Notes: a model not told the origin generated them from the letters alone. A stretch of DNA of 64,000 bases from Bacillota bacterium (GCA_021324975.1 JAJPIA010000029.1:1-64000), one strand, 5' to 3'. Shown: positions 1 to 64,000, counted from the stretch's first letter. Numbers and translations are program-made.

Positions 1-1
1 G

Positions 2-82
2 AACTTCGGCCGCAAGTCGCTGGACGAGGTCAAAGAGAAGCTCGCGGCCCTGGGGCTCGAGCTGCGCCGGCGGGGTGCGTGA
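2..82 (+). CDS. rpoA: RNA polymerase alpha subunit, C-terminal end only (cut by window edge)
   Basis: Reads NFGRKSLDEVKEKLAALGLELRRRGA*, the conserved alpha-CTD tail; stop overlaps rplQ start; canonical rpoA-rplQ order. Confidence 0.9.
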   Translation, partial: NFGRKSLDEVKEKLAALGLELRRRGA

Positions 83-435
83 TGAGCCTGGGGCAAAAGG
101 GACGCCGCCTGGGCCGCGATACCGGCGCGCGCACGGCGCTGCTCCGCGGTCTGGTGCTGGCATTGATCGAGCGCGAGCGCATCGTCACGACCGAGCACAA
201 GGCCAAGGAGACCAAGAAGATCGCGGACCGCATCATCGATCTGGCCCTGGCGAATGACCTCCACGCCCGGCGGCAGGTGGCACGCGTCCTGCCGGACCGC
301 GCGGCGGTCAAGCGGCTGTTCGCCACGGTGGCGCCGCGCTATCAAAAGGGCCGCGGGGGCTACACGCGGATTACCAGGACGGCGCCCCGGCGCGGGGATG
401 CGGCGCCGATGGCGGTCCTCGAGCTCATCAAGTAG
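82..435 (+). CDS. rplQ: 50S ribosomal protein L17
   Basis: MSLGQKGRRLGRDTGARTALLRGL..., RITTTEHKAKE-like motif, C-terminal YTRI. Confidence 0.95.
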   Translation: MSLGQKGRRLGRDTGARTALLRGLVLALIERERIVTTEHKAKETKKIADRIIDLALANDLHARRQVARVLPDRAAVKRLFATVAPRYQKGRGGYTRITRTAPRRGDAAPMAVLELIK

Positions 436-474
436 CGCCCGCCGCCTGCCGCACGGCCGGCGGCGCGCCGTAAC

Positions 475-1347
475 ATGAGTGACCTTGCCCCCGCGCTCAT
501 CAGGGTGCGGGGGCTTTTCCACACCTACGAGCCCGGCGCCGGCGAGCCCGTGCCCGCGCTTCGCGGCGTGGACTTGGACGTGCGTCGCGGCGAGTGCGTC
601 GCCCTCATCGGCGGCAACGGGTCGGGGAAGAGCACGCTTGCGAAGCACCTCAACGCGCTCCTGCTGCCGACCGCCGGGGAGGTCATCGTCGACGGGCTGG
701 ACACGCGCGATCGGGACGCCGTCTGGGCGGTCCGCCAGCGCGTCGGCATGATCTTTGAGCACCCCGACGACCAGCTCATCGCCGCCGTGGTGGAAGAGGA
801 TGTCGCGTTCGGCTGCGAAAACCTCGGCCTCCCGCCGGCGGAGATCCGATCCCGGGTGGATGAGGCCCTACGCATCGTCGGGCTCGAGGCGCTCCGCCGC
901 CGCCCGCCGCACCTCTTGTCCGGCGGCCAGAAGCAGCGCGTCGCGATCGCCGGCGTGCTGGCGATGCGCCCGCGCTGCCTCGTGCTGGACGAGGCGACCT
1001 CCATGCTGGATCCGGCGGGACAGCGGGAGGTCATGGAGACCGTCTTGCGCCTGCGCCGCGACGAGGGGCTGGCGCTGGTGCTTATCACCCACTCCATGGA
1101 GGAGGCGGCGCTGGCCGACCGCGTCGTCGTGCTGGCGGGCGGCACGGTGGCCCTGTCCGGTACGCCGGCGGAGGTGTTTGCGCGCGACGACGCGCTGCGC
1201 GACCTCCGTCTCGAAGCTCCGCCGATCGTGGCCCTCGCACGCGGTCTCGCCGCGGCCGGGGTGGCGCTGCCGGCGGGCCTGCTGACGGCGCCGCAGCTTG
1301 CGGACGCGGTGGCGGCCGCGTACCGGCGCGGCAGGGGCGAGGCGTGA
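475..1347 (+). CDS. ecfA1: ECF transporter energy-coupling ATPase EcfA1
   Basis: Walker A GGNGSGKST, signature LSGGQKQRVAIAGVLAMRP, FEHPDDQ motif; operon position after rplQ. Confidence 0.9.
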   Translation: MSDLAPALIRVRGLFHTYEPGAGEPVPALRGVDLDVRRGECVALIGGNGSGKSTLAKHLNALLLPTAGEVIVDGLDTRDRDAVWAVRQRVGMIFEHPDDQLIAAVVEEDVAFGCENLGLPPAEIRSRVDEALRIVGLEALRRRPPHLLSGGQKQRVAIAGVLAMRPRCLVLDEATSMLDPAGQREVMETVLRLRRDEGLALVLITHSMEEAALADRVVVLAGGTVALSGTPAEVFARDDALRDLRLEAPPIVALARGLAAAGVALPAGLLTAPQLADAVAAAYRRGRGEA

Positions 1348-2228
1348 TTCGCTGCGAGGGCGTGACACACGTCTATCAACGCGGGAGTCCGTTCGAGGCC
1401 ACTGCGCTCGAGGACGTGTCCTTAGAGATCGGGGCCGGCGACGTCATCGGTATCATCGGCGCCACGGGCTCGGGCAAGTCCACCCTGGTGCAGCACCTGA
1501 ACGGCCTGCTCCGCCCGACCGCGGGGCGCGTGTATCTCGACGACGTCGACATCAACGCTCGGGAAGTGGACCGGCGGCGCGTGCGGCAGCAGGTCGGCCT
1601 GCTGTTTCAATACCCGGAGCACCAGTTGTTCGAGGAGACCGTCACCGCGGACGTCGGCTTCGGCCCGCGGAACCTCGGGCTCGCGCCGGATGAGGTCCGC
1701 GAACGGACGGCGCGGGCGCTCGCGCAGGTTGGGCTCGATCCCGCGGTGTTCGGTCCGCGCTCCCCGTTCTCGCTCAGCAACGGGGAAATGCGCCGGGTGG
1801 CGATCGCCGGGCTCCTGGCGATGGAGCCCCGCATGCTGATTCTGGACGAGCCGACGGCCGGCCTGGATCCCGCGAGCCGGCGGGAGATCCTGGACCACAT
1901 CATGCGGCTGCGCAACGCGCGGGGCCTGACGATCGTGCTCGTCTCGCACAGCATGGACGCCGTGGCCCGCCTGTGCCGGCGCGTTGTCGTGCTGGACCGC
2001 GGCCGGGTGGTCGCCCAGGGCCCGACGCGCGACGTATTCGCGGACCCGGCCCGGCTTGCGGCCCTCGGGCTCGGGGTGCCGCAGGTCGCCGAGTGCGCGC
2101 GCCTCCTGCGGGAGCGGGGCGTGCCGGTGAGGCCGGACGTGCTGACGGTGGAGGAGGCGCGCCGGGCGATCCTCGACGTCCTGGCCGGCGTGGCCGGCCG
2201 GCGCCCGGCGCCGAAGAAGGTTCCGTGA
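1344..2228 (+). CDS. ecfA2: ECF transporter energy-coupling ATPase EcfA2
   Basis: Walker A GATGSGKST, FQYPEHQLFEETV motif, LSNGEMRRVAIAG signature. Confidence 0.9.
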   Translation: MIRCEGVTHVYQRGSPFEATALEDVSLEIGAGDVIGIIGATGSGKSTLVQHLNGLLRPTAGRVYLDDVDINAREVDRRRVRQQVGLLFQYPEHQLFEETVTADVGFGPRNLGLAPDEVRERTARALAQVGLDPAVFGPRSPFSLSNGEMRRVAIAGLLAMEPRMLILDEPTAGLDPASRREILDHIMRLRNARGLTIVLVSHSMDAVARLCRRVVVLDRGRVVAQGPTRDVFADPARLAALGLGVPQVAECARLLRERGVPVRPDVLTVEEARRAILDVLAGVAGRRPAPKKVP

Positions 2229-2238
2229 GGCGGATGCG

Positions 2239-3069
2239 ATGAACTTCCTGCGGGGGCTCATGCTGGGGCAGTACGTGCCGGCGGAGTCGCCGGTCCACCG
2301 CCTCGATCCGCGCACGAAGCTCCTCGGGACGATGTGGCTCGTCGGGGTGGTCTTCGGGACCCGGTCCCTCGCCGGGCTGGCCGTCTTGACCGCGTTTCTG
2401 GCGGGCGTGCTCGCGGCGGGTCGCATCGGGCCCGCGTACGCCCTGCGCGGCCTCCGTCCGGTGTTCTGGCTCGTCGGCATTGCCGTGGTGTTTCAGGTCG
2501 TGTTCGGTGACAGCGGCGGCCACGTGCTGTTCCGGCGCGGGCCGCTCGTCGTCACCCGCGAAAACCTGGCCGCGGGCGTGTTCTACGGATACCGGTTGAT
2601 TCTGCTCGTCGCCGCCACGACCGTGATGACGTTTACCACGTCCTCGGTGGAGCTCACCGACGGATTGGAGCGCCTGCTTCGGCCGTTCCGGCGCGTTGGC
2701 GTCCCGGCGCACGAGCTTGCCCTGATGATGACGATCGCGCTTCGGTTTATCCCGACGCTGTTCGAAGAGACCGAGACCATCATGAAGGCGCAGATGGCGC
2801 GCGGGGCGGAGTTTACCCGCGGCAGCCTGGCCGCCCGAGCGCGCGCGTTGATCCCGCTGCTCGTTCCCCTGTTCGTCGGCGCGTTCCGGCGGGCGGACGC
2901 GCTCGCGTTGGCGATGGAGGCCCGCGGCTACCGGGGCGGCGAGCACCGCACGCGGATGAAGGAGCTGCGCGTCGCCATCCGGGACTACGTCGCCGCGGGC
3001 GCGCTCCTGCTCGTCGCCGCGGTGGTGCTCGTGCCGCCTTCCTTATGGCGGGCCGTCGTGGGCCGCTGA
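2239..3069 (+). CDS. ecfT: ECF transporter transmembrane protein EcfT
   Basis: GQYVPAESPVHRLDPRTKLL N-terminus; AQMARGAEF and AMEARGYRGGE motifs. Confidence 0.92.
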   Translation: MNFLRGLMLGQYVPAESPVHRLDPRTKLLGTMWLVGVVFGTRSLAGLAVLTAFLAGVLAAGRIGPAYALRGLRPVFWLVGIAVVFQVVFGDSGGHVLFRRGPLVVTRENLAAGVFYGYRLILLVAATTVMTFTTSSVELTDGLERLLRPFRRVGVPAHELALMMTIALRFIPTLFEETETIMKAQMARGAEFTRGSLAARARALIPLLVPLFVGAFRRADALALAMEARGYRGGEHRTRMKELRVAIRDYVAAGALLLVAAVVLVPPSLWRAVVGR

Positions 3070-3080
3070 TCGCGCCCGGT

Positions 3081-3848
3081 ATGCGCACGCTCAAGCTGCT
3101 GATCGAGTACGACGGCACCGGCTATTGCGGGTGGCAGCGGCAACGGGGAAGCGCGGCGCGGGGCGCGCCGTCGGTGCAGGCCACACTCGAGGCCGCGGTC
3201 GCCGCGGTGACGGGCGAGGCGACGGACGTGGTGGGGGCGGGGCGTACCGACGCGGGCGTGCACGCGTGCGGTCAGGTCGCGAGCCTCGTGACGCGAAGCC
3301 GGATCGCGGCGGGCGGGATGCCCGCGGCGCTCAACGGCCATCTACCGCCCGACGTTCGCGTGTTGGCGGCGCAGGACGCGCCGGACGGCTTCCACGCGCG
3401 GTACGATGCCGTGGCGCGAACCTACCGATACGAGATCCTCAACCGGCGCGCGCCGTCGGCGCTGCGGCGGCACCGCGCCTACCACGTGCCCGAGCCGCTG
3501 GATGCCGAGGCGATGCGCCGCGCGCTCGCGCCACTCGTCGGCCGGCACGACTTCGCCGCCTACCGCGGGGCCGGAAGCCACGCCAAGACGACGGCGTGCG
3601 TCGTGCGCGAGGCGGTCTGGCGGCACGACGGCGATCTGCTCGCGCTCACGATCACCGCGGACCGGTTTTTGCGCCACATGGTGCGGACGCTCGTCGGCAC
3701 GCTGGTGCGGGTGGGGCGGGGCCGGTTGGAGCCGGAGGCGCCCGCCCGCTTTCTCGACGATCCCGACAACCGGCGGACGGGACCGACCGCGCCCGCACAC
3801 GCGCTGTATCTCGTGCGCGTGGACTACGGCGACGCGTCGGGCGGCTGA
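3081..3848 (+). CDS. truA: tRNA pseudouridine(38-40) synthase
   Basis: MRTLKLLIEYDGTGYCGWQRQ; GAGRTDAGVHA active-site motif. Confidence 0.95.
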   Translation: MRTLKLLIEYDGTGYCGWQRQRGSAARGAPSVQATLEAAVAAVTGEATDVVGAGRTDAGVHACGQVASLVTRSRIAAGGMPAALNGHLPPDVRVLAAQDAPDGFHARYDAVARTYRYEILNRRAPSALRRHRAYHVPEPLDAEAMRRALAPLVGRHDFAAYRGAGSHAKTTACVVREAVWRHDGDLLALTITADRFLRHMVRTLVGTLVRVGRGRLEPEAPARFLDDPDNRRTGPTAPAHALYLVRVDYGDASGG

Positions 3849-3892
3849 GCACGGTCCGGGCGCCGGCGCCGCGGGGGAGTAGGAGGGATGCG

Positions 3893-4657
3893 ATGACAAC
3901 CACCGATGAGGACGCGGGCAGGCAGGTCGTCGTGGTCACCGGCGCGAGCCGCGGGATCGGCGCGGCCGTCGCGCGGCTGGCGGGCGCGCGCGGCTATGCG
4001 GTCGCGGTGAACTACCATCGGGACGCGTCGGCCGCGGCCGGCGTGGTGCGGGCCATCGAGTCGGCGGGCGGACGAGCCCTGGCGATTCAGGGAGACGTGG
4101 CCAGAGAGGACGACGTCGTAGCGCTCTTCGATCGGGCCGTGCAGCAACTCGGTCCCGTGACCGCGCTCGTGAACAACGCGGGCGCGGCGGGCCGCCCCGG
4201 GCGGCTCGACGCGTTGACGGCCGATGACCTGTGGCGTCTCCTCGGCATCAACGTCGCGGGCACCATCTTGTGTGCGCGGGAAGCGGTGCGCCGCATGTCC
4301 CGGCAGGCCGGGGGCCGGGGCGGCGTCATCGTGAACGTCTCGTCCGCGGCCGCCCGGCTCGGCGGCGCAGGCGAGTGGGTGCACTACGCGGCGACCAAAG
4401 GGGCGGTGGACGCCTTTACGATCGGGCTGGCGCGCGAGGTGGCCGCCGACGGGATCCGCGTCAGCGCCGTGCGGCCCGGCCTGATCGAGACCGAGATCCA
4501 CGCGGGTGATCCCGGCCGTCTCGCACGCCTGGCGCCGCTTGTGCCGGCCCGGCGCGTGGGAACCCCGGACGAGGTTGCCGAAGCGATCCTGTGGCTGCTA
4601 TCGCCGGCCGCCTCCTACACGATCGGGGCCATCCTGGACGTGAGCGGGGGCCGCTGA
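3893..4657 (+). CDS. SDR family oxidoreductase (FabG-like)
   Basis: VVTGASRGIGAAVA, NNAG, YAATKGA; start chosen at MTTTDEDAG after AGGAGG. Confidence 0.88.
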   Translation: MTTTDEDAGRQVVVVTGASRGIGAAVARLAGARGYAVAVNYHRDASAAAGVVRAIESAGGRALAIQGDVAREDDVVALFDRAVQQLGPVTALVNNAGAAGRPGRLDALTADDLWRLLGINVAGTILCAREAVRRMSRQAGGRGGVIVNVSSAAARLGGAGEWVHYAATKGAVDAFTIGLAREVAADGIRVSAVRPGLIETEIHAGDPGRLARLAPLVPARRVGTPDEVAEAILWLLSPAASYTIGAILDVSGGR

Positions 4658-4712
4658 GCAGAGACCCGCGGCGCGAGGCCGCGTGTCATGTCAACACCGC
4701 GGGGTTGGTACG

Positions 4713-5114
4713 ATGGGCGTCGTTCACCGGCAGACCGGACGGGACGGAAGCTTCGCGTGGGAGGGGGTCGAACCGGAGCCGTATCAGGGCGGCGATGCGA
4801 GCGCGGGCAACTGCCGGTCGGTTCTGATCGGCCCGCGGGAAGGTGCGTCCAATTTTGCGATCCGCTATTTCGAGATCCCGCCCGACGGGCGGACATCCTC
4901 CGATCGTCACGCGCACGACCACGGCATCGTCGTGCTGCGCGGTCGGGCACGGGCGCGGCTCGGCGCTGATATCCGCGAGGTGGGGCCGGGCGATGCGGTC
5001 TATATCCCCCCGGACGAGCCGCACCAATTCGAGACGCTCGGCGCTGAGCCGTTCGGGTTCCTCTGTGTGATCCCGTCCAAGGAGTGGCTGCACGCGCGCG
5101 GGAGCCGGCGATAG
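4713..5114 (+). CDS. Cupin domain protein
   Basis: SSDRHAHDHGIVVLRGRA... GDAVYIPPDEPHQF cupin motifs. Confidence 0.85.
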   Translation: MGVVHRQTGRDGSFAWEGVEPEPYQGGDASAGNCRSVLIGPREGASNFAIRYFEIPPDGRTSSDRHAHDHGIVVLRGRARARLGADIREVGPGDAVYIPPDEPHQFETLGAEPFGFLCVIPSKEWLHARGSRR

Positions 5115-5134
5115 CATTGGTAGCGGGGTGCGAG

Positions 5135-6220
5135 TCACGCGGACGGGCGCACGATCACCTTGAGCGCATCCACCCCGGTTCGAAGCAGGGCATAGCCGCG
5201 CTGCACGTCCCCTAGGCTCAGGCGGTGCGTGATGAGCGGCTCGACGGCCAGGCCGCCGGCGAGCAGCTGCAGCGCTTCGCGCATATCCACCGGGCCGGCG
5301 GAGTACGACGGCACCAGCGTTATCTCGCGAAAGAACACCTCGTGCACCCCAAGCGGCCAGCGGACATTGGGCGGCGTGGGCGCGAACATCACGAGCGTGC
5401 CGCCGCGCGCGGTGGCGTGACACCCGGCCTCCAACGCCTCGACGCTGCCCGGACACACGATCACCACGTCGGCGCCGGCGCCGCTCGTGAGGGCCGCCGT
5501 GGCCTCGTCGATCGGATCACGGGAGACGTCGATCGTAGCGTCCGCGAGCGGCGCGGCAAGCGCGAGGCGGGCCGCGACGCGGTCCGCCGCGAGCAGTTGG
5601 CTCGGCCGGCCGGTTGCCCGTGCCGCCAGGAGATGTAGGAGTCCCATGACGCCGGCGCCCACGACGAGCACGCGATCGCCGCCCCGCAGCCGGGCCCGCC
5701 GCAGCGACTTGAGGACGCAGGCGAGCGGCTCCACGAACGTGGCCGCGTCGTCCGACAGCTCATCGGGGACGCGCATCGCCTCGGCCGACGCCGGCGCCCG
5801 CACGACCGCGTACTCCGCGAGCCCGCCGGGAATGAGCCGCCGCGGTCCCCACGTGGCGCAGTGCACGTAGTCGCCGCGCCGGCATGAGCGGCACGCCAGG
5901 CACGGCGCGTGATGGTGGACCACGACGCGTTCGCCGGCTCGAAAGGCCGCCCCGTCCGCCGCCTCCACGACCTCGCCCACGGGCTCGTGGCCCAGCGGGA
6001 CGGGCGCCTTGCGCGACATGTACCAGTCCATGATCTCACCCGGGCACAGGCCGCACGCGCGGATCCGCACCAGCATGTCGCCGGCCTCGAGTCGCGGCAA
6101 CGCGATCTGCTCGAGCCGCAGGTCCCCTGCGGCGTGATAGACGGCGGCGAGCGTCGTCGCCGGCCTGACCGGTCTTCCGCGCGGTTCGGAGGGCGGTCCC
6201 GGCGCAGGCGCTAGATCCAC
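5135..6220 (-). CDS. Zinc-dependent alcohol dehydrogenase family protein
   Basis: ACGLCPGEIMDWY, GHEPVGEV, structural-zinc Cys cluster CLACRSCRRGDYVHC, GAGVMGLLH. Confidence 0.85.
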   Translation of the reverse strand: MDLAPAPGPPSEPRGRPVRPATTLAAVYHAAGDLRLEQIALPRLEAGDMLVRIRACGLCPGEIMDWYMSRKAPVPLGHEPVGEVVEAADGAAFRAGERVVVHHHAPCLACRSCRRGDYVHCATWGPRRLIPGGLAEYAVVRAPASAEAMRVPDELSDDAATFVEPLACVLKSLRRARLRGGDRVLVVGAGVMGLLHLLAARATGRPSQLLAADRVAARLALAAPLADATIDVSRDPIDEATAALTSGAGADVVIVCPGSVEALEAGCHATARGGTLVMFAPTPPNVRWPLGVHEVFFREITLVPSYSAGPVDMREALQLLAGGLAVEPLITHRLSLGDVQRGYALLRTGVDALKVIVRPSA

Positions 6221-7251
6221 GCCGAGCCCTCCGGCAGCACGGCATACTTGGCGCCAATCCCGGCATCGAGGTCGCGGAACGTCTCGACGATGGCGGCGAG
6301 CGGGCGCACCCCGGTGACGAGATCACGAGGTCGGACTGCGCCCGACGACAGCAGCGCGAGGGCGTCGTGTACGTCCTCGGTGCCATAGTGGAACGCGGCG
6401 ATCAGGTCGACCTCCCCGTAGTGAAGCCGGGTCGCGTCGAACGCCGGCATCGTGCCTCCCGGCAGCCCGCCGAAGAGCAGCACCCGACCGCCGGAGGCCG
6501 CCCAGGATGGCGCCGCACGCCACACCGGCTCCGATCCGGTGCACTCGATGACGACATCGGGACCGCCCGGCCAGATGTCTCTCAACGACGCGCCGACGTC
6601 AGCGCCGCCGGCGTCGATGACGTGGGACGCGCCTGCCCGGATCGCTTGGTCTCGCCCCGCGGCCCGCCGCCCGACGGCAACCACCTCGAGATCCCGGCGG
6701 CGCGCCTCGCGGACGTGAAGCAACCCGATCGAGCCGGTCCCCACGACCGCGACGCGGGGGCCCGGCGGTGTGCCGAGGCGCCGCCACCCATGCACGACGC
6801 ACGCGAGCGGCTCCAGAAACGCGGCCTCGATGTACGACAGCGACGCCGGTTTTGGCAAGAGGTGCCGGCGAACGATACGGGCCGGGAGGCGGATGGCGTC
6901 CGCGTACGCGCCGACGGCGATCTCCTCGAACAGCGTCTCGCAGAGGTTTTCACGGCCGGTCCGGCAGCCGCCGCAGGTGCCGCAGGGCGCGGTCGGTGTG
7001 AATACGACGGCCTGCCCGGCCAGGAACCCCTCGGCGTCTTGCCCGGCGGCGAGGACGTCTCCCGCGGCCTCATGGCCGAAGGGGCCGAAGGGCACGCGCG
7101 GATGACCACGGCGGTAGGTCTTGAGATCGGTGCCGCACGTGAGCGCGGCCCGAACGCGTACCACGACCTCGCCGGGCCCCGGGTGGGGTACGGGAACGTC
7201 CCGGAGCGTGAGCTCATACGGGGCCCGCAGAACCGCCTGCCGCACGGTCAC
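6211..7251 (-). CDS. Zinc-dependent alcohol dehydrogenase family protein
   Basis: CGTDLKTYRRGHP, GHEAAGDV, CGTCGGCRTGRENLC, GTGSIGLLH; GTG start after DinB gene. Confidence 0.85.
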   Translation of the reverse strand: MTVRQAVLRAPYELTLRDVPVPHPGPGEVVVRVRAALTCGTDLKTYRRGHPRVPFGPFGHEAAGDVLAAGQDAEGFLAGQAVVFTPTAPCGTCGGCRTGRENLCETLFEEIAVGAYADAIRLPARIVRRHLLPKPASLSYIEAAFLEPLACVVHGWRRLGTPPGPRVAVVGTGSIGLLHVREARRRDLEVVAVGRRAAGRDQAIRAGASHVIDAGGADVGASLRDIWPGGPDVVIECTGSEPVWRAAPSWAASGGRVLLFGGLPGGTMPAFDATRLHYGEVDLIAAFHYGTEDVHDALALLSSGAVRPRDLVTGVRPLAAIVETFRDLDAGIGAKYAVLPEGSAWI

Positions 7252-7276
7252 GCGCCGGCGCCGGGCGCCGGCGCGC

Positions 7277-7888
7277 TCACTCGTCGGTCCAGGCGCCGAG
7301 CGCCCGCCGGAGGACGAGCAACTGCCCGAGATGGTACGCGTTGTGGTCGGCGACGAGCAGCGCTTCGTGCAGGATCGAAGGGCCCTTGGGGTCGTGCGGG
7401 ACTCGGGACAACAGATCCGTCTTGGGGTCCGCGACGAGATCGATGAACGCCTGGCGGTCCGCCTCGAACGCGCGGACGGCATCGGCCCATGCCTGCAGGG
7501 ACGGCGGGGCCGCCTCCGGCCAATAGTCGTCGGGCCATGCCTTCTCGACGTAGTCAGGATCCCGGACATAGTCCAGGATGTCGCGCTGCGCGCGCCGGAG
7601 ATGCTCGAGCTGCTGCCACGCCGAATACGGCACGCCGGCCGGCTTCGTCCCTTGAAGCTCGGGGGGCATCGTCTCCACCGCCCGCTCGAACGTAACGTGC
7701 GCGCCCCTTCCGCGCAGCAGATAAATGACGTCGTCCCGGAGGTTCTTGTCCAGCCCGCGGCTCTCCACCGCCCGTGCTCGGCGCGGCGCCGCCTTTGCGC
7801 GCACGGCGCGCGCCGGCCGTGTGCGGGGAGCTTTCCGTGTTGTTGCGCGGCGCCGGCGCGATCCGCCGGCCATGCGCTTCGCACTCAT
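7277..7888 (-). CDS. DinB-like protein with basic Ala/Arg/Lys-rich N-terminal extension
   Basis: HLRRAQRDILDYVR...DHNAYHLGQLLVLRRALG, typical of DinB metalloproteins. Confidence 0.7.
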   Translation of the reverse strand: MSAKRMAGGSRRRRATTRKAPRTRPARAVRAKAAPRRARAVESRGLDKNLRDDVIYLLRGRGAHVTFERAVETMPPELQGTKPAGVPYSAWQQLEHLRRAQRDILDYVRDPDYVEKAWPDDYWPEAAPPSLQAWADAVRAFEADRQAFIDLVADPKTDLLSRVPHDPKGPSILHEALLVADHNAYHLGQLLVLRRALGAWTDE

Positions 7889-7994
7889 CGGCGTCCTCCC
7901 GCGTCACGTCAAAAGTAAGTGTCGCGAGGGAGTTTCGCGCGGTGAAAACGCGGTTCCTGGCAGGCCGCCATCGTGCGGTGCGAGGGCTGCCAAG

Positions 7995-8022
7995 GGGGCC
8001 GCGCCGTTGCCGGCGCGGCCCC
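7995..8022 (-). terminator. GC-rich hairpin just downstream of the Pro/Gln-repeat gene
   Basis: GGGGCCGCGCC-gttgcc-GGCGCGGCCCC, 11-bp perfect stem; no obvious U-tract. Confidence 0.45.
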
Positions 8023-8033
8023 GACGATGCACC

Positions 8034-8456
8034 TTATTGACCCGGCCGCGAGCCGGGCTGGCCGGGTTGCGTCCCCTGTGGCGTCGGCTGCACCGGGACT
8101 TGACCCGGCTGCGAGCCGGGCTGGCCGGGCTGGCCGGGTTGGGTGCCCGGTTGAGTCTGCGGGGTGCATGGTTGACCGGGTTGCGTCGGCTGTCCCGGCA
8201 TCTGGCCCGGCTGGGACGGCTGCCCCGGCGTACCCGGGCCGCAGGGCTGCCCTGGCGGATTTGGCTGGGTCGGCTGCCCAGGCTGGTTCGGCTGTGTGGG
8301 CACGGTGGGCTGCGGCTGATTCGGCTGGGGCTGGTTAGGCTGCACGGGCTGGGCCGGTGTTCCCGGCGTCTGTTGTCCCCATGTCGGCGATGCTGCGATT
8401 GCTCCCGCGATCACGATTCCAGTCGAGACGATGACGATCTGTTTTGGCACCTTCAT
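8034..8456 (-). CDS. Secreted Pro/Gln/Gly low-complexity repeat protein
   Basis: Signal-like MKVPKQIVIVSTGIVIAGAIAASPTWGQ followed by QPNQPGQPTQPGQP-type repeats. Confidence 0.6.
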   Translation of the reverse strand: MKVPKQIVIVSTGIVIAGAIAASPTWGQQTPGTPAQPVQPNQPQPNQPQPTVPTQPNQPGQPTQPNPPGQPCGPGTPGQPSQPGQMPGQPTQPGQPCTPQTQPGTQPGQPGQPGSQPGQVPVQPTPQGTQPGQPGSRPGQ

Positions 8457-8680
8457 CGGTGTCGGTACCTCCTGCGATCCGGCATTGAAATGCCGGTTGG
8501 GTTTTCCCGCTTGCCGCCGCATTAATCGGTGCGGTCCCGAGGCCGCTCTGGCGGGGCATCCACAAAGCATGATGCAGGCGTGATCCGCGAGGCGTCCTTG
8601 TGCCCGGCATCCCGTGCGGCAGGTGTTGCGTAGCGCGTGGTGGAAGCCCCACGCCACTTGCGCCGCGCCGGAGGGGACGT

Positions 8681-9805
8681 ATGTATTTCAAGCAGTTCCT
8701 GGATGAACGCTGCGGATGCGCGTCGTACCTCATCGCCTCGCGGCAGTCCCGCGAGGCCGCGGTCGTCGACGCCGCGCTCGACACCGGCCAGTACGACGAG
8801 TTGCTGCGCGAACGCGGGTTCCGCTTGAAGTACGTCATCGACACCCACGTGCACGCCGACCACGTCTCGGGGGCGCGCCGGCTGGCCGCGGAGCACGGTG
8901 CGGAGCTCTGTTTCCACGAGTCGGCGGCGGTCACCTATCCGTTCCGGGGCCTGCGCGACGGCGAAGAGCTGCCGCTGGGCCAGCTTCGCCTGCGGATCCT
9001 TCACACGCCGGGGCACCGGCCGGAGCTCCTCTCCGTCCTCGTGATCAACCCGCCGCGCAGCCCGGAGCCGTCGATGGTCCTGACCGGCGATTCACTGCTC
9101 GTCGGCGATGTCGGGCGCCCGGATTTCGGCGGCGGGGACGCCGCCGTGCAATACGAGAGCGTCGCGCGCCTCCTGGGATTGCCGGACTGGGTCGCGGTGT
9201 TTCCCGGACACTTCGAGGGACCGTGCGGCAAGGGGATGTGCGGCCGCCCGAGCACGACCATTGGGTTCGAGCGTCTCTTCAACCCGGTCCTCCGCCTCAG
9301 CCGGCCCGAGTTCGTCTCGACGCTGTCGGGCAGCGTGCCGGCCCGGCCGCTCAACATGGTCGCGATCGAAGCCACGAACCGCGGCCGGGCGGACGCGACA
9401 TGGGCGATGCTGACCGGGCTCCCGCTCGTGGAGGAGGTCGGCATCGAGGCGCTCGACGGGTTGCCGGCGGACGCGGTCCTGCTGGACGTGCGCGAGCCGG
9501 AAGAGTACACGTACGGGCACGTGCCGCGGGCCGTGAATCTTCCGCAGGCGGAGCTGGCGACGCGCCTCGGCGAAGTGCCCCGGGACCGGCCGGTGTACGT
9601 CATCTGCGAAAGCGGTATGCGGTCGCTCCGGGCCAGCCAGTTCCTCCACCAAATGGGCTACCGGCGCGTCGTGAACGTCCTGGGTGGGACGGCCGCGTGG
9701 CGCCGGGCGGGACGGCAGGTGATCGCCGGGGACGCGTCGGGCAAACCGCGCATCGTGGAATCCGAATGGACACACGCCGGCGGGACCCCCGCTCCGGCGG
9801 GATAG
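8681..9805 (+). CDS. MBL-fold hydrolase / rhodanese fusion (persulfide-dioxygenase-like)
   Basis: THVHADHVSGA metal site, GHFEGPCGKGMCGRPSTT, C-terminal rhodanese with CESGMRS loop. Confidence 0.88.
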   Translation: MYFKQFLDERCGCASYLIASRQSREAAVVDAALDTGQYDELLRERGFRLKYVIDTHVHADHVSGARRLAAEHGAELCFHESAAVTYPFRGLRDGEELPLGQLRLRILHTPGHRPELLSVLVINPPRSPEPSMVLTGDSLLVGDVGRPDFGGGDAAVQYESVARLLGLPDWVAVFPGHFEGPCGKGMCGRPSTTIGFERLFNPVLRLSRPEFVSTLSGSVPARPLNMVAIEATNRGRADATWAMLTGLPLVEEVGIEALDGLPADAVLLDVREPEEYTYGHVPRAVNLPQAELATRLGEVPRDRPVYVICESGMRSLRASQFLHQMGYRRVVNVLGGTAAWRRAGRQVIAGDASGKPRIVESEWTHAGGTPAPAG

Positions 9806-9845
9806 CGGCGCCACCGGTCGACGCATTCCCCGGACCGAGCGCGGA

Positions 9846-10787
9846 GTGACGTTCGGATCGTCCCGCGCCAAGATCTGCGTCGTCGGCTCGTCGAATATCG
9901 ACTTGATCGCCCGCGCGCCTCGTCTCCCCAAGGCCGGCGAGACGATCGTCGGCGGGTCATTTCACCTCGGATATGGCGGCAAGGGGGCTAACCAAGCGGT
10001 CACAGCCGCGCGGCTCGGGGCGCAGGTCGCGTTGGTCAGCCGGGTCGGGCGTGACGTGTTCGGCGAAGGCGCGCGCCGGAACTACTCCGAGTGCGGCATC
10101 GACACGACCTTCGTCCTCGATGACGAGCGACCCACCGGGGTCGCATCGATCCTCGTGGATGACGCGGCGCAAAACACCATCGTCGTCGTCCCGGGCGCCA
10201 ACCTCGGGCTGTCCCCTGCCGATGTGCGGCAGGCCGCCCCCGTCATCGAGCGGGCCGATGTCTTGGTGTGCCAGCTCGAGGTGCCGGTCGAAACGACGTG
10301 CGCGGCGCTCGGCATCGCGAAGCGCCGCGGAGTCCGCACGATTCTGAACCCGGCGCCCGCGGCGCCGATTCCCGGCGACATGCTGCGGCTGGCCGACTGC
10401 TGCATTCCAAACGAGACGGAGGCCGAGGCGTTGACAGGGCAGCGCGTGAGCACCCCTGCGGAGGCGGAGCGTGCCGCGCGAGCGCTCCAGAGACGCGGCG
10501 CGGGAACCGTGATCGTCACCCTCGGCGCCCGGGGCGCGTTGCTCGTCCACGGCGAGGCGGCCGAGCTCATCCCCGCGGTGCCGGCGGCCGCGGTGGACCC
10601 CACCGGCGCCGGCGACGCGTACATCGGCAGCTTGGCCGTGTTCCTGGCCGAGGGGCTTTCGATGCGGGACGCGGCCGTCCGCGCAAATGCCGTGGCCGCG
10701 TTGTCGGTGACGCGGATGGGGGCGCAGGCCTCGTTTCCCGTGCGCGCGGCCGCCGATGCCTTTATGCGGGAGCGCGGGATCCTCTAG
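9846..10787 (+). CDS. PfkB-family carbohydrate kinase (ribokinase-like)
   Basis: GGSFHLGYGGKGANQAV, DPTGAGDAYIGSLA. Confidence 0.88.
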   Translation: MTFGSSRAKICVVGSSNIDLIARAPRLPKAGETIVGGSFHLGYGGKGANQAVTAARLGAQVALVSRVGRDVFGEGARRNYSECGIDTTFVLDDERPTGVASILVDDAAQNTIVVVPGANLGLSPADVRQAAPVIERADVLVCQLEVPVETTCAALGIAKRRGVRTILNPAPAAPIPGDMLRLADCCIPNETEAEALTGQRVSTPAEAERAARALQRRGAGTVIVTLGARGALLVHGEAAELIPAVPAAAVDPTGAGDAYIGSLAVFLAEGLSMRDAAVRANAVAALSVTRMGAQASFPVRAAADAFMRERGIL

Positions 10788-10924
10788 CCGGGACTCACCG
10801 GCGCCGGCACGCCGGGGAAATCCCCAGCCGGGTCGCACGAGGGCGGCGGTACGCCGGGCGAGAACATCACGCCAGAGCCCGTCCGGGCTCACTGCGAGTC
10901 CACGTCTCACCCCCGAGGTGCCCC

Positions 10925-11668
10925 GTGATCGTCGAGGAAGAGATCCAGCTTCGTATGCCGGACGGCACGGCCGACGCGGTACTTTACCAGGAAGCCGACG
11001 GTCCCGCGCGTTCCGGCGTTTTGCATCTCACGGATATCGGCGGCATTCGCCAGTCGCAGCGGGACATGGCGCAGCGCGTGGCATCGCTCGGCTACACGGT
11101 CTTGATGCCAAACATCTTTTACCGCGCCGGGCGGCCGCCCGTGTTGCCGTTGCCCTCGGGCGCCGGCGCCGAGGAACGGTCGAAGCGGATGGCCGTTTTG
11201 CGCGGACCCTTGACGCCGGAGGCGATGGAGCGCGATCTCGAGGTTTACGTCGATGCGCTCGCGGCTTCCCGGTCCGTGGCCGGCCGCCGCATCGGCGCCG
11301 TCGGGTATTGCTTCGCGGGCGCGATGGCGATGCGCGCCGCGGCGGTGCGCCCGGATCGGGTGGTCGCCGCGGCGTCGTTCCACGGCGGCGGGCTCTACAC
11401 CGCGGACGCCGCGAGTCCGCACCGCGTCCTGCCCCGCGTCCGCGCGCGGCTGTACTTCGGTCACGCCGTGGAGGACCGCAGCATGCCCCAGGAGGCGATC
11501 GACAACCTCGATCGCGCGCTCGCCGCCTGGGGCGGCAACCACGCGAGCGAGGTCTATGAAGGCGCCTACCACGGGTGGACGGTGCCGGACAGTCCGGTCT
11601 ACAACCGGCCCCAGGCAGAGCGTGCGTTCGAGAAGCTCACCGCGTTGCTGGCCGAGGCACTCCGGTAG
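10925..11668 (+). CDS. Dienelactone hydrolase family protein
   Basis: LTDIGGIRQSQRDMAQRVA, GYCFAGAMAM nucleophile motif, YEGAYHGW. Confidence 0.85.
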   Translation: MIVEEEIQLRMPDGTADAVLYQEADGPARSGVLHLTDIGGIRQSQRDMAQRVASLGYTVLMPNIFYRAGRPPVLPLPSGAGAEERSKRMAVLRGPLTPEAMERDLEVYVDALAASRSVAGRRIGAVGYCFAGAMAMRAAAVRPDRVVAAASFHGGGLYTADAASPHRVLPRVRARLYFGHAVEDRSMPQEAIDNLDRALAAWGGNHASEVYEGAYHGWTVPDSPVYNRPQAERAFEKLTALLAEALR

Positions 11669-11701
11669 CGCGACGCCCGCATGCCTTCACCGCCGGTGCC
11701 C

Positions 11702-11729
11702 TTGACAATGATCAAACAAGCGATTTAAT
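11702..11729 (+). promoter_or_regulatory. Sigma70-type promoter
   Basis: TTGACA (11702-11707), 16-bp spacer, TTTAAT (11724-11729), immediately upstream of the ABC ATPase start. Confidence 0.65.
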
Positions 11730-11732
11730 CTT

Positions 11733-13706
11733 GTGTTTGGATCCGTGATGCCGGCGGGAACCTCCCCCCAAGAAGCGATCCGCGTGAGCGGGCTCTGGAA
11801 GCGCTACGGCGCGATCGAGGCCGTGCGCGGGATCGCGTTCGAGGTGCGGGAGGGCGAAATCTTTGGCCTGATCGGGCCGGACGGCGCAGGCAAGACGTCG
11901 ACGTTCCAAATCCTGGCGGGCGTGATGCGGGCCACGGGCGGCACGGCGCAGATCTTCGGGCGACCGGCGCGCGAGGCCCGCGCCGAGACGGGCTATCTCA
12001 CCCAGACGTTCAGCCTCTACGCCGATTTGAGCGTGGATGAAAACATCCGCTACATCGGCGACCTGCGCCGGGTCCGCCCGGATGTCGTCGCTGAGCGGGC
12101 GCGCCGGTATCTTGCCATGTTCGGCATGGACCGATTCTCGGGACGCCTCGCCGGACGATTGAGCGGCGGGATGAAGCAAAAGCTGGCACTGACCTGCGCG
12201 CTTGTGCCGCAGCCCCGGGTGCTCCTGCTGGACGAGCCGACGACCGGCGTGGACCCGGTGTCGCGACGGGAGTTTTGGGACGCCCTGGCCCACCTCGCGG
12301 CCGGCGGCCTGACGATTGTCGTCGCGACGCCCTACCTCGACGAGGCCGAGCGATGCCACCGGGTCGCGCTCATGCATCTCGGCGAGATCCACGCCACGGG
12401 GACGCCGGCGCAGCTGCGCGCGGGGCTCGGGGCGCAGCGGCTCGAGGTTCGCTGCGCGCGGCTCGGCGAGGCCGAAGGGTTGGTGCTCGCGCTTCGCGGA
12501 CACGGCGGCCCCGTCATGGACGTGCAGCGCTTTGGCGACCGCCTCGACGTGCTCACGCCGGACGCCGCCGAGGGCGAACGGGTGCTTCGTGACGCGGCCG
12601 CCCAGGCGCGCCTGCCCATCGAGGACATGCGCGCGGACACGCCGACGCTCGAGAACGTCTTCGTGACGACGCTGCGGCGGCTGGGACAGGAGCCTGCCCC
12701 GGCGCCGTTTCCCGCACGCCACAACCACGGCGCGTTCACGGGGCAGACCGCCATCGGAGCGACGAACCTGACCAGGCGGTTCGGGCCGTTCACGGCCGTG
12801 AACAATGTGCACCTCGAGGTGCGCTACGGGGAGGTCTACGGGCTCCTCGGCGCCAACGGGGCGGGCAAGACGACCACGATCAAGATGCTGTGCGGGCTGC
12901 TCGAGCCGACGCAGGGGCACGTCCAGCTCGCCGGTGAGCGCGGGCGCGTCCGCTCGGAACGCGCGCGGCAGCGGGTCGGCTACATGTCCCAGCGGTTCTC
13001 CCTGTACAACGACCTGACCGTGGAGGAGAATCTCAACTTCTTCGCGGGTGTGTACGGCGTGCCGCCGGACGAGCGCGATGCCAAGCGCCGGTGGGTGCTC
13101 GCGTTCTCGGGCCTCGAGGGCAAAGAGCGGGAGATCACGGGCAGCCTCCCGGGGGGCTGGAAGCAACGCGTCGCGTTCGGTGCCGCGATCATGCACGAGC
13201 CCACGGTACTCTTCCTCGACGAGCCCACGTCAGGCGTCGATCCGCTCGCGCGCCGCGCGTTTTGGTCCATGATCAACCGCCTCGCCGACGCCGGTACGGC
13301 GATTCTCGTCACGACCCACTATCTGGAAGAGGCGGAGCAATGCAACCGTATCGGGCTCATGGTGGCGGGCGAATTGGTGGCGGAAGGATCGCCGGACGGC
13401 ATCAAGCGCCGGGAGATGGCCCGCCGCCGTCTCCTCGAGGTTCGCGTCGACCAACCGCAGCGGGCGGTCGACGCGCTGAAGCACGACACCGACCCGTGGC
13501 GGATCGCGTTGTTCGGCGACCGCCTCCACGTGATCGCGGACGACGAGGGCGATCGCGCCAAGGAGATCCTGGCTGCCTCACTGCGCAAACACGGGCTGGA
13601 GGTACTGGAGATCCGAGACGGCCGGTTTTCGCTGGAGGACGTCTTCATCAGCGTGGTCGAGCGGGCGCGGCAGGAGGGGCGTGTGGCCCTGGAGGAAGGC
13701 GCGTGA
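11733..13706 (+). CDS. Dual-NBD ABC transporter ATP-binding protein (RbbA/ABC-2 exporter type)
   Basis: Two Walker A (GPDGAGKTS, GANGAGKTT), LSGGMKQKLAL and LPGGWKQRVAFG, two LLDEPT(T/S)GVD. Confidence 0.9.
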   Translation: MFGSVMPAGTSPQEAIRVSGLWKRYGAIEAVRGIAFEVREGEIFGLIGPDGAGKTSTFQILAGVMRATGGTAQIFGRPAREARAETGYLTQTFSLYADLSVDENIRYIGDLRRVRPDVVAERARRYLAMFGMDRFSGRLAGRLSGGMKQKLALTCALVPQPRVLLLDEPTTGVDPVSRREFWDALAHLAAGGLTIVVATPYLDEAERCHRVALMHLGEIHATGTPAQLRAGLGAQRLEVRCARLGEAEGLVLALRGHGGPVMDVQRFGDRLDVLTPDAAEGERVLRDAAAQARLPIEDMRADTPTLENVFVTTLRRLGQEPAPAPFPARHNHGAFTGQTAIGATNLTRRFGPFTAVNNVHLEVRYGEVYGLLGANGAGKTTTIKMLCGLLEPTQGHVQLAGERGRVRSERARQRVGYMSQRFSLYNDLTVEENLNFFAGVYGVPPDERDAKRRWVLAFSGLEGKEREITGSLPGGWKQRVAFGAAIMHEPTVLFLDEPTSGVDPLARRAFWSMINRLADAGTAILVTTHYLEEAEQCNRIGLMVAGELVAEGSPDGIKRREMARRRLLEVRVDQPQRAVDALKHDTDPWRIALFGDRLHVIADDEGDRAKEILAASLRKHGLEVLEIRDGRFSLEDVFISVVERARQEGRVALEEGA

Positions 13707-14431
13707 CCGCGGTCGCGGACGCCGCGTGCCGCGCCGGGCCCGGTCATCCTCCCGCTCGCCCCCGCGCGCGCGTGCGCGGGCCCGCCGGGGCTGTGCTCGC
13801 CGTGGCGATCGCGGTGGGCGTTGGGGCAGTCCTGGCCGCGCTGTGGCGCCCCGCGGCGGCGGCAGCCATGCCCAGCGCCTCGGACGTCATCAACCGGGTC
13901 CTGGCGGCCGTGCCCGCCCCGGGACCGACCACCGCCACGATTCAGATCCAGTTCCGCATCGGGTCTCCGGTGTCGTCGACGTGCGCCTTTCGTGGCAGGC
14001 TGGAAGTGTGGCGCGACCGGTCCGCGCTCAAGATGGACCAAGCGACGCGGACGCCGGTGTGCTGGGCGATCCAGCATGTCGTGCTTCAGCGGCTGCTCGC
14101 CGATCGCGATCGCGCGGACGCGCTGCTGCCGCGATATCAGTTCGACGTGCTCGGGGAGAAGCTCGTCGACGGCCGCCCCCACTACCTGGTCTACGGCCGC
14201 GCGCTGGCGCCCGACACCGAGCCGCGGTGGATGATGGGGTGGGTCGATTACGAACGCGGCCTGGTAACCGAGGACACGCTGCAGTACGGGTGGGGGCGGG
14301 TCGACACCACCCAGGAGTACACGCAGGCCGCCGGCGCGTGGCTTCCGCTGCGCCAGCGGATCGAGATCCCGAGGTTCAACGCGCTGCTCGATATTGCGTA
14401 CGGCGACATCCGCGTTGCACCGAAACGGTAG
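13703..14431 (+). CDS. Exported LolA/RseB-like lipoprotein-sorting-type protein
   Basis: N-terminal hydrophobic segment, then SDVINRVLAAVPAPGPTTATIQIQF..., GRLEVWRDRSALKM beta-rich pattern. Confidence 0.45.
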   Translation: MTAVADAACRAGPGHPPARPRARVRGPAGAVLAVAIAVGVGAVLAALWRPAAAAAMPSASDVINRVLAAVPAPGPTTATIQIQFRIGSPVSSTCAFRGRLEVWRDRSALKMDQATRTPVCWAIQHVVLQRLLADRDRADALLPRYQFDVLGEKLVDGRPHYLVYGRALAPDTEPRWMMGWVDYERGLVTEDTLQYGWGRVDTTQEYTQAAGAWLPLRQRIEIPRFNALLDIAYGDIRVAPKR

Positions 14432-14456
14432 CATCGAAGGCTCCACTTGCGTATAG

Positions 14457-15938
14457 TTGGCCTGTGGCCGGACGGTAGCGTTGGAGCCACAGGAGACCGA
14501 TGCCGTGACGCGCGGTGCACAGCACGCCGGACCTACGACGGTGATCATCACCTGGGCCGGGGACCCGGGGCATCAACAGGCGTGCACGGACCGGCTGGCC
14601 CGCGCGTTCGAGCAGATGATGCACCGTGCGGCCGGCCTGCTCTCCGCCCGCGTGCACGCGAGCGTGGACGGCGCGCGCATCGTGGTCGCCACGCAGTGGG
14701 AGAGCCATCAGGCGTTCGACGCGTGGCGGGCGATGCCTGAGGCGCAGGCGCTCTTCGAGCAGACGGGCGCGGCGGCGCAGTGGGACACACGCGTCTACGC
14801 GCACCACTCGACCTACCGGCCCGTGCGCGCGTTGCACAACGAGATGGTGGACCGTCTCGTGAGCCAAGGCTTTCGGGGCACGCCGAGCATCGAAACGGCT
14901 CTGCGAACCGTGCCCCGCCACCTGTTCGTGCCCGGCGTGCCGCTGGACGTTGCCTACAGCCAGGATGTCATCGTCACGCGGCGCGGGCCGAACGATCTTC
15001 CCTTGAGTTCGTCCAGTATGCCGAGCATCATGGCCCTGATGCTGGAACAGCTCGATGTGCGGCCGGGCCATCACGTTCTCGAGATCGGCGCCGGCACCGG
15101 CTACAATGCCGCACTGCTCGCCGCGCTCGCCGGACCGGAAGGCGAGGTGACGACCATCGATCTGGACGAGACGATCGTCCGGGAGGCCAGGGATCACCTC
15201 GACGCCGCGGGATATGCCCGCGTCCGCACGCTGGCGGGCGACGGCTGGCTCGGCGCGCCGCAGCACGCACCGTACGACCGAATCGAGGTCACCGTCGGCG
15301 TGTCGGATCTGTCGCCGGCCTGGGCCGCGCAACTGCGGGACGGCGGCAGGCTGGTGGCGCCGCTGTGGCTTGCGCGGGGCAGCGAGCTGTCCGTGGGCTT
15401 CCGAAAGGACGGCGAGCGCCTGCGGAGCGTGGGCGTCACGGAGTGCGGCTTCATGCGCCTCCGCGGCCCGCACGCCGGTGCCGAGACGTTCCTCAACGTG
15501 CGAGGATGGACGGTGCGCATGGACGCCCCGGATGCCGACCGCGCCGCGGCCCTGGAAGCGCTGCTGGCGCTCGAGCCGCGGGTCGAGGCCGCGCCGCCCG
15601 CGCCGCGCGGTTGGCGCACGCGGCTCTTGCTGGAGGAGCCACGGGCGCTCTTCCTGGGACGCACGCAGGGTAGTTGGTGGCACGCGGCGCACGGGATCCT
15701 GGACACGGCGACGCCTCCGAGCTTGGCGTTTGTGACCTCGCGGGTGTGGGATCACCGGCTCTACACCTACGGGGGACCGGTCGCGCGGGATGCGCTGCTC
15801 GAGAGGCTCACCACGGCCCGATCGCTCCACGTGGAGGACCTCACGATCGAAGTATTACCGCGAACGGCTCCGGCACCGTCCGACGCGATCGTGCTCGCCC
15901 GCCCCCACTTCCTCTACGCGATCCGGGAACGGCCGTAG
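14457..15938 (+). CDS. ABM-like domain fused to PCMT-like SAM methyltransferase
   Basis: N-terminal ABM-like segment (VVATQWESHQAFDAWRAMPEAQALF); PCMT core SSSSMPSIMALMLEQLDVRPGHHVLEIGAGTGYNAALLA. Confidence 0.75.
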   Translation: MACGRTVALEPQETDAVTRGAQHAGPTTVIITWAGDPGHQQACTDRLARAFEQMMHRAAGLLSARVHASVDGARIVVATQWESHQAFDAWRAMPEAQALFEQTGAAAQWDTRVYAHHSTYRPVRALHNEMVDRLVSQGFRGTPSIETALRTVPRHLFVPGVPLDVAYSQDVIVTRRGPNDLPLSSSSMPSIMALMLEQLDVRPGHHVLEIGAGTGYNAALLAALAGPEGEVTTIDLDETIVREARDHLDAAGYARVRTLAGDGWLGAPQHAPYDRIEVTVGVSDLSPAWAAQLRDGGRLVAPLWLARGSELSVGFRKDGERLRSVGVTECGFMRLRGPHAGAETFLNVRGWTVRMDAPDADRAAALEALLALEPRVEAAPPAPRGWRTRLLLEEPRALFLGRTQGSWWHAAHGILDTATPPSLAFVTSRVWDHRLYTYGGPVARDALLERLTTARSLHVEDLTIEVLPRTAPAPSDAIVLARPHFLYAIRERP

Positions 15939-16086
15939 CACGCTGCGGCCGGAACAATCCCTCGCGAATGGTGTGCAGGGCCTTTCTCGCGCGGACGTTC
16001 CATGATCAAATCGCCCCCGCGCATTAGGGAATGGGGGCATACCAGTCGTCGACATTCACCCACTCCATGTGCCGCGCGGGCAGTAG

Positions 16087-16233
16087 GAAGCGGCCAAGGC
16101 GTTGAATCTCCCACCGTGGACGGCGTGGCGCAACGTCATCCTGCCCCAGGCGATCCCGGCCGAGCGCATCCTCTCCGCCCCCCGCGAGCAACGGACGCGG
16201 ATGTTTCTCAAGGCGGTGATCGAACGGGAGTAG
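16087..16233 (+). pseudogene. Relic of an amino-acid ABC transporter permease (EAA loop)
   Basis: Preceded by TAG, reads EAAKALNLPPWTAWRNVILPQAIPAERIL... resembling the EAA permease motif; no N-terminal part. Confidence 0.6.
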
Positions 16234-16285
16234 GCCGCCGGCGCGGGCACGCGCCGCGCCCGGCCATACGCGGAGGATGGAGGGA

Positions 16286-17422
16286 ATGGCAAAGCACGAC
16301 GTGATTGTGCTCGGGCTCGGAGCGATGGGCACGGCGGCCGCCTATCATCTTGCGCGCCGCGGCGCCCGCGTGCTCGGCCTCGAGCAGTTCACTCCGGCGC
16401 ACGACCGCGGGTCGTCACACGGTCGCAGCCGCATCATCCGGCAGGCGTATCACGAAGCACCGGAGTACGTTCCGCTGGTCCTTCGCGCCTACGAGCTATG
16501 GCGGGCCCTGGAGCGCGACGCCGGCGTCCCCCTGCTCAGGACGACGGGCGCTCTGTACGTCGCGTCGCCGGAATCCGAATTGATCCAGGGCGTCATGCTC
16601 AGCGCGCGCACCCACGGGATCCCGTGCGAGACGCTGACACCGGCGGATCTGGCCCGCCGGTATCCTCTGGTCCGTGCGCCCGAGGGCGCGGTCGCGCTGG
16701 CCGAGCCGCACGCCGGGATCCTCCGCCCCGAGGAGTGCCTCGCGGCCCACGCGCGCCTGGCGGAACAGCACGGGGCGGAGCTGCACTTCAACGAGCCCGT
16801 CGCGGCGTGGGATGCGGCGGCCGACCGCGTGACCGTGCGCACGTCCGCGGGTGCCTACGAGGCGAGCCGGCTGGTCATCACGGCGGGGCCGTGGACGTCC
16901 GCATGGCTCCGCGGCGTGGAGCTCCCGCTCGCGGTCGAGCGGCAGGTGCTGTACTGGTTCGAGCCCGCGGCGAACCGGGAGCGGCTCGCGGAGATGCCTG
17001 TGTACATCTGGGAACATGAGGGGGCGTCCGTCTACGGCTTTCCGCACATCGACGGGCAGGGGCTCAAGTGCGCGTTCCACCACTCGTTCGGCGAGATCAC
17101 CACGCCCGAAACCATCCGCCGCGAGGTGGGCGAGATGGAGCGCGACCGAATGCGGCGGCACCTTGCGCTGTTCCTGCCCGACGCCGCGGGGCCGCTCCTG
17201 CACGCCGCGACGTGTATGTACACGAACACGCCGGACGGCCACTTCGTGATCGATCATCACCCGGCCCACTCGCACGTCGTGCTCGCGTGCGGGTTCTCGG
17301 GGCACGGGTTCAAGTTTGCAAGCGTCGTCGGCGAGGTGCTGGCCGATCTCGCGCTCGACGGTGAGACGCCCCGTCCGGTCGGGTTCCTGTCGATGCGGCG
17401 GTTCGGGACGGTGGTGTCGTGA
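16286..17422 (+). CDS. solA: FAD-dependent oxidoreductase, N-methyltryptophan/monomeric sarcosine oxidase type
   Basis: VIVLGLGAMGTAAAYHLARRG, RGSSHGRSRIIRQAY, CMYTNTPDGHFVIDHHP, GFSGHGFKF. Confidence 0.85.
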   Translation: MAKHDVIVLGLGAMGTAAAYHLARRGARVLGLEQFTPAHDRGSSHGRSRIIRQAYHEAPEYVPLVLRAYELWRALERDAGVPLLRTTGALYVASPESELIQGVMLSARTHGIPCETLTPADLARRYPLVRAPEGAVALAEPHAGILRPEECLAAHARLAEQHGAELHFNEPVAAWDAAADRVTVRTSAGAYEASRLVITAGPWTSAWLRGVELPLAVERQVLYWFEPAANRERLAEMPVYIWEHEGASVYGFPHIDGQGLKCAFHHSFGEITTPETIRREVGEMERDRMRRHLALFLPDAAGPLLHAATCMYTNTPDGHFVIDHHPAHSHVVLACGFSGHGFKFASVVGEVLADLALDGETPRPVGFLSMRRFGTVVS

Positions 17423-17470
17423 CGCGGCGCAGCCCGCGGCGTGCGGGGCGTGGCCGGGGAGGGTGGCTCG

Positions 17471-17737
17471 GTGGCGATATTCACTCCCGCGGAGATTGAA
17501 CGGCGCTGGGGGGCGGTGCGGGCGGCCCTGGGGTGCGCGGAGTGCGCGGTCGTGCCGTCGTTCTACGGGGAGCGGCCTGATCCGCAACATCGTCCACCCC
17601 ACCGGTGGACGGATCGAATTTGGCAACCTCCGGCCCCACCCGGCAAGCTCGCCATGGGGTTTTCGGAGACGGTGCGCGTGACCGACCAGGGGTGCGAGCT
17701 CATCACGCAATTTGAACGCCGGCTCTTTGCGGCCTGA
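17471..17737 (+). pseudogene. Internally deleted M24 (Xaa-Pro/ectoine hydrolase-like) peptidase
   Basis: N-terminus FTPAEIERRWGAVRAALGCAECAVVPSFYG joined to C-terminus PPGKLAMGFSETVRVTDQGCELITQFERRLFAA*, with most of the enzyme missing. Confidence 0.6.
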
Positions 17738-18773
17738 TCGGCCCGCCCCGCCGCACGACCCCGTCGAGCTCGGAGAGCCCGCGCTCCGGGCCATTTGGAG
17801 CGCGAGACGCCGCATCGCCTCGTACGTCCGCGAGACGCCGTTGGAGCACTCGCCGCCGCTTTCGGATGCCGCCGGTGTCCCAGTGTGGCTCAAGCTCGAA
17901 TCTCTGCAGGCAACGGGGTCGTTCAAGGTGCGCGGCGCCGCAAGCGCGATCACACAACTCCCCTCCGATGTCCGCGCGCGCGGCGTGATCACGTTTTCCA
18001 CCGGCAATCACGGTCTGGCCGTCGCCTCCATGGCGCACCGGATCGGCGTCGGCGCGACCGTGTGCGTGGCAGAGCGCACCGACGCCGCGAAGACCGAGGC
18101 GATCCGGCGGCTCGGGGCCACGCTGGTCGTGGGGGGCGAGGGGCAGGACGAGGCGGAGCTGCGATGTTATGAGTTGGCGCGCGACACTGGGGCGGCGGTG
18201 ATCAAGCCGTTCGACGACCCGTTCGTCATCGCGGGACAGGGCACCATCGCGCTCGAGATCCTCGAGCAGCACCCGCAGATCGACACCGTCGTGGTCCCGC
18301 TGTCCGGGGGCGGGCTCGTGGGCGGCATCGCGCTCGCCCTCAAACTCATCGATCCTGGGATCAGGATCGTCGGCGTGTCCATGGAAGGCGGGGCGGCCAT
18401 GTACCACAGCGTGGCGGCGGGCGCGCCCGTGACCGTTCCGGAAGCCCCCACGCTGGCGGACAGCCTGCAGGGCGGGATCGGCCGGGATAATCGTTTCACG
18501 TTCGCGATCGTGCGGCGCTACGTGGACGACCTCATCCTGGTTTCGGAGCGCGCGATCGGGGATGCGATGGCGCTCCTGTTTGCGGCCCATCGGCTGGTCG
18601 CGGAGGGAGCCGCGGCCGTCGGGATCGCGGCGCTCCTCGAGGGCAAGATCAAGCCCGGAAAGCGCGACGTTGCCGTGGTCGTGAGCGGCCGGAATGTCGA
18701 TCCTGCCAGGTATCTTCGAATCGTGGACAGCCGCTTGGCGCACGTGCTCGACCGGCTGTCGAGACGGCCGTAG
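17712..18773 (+). CDS. PLP-dependent threonine/serine dehydratase family (EutB-like)
   Basis: GSFKVRGAASAI PLP-Lys motif, FSTGNHGLAVA, VPLSGGGLVGG. Confidence 0.85.
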   Translation: MNAGSLRPDRPAPPHDPVELGEPALRAIWSARRRIASYVRETPLEHSPPLSDAAGVPVWLKLESLQATGSFKVRGAASAITQLPSDVRARGVITFSTGNHGLAVASMAHRIGVGATVCVAERTDAAKTEAIRRLGATLVVGGEGQDEAELRCYELARDTGAAVIKPFDDPFVIAGQGTIALEILEQHPQIDTVVVPLSGGGLVGGIALALKLIDPGIRIVGVSMEGGAAMYHSVAAGAPVTVPEAPTLADSLQGGIGRDNRFTFAIVRRYVDDLILVSERAIGDAMALLFAAHRLVAEGAAAVGIAALLEGKIKPGKRDVAVVVSGRNVDPARYLRIVDSRLAHVLDRLSRRP

Positions 18774-18896
18774 CGCCGGCCATTTCCGGCGCGCGGATCA
18801 CGGCGGGCCTGACCAACGACCGTGAACGCCGGGGGCCGCGACCACGCCCGCCACGCGGCTTCGCATGATCCCGGCCCCGCTCGTTCAGGATGGTGA

Positions 18897-19451
18897 TTAT
18901 CGCCAGTATCCGGCGGCCCAGATCCAGCCGCCGCCCCGGGCTACCCATCGGCCCGGCACCCAAACGGCGCGGGGCCATGGACGCCGCACCCAAAATCCCC
19001 GCACCCAGATCCAACGCGCGCCCGCCCAACGCCAATATCCCGCGATCCACACGGCGCCGACAAACGGGGGTGGACCGATGACCTCAACCTGTGGCGGCGG
19101 AGGCGACACGGCGACGACGGCGTAGCCGGGTCCGCCGCCTGCCCAGTATCCGGCCACCCAGACCCAGCCATACGCGCCGCGGACCCACCGGCCGGGCACC
19201 CAACGGGCGCCGCGGTAGGGGGGGTACTGCCAGCGCCCGGGGATCCACACCCATCGCCCGGCCCATTGCCAGTGGCCGGCCACCCAGACGTAGGCCGGCC
19301 CCGGCATGGCGGGGACGGCCTCATACTGCAGCGGTGGCGGGGGGCTCGCCACCCAGGGGCTGTTCTCATCCGCACGCGCCGTCCCGTACCCCGCACCAAT
19401 GGTCGCCGCCACCGCGCACAGCACGGCGAATGCAACAAGCGTTCTTGCCAT
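18897..19451 (-). CDS. YXWGXW-type repeat secreted protein
   Basis: Signal peptide then repeated VWVAGHWQWAGRWVWIPGRW / WVPGRW...WVWVAGYW units. Confidence 0.8.
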   Translation of the reverse strand: MARTLVAFAVLCAVAATIGAGYGTARADENSPWVASPPPPLQYEAVPAMPGPAYVWVAGHWQWAGRWVWIPGRWQYPPYRGARWVPGRWVRGAYGWVWVAGYWAGGGPGYAVVAVSPPPPQVEVIGPPPFVGAVWIAGYWRWAGARWIWVRGFWVRRPWPRAVWVPGRWVARGGGWIWAAGYWR

Positions 19452-19579
19452 CTCTCACCTCCCGGAGCGCAGCCGTCCCGCGTTGTGATCCGATGTCCTG
19501 GTCGTTTGCCCGGCAGCGATTCAGATGAGCGACGCAGGCGCCTCAGGAGTTCCCGGGATGGCCGGCATGCGCGGTGCGG

Positions 19580-19740
19580 ACGCTTGTCCGGGTGAGCGCG
19601 GACGTGGCGAGCGCGCCGAGCGTGCGCAGGCCGCGCTCGATGCGTGGCTCCCAGTTGCGGCCGCAACTGAGCCGCAGGCAGGTACCGTACCGGCCGCCGG
19701 CCGAGAAGACGCCCCCCGGCGCAAAGCAAATGCAGCCTCA
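19580..19740 (-). pseudogene. C-terminal relic of MocR/PdxR-type (GntR-aminotransferase) regulator
   Basis: Reverse strand reads CICFAPGGVFSAGRYGTCLRLSCGRNWEPRIERGLRTLGALATSALTR without upstream PLP domain. Confidence 0.6.
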
Positions 19741-19999
19741 ACGCCTCGCTGGCGCAGTGGCTGTTGGACAGCGGCCGGGCGCGCTCACCGTATGTCGCAA
19801 GCCAGGGCATCGCCATGGGATGCGCCGGCCGCGTCCACATCTCACGCGACGGCGGCGGGACGATCTGGGTCGGCGGTGGAACGATTACCTGCGTGAGCGG
19901 CCGCGTGGACCTGTAGCGCTTTGCCGGCAATTGCCGGCGCTCCGCGTCCCGGCGACCGTACCGTCTGAGTGCCCGAGGGTGTACGCCCGCGCTCGGCCC

Positions 20000-21232
20000 C
20001 TACAGGGACAGGCGCGTCGTCTCGGTCGTCTCGGCGACCAAACGGCCGTGGCTGATTACATAGCGCGGCGGCGCGTGGCATCGAAGCGCCTCGTGGACCG
20101 TCTGGGCGCGCAGCACGGCGAGGTGCGCCGCCCGCCCGACCGCCAACCCGTAGTCGTGGAGGTGCAGGACACGGGCGCCGTGCGTGGTGATCATGTCGAA
20201 GAGCGTGTCCATCTGTGCGAACGACGGGGGCCCCGTGATGTGCGACGCGAGGAACGCGACCTCCAGCATGCTGTGGCGCCCGTACGGATAATAGGCATCC
20301 GCGATATCGTCCTGCCCCAGCGCGACCGGAACATCCGCGGCCAGCAGCTCGGCGAATCGGAGGTGCAGCGAGCCGGTGTGCGGGTCCATGACGAACGCCA
20401 TTCCGGCCCGGCGGCACAACGCCGCGAGCTCGCGAAAGTAGGCGTCCGGATACAGGCGCATCGCCCGCGCGTGGCAGGCCGTCACCCGGCCGCACCACCC
20501 CTCGCGGAGCGCGGCCCGCGCCAGCAACTCGGTTGTGCGCAGCCGGGGGTCACCGGTGTCGTCCACGAGGAACGCGACGTCGCGGTCGAACTCCTTGGCG
20601 AGCCGGAGCATTTGGTCCGTGTGCGCGCGTGCGTCTGCCTCCGTGCGCTCGATCCATGGAATGCCGCCCACGACGTCGGCGCCCATTTTGACGGCGTCCC
20701 GCACGTACGTCTCCGCCCCCGGATCCCGCAGCACGCCGTCTTGCGGGAACGCGACGACCCGGACCTCCACCACGCCCCGCAACTCCTCGCGCAGGCGAAT
20801 CACGGCGCGGATCGCCTCGAGACGCGCCCGCGTGTCGGTATCCACAAACGCCTGCACATGCGTGACGCCGTGCCCGAGCCCCTCTAACAGCGCTCGCCGC
20901 GCGTTGGCGTAGATCCACTCCTCGGCGTACCGGTCTTTGATCGCCGAAGCAAGCTCGATGGCGGCGCCGGCGTGTTCCATGGCGCCGGTCGCATATCGCC
21001 GGATCGCCTCGTCGCCGATCATCGGCAGCGTGTAGACCTTGCAGAGATGCAGGTGCGCGTCGACGAAGGAGGGGGTGAGCAGGCATCCCCCGCCGTCCAG
21101 TTCCTCCCGCCCGCGCAGACGGTCCGCCGTGATCGCGGCGATGCGCCCGGCGCGGACGGCGACGTTGACGCGATCGTCGGGCCGTCCCCGGAGTCGCACG
21201 TCGGCAACGACGAGATCGAATAGATCGTTCAC
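20000..21232 (-). CDS. Cytosine deaminase-like amidohydrolase
   Basis: FVDAHLHLCKVYT, VTHVQAFVDTD, VTACHARAM, GQDDIADAYYPYG. Confidence 0.88.
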   Translation of the reverse strand: MNDLFDLVVADVRLRGRPDDRVNVAVRAGRIAAITADRLRGREELDGGGCLLTPSFVDAHLHLCKVYTLPMIGDEAIRRYATGAMEHAGAAIELASAIKDRYAEEWIYANARRALLEGLGHGVTHVQAFVDTDTRARLEAIRAVIRLREELRGVVEVRVVAFPQDGVLRDPGAETYVRDAVKMGADVVGGIPWIERTEADARAHTDQMLRLAKEFDRDVAFLVDDTGDPRLRTTELLARAALREGWCGRVTACHARAMRLYPDAYFRELAALCRRAGMAFVMDPHTGSLHLRFAELLAADVPVALGQDDIADAYYPYGRHSMLEVAFLASHITGPPSFAQMDTLFDMITTHGARVLHLHDYGLAVGRAAHLAVLRAQTVHEALRCHAPPRYVISHGRLVAETTETTRLSL

Positions 21233-21290
21233 GTCGGGTCAGCCGGACGCCGGCCGCGTGTGGCGGACGGAGGCGTTCATTCCTCGGCGT

Positions 21291-21626
21291 TCACTGATGG
21301 CCGTTCTCGAACACGTCCAGCAGCTCCGAGATGACCCGCTCCCGTTCCCGGGGGTTCCCCGAGCGGATCGCGGTGCTCACGCAGTGGTTGAGGTGACGGT
21401 CGAGCACGAGCGCGTTGACCCGATCGATAGCGCGCTGCACCGCCTTGGTCTGCTTGAGCACGTCCACGCAGTACCGATCGTCCTCGACCATGCGCAGAAT
21501 GCCGCGTAGGTGCCCCTCGGCGCTGCGCAAACGCGCCAGGATCTGCGCCTTCGCCCGGGGATCCAGTCCCGGGACCGTTTTCGGTTTCGACCGCGCCGCC
21601 ACGACGTAAACCCTCCCTCCCCCCAA
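21291..21626 (-). CDS. csoR: CsoR/FrmR family metal-sensing repressor
   Basis: ILARLRSAEGHLRGILRMVEDDRYCVDVLKQ...HLNHCV, with Cys-His-Cys ligands. Confidence 0.85.
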   Translation of the reverse strand: MGGGRVYVVAARSKPKTVPGLDPRAKAQILARLRSAEGHLRGILRMVEDDRYCVDVLKQTKAVQRAIDRVNALVLDRHLNHCVSTAIRSGNPRERERVISELLDVFENGHQ

Positions 21627-21845
21627 GGCGGGGGGCCATTCCGCTCACGCAAACGCGTGCGCCGCGCCGCCCATTCCCGACACCATCGCGTGGACCGCTA
21701 CCTGTGACGGAGGCGCGGTGGGGCGCCTGGCCGGAGCGCCGGGTGGCCAAGGAGCGCGGCTGCGCGGCCGGGACGCTTCGGGCGCGCTCCGGCGTTCCAC
21801 CAAACGGTAACACGCGAGAGGATGCGGAAAGGGGTGACGGGTGGC

Positions 21846-22229
21846 ATGGCGCGCGAAGAAATAACGGTGAGCGGCGTTCACAAGACGACCGGATACTCGC
21901 ACGCGGCAAAGGCCGGCGATCTCATCTTCGTCGCGGGGCAAGTCGCCAACGACATCAACGGCAATCTCGTGGGCAGAGGCGACATCGAGGCGCAGGCGGT
22001 GCAGGTCTTCGACAACCTCAAGGCGGTGCTCGCGTCGGCCGGCGCCACGCTCAACGACGTCGTCAAGCTTACCACCTACACGACGAGCGTCGCCTATCGC
22101 GCCAAGATCGCCGAGGTGCGCGCGCGGTATTTCAGCGGCTATTTTCCTCCCAATACGTTTCTCGTCGTCGCGAGCCTCGCGACGCCGGAATACTTGCTGG
22201 AGATCGAGGCGGTGGCCGCCCGCGGTTGA
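21846..22229 (+). CDS. RidA family protein
   Basis: TTGYSHAAKAGDLIFVAGQVA...QVFDNLKAVLASAGATLNDVVKLTTY. Confidence 0.9.
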   Translation: MAREEITVSGVHKTTGYSHAAKAGDLIFVAGQVANDINGNLVGRGDIEAQAVQVFDNLKAVLASAGATLNDVVKLTTYTTSVAYRAKIAEVRARYFSGYFPPNTFLVVASLATPEYLLEIEAVAARG

Positions 22230-22344
22230 TCGGGCGCCCGGCGTCGACGTTGCGCCGGTCGAAGACGCAGCGCTGGGGCAGGTCCGCCCACAGCTGGCGC
22301 CGGGGTAACAGGAACGAGTCGGGCCCGGCGCCAACCGGGTACCG

Positions 22345-23247
22345 ATGGGGCTCCAACTTCGGCAGGCTACCGAAGCGGATCTGCCGGACGTCCACGAGAT
22401 CTGGCGGACTGCAGCCGGCGCCGGCTCTGGCCGTCCGCCCCGCGACGTCATGCTGTCGCTCTTCCGGCACGAACTCGCGACCGGGGCCATGTGGATCGCC
22501 GCCGGCGGGGACGGTCCGGTTGGCTACACCGCCGTCGTGACGCGCGGTGCGGTCGGGTTTCTGGCGGAGATGTTTGTTCTCCCGATGCACCAGTCCCAGG
22601 GCGTCGGGAGCGCGCTCTTGCGGTGCGTGCTCGCGGAGCGCGCCGATCTCCACTGCACGATGAGCTCGCGGGATCCGCGAGCGCTGAGCTTGTATGTCCG
22701 CGCGGGATGGCGCCCGCGGTGGCCGCATTTCCTGTTGCGGCAGGACGGCACGGCCTTAGGAGCCCTGGAGACCAGCGGCATCCGGGCGGTCGTTGCGGAT
22801 CCGCTGGACGCTGAGCTGGCGGCGTGGGATGCGAGAATTGGAGGGCGATTTCGCCCCGAGGATCACGCGTACTGGCGCGAGATCCTCAGCGCGGTGCCGC
22901 TGTGGTTCAAGCGCGCTGCGGTCACGGTAGGGTACGGCTATGTGTGGCACCTGCCGGCCGTGGACGAGGGCGTGCGCGTCGGGCTCGGGCCCATCGGCGT
23001 GTCGTCCCCGGACGATGCCGTCCACTGTGTGGCGGCCGCGCTGCAATGGATCGCGGACGAGTCCGGGCTCGACGCGGCATCATATCACGTCGGGATTCCC
23101 GGACCGCATCCGGCATTGATCCCGCTGCTTCGCGCCGGATTCCGGATCCGGGACGTGGAGACGTTCTGCTGTTCGAGCGACAGTCTCTTCTTCGACCCGG
23201 CGGCCTATCTTGGATTGTCGGGGCTGGAGGGCACGTCCTTTTTTTGA
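22345..23247 (+). CDS. GNAT family N-acetyltransferase (two-domain length)
   Basis: LRQATEADLPDVHEIWR, MFVLPMHQSQGVGSALLRCVL. Confidence 0.8.
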   Translation: MGLQLRQATEADLPDVHEIWRTAAGAGSGRPPRDVMLSLFRHELATGAMWIAAGGDGPVGYTAVVTRGAVGFLAEMFVLPMHQSQGVGSALLRCVLAERADLHCTMSSRDPRALSLYVRAGWRPRWPHFLLRQDGTALGALETSGIRAVVADPLDAELAAWDARIGGRFRPEDHAYWREILSAVPLWFKRAAVTVGYGYVWHLPAVDEGVRVGLGPIGVSSPDDAVHCVAAALQWIADESGLDAASYHVGIPGPHPALIPLLRAGFRIRDVETFCCSSDSLFFDPAAYLGLSGLEGTSFF

Positions 23248-23409
23248 GCGACTCGGACACACGAGTCTCGTCCTAGACGCGAGGCTCGGTCCCTGAGGCG
23301 CGGCCCGGAGTCCCAGCGCTCGCCGTGGTGACACGCGCCCTGCGACGGCTGGATCCCGATTGACCGTGACGGCATCCTTGACACTCGCGGGATCGGCATG
23401 CTAGATAGA

Positions 23410-23424
23410 TGATAATAATTGTCA
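23410..23424. promoter_or_regulatory. Fur-superfamily 7-1-7 operator
   Basis: TGATAAT-A-ATTGTCA, one mismatch from a perfect 7-1-7 inverted repeat, upstream of the ZnuA-like gene. Confidence 0.7.
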
Positions 23425-23605
23425 CATGTCATCATACTGCGGTAGTCATTTCATCTCCTCGCAGTCGCCGGTGTCGCGCTGCGGCCGCGCGCGAACTGCA
23501 CATCGGCGGCGCGGCGCAGTTGTTGCCGTGCCGGACGCAGATCGTCTACAACTTCTAAGTCGAGGGCGCGCCGCGGCGCGCATCCGGTGCTGCGGAGGGA
23601 TTGAG

Positions 23606-24523
23606 ATGACACGAGTCGGGTGGCGTGGTGCGGGTACGCTGGTGGCGGTGGTGGCCGTCGTGGTCGCCGTGCTGGGGGAGTGGCCGGGTCGCGGCACGGC
23701 TGCTCCGAGCGCGTCACGGCCGACCGTCGTCGCGGCGGAGAATTTTTACGGGGACATCTTGGGGCAGCTTGCGGGCGATCATGTCTCCATCACGAGCATC
23801 ATTAGCGACCCGAATGTCGACCCGCACGAATACGAGAGCAGCGCGCGCGACGGCGCCGCCGTCGCCCGAGCCAGCCTCGTCGTGATGAACGGGCTCGGGT
23901 ACGACGACTTCATGTATCGCCTGATGAAGGCGGCGCCGAACCCCGCTCGGAAAGTGATCATCGTGGGCACGCTGGTTGGGCACAAGGGCGGCGATAACCC
24001 CCACGTGTGGTACGATCCCGGGACGATGCCCAAAGTGGCGGCGGCGATGACCGACGCGCTGAGCGAGATCGATCCCGCCGACAGCCGCTCGTTCCACGAC
24101 CGGCTCGGGCTGTTCCAAGGAGCACTCCGTCCGCTGCAGGACAGGATCGCGGAAATTCGCCGCCGGTATGGCGGCGCCCCGGTCGCGTTCACCGAGCCCG
24201 TCTTCGCCTACATGGCCGCGGCTCTCGATCTGCGCGTCATCACGCCGGAGGCGTTCCAGCGTGCGGTCGAGGAGGGCGAGGAGCCGCCGGCATCGTCGAT
24301 CGCGCAGATGGACGACCAGTTGCGCATGCATCAGGCGAAGGTCCTGCTCTATAATGTGCAAACGGTGACGCCGATCACGACCCGCGTTCGGCAGCGCGCC
24401 AAGCAGCTCGGCATTCCCGTCGTCGGCGTCTCCGAGACGGAGCCGCACGGGAAGAGCTACCAGCAATGGATGCTCTCGCAACTGGAGAATCTTGAAGCGG
24501 CGCTCGCCGGCACCACAAAGTAG
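23606..24523 (+). CDS. Metal ABC transporter substrate-binding protein (ZnuA/cluster A-I like)
   Basis: VVAAENFYGDILGQLAGDHVSITSIISDPNVDPHEYE, GDNPHVWYDP, FTEPVFAYMA. Confidence 0.88.
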   Translation: MTRVGWRGAGTLVAVVAVVVAVLGEWPGRGTAAPSASRPTVVAAENFYGDILGQLAGDHVSITSIISDPNVDPHEYESSARDGAAVARASLVVMNGLGYDDFMYRLMKAAPNPARKVIIVGTLVGHKGGDNPHVWYDPGTMPKVAAAMTDALSEIDPADSRSFHDRLGLFQGALRPLQDRIAEIRRRYGGAPVAFTEPVFAYMAAALDLRVITPEAFQRAVEEGEEPPASSIAQMDDQLRMHQAKVLLYNVQTVTPITTRVRQRAKQLGIPVVGVSETEPHGKSYQQWMLSQLENLEAALAGTTK

Positions 24524-24649
24524 GGCGCGGAGCCTCGCCGGCGTCGAGCGTCGGAGTGTCATTGGGGAAGCGCCGACCTCGTAGACGATGGCGGTGCGGC
24601 TGCGCTGGGAATGGGCCTCGCGGCCACGGGTTCGGAGGTCCGGACCGAA

Positions 24650-24681
24650 GGCGGTCACCGCGCTAGCGCGCGGTGACCGCC
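24650..24681. terminator. 14-bp perfect hairpin between convergent genes
   Basis: GGCGGTCACCGCGC-TAGC-GCGCGGTGACCGCC, between the ZnuA-like gene (+) and the AhpD-like gene (-). Confidence 0.55.
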
Positions 24682-24695
24682 CCGGGATGAGGCTA

Positions 24696-25205
24696 TCAGC
24701 CAGCGGCCGAGTGGCTTTCCACGGCCCGGCGGGCCTCCGCGGACTTCCTCCACTCACCCGCGACCTGCTTCGTGGCCACGTTGAGGCGATTCCAGACATT
24801 GATCGAAGCGATGGAGAGGAGCAAGGACGCCAGGGCCGGCTCGTCATAGTGCCGGGCCGCCTCGTTCCAGATCTCGTCGGGGACCGGGTCCGCCCGGTCG
24901 CTAAGTCGGGTTACGGCCTCGGCGAGCGCCAGCGCGGCGCGCTCGGCATCGGTGAAGTAGGGGGCGTCGCGCCACGCCGACACGGCGAAGAGCCGTTCAT
25001 CGGTCTCGCCGGCATTCTTGAGGTCGCGGGCGTGCATGTCGACGCATACACTGCAGCCGTTGATCTGGCTGGCGCGCAACGTAATCAGGTCTCGCGTCCG
25101 CGCCGGGACGCCGCCCTTCTCCGCAGTCTTGGCCAACGCGTGCAGCGCCTGCATGGCCTCGGGGACGATCATCACCGGGTTGCTCATCCGTGCTTGCATG
25201 ACCAC
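24696..25205 (-). CDS. Carboxymuconolactone decarboxylase / AhpD-like protein
   Basis: LITLRASQINGCSVCVDMHARDLK CxxC motif. Confidence 0.9.
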   Translation of the reverse strand: MVMQARMSNPVMIVPEAMQALHALAKTAEKGGVPARTRDLITLRASQINGCSVCVDMHARDLKNAGETDERLFAVSAWRDAPYFTDAERAALALAEAVTRLSDRADPVPDEIWNEAARHYDEPALASLLLSIASINVWNRLNVATKQVAGEWRKSAEARRAVESHSAAG

Positions 25206-25429
25206 ACCTCCATGGAGCGATCAATGTGTTGCGAATCGCGCGTCCCGGTCACACCGGCCGGGCCTCGCTCGTCACTACGGTGACGAAACACGACGGGGGA
25301 ATGTGACACATGGATCGTCGCCCGGCGTCGGAAATCGACACGGCGGCAGGGGAGGGGTGCGCCCCCGCCGGCGCCGACCCAACGCTCCGCGACGCAGGGA
25401 CTTTGTCGGTTTTGACGTAAAGACCAGAC

Positions 25430-25443
25430 GCGAACCGGTTCGC
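25430..25443. promoter_or_regulatory. 14-bp perfect palindrome upstream of ftsH
   Basis: GCGAACCGGTTCGC, 13 bp after a TTGACG -35-like hexamer at 25412. Confidence 0.35.
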
Positions 25444-25523
25444 AGCCCATCTCCGCCCGTACCACGAGGGGTGTTCACCTGGCACAGCAGCGGCCTCCCG
25501 CTTCGACGCCACCGCGGATCGGG

Positions 25524-27437
25524 GTGGGCTGGTGGATTCTCGCCGCGCTCCTCCTGATCTGGAACCTGGTCACCCTGCTCCCGAAAGGCCAGCCGGCGGT
25601 CACGATTCCCTATACCACGTTCCTCGAGCAGGTGCGGGCGCACAACGTCACCAGCATCCGCGTGGATGGGACGCAGATCACCGGCCGGTTCGCTCACCCG
25701 ATCCCGTGGCCGCCGGCTCAACACCCGCCGTCGGCTCCGAAGACCGGTGCGGGCGCCGGTCCCGCGCCGCCGGCCTACGGGTCCTTCGTCACGCAGTTTC
25801 CCCAGGCGATTGGCGATCCAGGCCTCATGCCGCTCCTGCAGGCGACCAACGTGCCGGTGACCGTGGCGCCGCCGCCCAATCCGCTGCTCGGCCTATTCCT
25901 GACGAGCGCGCTCCCGGCATTACTCTTCATCGGGCTGCTGGTGTTCATGGGCCGGCAGGCCGCCCGCGCCCAGGGAGGAGTTTTGAATTTTGGACGGATC
26001 ATGCCACGGCGGTACACGCTCGATCAGGCCCGCGTCACCTTCGCCGACGTTGCCGGCGAGGACGAGGCCAAAGCCGCGCTTGTGGAAGTCGTAGACTTCC
26101 TACAGCATCCCAAGAAGTACCTCGATCTCGGCGCCCGGATCCCGCGCGGCGTTATGCTGGTGGGGCCCCCGGGAACGGGGAAAACGCTGCTGGCCCGCGC
26201 CGTCGCGGGCGAAGCCGGCGTGCCATTCCTCAGCCTGAGCGCTTCCGAGTTCGTCCAGATGTTCGTCGGCGTCGGCGCGAGCCGGGTGAGGGACTTGTTC
26301 GCCCAGGCCAAAAAGGTAGCGCCTGCGATCGTGTTCATCGACGAGATGGACGCGGTCGGGCGCCGGCGCGGGGCCGGCGTCGGCACCGTGAACGATGAAC
26401 GGGAGCAGACGCTCAACCAGTTTCTCGTGGAGATGGACGGGTTCGACCAGCGTCACGAGATTATCGTGCTCGCCGCGACCAACCGCCCGGACGTCTTGGA
26501 CCCCGCGCTCCTGCGTCCCGGTCGATTTGACCGGCAGGTCACGGTTGGGCTCCCGGATCGGCGGGGCCGCGAAGAGATCCTGCGCATCCACACCAAGCAC
26601 CTTCCCCTTGCACCCGACGTGGATTTGGAGGTGCTATCGCGGGAGACACCGGGGTTTAGCGGCGCCGATCTGGCCAACCTGGCCAATGAGGCCGCCCTCG
26701 CCGCCGCGCACCACACGCACCATCAGGTGACGCGGGCCGACTTCGCGGAAGCCCTGGACAAGATCGTGCTGGGCGGCGTCCGCTCGGTCCTGCTGAGCCC
26801 CCAGGACCGGCGCGTCGTCGCCTATCATGAAGGCGGCCACGCCGTGGTTGCCTGGCTGCTGCCGGCCGCCGATCCCGTCCGGAGGGTCACGATCATTCCG
26901 CACGGGCGGGCGCTCGGCGTCACCGAGCAACTCCCCGGCGAAGACCGCTACAATTACAGCCGGGAGTACCTGCTCGCCCGCCTCGCCGTGATGCTGGGAG
27001 GCCGTGCCGCGGAGGAGCTGGCCGTGGGCGACATCACGACCGGCGCGGAGAACGACCTCATCGAAGCCACGCGGCTCGCCAGGCGGATGGTCACGCGCTG
27101 GGGCATGGGGAGTCAGGGGCCGCTGGCGTTCGACGCCGATGAACAACAACCGTTTCTCGGCTATAGCCTCTCCCACGGACGCGACTACAGCGAGGACACC
27201 GCCGCCCGCATCGATCGCGACATTCGCGCGATTATCGAAGAGCGCCAAGGCTTTGTCAGGCGGCTCTTGACCGGCGCTCGCGATCGGCTGGACCGGCTCG
27301 CGGAGTTCCTGCTCCAGGAGGAGACGATCGGCGAGGAAATCTTCCTGCGCGTCCTCGGTCCCCGTCCGAGCAGCCGCGCAAAAATCCCGCCCGAAGGTGC
27401 ACCGCCGGATGGCGTGAACCCGCAGCGTCTAACATAG
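25524..27437 (+). CDS. ftsH: ATP-dependent zinc metalloprotease FtsH
   Basis: [36 protein letters not shown] region, [11 protein letters not shown] zinc site. Confidence 0.95.
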
Positions 27438-27576
27438 CGTCGCCGCCTTCTTTAGTGGTGGATCATGCCTCGGAGTTTAGCCACGGTTAAGCGGTTTAGT
27501 ATGCACGAACGTCTAGGTAAATTGAGTTTCGGGCACGTAAATATGGCGTTCGATCTGCGGCCATGTCGCGCTGCGG

Positions 27577-30210
27577 GTGATCGGGATGGGGAGCCGTCGA
27601 ATCAAGCCGCGCCCGAGTTCAAGCTCCTATGGCGCCGACGCTGGGAGCACGTCCGCGTGCTCCGGCCGTGAGAGTCCCGCGGCGCCCGGCGCGCTTCCCC
27701 GGGGCGCGGCCGAAACTCACTATCGAAGTCTCGTCGAGACCATGCCTGTGGGTCTTTGCCGCGTCACTCGGGACGGCACGTTTTTGCATGCGAACCTGGC
27801 CTTTTTGCGAATCATGGGATACCCGAGCCTCGCGGCGCTCCAGAAGATCGACGCGCGCGCCCTGTACGTGAACCCCGCGGACCGCGACCGATGGACGACC
27901 GAGCTGATGGAGAACGGCCAGTTCACGGACTTCGAAGTACAGGTGCGCCGAAGCGACGGGGCGGTCATCTGGGTGTGGGCGAGCGTGCGCGCCGTGTTGG
28001 ACCCCATAGTGCAGGCGCTTTGCTATGAGAGCGTGGTGGTAGACATCTCGCCACGGAAGCGTGCGGAGGCCGAGACGCGGAATCGTGCACTGCAGCTGGA
28101 GATGTTTGCCGAAGTGGGCCGGCGGCTTCGCCAGGCCGACCGCGTCGAGGAAATGTATCCGATCCTCGTCGATGCGGCCATGGACCTGCTCCAGGCCCAG
28201 CACGGGGTCTTGAACCTCATCGACGCGGACCGGGAGCGATTCACGACGGTCTACTGGGCGGGCGCCATGAAGGACGCGACGGGACAGACCTTCCCGGTGG
28301 CCGGGAGTTTCTCTGGGCGCGTCATCGCCACCGGGGCGCCCCATGTGGCCGACGATATCGCACGGGAAGAGCGCCTCCCCTGGCTGCGCCCCGCGTACTA
28401 CGAGACCTTGGGGCCGGCCGTGATCGTGCCCGTGCAGTCGGAGCACGGCACAATCGGAACGCTATCGTTGGGCCGCGCCAGGAACGGCGGGCTGCGTCCG
28501 TTCCTCGATTCCGAGGTGCGCCTGGTGCGCGCCCTGGCGGAGATCGGGGGCACGGCGATCCGCCGAGCGCAGCTCCACGACAATCTCGAGCAGGCGTACC
28601 TGCAGATGGTCCTTGCCCTCGCTCGTACCGTCGATGCACGGGACTCTTACACCGGAAGCCACAGCGAGCACCTCGCCATCTGGACGGAGGCGGTGGCGCG
28701 CGAACTCGGCTGCGGGGAGGAGGAGCGGCGCGCGATCCGGTGGGGCGCGTTGCTGCATGACATCGGCAAGATCGGCGTCCCGGACGAGATCTTGAGGAAG
28801 CCCGGCGCGCTCACGGACAATGAGTGGGCGGTCATGCGGAGGCACCCATCGATCGGGGAAGAGATTCTGCAGCCGGTCGAACGCATGGTCCCGGTGGCGG
28901 CGCTGGTGCGGCATCACCAGGAGCGTTGGGATGGCACCGGCTATCCGGACGGTCTTCGCGGCAAGGTAATCCCGCTCGGCGCCCGGATCATCGCGGTGGC
29001 CGACGCCTACAGCGCGATGATGGACGATCGCGCCTATCGGAAAGGGCGGAGAAAGGAGGAGGCGCTCCAGGTTCTGCGTCGAGGGGCCGGCACGCAGTTC
29101 GATCCTCGGGTAGTAGATGTCTTTTGTCGCATCCTCGAGGAGGGGATGGTGCCCGGGGCGCCGTTGCAGGCCGAGGAGGACACGGCCGCGCGCCCCGCGG
29201 TCCAGGCGATTGCCAGATCGCTGACGCAGGTGCGGCAGGCCGGCCGGCTTATGCCCGCCATGGCCGACGTAGCGAAACGCCTGCTGAGGCCGCTGGACCT
29301 GGCCATGGTGCTGGAGGAGATCCTGAGCCAGATCCAAGACGTCTTCGCGTATCCCATGTGCGCGATTTGCCTCCTGGACGAGCACCGACAAGAACTCCGG
29401 GTCGTGGCCCAGCGGGGTCACGACCCCGCTGCGCTCCCGCTTCGCGTGCGGGAGAACGGGGTGCTTCGCTGGGTCGCCCGCGACGGCCGTCCATACTACG
29501 CGGCCAACGCGGCGCGCGATCCGCTGTGCGCGGTCGAGGTGGCCGGCACGGCCTCCCAGGTCGCGTACCCGCTGATCGTCGACGGGCGGGTGATCGGGGC
29601 GCTCCACGTCGCAAGTCCCGTGCCGGACGCGTTTCCGTCGGACGTACGGGATGTCCTCGAGACCTTTGCGACGTTGGCGGGCTTGGCCATCCTCCGCGCG
29701 CGACGGGACGACGAGCTCCAGCGACTGGCGCTCACGGACGGTCTCACGGGCCTGGCCAACCATCGGGCGCTGTGGGACACGCTGGAGCGCGAGGTCGCGA
29801 GGGCTCGGCGGGACGCCCGGCCGTTGTCAGTCGTCATCGTGGAAATCGACCAGTTCAAAGTCACCAACGATCGCTTCGGCCACCTCGAAGGGGACGCGAT
29901 GCTCCGCGCGGTTGCGCAGGAGCTTACCCGGCATACGCGTGCCGGAGACCTGGCGGCGCGATTTGGCGGCGACGAGTTTGTCCTCGTTCTCCCCGGCGCG
30001 TCCAAGGCCGAGGCCGTGCAGATCGCCGAGCGAATCCGCGGCCGTACCGCGGACATCCGTCGGGGGACGGAAGGGACGCGACTGACGGTCAGCCTCGGCG
30101 TGGCCGGCCTGCCGGACGATGGCGACGAACCGAGGGCGCTCGTCGAGGCCGCCGATCACGCGATGTATCAGGCGAAGTACATCGGCGGCAATCGGGTCAA
30201 CGTCGCCTGA
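27577..30210 (+). CDS. PAS-GAF-HD-GYP-GAF-GGDEF signalling protein
   Basis: LLHDIGKIGVPDEIL, HHQERWDGTGYPDGL (HD-GYP); RAGDLAARFGGDEF (GGDEF with RxxD I-site). Confidence 0.9.
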   Translation: MIGMGSRRIKPRPSSSSYGADAGSTSACSGRESPAAPGALPRGAAETHYRSLVETMPVGLCRVTRDGTFLHANLAFLRIMGYPSLAALQKIDARALYVNPADRDRWTTELMENGQFTDFEVQVRRSDGAVIWVWASVRAVLDPIVQALCYESVVVDISPRKRAEAETRNRALQLEMFAEVGRRLRQADRVEEMYPILVDAAMDLLQAQHGVLNLIDADRERFTTVYWAGAMKDATGQTFPVAGSFSGRVIATGAPHVADDIAREERLPWLRPAYYETLGPAVIVPVQSEHGTIGTLSLGRARNGGLRPFLDSEVRLVRALAEIGGTAIRRAQLHDNLEQAYLQMVLALARTVDARDSYTGSHSEHLAIWTEAVARELGCGEEERRAIRWGALLHDIGKIGVPDEILRKPGALTDNEWAVMRRHPSIGEEILQPVERMVPVAALVRHHQERWDGTGYPDGLRGKVIPLGARIIAVADAYSAMMDDRAYRKGRRKEEALQVLRRGAGTQFDPRVVDVFCRILEEGMVPGAPLQAEEDTAARPAVQAIARSLTQVRQAGRLMPAMADVAKRLLRPLDLAMVLEEILSQIQDVFAYPMCAICLLDEHRQELRVVAQRGHDPAALPLRVRENGVLRWVARDGRPYYAANAARDPLCAVEVAGTASQVAYPLIVDGRVIGALHVASPVPDAFPSDVRDVLETFATLAGLAILRARRDDELQRLALTDGLTGLANHRALWDTLEREVARARRDARPLSVVIVEIDQFKVTNDRFGHLEGDAMLRAVAQELTRHTRAGDLAARFGGDEFVLVLPGASKAEAVQIAERIRGRTADIRRGTEGTRLTVSLGVAGLPDDGDEPRALVEAADHAMYQAKYIGGNRVNVA

Positions 30211-30433
30211 CGGCCCGCCGACCCCCACGGGCCCTCGCGGATCGTGCATGGCGCGGTTCGTGCGGTGCCGTCCACAATCGCGACCTGAACGCCGCGTACA
30301 GTACCGGATGGAGGCCTGCGATTGCTCGCCGTCGCCGCGGGGCACGCGGAGACGTTGACTGTTCATCGAGAGACCGTCAGCCCCCACTGGGAGCCGCGCT
30401 CAATTGAGATCCCGGCTTAAGCCGTGGAGAATG

Positions 30434-30901
30434 TCAAAGCGTCTTCCGGTAATGGACACACCGGTCAACGACGGCGTAACCCAGCGCCTCGTGGACGCGT
30501 TGGGACAGGATGTTGTCGATCCACGTGTCGGACGCGATCTCCCGGCATCCCTGGCGACGCGCCCACACTTCGGCGGCCGCCAGGAGTTGCCGGCCTATCC
30601 CGCGGCGCCGCTGATCCTCGACCACATACCAGCCCTCGATGAAGCCGACGGGATGTGACGGATCGCAGCCGTCCGCGTGAGAGCGCAGCCCGACCTCGAG
30701 AAACCCGATCAACCTGCCGCCGTCTGCCTCCGCGACGAGATAGACGAGCGGCATCGTGGAGGACCCCCGGCCGGCAAGCACCGGGCCGAGTTCGCTCGCA
30801 TGCTCGTCGGCGGAGGTTGTGGGCCACAGCGCCTCCTGTAGCCGCGCGAGTTGGGCGCAGTCCGACGGCTCAGCGCGCCTGATGCGGACGGCGGGATTCA
30901 T
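30434..30901 (-). CDS. GNAT acetyltransferase resembling aminoglycoside 6'-N-acetyltransferases
   Basis: SHPVGFIEGWYVVEDQRRRGIGRQLLAAAEVWARRQGCREIASDTWIDNILSQRVHEALGYAVVDRCVHYRKTL. Confidence 0.7.
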   Translation of the reverse strand: MNPAVRIRRAEPSDCAQLARLQEALWPTTSADEHASELGPVLAGRGSSTMPLVYLVAEADGGRLIGFLEVGLRSHADGCDPSHPVGFIEGWYVVEDQRRRGIGRQLLAAAEVWARRQGCREIASDTWIDNILSQRVHEALGYAVVDRCVHYRKTL

Positions 30902-30970
30902 GATGGTAATCCTTTCTAACGCGTGTGCATGCGTCCGGCGGACGTGCGCATCGCCGTCATGCCCGCGCCG

Positions 30971-31252
30971 TCACGCGCGATCGTATACCCGTTGCTCCAG
31001 CCGAACGTTCACCGTGTCGCCGGCGCCCTTTCCGATCGCGCGGCGGACACTCGCTTTCACCGGCAGCATGTGCGTGCCATCACCCCTGGCCATGAACGAG
31101 GCTCTAAACGGGTGGCCGTCAATGGTGCCGCGGACCTTGACCAGGCCCCGTGTCCCAAAGAACGCCACTGACTCCGGCCACACCAGATACGTCCAACTGC
31201 CCTTGCCGGGGTTCCGTCGAAGCCTTGCCGTGAAGCGCTTGGGTAGCCGCAT
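30971..31252 (-). CDS. DUF1905 domain protein
   Basis: [77 protein letters not shown]. Confidence 0.8.
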
Positions 31253-31482
31253 TTGTTCGCCTCCACCGACCGCGTCATATCGGGTTCCCGTGTGCACACC
31301 GTGGTCCCGTCCCGTAGTCGTTGGGCAAGGAGAAAAATCGACGGTGCCGACATTCAGCATAACAGCCGGATGCTGTAGTGTACCGCCGCGCAACGCGCAT
31401 CGTGAAGAAGGGAGCATTCAGGGGTGCCGATCACGGCCTCGGCGCCCATGATGACCGTGATGAAGTCATCTCCCGTGAGCGC

Positions 31483-32406
31483 CTATTTGACGGTACTGCG
31501 CAGCGCGCCGGGGACGGCTTCCGGATCGCCCACCGCCTTCGGGTGGAGCGGCGTGAAGCCGGCGTCTCTGAGAATCCGCGACCCTTCGGGACCCAGGAGA
31601 AACCGGACAAACGCGACCGCACCGTCCGGATTGGGCGCGTGCCGCACGACGGTCACGGTGTACTCCGCGTTGAGCGTGATCGCTGCCGGGGGCGTAATGT
31701 ACGGGATGTGCGCTGAGACGGCCTCGATGGAGTAGAAGAAGCCCGCATCGAGCTGCCCGGTTTCCAGCCGGCCGATGAGCGTCTCCTCCGGGAAGATCTG
31801 AGAGGGATTCTCGTCCGGTCCGAGCACATCCGCCGCGAGGGCGGGGCGATGATAGTATTGGGCCGCTCGTTGCATGAACTGGATCGTCAAGGTACCTTTT
31901 GGATCGAGCGCGGGATCCGTCCGCCCGAGGCGGAATCCCGGACGCGCCATGACGCCGTACCAGGCGCTCGACTTCAGGTCCGCCGCGAACCGGCTCTGGG
32001 GATTGTATCCGATCACGAGCGGTGAGGTCGCGAAGCTCGTGTACCAGCGGACCCAGTCCCCGTTCTGCGACCCCATGAGCCGGGAGTTGACCGCCGGCAC
32101 CGCGCTGATGAATACGTCCGCCCGCCGAAGCTTGTCCTTGATCTGGTTGGCAAGGGCGACCGATCCCGCGGCAAACCCGCGAAACTGTTCCCCGGTCGCC
32201 TGGCCGAACGCCGGGCCGATGCGATTCTCCATGACGTTCACGAGCGATCCGGCGTAGAGAACGGAGACCGGGGTCGGGCCGGCGTCGACCGCCGCGGTTT
32301 GTTGAACTGCGGCCGTCGCAGCGATCGCGACGACGGCTACAGTCGCCCGCCATAGCTGTACCGGAAACAAGATTTCGCCTCCAACGCATTGACAGGGGCA
32401 TGTCAT
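31483..32406 (-). CDS. Extracellular solute-binding protein, molybdate/tungstate (ModA/WtpA-like)
   Basis: Signal peptide; VSVLYAGSLVNVMENRIGPAF, ADVFISAVPAVN, GYNPQSRF. Confidence 0.75.
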   Translation of the reverse strand: MTCPCQCVGGEILFPVQLWRATVAVVAIAATAAVQQTAAVDAGPTPVSVLYAGSLVNVMENRIGPAFGQATGEQFRGFAAGSVALANQIKDKLRRADVFISAVPAVNSRLMGSQNGDWVRWYTSFATSPLVIGYNPQSRFAADLKSSAWYGVMARPGFRLGRTDPALDPKGTLTIQFMQRAAQYYHRPALAADVLGPDENPSQIFPEETLIGRLETGQLDAGFFYSIEAVSAHIPYITPPAAITLNAEYTVTVVRHAPNPDGAVAFVRFLLGPEGSRILRDAGFTPLHPKAVGDPEAVPGALRSTVK

Positions 32407-32549
32407 GAATTCCTTACTTATGGCACGTATACTTGACCTCCTCCGCGCGCCGATCCCGCGGCGCCGCCCGTCGGTGCGCGAGGCAAACTCGGCGCAACGT
32501 GTCCTCGCCTCTGCGCCGCATTGCCTGCCAGACCCGGGGAGAACGGGTG

Positions 32550-32714
32550 ATGATCGGACGGCTTGTGGCGCTATCGATATGCGCAGTCTTCCTCGTGAGC
32601 ACCGCGGCATTCGCGACGGACACGCTGCGGCCGGATCAGATCGCCGCGATCGATGCCGGAATCCGGCACGCGATGCGGCAGCATCACATCCCGTCCGTGG
32701 TGCTCGCGGTCGAG
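32550..32714 (+). pseudogene. N-terminal fragment of a serine hydrolase (beta-lactamase family)
   Basis: Signal peptide then LRPDQIAAIDAGIRHAMRQHHIPSVVLAVE; homology ends before the SxxK region. Confidence 0.5.
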
Positions 32715-32772
32715 TGGATATCTTACGTTCTCTTTCGCATTGGCGGCGCCCGCGGGCCGAAAGCTTCCCTTG

Positions 32773-33823
32773 TTAAGCTGGCAGCCGGTAGATGTGTTTT
32801 GGATTCTCAATACCGATGCTTTGGGCGAGATCGGGGGGCAAGGCATTGATGATTTGTCGAACGCGATCAAGCCTCTGGTAATCGCGAAAGTCGTAGAATT
32901 GATCGCTACCGATAGCGAAGCGTTTTGGAAAAGTTCGGAAAAGCGCAAGCCAATCTGGTTTCAAGCGTCCGTTAGCCCCGGTGAGTGGCGCAGTCGCAGG
33001 TGTCCCAAGATGGTCTGATTTCAAGGTCATGAAGAGATTAGGATGCCGTTCCAGTAACCCGTTCATCAACTCCACTGTGCGCTGGCCCGTGCGATCCCAA
33101 CCTGCGTGCAACCATACGATTCGTGCTTGTCGGTTGTACGACAGCAGCCGCTCCAAATGAAATATATTCTCATTCGGACCTTCGGTGATAGCCTCCATGT
33201 GGACACCAATGGGCATAGAGTACCGCGCTGCAATTTCCGTCAGGGCAAGCAGGAGCGGATGATCGGCGGGCGTGGTCTGGTGTGCCTGGGCCGCCTGACA
33301 TCTGCGTGCCACTAGGCAAGACTTCCGCGCCCAATTCCGCAAAAGCGGCGGCCCCGGCCTCGGCTATGGCGGTGGCCTCCGTGCGGAATCGGTCAAGCAC
33401 TTCCGGTGGTACAGCGTCGGCCGGAGTGCGCCGGAGTACCCCGTTCAGTACCTCACCCCCGGCTGCAAATGCAAATCGATCCGGTGCTTGAGTTACGAAG
33501 GAAAGTTCAATCTCGCGGTATTGTCTCGGTTCGCCCACCGCAGGCGGAGGCGCCAGTACTGTCCGCGTAATGCCGTGGGCATTCATAGTTTCCACGATGC
33601 TCCCTGCCGATGGCACGACTCCAGTTTGCGCGTTCCTTACTGGATGCACATGAAGATCGATGAATGGCGCTCCGCCCTGCGAGGCCTCGGGCTTCGAGGA
33701 GTGCGAGGGGTTCGAGGGTTGCGGGTTCGAGGGTTGCGGACTGCTCTTCGCATTAAGCACGAAGCCGAAGAGGGCTCCAACAAGCATCTCACGGCGTCCG
33801 ATGCCAATGGGCTGTGCCGGCAT
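32773..33823 (-). pseudogene. Frameshifted secreted amidohydrolase (two overlapping frames)
   Basis: 33170-33823 frame: RREMLVGALFG, FIDLHVHPV...AFAELGAEVLPSG; 32773-33342 frame: ADHPLLLALTEIAARYSMPIGVHME...FAIGSDQFYD. Confidence 0.7.
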
Positions 33824-34372
33824 AAAATTTTCATCCCCTCGTCAGAGTTGGCTGTGTGCTGGAATTTCCATTTTGGTCCCTGGACGCCTTCCATCAGAAG
33901 AGCCTTTCCGGCCTTTTGCCCAACCACCGCCTGGCAGTTCCCTACGAAAGCCCATTCGCGTCCTCCCAAGAACTCTGGCGTCCAGTATGGCCGCGTTGGC
34001 AGCCGATTTCTGAGACACCGTCTCCGCTGCAGCCCCATGGCCGGCCGACTTTGCCGCGGCGAGCCTTTGCGTCAGCCTGCTGGCACCGATAGCGCAGTCA
34101 GCCGGCGTAGGATCGCCCCGAACAACCGCCGCGTCAGACGCCCTTCGGCCAGCAGGAGCCAACCCGAGAGTCCTCTCGCGCCGTCAAATTGGAAATCCGG
34201 GTTGATTCCGCTGGCTACACGCAAGCTCCAAAGCGCGTGGACCTACCAAGGGAGGAACCTGCGCCCGCACGCCCAATCGGGCTTTCGAGAGACGGGCGGA
34301 CAATCACCCGCTCGCAATGCCCGTCTTCGACACGATCGCGATGGTCGCATGATCTGCGCGGAGGGAGACGGC

Positions 34373-34912
34373 ATGGATTATGCTGGCGTGTACGACGTCC
34401 TCACTCAGGCGCGCCAACGCATTTTCGATTGGGTGCGTCCGTTAAGCCACGAGCAGTACACGCGACAGTTCCCATTTGGGCTCGGCACGCTGCGCGCCAC
34501 GTTGGTTGAGATCGCACGAGTGGAATTGTTCTATCGGATGCGCATGCGCGGCGAGCCGCTGCCGGCGCTTCCGCTCCAGGAGACCTTTCCGATCAGCGAG
34601 ACCAATCAGCCGACGTTTGCGGAGCTGGCGGAGACGTGGACCGAGCAATCAAAAGAGACCCGCAGCGCGCTGGCCCAGACCACGGACTGGAACGCACCCA
34701 TGCACCGGCGTGTCGAAGAAGGCGGCAAGACCGTCGTCTACACACTTCGCAAGGGGGAGATCGCGACGCAGATGCTTCTGCATGAAGTGCACCACCGCGC
34801 GCAGGCGATGGCCATGCTTCGCCAACTCGGCGTGCCCGCGCAAGACGTCGACTACGCCGGCTTCGTCGTTCGACGTGAGGAGCATCCGAACGACACGACA
34901 TCGCACGGATGA
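34373..34912 (+). CDS. DinB family protein
   Basis: ATLVEIARVELFYRMRMRGEPLP, LLHEVHHRAQAMAMLRQLGVPAQDVDY. Confidence 0.85.
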   Translation: MDYAGVYDVLTQARQRIFDWVRPLSHEQYTRQFPFGLGTLRATLVEIARVELFYRMRMRGEPLPALPLQETFPISETNQPTFAELAETWTEQSKETRSALAQTTDWNAPMHRRVEEGGKTVVYTLRKGEIATQMLLHEVHHRAQAMAMLRQLGVPAQDVDYAGFVVRREEHPNDTTSHG

Positions 34913-35099
34913 CCGGGTGGTACTAGGATTCCGCCCATCGACCGATACTCGTCCGCACAATCCTCGTAGGGTTCGGACCCGAGTGCGAGTGTCGCTCCTT
35001 CTGTCATTCGGGCCCGCGCTCCCGATCTGGCCTCACTCATGAGCGCATGCTGGAACATCTCGTCGTGTCGCCCCACATCCGACCGACCGGTTCGAAGGA

Positions 35100-35489
35100 T
35101 CAGTCGAGCCTCAAGGTCGCAGCAAACTCATCGTCACTCCCAGCACTCTGTGTGCCGCCGGCCGTCCATCCACGCTGGATGGCATCCTGGATCGCTCGCC
35201 CCTGCGTTTCGTCGACCGCGATACCGAGCCGCGGCCATACGCGACCCTGAAGATCCCGGAACAATTCGATCTCCGCTTGGAGCGCATGGTACAAGGTGGT
35301 GCGGTCGAGTGTCGGGATCGTGCGCGTGAGACGGACGAGCACCGGAGTACTCAGTCGAGATTCAAGTCGACGATATCGCTCTCGATCGCGTCCCGCGTCC
35401 CATTCGGCGATGGGGACAAACGCGAGGCTCCTGATGCATGGAGCTTGCGAGGTGGCGGGGCACAGCGACGCTCGGGAAGAGACCGGCAA
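35100..35489 (-). CDS. Hypothetical protein, possibly a truncated C-terminal domain
   Basis: Open frame with protein-like composition; no confident family. Confidence 0.3.
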   Translation of the reverse strand: MPVSSRASLCPATSQAPCIRSLAFVPIAEWDAGRDRERYRRLESRLSTPVLVRLTRTIPTLDRTTLYHALQAEIELFRDLQGRVWPRLGIAVDETQGRAIQDAIQRGWTAGGTQSAGSDDEFAATLRLD

Positions 35490-35527
35490 CGCCGCGGCGT
35501 TGAAAAACGGGGGGAGTCATCTGCGCG

Positions 35528-36757
35528 ATGACCAGGCGGCATCCAGATACGGGCCAACAGTGGTGGGTTGTGCTCGGGTTGTTCTCGGTCACCTCGCTGA
35601 TCGAGACCATGGGCGTCAGCCAAATCACCGCGTTCCTGCCGCTCGACCTTCAAGTGATGGGTGTGTCGGCTGCGGCGATCCCGCGCTTCGTCGGGCTCCT
35701 GAACGCGCTCGTCTTCGTCTTCGGCCTCCCGCTCGTCCCCCTCTGGGGCGTCCTAGCGGATAAGTACAGCCGCAAGCTCATCATCACCCGCAGCGCGATC
35801 GTCGAGGCGATTGTCTTCGCGGCGATCGCGGCCAGCAGACATCCGGCGCAGTTGGCCGTCAGCCTGCTGCTGGTCGGGTTTCAGCTGGGAAACACCGGGG
35901 TCATGCTTGCCGCGATTCGAGACGTCACCCCGCAGGCGCGTTTGGGGACCGCAATGGCGGTCTTCGGGGCATCCTCATCGGTCGGCTTTGCCGCCGGGCC
36001 AGCTATGGGCGGGCTGCTCCTCGATCGGGCGCATACACCGCTCGCCGCCGTCTTCGCGGTATCCTCGGCGTTGTCAATAGCGAGCGCGATCATGTTGGGT
36101 GCTTGGCTCCGGGAAGTGCGGCCGCGTGTTGTCCCGACCGGTGCCGTGTTGAGTTTAGCGCGCAGCGCGCTGGGAGGGCTCTTCACGGATCGATCGACGC
36201 GGCACTTGTTCGGGCTGTTTGGATGTATGATGCTCGCTCGTCAAATGTCCTCGCCGTTTCTGCCGCTGCTCGTCGAGCAAGTGCATGGCAATTCAGCGGC
36301 GCTGGCAAGCGCCATCGCGCTTGTTGTGGGCGCGCCGGCACTCGTCGGCGGGATTGTCTCGCCCGTCGCCGGCGCGATCGGCGACCGCGTCGGGTTTCGC
36401 CCGGTGCTCGTGGCTGCGTTAACGGGCGCCGCGGCGATGCTCGTCGCCATGCCCGCGATGAGCACGGTCACGTGGCTTGCCGTGGCCAATGGGCTCGCCG
36501 CGACATGTTACGCGGCGGTGGGCGCGATGATCTACGGACTGCTCGCGTTGACCGTCCCCCCGGACCGGCGATCCGCGACGCTCAATCTCATTTATCTGCC
36601 GCTGTATCTCGCCGGCATCGCGGGCCCGGCGGCCGGCGCGTTGCTGGGCGTCCTGGGACTCGGCGCAATTTACGACGCAGCCGCGCTGGTAGTCGCGCTG
36701 GCAGTTGCGCTCGAGTTCGGGGCGGCGGCCCGCCACTACCGCCGACGTGCCGCCTGA
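35528..36757 (+). CDS. MFS transporter
   Basis: About 12 hydrophobic segments; WGVLADKYSRKLIITRS motif A. Confidence 0.9.
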   Translation: MTRRHPDTGQQWWVVLGLFSVTSLIETMGVSQITAFLPLDLQVMGVSAAAIPRFVGLLNALVFVFGLPLVPLWGVLADKYSRKLIITRSAIVEAIVFAAIAASRHPAQLAVSLLLVGFQLGNTGVMLAAIRDVTPQARLGTAMAVFGASSSVGFAAGPAMGGLLLDRAHTPLAAVFAVSSALSIASAIMLGAWLREVRPRVVPTGAVLSLARSALGGLFTDRSTRHLFGLFGCMMLARQMSSPFLPLLVEQVHGNSAALASAIALVVGAPALVGGIVSPVAGAIGDRVGFRPVLVAALTGAAAMLVAMPAMSTVTWLAVANGLAATCYAAVGAMIYGLLALTVPPDRRSATLNLIYLPLYLAGIAGPAAGALLGVLGLGAIYDAAALVVALAVALEFGAAARHYRRRAA

Positions 36758-37009
36758 CGCACTCGCGCGCCTTCGACATCTTGCCAACATGCACACCCAT
36801 GCATCTGCCATACGCTTCGCGGCGTCTCGCCACTTGTGATAGCGAGCGAAAGGAGACTGATAGAGGCCAACGATATTCTCATTGCCCTGAGTCATGCCCT
36901 CGTTCAAGAGACGGCAGAGCTCTACCGCACGAAGCCGAAGGAGGCGATTCAGGAGCTTCGTTGGCTCGTTAGCTTCACGACGGAGCGGCGCACGCTAGCC
37001 GTTATTTGG

Positions 37010-37052
37010 TGGGCCCGCCAGGTCTCGAACCTGGATCCGCCGGTTATGAGCC
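37010..37052. repeat. Duplicated tRNA 3' segment (distal att site of island)
   Basis: 43 bp identical to 57186-57228 (tgggcccgccaggtctcgaacctggatccgccggttatgagcc). Confidence 0.92.
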
Positions 37053-37082
37053 TGCGGCGCATCATCGCAAACCCCAATAAAA

Positions 37083-37960
37083 TCAAGGGTTTGCGCGTAT
37101 GGCACCCTCGCGCTGAGGGTAGCAGGAGGGTAGCAGACTCTCCCGCGCCTCTTTGAGCATTGCTGACACCGCTGCCGCGGCCTGCGCCTGGCTCCGGATA
37201 ACGTGCGCGTAGACGCGCGCGGTAAACGCAGGGTCCTTGTGACCCAACCGCTCCGCGACCGTCCGCAACGGCACGCCCCGTTCCAACAGGTGCGATCCGT
37301 GCCCGTGGCGCATGTTGTGCAGCGCCCGCCGCCATGGAAGCCCGAGCTTCTTACACAGCGGGTAAAGGTCACGGTTCCTGACGTTATTCTCGTGCAACGG
37401 CTTTCCCGTGCGCTGACAGAAGACAAGATCGAGCGCGTGCCATCCGTCGCAGTGCTGCCGGCGGCAGGCGGCCCCGTCTGTGCAAGGCGCCCGGCGTGCC
37501 CGTTCTTCGTTCTGGCGCATCCTCACGTCCCGTAGCACGGCGACGGCCTCCTCCGGCAGGTCGATCGCCCGTTCCGAGTTGAGGGTCTACGGCTCTTTGA
37601 GAGTGAAGCCGCCGCCCTTCGGTCGCTGGAGCGCCTGTGAAATTGTGACGGTGCATCCGCGAAGCGACAAGTCGCGCCACGTCAATCCCAGGGCCTCGCC
37701 GATTCGCACGCCCGTGCTGACAACGAACAGGTAGAGTGGGTAATGTGGGCTCGACACTTTCGCCTCGGACCCCGAACATCCCGATCCCCGCGGCGTGTGC
37801 CAACGTATGTGCAGCGAGTTCGCGCTGCGCCGCCTCGGCTTCTGCGTGCGTCGTGAACGTGAGCCATCTGTCGCGCTTCTTGCCACGCTCTCTGCCAGCA
37901 TAGACTTTCAGAGCAAATGATCGTCCTCGACGCACGATGATCCCGGGCACGGTGAACCCC
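37083..37960 (-). pseudogene. Degenerate tyrosine-recombinase integrase
   Basis: Fragments in shifted frames: RRGRSFALKVYAGRERGKKRDRWLTF; FVVSTGVRIGEALGLTWRDL; LHNMRHGHGSHLLERGVPLRTVAERLGHKDPAFTARVYAHVI. Confidence 0.85.
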
Positions 37961-38461
37961 CTCCCCCGTAGTTCGGTGGGGGAGAGAGTTCGAAGCCGAT
38001 GGGACGTGGTCCCTTCGCCGCCCATGATCAGGGGCAGGAAGGGGCGATTGAGCAGCTCTCGGATGTCGGCGGCGGTCAGGCCCGGGGTGTTCACGTTCGC
38101 GCCGCCGGACTGCATGCCAGATCCTAGACCACCACCGCCACCGTTCGCCGCGATCACGTTCCACACGGGCACCCAGGTCTGCGCGCCCTGATCGCCGCCG
38201 CCCCCCGTCCAGTATCCGCCCGTAGACGCGAGATTCGGAGACTGCGACGCGGCCTGCGGTGCGGCTGCATTGGCTTGAGGGGCCGCGAAGTTCGGAGACA
38301 CCGTGACGAGAGCCTTCACGACCATTCCCATCGCCTGGTTCAAGTGGCGCAGATTCTCGGCGATCGCTGGATCCTGACCGCTTTTGCGCTGGACGGCTCT
38401 CCGGATGGCCCGATTAGGATCCTGTATCGTGACGTCCCGCCGCTCTGCACAGGGTGGCGAG

Positions 38462-38587
38462 GCTCGTCACGTTGGTGCAGTCGTATCGGCGCGCGGAGAA
38501 TAGGACGCAGGAGTTGAGCGAGATCGCGCGTGGGATCAAGTCGTTGGCGAAGGAGCTTGACGTGCCGGTCAGGCACGGTATCCTCTA
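38462..38587 (+). pseudogene. Fragment of DnaB-type replicative helicase
   Basis: LVTLVQSYRRAENRTQELSEIARGIKSLAKELDVPVRHGIL*; matches the DnaB ENRTQE(V/L)SEIxRGLKxLAKELxVPV segment only. Confidence 0.65.
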
Positions 38588-38721
38588 GCGGGCTCGGTGC
38601 GACGCCGGCGAGCACTTCAGAAGCTCAAGGATGCAGGATCGGTGGTCGATGACACCACAGGTAGCGTAACAATAGTAGAAGAGCATTTTTCATATCCACC
38701 CCATGCGGCGCGTCACTTATC

Positions 38722-39558
38722 TCAGGCGTCCATGCCGATCTCGACATCGACGACGACGCCGAAGTGATCGCTCGCCCACGTTCCGTCGAACGTCCGGTCA
38801 AATGCGAGGGTGGCAGTTTTGACCTGGCAGTGAGCTTTCGGATGATGATGTGCCGAACCGATGAAGACGTAGTCGATCCTCCGCCTTTGACCGGGCTGTC
38901 GAACGATTTGGTCCATAACTGAATGGGCGCGGGGGTTATCGGCGGACCAGGTGTACCCGGGTCCGTCGCCGGCCACCGCCCACGCGTCCTGGTAGCAGAC
39001 GCTGTGACCACCGAGCGACTGCTGGCCCTTCAGGTACCGGATGCTGGCCGCCTCGGGGCCGGCGTTGAAGTCTCCTGCGATGACGGTCGGGAGCGTGCGG
39101 CGGTGGCGTGCGTCGAGCTCGGCGAGCGCGATCACCTGGCGCTCGCGGGGCCACTCGGCTTCCAGGCGCCACGAGGTGGTGGTGGCAATGAACAGCACCT
39201 CACCTTCGCGTGGGAGAGTGACGACCACGGCCAGTGTGCACCACGGAACGTCGGCAGCGTCATGGAGACGAAGGTCGAGTGTTTCGACCACGCGATGTGG
39301 CCACCGGGTGGCCACGGCGGTGCCTCCGTAGCGATCCGCCCACGGCGGTTCGTATGCCATGGTCTGCGCCTGGTGCGTCGCCTGGAAGTTTGTCCCGGCG
39401 AGCAGTTCGTCGAGCTGACGTCGTTCTGACGTGTGGACGACCTCCTGGAGCGCGATCATATCGGGATCGAGACGCCGCAGTTCCCGATTGAGCACGTCCT
39501 GACGGCGAGTGTCGCCGGTTACGTTCTCGACGTTCAGAGTAAGAATCCGCGCCTGCAT
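38722..39558 (-). CDS. Endonuclease/exonuclease/phosphatase family protein
   Basis: ILTLNVEN, ALQEV, VIAGDFNAGPEA, RRRIDYVFI, ASDHFGVVVD. Confidence 0.88.
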   Translation of the reverse strand: MQARILTLNVENVTGDTRRQDVLNRELRRLDPDMIALQEVVHTSERRQLDELLAGTNFQATHQAQTMAYEPPWADRYGGTAVATRWPHRVVETLDLRLHDAADVPWCTLAVVVTLPREGEVLFIATTTSWRLEAEWPRERQVIALAELDARHRRTLPTVIAGDFNAGPEAASIRYLKGQQSLGGHSVCYQDAWAVAGDGPGYTWSADNPRAHSVMDQIVRQPGQRRRIDYVFIGSAHHHPKAHCQVKTATLAFDRTFDGTWASDHFGVVVDVEIGMDA

Positions 39559-39714
39559 TGTGACATCACCTCGTAGATGGCATCGCACACCCGTAAGTAG
39601 ATTCTGCCCCTGCCCAGCATCCGGTCGCCAAGACGACGTGCGTGGGCGGAACTGGCCCAATATCCCGGGCAAATTCGCCAACTACGACCGAAACCTACAG
39701 TAGTAGAGGCCGTG

Positions 39715-39935
39715 TCCCGGCCGAGTGTCGGATACCCTCGGGCGATGAGTCCACTCAACTTCCCTGTTCACGCGCCGACGTCGACCAGGTGATGCTCCGC
39801 GTCCAACGGAGGGGAGAGCAAGCACCAGCTCACGATAATGTTCTGGTTCTCGCTCCGGCCCGGCAGTCCAAGTCGTATCGTGCAGGTGATATCAGTCCGG
39901 GTGGTCCGAGGGATCAGGCGTGCTGCAGGTTGGCG
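39715..39935 (-). pseudogene. Partial duplicate of the SAM methyltransferase gene at 46999-47745
   Basis: Nucleotide-level similarity by eye, e.g. cggataccctcgggcgatgagt.cnctcaacttcc aligned to about 47460-47640. Confidence 0.7.
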
Positions 39936-39951
39936 GTTGTGCTCATTGTGG

Positions 39952-40044
39952 CTAGTACTGGGACAGCCGCCTCATAAGCGTTGGAGTCAGTTCCCCGCCG
40001 TGTATATCGAACACCTCCACTGAGGCGCTCCACGTACAAAGCCG
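39952..40044 (-). pseudogene. C-terminal fragment of an ABM monooxygenase-like protein
   Basis: SVEVFDIHGGELTPTLMRRLSQY* parallels TVELFDVHGGTLTSALLDRLPE* of 50620-50946. Confidence 0.6.
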
Positions 40045-40085
40045 GTTGCGCCCCGCAGCGTGACCGTACCACTGGCCACGAGGCA

Positions 40086-40105
40086 GGTCTTGTGTTATCT
40101 TGCGC
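40086..40105 (-). promoter_or_regulatory. CAAGA-N5-CAAGA direct-repeat motif, copy 1
   Basis: Reverse complement GCGCAAGATAACACAAGACC, 49 bp upstream of the AraC gene. Confidence 0.5.
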
Positions 40106-40153
40106 ATTGATCGGCAGATGTGAAGACGTAGACTCGAAGGCTCCGGTGCAGCA

Positions 40154-41041
40154 ATGAAGCGTGAGCGTCCAAATCCGAACGCTTTAGTGGGCCGGGAATG
40201 GTCTCGGTATTTTCGCGACGACCGTCTGCAAGGCATTGAGGTGCTGCACGCACAATTCGTGCACCATCGATATCCGCGACATTCCCACGATTACGCTGTC
40301 GTGGCCCTCGTCGAACGTGGCGCCGCATCGTATTGGTACCGGGGTGCGCAACATATTGCCAGTGCGGGACAGGTCTTTTTTGTCAATGCCGGCGAGCCAC
40401 ATACCGGCGATCCCGCGATGCTCGGCGGGTACGTCTATCGGGTGCTCTATCCCCGCCTCGACTATCTCGCACACGTCGCACGTGACATTGGCACTAGCAC
40501 CGGCGTGACGTTTTTCAAGGGAGCAGTCGTCGATGACCGTGATCTGAGATCGCTCCTGACGGCGTTTCACACTCGCGTCTCGGCACATGCGCCGGCTGCA
40601 GAGTGCGAAGCGCTGTTGCTGCGCGCGCTTGCCCGACTGATGATACGATATGGCGACCCGGTCGGCAGTCCTCGGCGCGCCGGATTCGAGCGCCCTGCTG
40701 TGAAGACGGCAAGAGATTTTATGGAAAGTCATTTTGGCGAGGATGCCTCAATCTCAAGACTTTCCGCGCTCAGCGGCCTCAGCCCGTACTACTTCGCCCG
40801 CTCCTTTGAACGGGAGGTGGGGCTTCCACCCCACGCGTATCTGGAGAGTGTCCGAATCCGCAAAGTTCGCGAATTCCTCGATCGGGGGGAAAGTCTCGCC
40901 TCTGCCGCCCTCTCGGCGGGCTTTGCCGATCAAAGCCATCTGACGCATCGCTTCAAACGGATTTTGGGAATCACGCCGGGGCAGTACGCTGGCGGCCGCA
41001 AGAATCGACAAGACCGTGCAGCGATCGCGCGGACAATCTGA
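40154..41041 (+). CDS. AraC family transcriptional regulator (N-terminal cupin)
   Basis: FVHHRYPRHSHDYAVVALVERG; C-terminal HTH LSGLSPYYFARSFEREVGLPPHAYLESVRIRKVREFL...GFADQSHLTHRFKRILGITPGQY. Confidence 0.92.
   Translation: MKRERPNPNALVGREWSRYFRDDRLQGIEVLHAQFVHHRYPRHSHDYAVVALVERGAASYWYRGAQHIASAGQVFFVNAGEPHTGDPAMLGGYVYRVLYPRLDYLAHVARDIGTSTGVTFFKGAVVDDRDLRSLLTAFHTRVSAHAPAAECEALLLRALARLMIRYGDPVGSPRRAGFERPAVKTARDFMESHFGEDASISRLSALSGLSPYYFARSFEREVGLPPHAYLESVRIRKVREFLDRGESLASAALSAGFADQSHLTHRFKRILGITPGQYAGGRKNRQDRAAIARTI
40998..41015 (+). promoter_or_regulatory. CAAGA-N5-CAAGA direct-repeat motif, copy 2
   Basis: GCAAGAATCGACAAGACC within the 3' end of the AraC coding sequence. Confidence 0.35.
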
Positions 41042-41114
41042 GTAATGGGACCGGCTTCCACAGCGCAGCCGCCGTTGGCGGCGCAGACCCTTACGCGAGC
41101 ATAGGGAGCAGCCC

Positions 41115-41270
41115 ATGAGCTATCTGGTCGTTTTGCTGGCGGTGTTGACGCGCTTCATACCGCACATGCCAAACTTCTCGCCGGTGTTTGCGGTACTCCT
41201 GTCTGGCGGCGCTCACCTGAAACGGCGGGATGCGATTTGGTATCCGCTTGCGCTCCTGGCGTTCTGTAAT
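41115..41270 (+). pseudogene. N-terminal fragment of small membrane protein (DUF6580-like)
   Basis: MSYLVVLLAVLTRFIPHMPNFSPVFAVLLSGGAHLKRRDAIWYPLALLA, then homology-like pattern stops. Confidence 0.5.
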
Positions 41271-41346
41271 CGTCGGGAGCACGTTGAAAGAGTCGAACAA
41301 GAGTACTGCCGTGTATGTGGCGCGTCATCGCTGTTGAGAACAACTC

Positions 41347-41577
41347 ATGACCAAGCCGAAAGCGGCAGTCTCGTGGAGCGGCGGCAAAGACAGTTATCTG
41401 GCGTTGCATCGTGCGGCTGCCGCCTTCGATGTCCGGGCGCTTCTGAGGATGTTTACAGAAGACGGAACACGCAGCCGATCTCATGGCCTCCGTCCGCAAG
41501 TGGTGGCTCGCCAAGCAAGCCTGCTGAACCTTCCTCTCGTGAGCGGCCGAGCTTCGTGGAAAGGCTACGAAGAGGAA
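41347..41577 (+). pseudogene. N-terminal fragment of Dph6-like ATP-pyrophosphatase
   Basis: AAVSWSGGKDSYLALHRA...FTEDGTRSRSHGLRPQVVARQASLLNLPLVSGRASWKGYEEE; parallels the intact gene at 54702. Confidence 0.75.
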
Positions 41578-41909
41578 AGGTGCGCAGTCACCGCGTCAAG
41601 GACGGGTTGCGGCACGAGTGCGCCCCCAGCATTGTTGAAGTGCAACACATTGGCGCATCCGGGCGTGTCGCGTCGGACGCATTCAATGTCAATAGCCACA
41701 ACGAGCTTCCTCAGGTTTCGATGGCCTGCGACATCTCAGTCTCGTCTAGGCGGCGCCGGTCATGTCGTCATCCGGACGGTGCGGTAGGTACACTGGGGGT
41801 CGCCGACGTCGCTCACGCAGGTCCGATCCCATCCCCACGAATAACTCTCTCGCGGACCCATAAGCTGTCGGACGACCCTGCCGGTGGTTCCGCCACAAAG
41901 ACGTTCATC

Positions 41910-42752
41910 TCATCGCATCGCGATTACAAGACCGATCAAAATCAATGCCATGCCCGCGTAACGGATGGGGCCGAAGACTTCGCCGAGGATCACCGCCGAC
42001 GCGATGATGCCCGCGCACGGCGCGAGCAGCGCGAACGGGGCGACGACGGCGGTCGGGTAGCGTTGGAGCAAGTCGCCCCAGATCGCGTATGCCAAGGCGG
42101 TGGCGACGGCGCCCAAATACACTACGGCGCCTAGGCTGAGCCATGGAGCGTGCGATGCCGCATCCGCGAGCGTCACGCCGCGATCGGCCAACGCCGACAC
42201 CGCAAGAGCCGGCAGCGGCGGGACGAGGCTCGCCCAGACGACCAGCGGCAGCATCGGCGCGCCGGCCGCGCGCTTTACCAGGACGTTGCCAACGGCCCAA
42301 CTGAACGCACCGGCGAGTCCGAGACCCAACCCGGCCGGCGTGAGGTCCCCGCCGACGGTCAGGCCGATAAACGCGAGCCCTGCGAAAGCGATCGCCATGC
42401 CCGCCCACTGTCTTGCGGTCGGCACATCGCGAAGAAATGACGCGGCGAGTAGCACGGTGAAGAACGCCTGCGTCTGCTGCGTCACCGACGCGAGACCCGG
42501 CGGCAGGCCGCGGGTGTACGCGAAAAAGAGCAGCAAGAACTGCCCGGTGAACAACGTGAGTCCGATCAGCACCAGCGAGAGCCACGGGATCTTGGGCCGA
42601 GGCACGACAACTGCCGGCAGGCACGCGAGGAGAAACCGCGCCGCCGTCAGCTGCGGCGCGGAGAAGCCCTCCAGACCAAACTTAACCGCGACGAAAGCGA
42701 CGCCCCAGATCACCGAGGTGAGGCTGGCCAGCACCGCATCGCGAAGTCGCAT
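41910..42752 (-). CDS. EamA/DMT family transporter
   Basis: Two EamA repeats; SVIWGVAFVAVKFGLEGFS, SAVILGEVFGPIRYAGMALILIGLV. Confidence 0.92.
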   Translation of the reverse strand: MRLRDAVLASLTSVIWGVAFVAVKFGLEGFSAPQLTAARFLLACLPAVVVPRPKIPWLSLVLIGLTLFTGQFLLLFFAYTRGLPPGLASVTQQTQAFFTVLLAASFLRDVPTARQWAGMAIAFAGLAFIGLTVGGDLTPAGLGLGLAGAFSWAVGNVLVKRAAGAPMLPLVVWASLVPPLPALAVSALADRGVTLADAASHAPWLSLGAVVYLGAVATALAYAIWGDLLQRYPTAVVAPFALLAPCAGIIASAVILGEVFGPIRYAGMALILIGLVIAMR

Positions 42753-42773
42753 CGTGGCTGATACCGTCGAAAA

Positions 42774-43223
42774 TCACGTCCACACAGACTCTTGTAAGAT
42801 GCCGACCGTAAGAAGTTTTGTATGGCCGCCCACGGCGATGTGGTGAGCGGTTTCTGCGCACCGTACGTAGAGTCGGCCGCGTGCGGTTGGCCCCCTTGTC
42901 CCCTGATCCACACGCCACGCTCCAGCGCCTGCAGCCGCTTCGAGCGAGGCGAGATATGCTGGCAGTCCCGCAACCGCCCCGCAGGTCGCCGCATCTTCGC
43001 GGCCCGACAAGGACGTGGTGAAGACGCGTATCGCCAGATGGTCCGGACCGACTCGGGCGAACGGGCACACGGCGCTGATGTTGCGTTCTCGACAGTACTG
43101 CATCACCTCGTCTGAACCAGGCGTGAACGCGTGCAATTGGTCTACCTCGCCGACCTCAACGTACGCGCGGTGGCGACCGAAACAAATGCAACACTGAGGT
43201 CCAGGTAAGTTCGCCCACCGCAT
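42774..43223 (-). pseudogene. C-terminal half of a PhzF-family protein
   Basis: RVFTTSLSGREDAATCGAVAGLPAYLA...DQGTRGPTARGRLYV...VGG; no N-terminal half. Confidence 0.6.
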
Positions 43224-43252
43224 GCGGCCTGCGAGCGAAGGGAAACTGTTCC

Positions 43253-43640
43253 TCAGCCACGGAGGTGGTCCATCAGATTTTCTGCTGCGAGGCTACCGGA
43301 CGGCGGCTCGACACCCTCGACGTGCTCCTCGAACAGCAGCGTCGCTTGTCCGCGCACGCGTGTCCTCGTAATCTGTCCGGTATCAACGAGGACGCCTGCA
43401 TCGATGACGCTGGGATGGTTCATCGCGTGCCCTTGACCGATCAGGTACATGTGCTACCCTTAGTGCTGCGACTCCAAAACCTCGTACCTGGTGAAGTATG
43501 CAGCGAGGGCTGAGGCGGCCACCCCGGTCGCGGGGTCTTCCGAAAAGCCTGCACGGAGCGGAAATTGCCGGGCTTCGACCTGTAAGGTCTGCGTCCGCGG
43601 ACGGGTCGTAAACGTGTACACGCCCGTCGTCTTGTCGCGC
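43253..43640 (-). pseudogene. Interrupted PhzF-family C-terminal region
   Basis: VEARQFPLRAGFSEDPATGVAASALAAYFTRYEVLESQH* then IGQGHAMNHPSVIDAGVLVDTGQITRTRVRGQATLLFEE. Confidence 0.7.
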
Positions 43641-43744
43641 TCACAGAGCGGCTCCCGTCGGCGATGCCCTGGTCCAGAACCGCCATCGTGCGTGGCAGTG
43701 GCACGACGCGCGGGCCAATTGGCGACGTAAGCTCGAATGAACGT

Positions 43745-44371
43745 TTAGTATCTCTCGACGACCGGACCGGCGGCCCGTCGGTACTCGATGTAGTGGGCGG
43801 TTTCGTCGGCGACGTTCGGGCCCCAGAGACGCTCGACCACGTAAAACGCCATGTCGATGCCGGAGGCGACGCCGGCCGAAGTGATGATTCCATCATCGAC
43901 GACGCGAGTCTCCCGCTCGACTTTGCCGACCTCGAGTGTCGCAAGCAAGTCGAGTGCGTCCCAGTGCGTGGTGGCCCGCCGGCCTGACAACAACCCGGCC
44001 TTCGCCAGAAGGAGTGACCCCGTACAAACCGAGGTAACCTGGCGAGCTTTGGCCGCCATACGACGAATCCAGTCCAGCGTGTCCACATCATTGAGCAGGG
44101 GCCGGGTTCCGCGGCCGCCGGGCACGACCAACAGATCGATCGCCGGGGCGTCACCGAACCCATAGTGCGGAATCACCGTCAGTCCGCCGGTCGTGGCAAT
44201 CGCCTCGCGGACTTTGGCCACGGTGAACACGCGGAATGGCGCCGACTCCTCGGAGCGGCGAGACTCCGCACCCGGAACAAGCCGCACACGCGAGAAGACC
44301 TCGAACGGGCCGGCGAAGTCGAGGATCTCGACGCCGTCGAAGATGAGGATGCCGACGTTCAGCTTGTCCAT
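43745..44371 (-). CDS. DJ-1/PfpI family protein (isonitrile hydratase/GlxA-like)
   Basis: VGILIFDGVEILDFAGPFEVF, VTSVCTGSLLLAKAGLLSGRRATTHWD. Confidence 0.88.
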   Translation of the reverse strand: MDKLNVGILIFDGVEILDFAGPFEVFSRVRLVPGAESRRSEESAPFRVFTVAKVREAIATTGGLTVIPHYGFGDAPAIDLLVVPGGRGTRPLLNDVDTLDWIRRMAAKARQVTSVCTGSLLLAKAGLLSGRRATTHWDALDLLATLEVGKVERETRVVDDGIITSAGVASGIDMAFYVVERLWGPNVADETAHYIEYRRAAGPVVERY

Positions 44372-44422
44372 TCCCGGACCTCCACGCTACGGCCTCGCGG
44401 CCTGGACGGTGCGCCCCGCGCG

Positions 44423-44655
44423 TTATTTGCGAATGGTCTCGTAGTACTCGGCATAGCGACGCACGACGTCTTCCTCGGATGCGCCGGTATCGTAGATTGG
44501 TGAGATCAGCGGGGCCGCCTGCCGGACGTTGATGAGCGCCACGTGCTTGACCCGCCCCGCCAGGGCATCGCCGAGCCCGTAAGTGTCTCTGAAAAAGTTC
44601 ATGGCGCGCTCGAAGAGCGGGCCGGCGTCTACGATCGTGGCCTCCCCTTTGAACC
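44423..44655 (-). pseudogene. C-terminal half of a PNPOx-like flavin-binding protein
   Basis: YRFKGEATIVDAGPLFERAMNFFRDTYGLGDALA...ISPIYDTGASEEDVVRRYAEYYETIRK*, paralogous to 52368-52850. Confidence 0.75.
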
Positions 44656-44830
44656 GGTAGCCCCCCAATCCGGATGAAGTCCGTGAACAAGTCGTCCGTT
44701 GGCAGGCCCCATAGCGGCTCCACGGCCTCCAACACCCACACTCACGGCAGAGCCGGTCTGCCCATGCCCTTACTGGCGTCGAGAAAAATGTCGCCAAAGA
44801 CCACGTGGGAAAACGTGGAAGAACGCGAAC
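44656..44830 (-). pseudogene. Middle fragment of Dph6-like ATPase, frameshifted
   Basis: SHVVFGDIFLDASKGMG... and EAVEPLWGLPTDDLFTDFIRIGG in two frames; parallels 54702-55451. Confidence 0.7.
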
Positions 44831-44934
44831 TACTGTCCGAGATGATCGCCTGCACCGCATACGACCTCTGCGCCCTCCTCGGAAATAGTAAGCTGACAGG
44901 CGGAAGGAGAATAAATACGGTTTGTCGATAGCAA

Positions 44935-45225
44935 TTGCAGCGACGCATCAACGCTCCCACGCTGTGCATCGGGCGGCATCGACCACCGGCTCTCGTCGTG
45001 GGGTTTGATTGTCGGCCGTTCTTCGGTCAACGCGAGTTTGAACCGCACATAGCTGTTCAGGTGGCTGTCCGCGACATGGTGCGCGATCTGCCGAATGGTC
45101 CAATTCCGGTATTTCGCCTCAAGCACCGCTTCCGAAAGTCCGACTATGCTCGCCCGTAACCGCGCAGGTGCATGGCCGACCTCAGCAATCCAAACCTCCC
45201 GGCGTCGGTCGTTGTGCATGGTATC
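44935..45225 (-). pseudogene. N-terminal fragment of DinB/YfiT-like protein
   Basis: VGHAPARLRASIVGLSEAVLEAKYRNWTIRQIAHHVADSHLNSYVRFKLALTEERPTIKPHDE; C-terminal part absent. Confidence 0.6.
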
Positions 45226-45304
45226 TGGAGCGAACGGCCCGGCCGGATACTGCGGCTGTTCAGTCAGCTGATGTTCTCTCATCTCGGCTCTCCAAGGCAG
45301 AAGC

Positions 45305-45799
45305 TCACAGATCCGCACTCAGGGAGCGGGCGAGATAACTCATCACGCTGGCGCGTTTGGGATCCTGAAGCATTGTTTCGACCCAGGCGTTGCGCTCATA
45401 AGCCAACACGTTAAGCTCCCACACGCAGACGGTCGGACCACTTGTCACTTGCGTGAACTCTGTCGGGTGATCGAGTGGCGCTCGATAGAGCTTGTGACAC
45501 AGGACATCCTCGTACGCCCACCAGTCGATCAACGCCCAGCAGGCGTCCTTTCCTTGATGGACGGTCAAGAAGCCGACCCCGTACCGTTCTTCCGTCGTGG
45601 GCGGCTGCGGGAGTGCGGTGGCTGCCAATTGCTTCGCGGCCTCGACGGCGTCCGGCGCCGGATATTCGCGGCCGAAGGCTATCCCGTACGCCTTGAGTTG
45701 CCACCCCGCGACGCCGCAGATGCCCAGAAACCGTATGGGTCGCGGAGCGTAGGCGTGTGTGATGTTCACACGTCGCGCTACCGCTTTATCGGTGCTCAT
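45305..45799 (-). CDS. Hypothetical protein
   Basis: 164-aa ORF with protein-like composition; start at MSTDKAVARRVNITHAYAPRPIRFLG. Confidence 0.5.
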   Translation of the reverse strand: MSTDKAVARRVNITHAYAPRPIRFLGICGVAGWQLKAYGIAFGREYPAPDAVEAAKQLAATALPQPPTTEERYGVGFLTVHQGKDACWALIDWWAYEDVLCHKLYRAPLDHPTEFTQVTSGPTVCVWELNVLAYERNAWVETMLQDPKRASVMSYLARSLSADL

Positions 45800-46212
45800 C
45801 TGATGTCCCTGACCTTCCGGTACGAGTCCTTTCGCGTAATCCGATCGCCGTCGAACTCGTAGAAATCGCAGCCGTGAATCTCGACCGAGTTTCCATCGCG
45901 ATCGACCCCCCGCCACGTCCACTGGGCGGCCCCGCGGTCTCCGGCAACGAAGGCTCGCGTATCGACGTAGCCACCCTCACGAAACCGTTCGAGGAAGCGC
46001 AGAATGGCGCGCTCCACCTCAGCCCGTCCAACATAGGCCGTTTTGTCCCGCTCGAACACGGCCGACGGATGATAGCTGCATTCCTCTGACATGAGCGCCA
46101 TGACTCGATCGAGGTCTCGCCGATTCCACGCGTCGACGTACTCGGCCAGGATCTCGAGTTTCCGCTGGTCGCTAACCGCGTGGACCGCCGGATCCTCGGC
46201 GCGACGTAGCAT
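45796..46212 (-). CDS. SnoaL/NTF2-like protein
   Basis: LEILAEYVDAWNRRDLDRVMALMSEECSYHPSAV...HGCDFYEFDGDRITRKDSYRKV. Confidence 0.8.
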   Translation of the reverse strand: MLRRAEDPAVHAVSDQRKLEILAEYVDAWNRRDLDRVMALMSEECSYHPSAVFERDKTAYVGRAEVERAILRFLERFREGGYVDTRAFVAGDRGAAQWTWRGVDRDGNSVEIHGCDFYEFDGDRITRKDSYRKVRDIR

Positions 46213-46269
46213 GACACGCCTCCTTGTGATGTTTCGCCCGGCCATCCGTGGCCACGAATTATACTAGGC

Positions 46270-46776
46270 TTATTCGGCCTTTTTGCTCGAGCGAATCATC
46301 GTCGCCAAGATCATTGCGACCGCCACTTCCGCGCCGCCATTGACAGCGACGACCTCACCCGCGCAGGCGCTGACGGTTCGCCCCGATCTCACGACACGGC
46401 CGCGCGCGATGAACCGCGTTCCTTGCGCTGGCGCGAGGAAGTTGACTTTATACTCCACGGTGAGAACCTCGGCATCCGCCGGCAACAGACTTAGGGTCGC
46501 GTACCCGCACGCGCTGTCGGCGATGGCGGTAAGGATGCCGGCGTGCATGTACCCGTGCTGTTGCGTCAAGCCGTCGTGAAACGGCAGTTCTATCTCGACG
46601 AAGCCTGGCGCCACACGGGTAAGCATTGCGCCGATCGTTTCCATGATCTTCTGCCGCCGGAAGCTGGTGCGAACACGCTGCTCGAAGTCCTGATCTACAC
46701 CTCCCACGTCACTTGTCCTCCGGCGACCCGATGGCAGTAAAGACGCCACCCGTCGGTCGTAAGAAGTGAAGCGCAA
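46270..46776 (-). CDS. PaaI-type hotdog thioesterase
   Basis: LTQQHGYMHAGILTAIADSACGYATLSLLP...VEYKVNFLAPAQG. Confidence 0.85.
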   Translation of the reverse strand: MRFTSYDRRVASLLPSGRRRTSDVGGVDQDFEQRVRTSFRRQKIMETIGAMLTRVAPGFVEIELPFHDGLTQQHGYMHAGILTAIADSACGYATLSLLPADAEVLTVEYKVNFLAPAQGTRFIARGRVVRSGRTVSACAGEVVAVNGGAEVAVAMILATMIRSSKKAE

Positions 46777-46998
46777 ACAATTGCCACCCGATGCTCAGTT
46801 CGAGCAACGTCAGAACGGCGCACGCCGGATGAACCATTCCGGCTGGCGCCGTAGCGGGTTCGTGCCGGAAGTGTGGATCTCTGGCATCCGGGACATTCCC
46901 GACCCTCCGCAGGTCTGTAAGCGGAGAAGTACGCAACTTTCCTGGTCCGCGCGTTGCATTATTCTGAAGGGTTTGGGACCTATCCGCTCCGGCGAGCG

Positions 46999-47745
46999 TT
47001 ATCGCGCGGATCGCGGCCGGCTCTTCAGAATCACTCGGTCACGGAAGCGATACACGCACTCTACGTTCTGGAATCCGGCCCGTAGGAACTCGTCCGTCAG
47101 CTCCGCCATGGTCAGCCGGCGAACGGGATCCTCCTCTGAGCCGCGGTCCCACGGAGCGGCCAGGCTTTCCAGATCGAACAGCCATCCTTCAGGACCCGCC
47201 AAGTCATGCAGGTCGTTCAGTGCAGCCCGAAGCCAGGCCAATCCCTGGTGAAGGGTGCCCCCTCGGAACTCCATTACGGGCATCAGCACGCTTCCAACGG
47301 TCACCACCGCTGCGGTCGCCTTAGGCAGCGCCGCTCCCTCGCCGACCCCTGCTGACAGCGGGTGGATCATCGCATCGGGCAAGAGCTCTTTCACTCGCAC
47401 TTGGGCCCGATCAAGCTTGTTCTGATTTGGCTCAAGCAGGGTGATTCGGCCGAGCTTCGGATACCCTCGAGCAATGAGTACGCTCAACTTCCCCGTGCCC
47501 GCGCCGACGTCGACCAAATGGTTCTCCGCGCCCAACGGGGGAAGAGCCAGCACCAGTTCACGATAGTGTTCTGGCTCCCGCTCCGGCCCGGCGGTCCACG
47601 TTGTATCGTGCAGGTCATACCAGTCAGGATGATCCCATGGATCCGGCACAGCGCACCTCGCTCGAGATTCAGACGCCTGGACACGATCCCCGCCCCATCT
47701 CGCCGGCGCAACCGCGGTCCATCGCCAATCTCCCCGCGCGTCCAA
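46999..47745 (-). CDS. Class I SAM-dependent methyltransferase
   Basis: ENHLVDVGAGTGKLSVLIARGYPKLGRITLLEPNQNKLD. Confidence 0.85.
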   Translation of the reverse strand: MDARGDWRWTAVAPARWGGDRVQASESRARCAVPDPWDHPDWYDLHDTTWTAGPEREPEHYRELVLALPPLGAENHLVDVGAGTGKLSVLIARGYPKLGRITLLEPNQNKLDRAQVRVKELLPDAMIHPLSAGVGEGAALPKATAAVVTVGSVLMPVMEFRGGTLHQGLAWLRAALNDLHDLAGPEGWLFDLESLAAPWDRGSEEDPVRRLTMAELTDEFLRAGFQNVECVYRFRDRVILKSRPRSAR

Positions 47746-47772
47746 CGTGAAGCTACCACTGCCTGCGAGACA

Positions 47773-47792
47773 GGTCTTGTGTTATCTTGCGC
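47773..47792 (-). promoter_or_regulatory. CAAGA-N5-CAAGA direct-repeat motif, copy 3
   Basis: Reverse complement GCGCAAGATAACACAAGACC, identical 20-mer to copy 1, between methyltransferase (-) and AraC relic (+). Confidence 0.5.
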
Positions 47793-47964
47793 GATGCTCT
47801 CCTCCAACCCCGAGGCTGCGTCACTGCCCGCAACCGATCGGAACACTGGTCAAAGAAATACCTTGAAGCACATTATGCGGAGAACGTCTTTCTAGCGGAG
47901 CTCGGAACGGTGACCTTCCGTAGCCCCTCTCATGTTGCGCCGGCGTTCACAAGCAGGGATGGTT

Positions 47965-48146
47965 TCCTCCGCATGCCTATGTGGAGAGCATTCGGATTGA
48001 GCGCGCTCGCGGGTTGTTGGGGTCCGGCACGATCGTGGCCGACACGGCGCTCGCGGTGGGTGATCCCGACAAGCGTACTTCACCCACCGTTTCCGGCGGC
48101 TTGCGGGATTCACGCCCGGTTGCTACCAAGCCTGCGCAAGATAACG
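47965..48146 (+). pseudogene. C-terminal HTH remnant of AraC regulator, frameshifted
   Basis: GWFPPHAYVESIRIERARGLLGSGTIVADTALAVG, then in another frame SRQAYFTHRFRRLAGFTPGCYQACAR*. Confidence 0.7.
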
Positions 48147-48153
48147 CAAGACC
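48134..48153 (+). promoter_or_regulatory. CAAGA-N5-CAAGA direct-repeat motif, copy 4
   Basis: GCGCAAGATAACGCAAGACC, 19/20 to copies 1 and 3, 53 bp upstream of the cupin gene. Confidence 0.5.
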
Positions 48154-48205
48154 CGCGTCCCGACCGGTGGTATGTTCGAACTGGGCGGCGCGGGGAGGTG
48201 CAGGC

Positions 48206-48571
48206 GTGCTCGAGGTGGTTCTGAAGCGTTTTGAACGTCCGGACGAGACGCGGACGTTCCCGAAAGGGAAGTTCGAGGTGATACGCATCGGCGGCATGAC
48301 AATCGGCCGTGCGACGTACGAACCTGGCTGGAAGTGGTCCGTCGACGTCGGGGGACCCGCCGGACTACGGAGTTGCGCAGTTGAGCACGTGGGCTTGGTG
48401 ATCTCCGGCAAGGCGGTCGCCGCGATGGAGAACAGCCGGGTCGTCGAGATGAACACGGGAGACCTTTTCTACATTGCGCCTGGCCACGACAGCTGGGTCG
48501 TCGGCGACGAGCCGTACGTGTCGCTGCATTTCATGGGCGCTGCGGAGTACGCGCAGCATGGTCCGCGTTAA
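48206..48571 (+). CDS. Cupin domain protein
   Basis: GWKWSVDVGG...CAVEHVGLVISGKAVAAMENSRVVEMNTGDLFYIAPGHDSWVVGDEP; GTG start. Confidence 0.8.
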   Translation: MLEVVLKRFERPDETRTFPKGKFEVIRIGGMTIGRATYEPGWKWSVDVGGPAGLRSCAVEHVGLVISGKAVAAMENSRVVEMNTGDLFYIAPGHDSWVVGDEPYVSLHFMGAAEYAQHGPR

Positions 48572-49481
48572 GGCCAAGCTCGACCGGACCGACCGCATCA
48601 ACGTCATTCTCACCCGTGTGTTTGCCGCGACCCGGACGGGCGGCAATCCCTGCCCAGTCGTCCCTGTTGCCGACGGCCTCACCTTTCGCGAGATGAAGCG
48701 GCTGGCGACGAGATTCGGATTGGACACGGCCTTCGTCCTGAAGGCCCGGTCGAAGACGTCGGCGCTTCGCATTCGATATTTCGTGCCGGACCATGAGATG
48801 GGGATTTCCGGTCATGCCACCGTTGCGGCCGTGACGATTGCCGTGCGCACTAAGCGACTGAAGCCGGGCCGGGTGCGGATTGAGACCAGGTCGGGCGCGT
48901 TCGACGTTGAGTCGGCGGGCGGGCCTGGACACATGCTGGTCACGTTGGAGCAGAATCCGCCGGTATTCGACCAAATCGTTCCGCCGGAAACCGTCGCCCG
49001 GGTCCTCAACGTCTCTCGTGACGACATATGCCGGGCCGAAGGTCCGGTTCAAGCGGTCTCGGTCTCTCGGGCCAAACTGCTCGTGCCACTGCGGGATTGG
49101 AAGGTACTCAACCGGCTCGAGCCGGACTTCGAAGCGCTCTGGCGATTATGCGATCGTTTGGGGGTCACTGGTCTCTATCCGTTCACACGCCGTACGGACA
49201 AGCCAAACGCGTCCGCGGAGGCGCGGCAATTCCCGCTTCGCGCCGGATTCCCGGAGGATGCCGCCACCGGGGTTGCCGCGGCGGCGCTTGGCGCCTACCT
49301 CGCGAACCACGACTTGGCCTTCCGGTCCGGTCTTCATACCTTCCGGATCGCGCAGGGCTACGCAATGGGTGCTCCGAGCGTGATCGAAACGATCGCCGAG
49401 TGCGCGGGTGCGCGCGTCACGAGGACGGCGATTCGGGGCGCAGCCATCGTCGTACGCCACGAACGTGTCGCACTCGCGTGA
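48558..49481 (+). CDS. PhzF family protein (intact)
   Basis: VFAATRTGGNPCPVVP, FVPDHEMGISGHATVAA, PLRAGFPEDAATGVAAAALGAYL. Confidence 0.9.
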   Translation: MVRVKAKLDRTDRINVILTRVFAATRTGGNPCPVVPVADGLTFREMKRLATRFGLDTAFVLKARSKTSALRIRYFVPDHEMGISGHATVAAVTIAVRTKRLKPGRVRIETRSGAFDVESAGGPGHMLVTLEQNPPVFDQIVPPETVARVLNVSRDDICRAEGPVQAVSVSRAKLLVPLRDWKVLNRLEPDFEALWRLCDRLGVTGLYPFTRRTDKPNASAEARQFPLRAGFPEDAATGVAAAALGAYLANHDLAFRSGLHTFRIAQGYAMGAPSVIETIAECAGARVTRTAIRGAAIVVRHERVALA

Positions 49482-49830
49482 CACACGACGCCTCGAACCT
49501 CGCCCGCGGGCCTCAACGAACGGCGTTTTACCGAAACGGCGTCCTCGTCTGCCTCAAGCGCGATTGCCGACCACGACGTCGAAGATGAGGCCCTCATTCG
49601 GCTTGCGGCGCCGGTGATAGAACTCCTGCCCGATCGGCGATTTACGTGTTGATGGCATCGGGGCGGCCGACGCCGGTCTTGATTTTATCGCAGCTGGCCG
49701 TTCGATCGGCGAACTTCGCCCTCTTAGGGTGACACCACCTCCATGCCGGGGCATTGCTCACCTTGTCGATCCGCTCGTACCCAACTTCCGGGCCCGGCTC
49801 GACGAGCGAACATGTCAGGGAGCCGCCACG

Positions 49831-50397
49831 ATGTCTGACGCGGCTGCCCTCACCATCCTTGCGCAGATCAGCGATGCTCACCTCCGTCTCGGGCCAGGCG
49901 GCGAGTCGGTCCGGGCGTTGAAGGCGGCCGTCCGGTCACTGACCGCTTGTGATCCCGCTCCGCAGGCGGTGTTGATCACCGGCGATCTCATCGATACTGG
50001 CACTGCGCGCGAGTACAAAGGTGCCCGGGAGATACTGCAACCGCTGCAGATGCCGCTGTACGTGGTGGGCGGTAATCATGACGATCGTAACGCCCTTCGT
50101 TCGTGCTTTGAGGCGACCACGATCGATGGCACGGACAGCCTCTTTATCCAATATGCAACCTATGTCGGTGGCGTGCGTCTTGTCGTCTGTGATACCGCGA
50201 CGCCCGGGCGTGACGAGGGTAGCTTCGGTCAAGACCGCCTTGCCTGGCTGCAGAGCGCGCTCGAGGCCGATCGCGAGGCCCCGACAATCATCGCAATGCA
50301 CCACCCCCCATTCGTGACGGGCATTCGCCTTCTCGGTTTCTCGCGACAAGGCTCGCGAGGCCGCGCCGGTGCGGTGCCGGAAGACCCACCTCAGTGA
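49831..50397 (+). CDS. CpdA-like metallophosphoesterase, probably C-terminally truncated
   Basis: LAQISDAHL, LITGDLIDTG, VVGGNHDDR, AMHHPPFVTGI, then abrupt non-homologous tail. Confidence 0.75.
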   Translation: MSDAAALTILAQISDAHLRLGPGGESVRALKAAVRSLTACDPAPQAVLITGDLIDTGTAREYKGAREILQPLQMPLYVVGGNHDDRNALRSCFEATTIDGTDSLFIQYATYVGGVRLVVCDTATPGRDEGSFGQDRLAWLQSALEADREAPTIIAMHHPPFVTGIRLLGFSRQGSRGRAGAVPEDPPQ

Positions 50398-50619
50398 TGA
50401 CCGCGGTCATTCCGGATAGCCGCGGCACGGCCATCAGATTGGTCCCGGCTCCCAGTCGGTCCGATTGATCGCGTACCAGAAGACGTCACGCGGGGCATGC
50501 AAACTTTACTTTCACATCGAGAAATGGCCCAAGCTCTGAAGACGACGGAAGGTGAAACCTGAGGCTTAAGGTGCTGAATGTCGGATGTCCTGAGGCTCTC
50601 CGGCGAGGGGTTAGGAATC

Positions 50620-50946
50620 ATGATTATTCGCATCTGGCGCGCCGAGGTCGATCCGAGTCGAGTTGCACAGTACGAGGAGTTCGCGCGCGAGCACTCTCTA
50701 CCCATGTTCCGGAAGCAGCGAGGTCTGCTAGGCGTGGTGTTTTCCCGCGCGTCAAACCGCGCCCTGGTCCTGACCATTTGGGAGAACCAGGAGGCAATAG
50801 CCGACTTGGAGGCTTCGCCGACATACCGAGACACCGTCACACGGATCCACCGTGCCGGCTTCGTGCGAGAAGATACCACGGTTGAGCTCTTCGATGTCCA
50901 CGGCGGCACGTTGACATCGGCGCTTCTCGATAGGCTGCCAGAGTAG
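50620..50946 (+). CDS. Antibiotic biosynthesis monooxygenase (ABM) domain protein
   Basis: MIIRIWRAEVDPSRVAQYEEFAREHSLPMFRKQRGLLGVVFSR...VLTIWENQEAI. Confidence 0.8.
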   Translation: MIIRIWRAEVDPSRVAQYEEFAREHSLPMFRKQRGLLGVVFSRASNRALVLTIWENQEAIADLEASPTYRDTVTRIHRAGFVREDTTVELFDVHGGTLTSALLDRLPE

Positions 50947-51092
50947 TGCCTCACCCGTGGGATCATCACGATTGGTAGAACCCACCGACGGATCCGATGG
51001 GTTCATGAGCTGGCCCACGGGGCGGAGCAGATGCTGTGGGGCAGCTTCGTTGCCGTTGCGCGCAGCCCGCAAATGCATGCCATCTGGTGCCA

Positions 51093-51209
51093 ATGGTGCA
51101 GGCCGTGAAGCAGATGGTCGGCCGCCGACCGCGGCGGCTGACGGCGGACGCCGGCTACTTCAGTGAAGCGAACGTGATGGCCAAGGCCGTCCGCGGCATC
51201 GACCTCTAA
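51093..51209 (+). mobile_element. Transposase fragment (IS1182-like)
   Basis: MVQAVKQMVGRRPRRLTADAGYFSEANVMAKAVRGIDL*; LTADAGYFSE is typical of this transposase class. Confidence 0.6.
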
Positions 51210-51378
51210 CAGATACGACCGCGATTGCAGCCAGTGGTGAGGATGGCAAGAGGGTAAAGGGAGGCGGGAGATGCGGGAGCTTAGCGCCGATCCAGCGATC
51301 ATAATAGCCTCGCCGCCTCCGCTACGTGGCCTCCACGCTAAAACTCGGACACACACCTAGACTAGAGGGGTCGCCGCA

Positions 51379-52119
51379 ATGAACCCGATTCGGCTCACCA
51401 TCCTGGGCTCCGGCGATCTGCTTGGAAGCGGCGGACGTTTTCAAACCTGCTTTGCGTTGGACGCTGAGAATACGCACTACTTGATCGACTGCGGGGCATC
51501 GTCGCTGATCGCAATGAAGCGGTTCGGCGTGGATCCGGCCTCCATCGACGGCCTCCTGGTGTCGCACTTGCATGGGGATCACTTCGGCGGACTTCCGTTC
51601 TTGATCCTCGAGGCGCAATTCGGGCGACGCACTCGCGATCTCACCGTATGCGGTCCGGCCGGTATTGTTGAGCGCACCAACGCGGCGATGGAAGTGCTGT
51701 TTCCGGGATCGACAAAGGTAGAGCGGAAGTTCCGGACCTCTTTCGTGGAATTTGCGGATCGGCAGGCGCTTCATGTGGGGCCGCTCGAGGTCACCCCATT
51801 CGAGGTCGTTCACGCGAGCGGCGCCACACCCTATGCCTTGCGTATCGCGATGGGCGGGAAAGTCATTGCGTATTCAGGTGATACGCAATGGACAGAATCG
51901 CTCGGCGCCGTCGCTCAAGACGCCGACGTGTTCGTGTGCGAGGCGTACACATTCGACAAAGCGATCCGCTACCATCTCGATTTTGCTACCCTTGCCACCC
52001 ATCGCAGTGAGCTCACGTGTAAGCGACTGATTCTGACACACATGAGCGAGAATATGATGACCAATCTTCCTCAGGTTGATGTGGAGGCCGCCTCCGATGG
52101 CATGGTCATTACACTGTAA
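51379..52119 (+). CDS. MBL-fold metallo-hydrolase (RNase Z-like subclass)
   Basis: LTILGSGDLLGSGGRFQTCF, LLVSHLHGDHFGGLPFLILEAQ, IAYSGDTQW, LILTHMSE. Confidence 0.88.
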   Translation: MNPIRLTILGSGDLLGSGGRFQTCFALDAENTHYLIDCGASSLIAMKRFGVDPASIDGLLVSHLHGDHFGGLPFLILEAQFGRRTRDLTVCGPAGIVERTNAAMEVLFPGSTKVERKFRTSFVEFADRQALHVGPLEVTPFEVVHASGATPYALRIAMGGKVIAYSGDTQWTESLGAVAQDADVFVCEAYTFDKAIRYHLDFATLATHRSELTCKRLILTHMSENMMTNLPQVDVEAASDGMVITL

Positions 52120-52127
52120 AATTGCTC

Positions 52128-52220
52128 TCAAGCGCTCGCCGGCTTGTGGATCGCCACCCCAACCGCCACCAGTGCGATCCCGCTCACTTCGATCGCGGTG
52201 GGAACCTGATGCAAGACGAG
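52128..52220 (-). pseudogene. C-terminal tip of an EamA-type transporter
   Basis: QVPTAIEVSGIALVAVGVAIHKPASA*, typical last TM helix. Confidence 0.4.
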
Positions 52221-52367
52221 CACCCAACAGTCGTCGCCGTCGCCGGCAACAGCGAGCGATCGGGTGCTGTTCCGTATCGCATATCGGCTGGTGTGGCTAG
52301 AAATATTGACATCCGCGTCGCCGGGACGAGTATCATGTGGCAACCCGCAATGGGAGGAGGCAGTGTT

Positions 52368-52850
52368 ATGGGAATCCTGACCGAGGAGATGCAGCGGTTC
52401 GTACGAGAGCAGAAGCTGGGTTTCGTCGCCACAATCTGCGCCGACGGCACGCCAAACCTCTCACCCAAAGGCACGACGACCGTGTGGGACGATGACCATC
52501 TTATCTTCGCCGATATCTGCTCACCCGGGACCATCGCCAACCTGGTTCAGAATCCGGCGGTTGAAGTCAATGTCGTGGACCCGATCACGCGTCGTGGCTA
52601 CCGCTTCAAGGGACAGGCCACGATCGTCGATGAGGGCCGGCTGTTTGAGCGCGCGATGAGTTTTTTTCGGAACGACTACGGTCTCAGCGAAGCCCTCGCG
52701 CGGCGAGTTGATCGCGTCGTGCTCATCAGAGTTGCACGGGTAGCGCCTGTTATTTCCCCGATTTACGACACCGGCGTGACCGAAGACGAGGTCGTACGCC
52801 GGTACGTCGAATATTACGAGACCATTCGCAAACAACGTGCGGGCGTCTGA
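52368..52850 (+). CDS. PNPOx-like (pyridoxamine 5'-phosphate oxidase fold) protein
   Basis: LGFVATICADGTPNLSPKGTTTVWDDDHLIFADI. Confidence 0.88.
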   Translation: MGILTEEMQRFVREQKLGFVATICADGTPNLSPKGTTTVWDDDHLIFADICSPGTIANLVQNPAVEVNVVDPITRRGYRFKGQATIVDEGRLFERAMSFFRNDYGLSEALARRVDRVVLIRVARVAPVISPIYDTGVTEDEVVRRYVEYYETIRKQRAGV

Positions 52851-52859
52851 CCACGTCAA

Positions 52860-53390
52860 TGGGTCAAGCACATTGAACAAACTGAGCATTGGCATCCTAA
52901 ATTTTCGATGGCGTGTCGATTTCTGTCCGCTCGAGTCCGTCTCGGCGGCCCGCGCCAAGCTGATCGCACTGGTGGCCAACACGGCGACGTTGGACGCGGT
53001 CGCCCCAACTTCGAAGCGCTGTGGGATCTGTGCAACAGGTATGAGACGACTGGGATGCACGTGTTCACCACGCGCACCCGCGACTTGAACTTGTAAGTAG
53101 AGGCGTCGCAATTTCCGGTCCGTGCCGGCTTTCCAAGGGACCCGGCGACGGGTGTGGCCGCCGCGGCCCTCGCCGGCTATCTCGCGAACCATGAAGCGAT
53201 CCAACCACACCGTGAGGGCTGGCGGACTTGTCACATCGGTCAAGGGTACGCGATGAAACGTCCCAGCGTGATAGAAGCAGCTGCTTTCCTGGACGCCGGG
53301 CGGATTACGAGGACGCGTGTACGCGGGCAGGCGACACTACTGTCAGAAAAGGAGATTCCCCGGATGTCGAATCCGGCCTCGGCGTGACGA
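52860..53390 (+). pseudogene. Degenerate PhzF-family gene
   Basis: Broken frames; PATGVAAAALAGYLANHEA, HIGQGYAMKRPSVIEAAAFLDAGRITRTRVRGQATLLSEKE. Confidence 0.7.
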
Positions 53391-54712
53391 ACGAGTTCGT
53401 GGACCGGGACCAAACAGTAGTTGAGCGGAAACCTTCGTTCGTCCCCAGACGGCGTTTGATGGGCGAACTCATTTGGGCCTCGTTGCTGCATCTGTGGAAT
53501 GATGGCCTCACCGCAGCCCTCACGCTTCTCCTGCCGTTGATGGCGATGGACCTCCACCTCAGTTATGCGCAGGCCGCCTTCGTACGCACGATACACCTCG
53601 CCACCCTTGCTGGTGTTCAGATCCCGATTGCTGTGTTCGCCGGCGCGGCACGGGAGGTCGCGGTGCTCGGCGGCGGGCTCGTATGGTTCGGCGCTTCCTA
53701 CCTGGCGCTCGCGGGTGCCATGACACCCGTGGCCGCCGTGACGTGGGCCGCGGTCGCCGGCATCGGCGCAGGCGGATACCATCCGGTGGCGACGAATCGA
53801 ATTGCGCACCTTGCCGACTCTGGTAACCGTGGCCGGGCGGTGGGTACCCTCAACTTCGCGGGAGACCTCGGCAAATTTCTCCTGCCGGCAGCAGCGGGCG
53901 CCGTCGCGTCCTTTCTAGGCTGGAGGACGACTCTCGGCCTCTTCGGAGGCCTAGCAGCGCTGGCCGGAATCGCATATCTCTTGGTTCGCGAGGGGAGCCA
54001 CGTCTGCACCGACCGCGCCGGCCTCGTGCACGTCGCCGGTACGGAGCGCACGAAGACGGCCCTCGCAACGCGCCCCGAGGTCGCTCGCGGCAAGGACACG
54101 GCCGCTGCCGGATGGGGGATCGCTCGTCCGGGACCGTTTGCCCTCATCACAGCGATCGGGGTCATTGACAACGGGATTAGGTCGGCGGCGCTAACATTTC
54201 TGCCGTTCCTTCTCGTCTCGCGTGGCCTTGGGACCGGGGAGGTGGGAGGCCTCTTCGGCGTGATGCTCCTCGGTGGGGCGGCCGGCAAGTTCGTCTGTGG
54301 CCGGTGGACCGACTTGGTCGGTGAGCGGACCGTCATCATTGCCACGGAGGCCCTGATGGCGGCGGGCCTCGTGGGTTTGCCGCGAGTGAACGGCGTTGCC
54401 TCCATAGCAATCTACCTCCTGGCGCTCGGCATCGTACTCAACGGTACCTCCTCGGCGGTGCTAACCGGCGTGGCCGACACCGTCGATCGTGTGCGGGGGA
54501 GCCGCGGTTACGGGGCATACTTTACGAGCACCTTTGCCAGCGGCGCAATCGCCAGCGTGGCCTACGGCGTCCTTGCCGATCGCCGCGGACTCCCCGGGGT
54601 GTTTCTTGGACTTGGACTCGTGACGCTGCTGATTCCGGTGCTCGCCCTCCTGCTCCCGGCCAACATGGCTGTGCGCGGCAGAGGGAACGAGGTCAAAATC
54701 AATGCCCGCTAA
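53384..54712 (+). CDS. MFS transporter
   Basis: Multiple TM segments; GIGAGGYHPVATNRIAHLADSGNRGRAVG, FVCGRWTDLVGER. Confidence 0.88.
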   Translation: MTNEFVDRDQTVVERKPSFVPRRRLMGELIWASLLHLWNDGLTAALTLLLPLMAMDLHLSYAQAAFVRTIHLATLAGVQIPIAVFAGAAREVAVLGGGLVWFGASYLALAGAMTPVAAVTWAAVAGIGAGGYHPVATNRIAHLADSGNRGRAVGTLNFAGDLGKFLLPAAAGAVASFLGWRTTLGLFGGLAALAGIAYLLVREGSHVCTDRAGLVHVAGTERTKTALATRPEVARGKDTAAAGWGIARPGPFALITAIGVIDNGIRSAALTFLPFLLVSRGLGTGEVGGLFGVMLLGGAAGKFVCGRWTDLVGERTVIIATEALMAAGLVGLPRVNGVASIAIYLLALGIVLNGTSSAVLTGVADTVDRVRGSRGYGAYFTSTFASGAIASVAYGVLADRRGLPGVFLGLGLVTLLIPVLALLLPANMAVRGRGNEVKINAR

Positions 54713-55451
54713 TCAGGGAAACGCAAATGCGTGGCACGTTCAAGTAATCGACGCGGACGATGCGGCGGGAAACGTGGTGAAAAATGCACTCCCGAGAGCT
54801 GCCGTCTCCTGGAGCGGCGGCAAAGATAGCTGCTTGGCCTTTCATCGGATGCGAGCGGTGTTCAACGTTCAAGTGCTTGTCACGATGCTGACGGAGGACG
54901 GCACGCGTACCCGGTCGCACGGATTGCGACCAGAGATTATCGCACGACAAGCGGCGTTACTAGATCTCGAGCTTTTCACCGCGCGCGCATCCTGGCAAAC
55001 GTACGAGGCTGAATTCAAGCGAACGTTACGGCAATTGGTCGAACGGGGTATCTCCCACGTGGTCTTCGGCGACATCTTTCTTGACGCCAGTAAGGCATGG
55101 GCAGACCGGGTCTGCCGTGAGTGTGGATTGGAGGCCGTGGAACCCTTATGGGGCCTGCCCACGGATGACTTGTTCACGAATTTCATCCGGATTGGAGGAG
55201 AGGCCGTGATTGTTGCGACCCGTGCCGCCCTTCTCGACGCCTCATGGCTCAATCAGACTCTTGACCCGTCGATGCTGCCCGCCTTTCGTGCCTTGGGCGT
55301 CGATGCCTGCGGCGAGCGAGGAGAATATCACACCCTCGTGGTTGGCTTCCCGAGCGTTCGATCGCGCCTGCCAATTTGTGAAAGAGGTCGGCTGCTTCAC
55401 AATGGCTATTGGTTGCTCGACCTCGAGTTGTGTCCGAACGATTCCACTTGA
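54702..55451 (+). CDS. Dph6-related ATP-pyrophosphatase (intact)
   Basis: AAVSWSGGKDSCLAFHRM, SHVVFGDIFLDASKAWADRVCRECGLEAVEPLWGLPTDDLFTNFI, CGERGEYHTLVV. Confidence 0.88.
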   Translation: MPANQGNANAWHVQVIDADDAAGNVVKNALPRAAVSWSGGKDSCLAFHRMRAVFNVQVLVTMLTEDGTRTRSHGLRPEIIARQAALLDLELFTARASWQTYEAEFKRTLRQLVERGISHVVFGDIFLDASKAWADRVCRECGLEAVEPLWGLPTDDLFTNFIRIGGEAVIVATRAALLDASWLNQTLDPSMLPAFRALGVDACGERGEYHTLVVGFPSVRSRLPICERGRLLHNGYWLLDLELCPNDST

Positions 55452-55501
55452 AACGAACCTCTGACGCCCCGAATCGTACTGCAACCTATTGGAGGCGAAA
55501 C

Positions 55502-56017
55502 ATGAGCACGTCCGCCATTGATCTGGCCGAGTATTTCGACTACCTGTGCAAGGCGCGCGATCGATTACTGGGGTGGGTTCGCGACCAGCCTGCAGAGGCG
55601 TACGCACGATCGTTCCCTATCGGACTTGGTTCCATTCGGGCGACATTGGTTCACATCGCCGACGCTCAGCGAGGATACACAATGCGGCTCGAGGGTTCCG
55701 AGTTCTCCCCGGCGGACAATCCGTTCTCCATCGACAAGCTGCTGGAGCTCGAACCGCTGATCTCCGCATGGTCCGGCTTCAACCCACGGACGCGACTGGC
55801 ATTAGCCAATCTCGGCGACGGGGCCCGCGTGATCGAGTACGCTAGCCGGGTCCTCGCGCCAGGGAAACGCCTTCGGGGGACAGCGGGTGGGCTCGCCGCC
55901 CAGCTCTTCTTCCACGAGGTACACCACCGGGCGCAGGTCATGGCGATGCTGCGACAAGTTGGCGTCGCGGCTCAGGATCTCGACTACAACAACTTGATGT
56001 TTGACCGGATCGATTGA
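55502..56017 (+). CDS. DinB family protein
   Basis: ATLVHIADAQRGYTMRLEGSEF, FFHEVHHRAQVMAMLRQVGVAAQDLDYNNLMF. Confidence 0.85.
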   Translation: MSTSAIDLAEYFDYLCKARDRLLGWVRDQPAEAYARSFPIGLGSIRATLVHIADAQRGYTMRLEGSEFSPADNPFSIDKLLELEPLISAWSGFNPRTRLALANLGDGARVIEYASRVLAPGKRLRGTAGGLAAQLFFHEVHHRAQVMAMLRQVGVAAQDLDYNNLMFDRID

Positions 56018-56260
56018 GCGCGTCACCGCACGTGATACATTGAGATCATTGCCAGACGGATCCGAAGCCGGCGACCGGACGCACGGCTCGCCCACGCGTA
56101 TCCAGACCGTCATCCTCGGCCTGGACGGTCTGACGCTCGATACCGAAACGCCCGATTACCTGAGTTGGCAGGAGACCTACGCTCGCTACGGGCTGTCGCT
56201 CGAACGGGGCACCTGGGCCCGCGCAGTCGACAATTCCGTCGCGCCGCTCCGCGAACGCGG
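56001..56260 (+). pseudogene. N-terminal fragment of HAD-family hydrolase
   Basis: TVILGLDGLTLDTETPDYLSWQETYARYGLSLERGTWARAVD, then unrelated sequence. Confidence 0.6.
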
Positions 56261-56299
56261 CGCTGATGTGGCCGCCGTCCGGGAGGCGCGCCATCGGTG

Positions 56300-56814
56300 C
56301 CTTGTGATCCTCCTCGTAAGCGCCAGTTCCGGGGTCGCGCCTGACCGCAGCGCGTCGCGCGCGCCGCGCCAGGCATAGAGCGCCTGGTGGCGATCGCCGA
56401 CGAGAACCTGCTGGGCGTGCGTCTGCGCGAGCGTGATGGACAGCATGCACGGATTGGCGTCCTGAGCCTCGTCGAACAGGACGACGTCGTACGGCAGCGC
56501 GGGCTGGCGCAGCTGGAAGAGTTTCAGGTAGATGTCGTGCGTGACCGGGACGTCAGACGCCGGATCCGACAGGATGGCCCACGCCTCTTCGGCGGCGCGA
56601 ATGCCTCATCGGCGAGCGCGCGCGTAAACGACAGGTACAGGACGCGGCGTCCCTCGAGCGCGCGGGCGAGGAGGAGCAGCGTGGCGGTTTTGCCGGCGCC
56701 GGCGAACGCGGCGACCCGGAGGGACTGGCCGGCGCGCGCGGCGTCGATGACGGCCTGCTGCTCGTCGGTGGGGCGGACGACGTGCATCACCGGCGCACGG
56801 GGCGGCCGGTGCAA
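56300..56814 (-). pseudogene. Truncated, frameshifted UvrD-like DNA helicase
   Basis: LRVAAFAGAGKTATLLLLARALEGRRVLYLSFTRALADEAF, then in another frame VVLFDEAQDANPCMLSITLAQTHAQQVLVGDRHQALYAWRGARDAL; C-terminal half absent. Confidence 0.75.
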
Positions 56815-57062
56815 TCGAACGCGGCGATGACGCCGCGGGGAGTGACCTCGAGGATGAGACCGCGCGTGGGGCTGGCGAGCGTGAGCGCGGCGGCGAAATC
56901 GCTCGTGGCATCGGCTATGGAACGATCAGAGGTGCCGCGCACGACATGGTACACACGGCCGTACCGAGCCACAAGATCATCCAGGACACGCTGCCGTCCT
57001 CGAGAATCGGTCTCGGGCTGCCTGCCTGAGGCGTGCCCAATGATCCTCGGGCAGGTTCCTCC

Positions 57063-57120
57063 TGGTAGGCCGTGACGGACTCGAACCCCCGAGGCCCGGG
57101 TCTAAAGGCGAAGCCTCGCT
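57063..57120 (-). other. tRNA-like 3' end remnant
   Basis: Reverse strand ...GGGGGTTCGAGTCCGTCACGGCCTACCA resembles a T-arm/acceptor/CCA end; no matching 5' half found nearby. Confidence 0.3.
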
Positions 57121-57185
57121 AACGTTCATTGAGGGTAGCAGGGGGGTAGCAGTCGGCACCCATCCTTCTCTAACCCTTTATTAAC

Positions 57186-57256
57186 TGGGCCCGCCAGGTC
57201 TCGAACCTGGATCCGCCGGTTATGAGCCGGATGCTCTACCCTTGAGCTACGGGCCC
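57186..57256 (-). tRNA. tRNA with CAT anticodon (Met or Ile2)
   Basis: GGGCCCGTAGCTCAAGGGTAGAGCATCCGGCTCATAACCGGCGGATCCAGGTTCGAGACCTGGCGGGCCCA; acceptor, D and T stems pair. Confidence 0.92.
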
Positions 57257-57294
57257 ACATGAGATTATACCAATGTCCCGCCGGTCCGCACGGT

Positions 57295-58134
57295 CTACCC
57301 TTTGAGCCCCGAATACATAAAACTTTCGACGAAGCGCCGCTGGAACAAAATGAACAACACGAGCAGCGGCAGGACGACGATCACCGTGCCAGCGGCGACG
57401 AGGTTCCATTGGGCGCCTGATTCGGCCGATTGGGTGAACGACGCGAGCCCAACCGTGACCGTGCGCGCCCGATCCGTGTCCGTGATGATCAGCGGCCACA
57501 GGAACTCATTGTAGTGGTACACCACGCTGACGATTGAGAACGCGACGAGCGTCGGCTTCGCAAGCGGTACGAACACGTGCCAGATCGTCTGGAGGGTCGA
57601 GCAGCCGTCGATCGCGGCCGCATCTTCGAGGTCGCGCGGCACGCTTCGGAACGCCTGCCGGAGAAGAAACATGCCGAATGCCGAGGCGAAGTAGGGGATC
57701 ATGATCCCCAGCCGCGTGTTGAGCAGCCCCAGTGTCCGCAGCGTCACGAAATTCGGCAGGATGAGTGATGACGGAGCCACCATGAGCTGGAGGAGGAATA
57801 GGCGGAACAGTACTTCCCGTCCCGCGAAGTCCATGCGGGCGAACGCGTAGCCCGCGAGGGTGATCGTGATGAGCTGCACAGCCAAGATGCCGAAGACGAC
57901 CACGGCCGTATTGTAATAGAGCCGCACGAAGGGTGCGTCCGCCCAGGCGTCGCGGAAGTTTGCGAAGCTTGGGTGAGAGACCCACAGCGAGGCGATCTGA
58001 CTTCCGAGTTCGCCTGGTGCCCGGAGCGACGTGGACAACGCCCACAACAACGGGAAGACCCAGATGAACGCCAGGGCTCCGACCCCGAGGGCCCAGTAGA
58101 CGCTGGAAAGGTGACGCGCGGTGCGGGGCGACAT
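57295..58134 (-). CDS. Carbohydrate ABC transporter permease (MalG-like)
   Basis: Last 80-aa EAA motif AFRSVPRDLEDAAAIDGCSTLQTIWHVFVPLAKP. Confidence 0.92.
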   Translation of the reverse strand: MSPRTARHLSSVYWALGVGALAFIWVFPLLWALSTSLRAPGELGSQIASLWVSHPSFANFRDAWADAPFVRLYYNTAVVVFGILAVQLITITLAGYAFARMDFAGREVLFRLFLLQLMVAPSSLILPNFVTLRTLGLLNTRLGIMIPYFASAFGMFLLRQAFRSVPRDLEDAAAIDGCSTLQTIWHVFVPLAKPTLVAFSIVSVVYHYNEFLWPLIITDTDRARTVTVGLASFTQSAESGAQWNLVAAGTVIVVLPLLVLFILFQRRFVESFMYSGLKG

Positions 58135-58135
58135 G

Positions 58136-59059
58136 TCAGACTTCGTAGTGGATTCGGCGCTCGAGCAGTCTGAAGCTGACTGCCGCGATCACCATCAAGA
58201 TCGCCAGTAGAAACACGGTCAGCGCCGCGGCTTTGCCGAGATCGAAGAACATGAAGGCGGCTTGATAAACGTAGAATAGCAGCAGGTTCGTGGCGTTGTC
58301 GGGGCCGCCGCCGGTCATCACCCAGATTTGGTCCACCGACTGAAAGGCATTGATGCTGGCGATGAGCAGCACGAACAGGGTCGTCGGCGCGAGGAGCGGA
58401 AACGTGATCGCACGGAACTGCTGCCACGCCGAGGCGCCTTCCAGACGCGCAGTCTCGTAGAGCTCCAGGGCGACTCCCTGCAAGCCCGCGAGATAAAACA
58501 ACATGTAGTACCCGGCGTTCTTCCAGATCGTGAGCGCGATCACGGCCGGCAGCGCGTACCGGGGGTCGCCCAGATAGTTGACGCCGCCCGGCACCAGGCC
58601 GCGAAGGTAGACGTCGACGAGACCGTACCCGGGCGTGTACACGAACAACCAGATGGCCGCCGCACCGACGAGCGGGAGCAGGGTCGGATAGAAGAACGCG
58701 GTGCGGAACGCCGTACTGAGGGCGTGCGTTCTGGCCAGGAGAACGGCGAGGAACAAGGCCAGGGCGATGGTGACAGGGACCGTTCCAAGGAGGAACGCCG
58801 CGCTGTTCACGAGCACGCGGCTGAAGACGGGATCGGCCGCCAATGCGGCGTAGTTGCTGAACCCGACGAAGTGCTGCTGGTGCGTCGCCGGGCTGAGCTG
58901 GTACAGGCTCATTTCGAGCGACGACAGCACGGGGTAGTACGTGAACATGGCGAGAAACACGAGCGATGGCACCAGCAGTAGATACGGCTGCGCTCGCCAC
59001 CCCCGGCGCCGCGCGCGAACCACCCGTTCCCCCAGCGCGGCCCGGCTCGCCACGCTCAC
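58136..59059 (-). CDS. Carbohydrate ABC transporter permease (MalF-like)
   Basis: GLQGVALELYETARLEGASAWQQFRAITFPLLAPT. Confidence 0.92.
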   Translation of the reverse strand: MSVASRAALGERVVRARRRGWRAQPYLLLVPSLVFLAMFTYYPVLSSLEMSLYQLSPATHQQHFVGFSNYAALAADPVFSRVLVNSAAFLLGTVPVTIALALFLAVLLARTHALSTAFRTAFFYPTLLPLVGAAAIWLFVYTPGYGLVDVYLRGLVPGGVNYLGDPRYALPAVIALTIWKNAGYYMLFYLAGLQGVALELYETARLEGASAWQQFRAITFPLLAPTTLFVLLIASINAFQSVDQIWVMTGGGPDNATNLLLFYVYQAAFMFFDLGKAAALTVFLLAILMVIAAVSFRLLERRIHYEV

Positions 59060-59182
59060 CGTGCCGGCCCTGAAGGAACAGAATGGCAGAGGGCCATGCC
59101 CGGTTCGGGCACGGCCCCGGTGTTACGACCCGGCTTGCCGATCCTCACTCGCCTCGAAACGAGCGCGTCACGAATTCAGTAC

Positions 59183-60484
59183 TCAGTACTTGGACAGGAG
59201 TTGCGTCGCATTGCGCTGCGCCTGATCGAGCGCTGCCGCCACGGTCAGACGGCCCGATTGGGCGGCTTGAATAGCCGTGACCAGCGTCTGCTGGACTTCG
59301 TCTTGGTCATGAACGGTCATCTGCTCGCCGGCGACGCGCAGCTGCAGCGTCGCGGTCAAGGCCTGGGGCACCTGCTGCATGTATCCTGAGAATGCGGGTG
59401 TCGACAGCTCGGTCTTACGGATGGGCACGTACCCGGTGCCGATGCTCCACCGGGCGGCCTGGGTCGGATTCGTCATCCATGTGACGAACGTCCACGCGGC
59501 CTGTTCACGCTCGGGTGTGGTCTTAAAGATGTACATGCTGCCGCCGCCCGTGACCGATCCCCACTGCGCGCCCGCGGGCATGAAGGCGGCGTTCCAGTTG
59601 AACTTCGCATTGGTTCGGATGAAGGTCATGTTGCCAGTCGTCGTGTAGATCATCGCCACCTTCTGCTGGACGAAATCCTGAGGGACTTGCCCCCAGAAGG
59701 CGGGGCTGGACGGCCCTGGCGGGTGCACCTTGTACTTGTTCTGGAGGTCGAGGATGAACTCGACAGCGGACGTCGTCTCAGGGGAGTTGAACTTCACCCA
59801 CTTCCCGCTGACGGTGTCGAAGTACTTCGCCTTCTGTTCGACAAAGAAGCCCTGGATCGTCCAGGGCGATGTATCCACGACTGGCACTTCGACGCCCCAC
59901 TGGGTCACCCGGCCGCTCGCGTCGCGGATGGTCAGTTTTTGCGCGTCTGCCACGAGTTCCGTCCAATTCTTGGGCGGCTTGTTGGGATCCAGGCCCGCTT
60001 TCTGGAACATGTCTTTATTGTAGAAGAAGATGACCGTGCTCCGCTGATATGGGATGCTGTAGATGTGCCCGTTGGATCGCGCATTGAGGAGCAACGCTGG
60101 GTAAAAGTCGTCGAGCCATCCCTTGGGTTCTTTTGTGATCATGTCGTCCAGTGGAACGATCGCGTCATGGTCGAGTAACGAATACAGCTCAGGAGTGTCC
60201 AACACCGCTACGTCCGGCGGGCTCCCTCCCATGACACCGGTGATCGCCTTCGCCATGGCCTCGACGTAGTTCCCCGCAAAGACCGGCTCCACTTTGATGC
60301 TTGGGTGCGAGCGGTTGAAGTCATCAACGATGCTCGTCATGAGCTGGTTGAGCGGGCCTGAGACCCCCACCGGGAAGTAGTACTTGAGCGACACCGTGGC
60401 TTGGGCGCCCGCGCCGCCCGGGAGTATCGCGATGGCGACGATCAGGGCGAGGGCCACAGCCGCCAATGTCCGCAGGACTACCAT
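59183..60484 (-). CDS. Extracellular sugar-binding protein
   Basis: Signal peptide; VSLKYYFPVGVSGPLNQLMTSIVDDFNRSHPSIKVEPVFAGNY; adjacent to the two permeases. Confidence 0.9.
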   Translation of the reverse strand: MVVLRTLAAVALALIVAIAILPGGAGAQATVSLKYYFPVGVSGPLNQLMTSIVDDFNRSHPSIKVEPVFAGNYVEAMAKAITGVMGGSPPDVAVLDTPELYSLLDHDAIVPLDDMITKEPKGWLDDFYPALLLNARSNGHIYSIPYQRSTVIFFYNKDMFQKAGLDPNKPPKNWTELVADAQKLTIRDASGRVTQWGVEVPVVDTSPWTIQGFFVEQKAKYFDTVSGKWVKFNSPETTSAVEFILDLQNKYKVHPPGPSSPAFWGQVPQDFVQQKVAMIYTTTGNMTFIRTNAKFNWNAAFMPAGAQWGSVTGGGSMYIFKTTPEREQAAWTFVTWMTNPTQAARWSIGTGYVPIRKTELSTPAFSGYMQQVPQALTATLQLRVAGEQMTVHDQDEVQQTLVTAIQAAQSGRLTVAAALDQAQRNATQLLSKY

Positions 60485-60845
60485 ACAGGATCACCCCCCT
60501 TGCCGTGCGTGACGGTCAAACCCGGTGCCGCCTCGATCGTGCGCTGCCGTCGCGCCCGGGCTGTGCGCGACCATCTTCGTAATATCCCGTTCGATGGTGA
60601 GCTCGCCGCGGTGGTGCGATGAACGTTTCGCAATGCTTGTGTTAACGATGCTGCAGACGCTCGTGCCGCACCGCGAGCCCCGGCACCGCGCGAGAGGAAA
60701 GCTTCGCCTCCCCACGAACAGTACCTGCGTCTGGTCCGGCGTCACAGGCGCGTGGCGGTCGTCGGTGCGGGCCCGCCAGGCTGGTTCTGCGTGGATGAGC
60801 TGAACCGGGGCCGCGGGCGTGTTACGCGGAGCACGGGGGAGCGCG

Positions 60846-61127
60846 GTGGCCGAGCACGAGAAAACCGGGATTTTCCAGGTCGGAAGCCGCCAGCTCCGCG
60901 ACGTGGGGGAGGCGTTGCGGTACGTCTACGACGCGCTGCTGGAGCGTGGATACAACCCTATCGATCAAATCGTCGGCTACCTGGTGTCCGGGGATCCCAC
61001 GTACATCACCAGTCACAAAGACGCCCGCACACTGATCCGGCAGATCGAGCGGGACCGGCTCTTGGAAGAGCTCGTCCGCTGCTACGTGCAGACGGCGATG
61101 AAAGGACCGTCCGCTGGCCCGCGCTGA
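60846..61127 (+). CDS. IreB family regulatory phosphoprotein
   Basis: [62 protein letters not shown]. Confidence 0.92.
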
Positions 61128-62403
61128 GATCATCGAGGAGACACGCACGGAACGCCTGCTCATCAGTGGCGGGGCGCGGCTTCACGGGCGGTTGCGGGTG
61201 GCGGGCGCTAAGAACAGCTCGCTTGCAATCATCGTGGCCGCGGCGCTGGCAGAGGATCGCTCCGTCATCGAAAACGTCCCCCATTGTCGCGACGTCCAGA
61301 CATTGCTTGAGATTCTCCGAACCCTTGGCGTAAGCGCGGAATGGACCGGGCCGGACCGTCTGGAAGTCGACGCAAGGCGCCTCACCGGGCACACCGCGCC
61401 CCACGACTTGTCGAGGCAGATGCGCGCGTCATTTTACGTCGCGGGCATGCTGCTCGCCCGCCTGGGCTGCGCGGAGGTGCCGCTGCCCGGCGGGTGCGTC
61501 ATCGGGAGCCGGCCCGTCGATTTTCATATCCGCGGGTTCGAGGCGCTCGGGACGCGGGCCGCGACGGAACACGGGTACTTCAAGGGACAGGCGGGCCAGC
61601 TGCACCCCGCCACGTACTACGTCCCGCGCAGCAGCATGGGCACGACGATCAATCTCATGCTCGCAGCATCGCGCACGGCGGGCGTCACGGTCCTCCAAAA
61701 CGCCGCGCGGGAGCCCGAGGTCGTCGACACTGCCGTGTTCCTCTCGCTCATGGGGGCGAGGGTACGGGGGGCCGGCACGAGCACGGTGACGGTGGAGGGG
61801 ACGCCGGCGCTCCGCGGCGTGACCTACACCGTGATCCCGGACCGGATCGAGGCCGGCACCTACTTGATTGCCGCCGCCGCCACCCACGGAGATGTCCTGG
61901 TGGAAGACCTGATCTCGGAACACGTCACCGCGCTCCTCACGAAGCTCGGCGACGCCGGCGTCACGGTGGAGTCCGGGCCGTCCGGAGTCCGCGTTAAGGT
62001 CGATGGGGCGCTCCGGCCCGTGGACGTGGATACGGCGCCATACCCCGGCTTCGCCACGGACCTGCATCCGCAGTTCGCGGCGATGCTCGCGGCCGTCCCG
62101 GGGCGCAGCGCGATTCGCGAGACCATCTTTGAACGGCGTTTCGGGTATGTGGACGAGCTGCGGCGGATGGGCGCCGACATCCGAGTCGACGGCGATACGG
62201 CGATCATCACCGGGGTCGGCAGCCTCTCCGGCGCTCCCGTCGAGGCCGTGGACATCCGGGCCGGGGCCGCCATGGTGATTGCCGGTCTGGCGGCGCAGGG
62301 GGAGACGCAGATCACTAACGTCGAGAACCTGGACCGTGGTTACGATCGCCTCGAAGAGAAACTTACCGGGCTCGGCGCCACCGTTCAGCGGGTACGAGCT
62401 TAA
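61114..62403 (+). CDS. murA: UDP-N-acetylglucosamine 1-carboxyvinyltransferase
   Basis: [32 protein letters not shown]...; start uncertain (see findings). Confidence 0.92.
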
Positions 62404-62459
62404 GGGTTCGTGTGGGTCGTCCCGGGCCGCGAGAGATCGTCTGATATACTAAGGGCCGC

Positions 62460-62534
62460 GGGCGAGTAGCTCAGCGGTAGAGCGCCTCGCTTACACCGAG
62501 GAGGTCGCGGGTTCGACCCCTGCCTCGCCCACCA
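62460..62534 (+). tRNA. tRNA-Val (TAC anticodon)
   Basis: GGGCGAGTAGCTCAGCGGTAGAGCGCCTCGCTTACACCGAGGAGGTCGCGGGTTCGACCCCTGCCTCGCCCACCA; encoded CCA. Confidence 0.95.
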
Positions 62535-62724
62535 AGTAATTCAAGGCTTTCCGCTTGATTGCCGCTGCGCCGTAGTTTCATACTACAGCCTGACTACAGC
62601 CTATCTCGTTCGGTTAGACGCGCATGCCGCGGCGACCGGGTGACTGTAGTGATCGTCGTGTGCCTGGAGATCGGCGGTCCCTGGGTCGTGCGTGATGTTC
62701 GTGCACCGGGGAGGGCAAGGTTAA

Positions 62725-63084
62725 ATGCCCCGTATCTGCACCGTCTGTTGCCATCCGCAGCGCGATGCCATCGATGCGGCTATCATCGCTGGGGAACCGT
62801 ATCGACGCATAGCGACGCATTTCGAAACGTCAGAGGCGGCGATCCGTCGTCACCGCGCGCACCTCTCGAGCGCGATGGCGAGGGCGCAAGATGCCCGGGA
62901 TGTCGCCCGAGCTGATTCGCTACTCGATCAGGTCCGCGCGCTCCAGGTCAAGACGTTGGAGATTCTGCGTAAGGCCGAGAGCGCGGGGGACCTGCGGACC
63001 GCGACGGCTGCAATCGGACAGGCACGCCAGAATCTCGAGCTCCTCGGCCGGCTAGCTCGACACTGCGGCCAGGTCAGTTTGTAG
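62725..63084 (+). CDS. Small HTH/phage-like protein
   Basis: CTVCCHPQRDAIDAAIIAGEPYRRIATHFETSEAAIRRHRAHL, then coiled-coil-like region. Confidence 0.5.
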   Translation: MPRICTVCCHPQRDAIDAAIIAGEPYRRIATHFETSEAAIRRHRAHLSSAMARAQDARDVARADSLLDQVRALQVKTLEILRKAESAGDLRTATAAIGQARQNLELLGRLARHCGQVSL

Positions 63085-63792
63085 CTGCGCGACGTCGAAG
63101 CCTGGCGCAAAATCAGGCCGCGTCGCTTCCGCCGGCAGGATTGCGTACGCTTCGTCAACGCACTCATCCCACCAGGCCCAGGTACCCTGCTGTATGTTCC
63201 CCCAGGTGAGTACGCTTACGCCATGCCCGTCATACCCAACGGCAAAGACAGCATGTCCGTCATGGGTAAGTGGTCCCGGCGTCCACGGCCTGCGGGCGTC
63301 GAATTCCTGGATGCAGTTCTGCTGAACTTGGAACCCTAGGTAGACACCGCCAAAGAGCTGGATGGCTTGCTCAACGTGGGTGTGATTTTTGGGGTCGATG
63401 CTTGCATACGCTAGGATCTTGTCTCCGGAAACCGCGCGCTTCCGCCAGTAATTCAATACATCAAGCTCATTTAGGCCGGTGTCCGGGCCACCCGTCAGTT
63501 TCTCATACAAAGCGACGACCGCCTGTTTTGGCATGATTTTCTCGGTGCCGAACAGTCCTCGATATACGGTTATGGCGTGCGCCACCGCAGCGATAGTGCA
63601 ATCCCCCAGGATATCGTTGCCGTCCATAGGGAACAGTTTGGTTGCGTCCGTCGTCTTGAGGGATTGGTAAACACGGCTCAGGACATTGTAGCTGGGAGCT
63701 GGTGCCGGGATCGCGGACGTTAAATAGTTTTTGAAACGCAACGTGCGATAGTCAAGCTTCGGTGGGTGCTTTCCAAATCGATACGTTGACAT
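63052..63792 (-). CDS. Papain-like (C1-type) cysteine peptidase
   Basis: LGDCTIAAVAHAI (Cys), HDGHAVFAVGYDGHG (His), TWGNIQQGTWAWWDE (Asn/Trp). Confidence 0.7.
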   Translation of the reverse strand: MSTYRFGKHPPKLDYRTLRFKNYLTSAIPAPAPSYNVLSRVYQSLKTTDATKLFPMDGNDILGDCTIAAVAHAITVYRGLFGTEKIMPKQAVVALYEKLTGGPDTGLNELDVLNYWRKRAVSGDKILAYASIDPKNHTHVEQAIQLFGGVYLGFQVQQNCIQEFDARRPWTPGPLTHDGHAVFAVGYDGHGVSVLTWGNIQQGTWAWWDECVDEAYAILPAEATRPDFAPGFDVAQLQTDLAAVSS

Positions 63793-64000
63793 TTGAAAGC
63801 TCTCCTCGCCGCCGGTTTTCAAGATGCGCTACGTCATTCTGTCCTAAGACACTGAGATCTCCAAGTAGCGGCGCCTGCCGAGCGCTTTACGCTCCAAACT
63901 CTCCCGGAGGATCGCGGGATCGAGTGGCAGGAAGCCGAAGCCCCATCTCGCGTCGTCACCCAGGCACCTAGTGCACCATTGCCCAAGTTCTGAGGCAGAA

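Follow-up and report, generated by a model that had tools for sequence, protein, structure and literature searches.

A decayed genomic island at a tRNA(CAT) gene of a soil bacterium from the uncultured phylum Sysuimicrobiota

Introduction

In the genome of a soil bacterium from the uncultured phylum Sysuimicrobiota, an intact tRNA gene with anticodon CAT lies 20.2 kb from a second copy of its own 3' part. This arrangement raises the question of whether the DNA between the two copies entered the chromosome by integration into the tRNA gene, or whether the end of the gene was merely duplicated within an ordinary chromosomal region. To our knowledge, little is known about the mobile elements of Sysuimicrobiota. 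We analyzed a 64-kb window (the whole stretch of DNA under study) containing both copies, together with the remainder of the same genome and those of relatives. The window is part of a metagenome-derived draft, and both junctions discussed below are known from that assembly alone.

Results

An exact repeat of the tRNA 3' end

A repeat search of the window aligned positions 37010-37052 with 57186-57228 at 43 of 43 bases (Table 1). This core pair is the only exact repeat of at least 30 bp in the window, where the second-best match to the core reaches 27/43. As estimated from base composition, the chance expectation for a 43-bp exact repeat in 64 kb is about 1e-15. When the alignment was extended to 54 bp (36999-37052 and 57175-57228), identity fell to 93%, showing that the flanks of the two cores diverge. 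A single intact tRNA with anticodon CAT was called at the right-hand end by ARAGORN and Rfam, on the minus strand at 57185-57257. It is called tRNA-Met; elongator Met and Ile2 both fit the label CAT. The core extends from tRNA position 30, just 5' of the anticodon at 34, to the 3' end. At 37010, neither ARAGORN nor Rfam made a tRNA call. The left copy is therefore a fragment and not part of a second complete tRNA gene, a possibility that the first-pass annotation had raised. That annotation had described an exact 43-bp duplication, diverging bases on either side of it, and a right copy that makes up the 3' portion of a complete tRNA(CAT) gene on the minus strand, all of which agree with the results above. 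Its right limit, 57256, fell one base short of the tRNA 5' end assigned by ARAGORN.

Table 1 Features in and around the island, with positions in the window and the evidence for each.
Feature	Position	Strand	Evidence
Outer foreign DNA beyond the core pair: amidohydrolase pieces, DinB, MFS	32444-37009		Absent in G001; composition below all background chunks; Pfam
Far-end att core, 43 bp, displaced 3' fragment of tRNA(CAT)	37010-37052	-	Identity to 57186-57228; no tRNA called there
Tyrosine integrase, catalytic domain remnant, one in-frame TAG	37083-37769	-	PF00589 1.1e-13; 67% over 208 residues to G003 integrase
Arm-type motif GAGGGTAGCAGGAGGGTAGCAG, far end	37115-37136	+	0 expected
Integrase N-terminal segment, different frame	37741-37899	-	Alignment to G003 integrase
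Cargo: EEP enzyme, AraC, EamA, DJ-1/PfpI, DinB, SnoaL, 4HBT thioesterase, methyltransferase, PhzF, metallophosphatase, ABM, MBL fold, PNPOx, MFS, Dph6, DinB	38400-56020		Pfam
Broken second copy of the methyltransferase gene (46999-47745) and its upstream region	39711-40105	-	Sequence comparison
Broken, diverged second copies of Dph6, PNPOx and PhzF, partly inverted	41356-44906		Repeat/sequence comparison
UvrD-like helicase remnant, phage-type	56186-56814	-	phrog_1967 7.1e-15 and 4.7e-5; PF00580 4.6e-4
Decayed 3' half of tRNA-Lys, att-core extent (anticodon to 3' end)	57063-57107	-	89% to own-genome tRNA-Lys; 82-90% to relatives' tRNA-Lys matches
Arm-type motif GAGGGTAGCAGGGGGGTAGCAG, tRNA end	57131-57152	+	0 expected
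Intact tRNA(CAT), called tRNA-Met, with near-end att core 57186-57228 inside	57185-57257	-	ARAGORN, Rfam; conserved in relatives

A broken integrase and paired motifs

Adjoining the left core is the remnant of a tyrosine integrase. Its C-terminal frame (37083-37538, minus strand) matched PF00589 (1.1e-13) and phrog_1 (3e-19) and stops at 37083, leaving 31 bp to the left core, just where the first-pass annotation had placed the end of a decayed tyrosine integrase. The catalytic domain (37149-37769), interrupted by one TAG, shows 67% identity across 208 residues with an intact integrase from G003, a genome of another genus in the same family. Residues aligning with the catalytic ones of the integrase family are retained, namely the R in GVRIGEA, the H-x-x-R in HNMRHGHG, the H in LGHKDP and the Y in RVYAHV. 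Approximately 110 residues of the core-binding region are absent between the catalytic piece and the N-terminal segment. Judged from its sequence, with the core-binding domain deleted, the frame changed and a TAG in addition, this integrase should be inactive, and since it is broken the island should today have no mobility of its own. The genome encodes other, related integrases that could bear on excision, while the broken integrase of the window argues against self-excision.

In a phylogenetic tree, the integrases of the window and G003 are sisters (support 0.93), followed by the integrases found at tRNA-Lys. Members of this integrase family adjoin tRNA-Phe, Arg, Ala, Thr, Pro and Val genes elsewhere in the bacterial family. 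A scan of viral collections with the intact G003 integrase returned no locus, and annotated phages contain remote relatives only, the best among the matches listed being 29-31% identical. Separately, an integrase remnant in G002 (L126, G002:C120:1944-2183) adjoins the counterpart of the tRNA-Val at window positions 62460-62534, which points to a further hotspot within a few kb.

A double motif, GAGGGTAGCAGGRGGGTAGCAG, is located just inside both cores in the same orientation (37115-37136 and 57131-57152). It is absent elsewhere in the window, and its number expected by chance is 0. Searched across the entire 4.43-Mb genome with at most one mismatch, the pattern GGTAGCAGNNNGGTAGCAG has three matches, each of them at an island of this kind: two are the pair in the window, and the third adjoins an integrase in contig C104. 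These motifs, also denoted GGTAGCAG motifs, are candidate arm sites that the integrase would bind. The arm pattern also matched one contig in the viral collections, which carries neither a related integrase nor a tRNA.

Related elements and the unoccupied site

In G003, a 14-kb element lies between a tRNA-Met (23910-23983) and a copy of the core (37949-37996) and carries the motif at each end. Its genes specify an intact integrase, a resolvase and a terminase large subunit; a transposase gene adjoins the terminase gene and seems to interrupt it. This prophage remnant (G003:C11:23984-37950) resembles the window's island in its target, the same tRNA-Met, in its core, in the arm motif at both ends and in the order of these parts, as well as in its sister integrase (67% over the catalytic part). 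It differs in having an intact integrase frame, a terminase and a resolvase, and in carrying none of the window's cargo.

A second related element is found in the window's own genome (G000). There a tRNA-Lys 3' fragment borders directly on the C104 integrase, and an intact tRNA-Lys with a variant of the motif adjoining it lies 19.4 kb away, which together identify a sister island of the same layout (C104:116404-135779; L011, L012). The two islands of this genome have in common the arm motif, related integrases at the far end and a similar length (19.4 kb for the C104 island), whereas the C104 island differs in its target, tRNA-Lys(TTT), in its cargo and in an integrase without its first ~110 residues. 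In G010, 32 kb between two tRNA-Lys core copies (L211/L212, G010:C44:17521-49529) contain a UvrD-like helicase and PADLOC matches to ZacA, ZacB and ZacC (E down to 0), the latter indicating a defence system at the tRNA-Lys hotspot.

The same site was then compared across relatives. In L034 (G007), truA lies 120 bp from the tRNA with nothing inserted; the truA copy of the window ends at 3848. The sister species G001 is collinear with the window over positions 1-32443, apart from small indels, and again from 57183 onwards. Between these parts it holds 10.5 kb of unrelated DNA, with no second core at this locus. Comparison with L034 and G001 together shows that ~53 kb at this tRNA is variable, and the part adjoining the tRNA differs between the two sister species. 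The first-pass reading had been made to depend on there being no relative with the same gene order that lacks only the second copy; the relatives matching in the flanks lack the core copy and the island together, the site being empty in L034/G007 and occupied by other DNA in G001.

Among 12 family genomes, a second Met fragment in the island configuration is present in G000 and G003, and in G010 a Met fragment is located on another contig. Two further arrangements were observed at tRNA-Met genes. In G006, a Met 3' fragment (L216, G006:C74:7301-7341) lies 5' of the intact tRNA, a position that insertion of a simple tRNA island would not produce. In G002, sugar ABC transporter genes occur twice (L031, G002:C120:4496-9614), in opposite orientation, flanking the tRNA-Met on both sides.

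These comparisons bear on whether a mobile element was involved at all. The fragment could have arisen within an ordinary chromosomal region if the 3' end of the tRNA had been duplicated locally, as plain duplication can yield tRNA fragments and the one in G006 is not where an island would place it. Such an origin is nevertheless highly improbable here, given the adjoining integrase, the motifs at both ends, the foreign composition described below, the empty relative and the same arrangement in G003. The paired motifs, the prophage remnant with a related integrase in the same tRNA and the unoccupied site in a relative instead argue for integration, and not for a chance repeat.

Composition and layering of the variable region

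GC content is 62.7% in the island and 69.1% across 236 kb of its own genome. The island has a tetranucleotide correlation of 0.61, lower than in any of twelve background stretches of 18-20 kb from this genome, which range from 0.77 to 0.95. A scan in steps of 4.5 kb places the foreign signal between ~30-32 kb and ~55-57 kb. The start of this signal fits the break in collinearity with G001 at 32443 rather than the core at 37010, which lies 4.6 kb further in. From this coincidence of composition and lost collinearity at ~32.4 kb, the segment from 32.4 to 37.0 kb is also foreign. The first-pass annotation had begun the island at 37.0 kb, which is the position of the left core, but foreign DNA begins ~4.6 kb further left. 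The outer segment (32444-37009) is probably an older insertion at the same site, and the island is the innermost layer of the ~53-kb variable region at this tRNA. Further out, the stretch from 3.9 to 32.4 kb has a composition normal for the genome and may represent an old insertion or a loss in L034. Past the tRNA, the right flank has low GC, a normal tetranucleotide signature and conservation in relatives.

The chances are about even that the segments 32.4-37.0 kb and 37.0-57.2 kb record two successive entries into the same tRNA, with the left core and the integrase of the outer element lost thereafter. The foreign composition from ~32 kb, where collinearity with G001 also stops, is in keeping with such accretion, as are the similar gene types in the outer part, for instance a DinB gene 41% identical to that of the island. 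On the other hand, no outer core lies near 32.4 kb, the best other match in the window being 27/43, and no further integrase was found. Accretion of this kind would refine the account of integration at the tRNA gene and does not conflict with it.

Gene content and the right end

The cargo consists of ordinary metabolic genes and is not phage-like. A scan of cargo ORFs with Pfam, and partly with PHROGs, found no phage structural or packaging genes and no conjugation genes or relaxase. The first-pass statement that phage structural and conjugation genes are lacking thus holds for the ORFs scanned, but it overlooked the phage-like helicase remnant at 56186-56814. Several other classifications were considered and rejected. 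Labelling the island a prophage is not warranted by a helicase remnant only, with no structural or packaging genes in the ORFs scanned, and an integrative conjugative element is contradicted by the lack of conjugation genes and relaxase in the same set. An integron, for which the many small single-enzyme genes might speak, was rejected because the recombinase is phage-type with core and arms and repeat searches found no repeated attC-like element. PADLOC returned no hits for the five cargo proteins tested, and a defence island was likewise rejected.

Several cargo genes are accompanied by broken second copies (Table 1). Within these, a Dph6::PNPOx fusion (44415-44810) has its junction at 44662, in a short stretch partly common to both parents, and its pieces are inverted relative to the intact Dph6 (54702-55451) and PNPOx (52122-52850) genes. 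A conserved stretch around GCAAGATAACRCAAGACC occurs in three copies (40056-40112, 47743-47799 and 48133-48191), two of them at the starts of the methyltransferase copies, and is possibly a shared promoter or operator.

At the right end, a decayed 3' half of tRNA-Lys lies between the helicase remnant and the arm motif, 24 bp from the latter. It is conceivable, if rather doubtful, that the left end of a Lys-type element was joined here to a Met-type right end through their near-identical arm sites. Like the core, the relic spans the anticodon to the 3' end, it is followed by the arm after 24 bp in the order seen at Lys-type left ends, and the Lys- and Met-targeting integrases are nearest neighbours in the tree, which would be compatible with target switching between Met and Lys. 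However, the DNA to the left of the relic lies beside tRNA-Lys in 0 of the 12 family genomes, so such a junction stays hypothetical; moreover, the 24-bp spacing between relic and arm contrasts with ~61 bp at intact Lys and Met left ends.

Discussion

We consider it very probable that the window contains a decayed genomic island that a phage-type tyrosine integrase inserted into the 3' half of tRNA(CAT) by site-specific recombination. The core pair, the intact tRNA, the paired motifs and the integrase remnant, together with the relatives (a vacant site, and a prophage remnant that occupies this tRNA in another genus and retains an intact integrase), bear out the initial reading of a tRNA-bounded island with attL and attR, and the foreign composition adds further support. 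Some observations count against this explanation. The integrase is located on the less usual side, at the far end instead of next to the intact tRNA, yet the same is seen in G003 and C104; and the foreign composition starts 4.6 kb outside the left core.

In the proposed pathway, attP in the circular form would have been ordered arm, 43-bp core, arm, int. Crossover, presumably in the anticodon-loop region, would split the chromosomal tRNA, whereupon the element would supply a new 3' half at the near end (57186-57228) and the original 3' half would be displaced to the far end (37010-37052). The element may have started as a temperate phage, or as an island carried by a phage integrase, and lost its mobility genes later. 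A phage origin is suggested by the relative in G003 and by one helicase remnant, the cargo itself not being phage-like.

Among tRNA islands of the Islander type, an anticodon-centred attP is found in 2083 of 3919 islands (PMC4383910). Apart from its pseudogene integrase, the window's island fits the Islander definition (PMC4383910). An intact tRNA is restored at one end (57185-57257), and a 3' fragment in the same orientation, itself no tRNA gene, lies on its 3' side (37010-37052), with the integrase remnant between them. The length of 20.2 kb is within the range of 2-200 kb, and the fragment lies outside conserved non-integrase domains, the nearest domain being the integrase that ends at 37083. 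The integrase ORF has clear tyrosine recombinase homology and an open C-terminal frame; the gene is broken, so this island would not be classed as putatively active. Its host phylum, being uncultured, is a further difference.

Overall, the island is a textbook case, real but ordinary, whose insertion site has been hit repeatedly in relatives, and it leaves the general understanding of genomic islands unchanged. If the right end is composite, it would offer a route by which the island family or its cargo could change its tRNA target. The locus places on record site-specific tRNA islands, att cores and candidate arm sites in Sysuimicrobiota, and the two hotspots, at tRNA-Met and tRNA-Lys, together with the arm motif provide a handle for finding further islands of this family.
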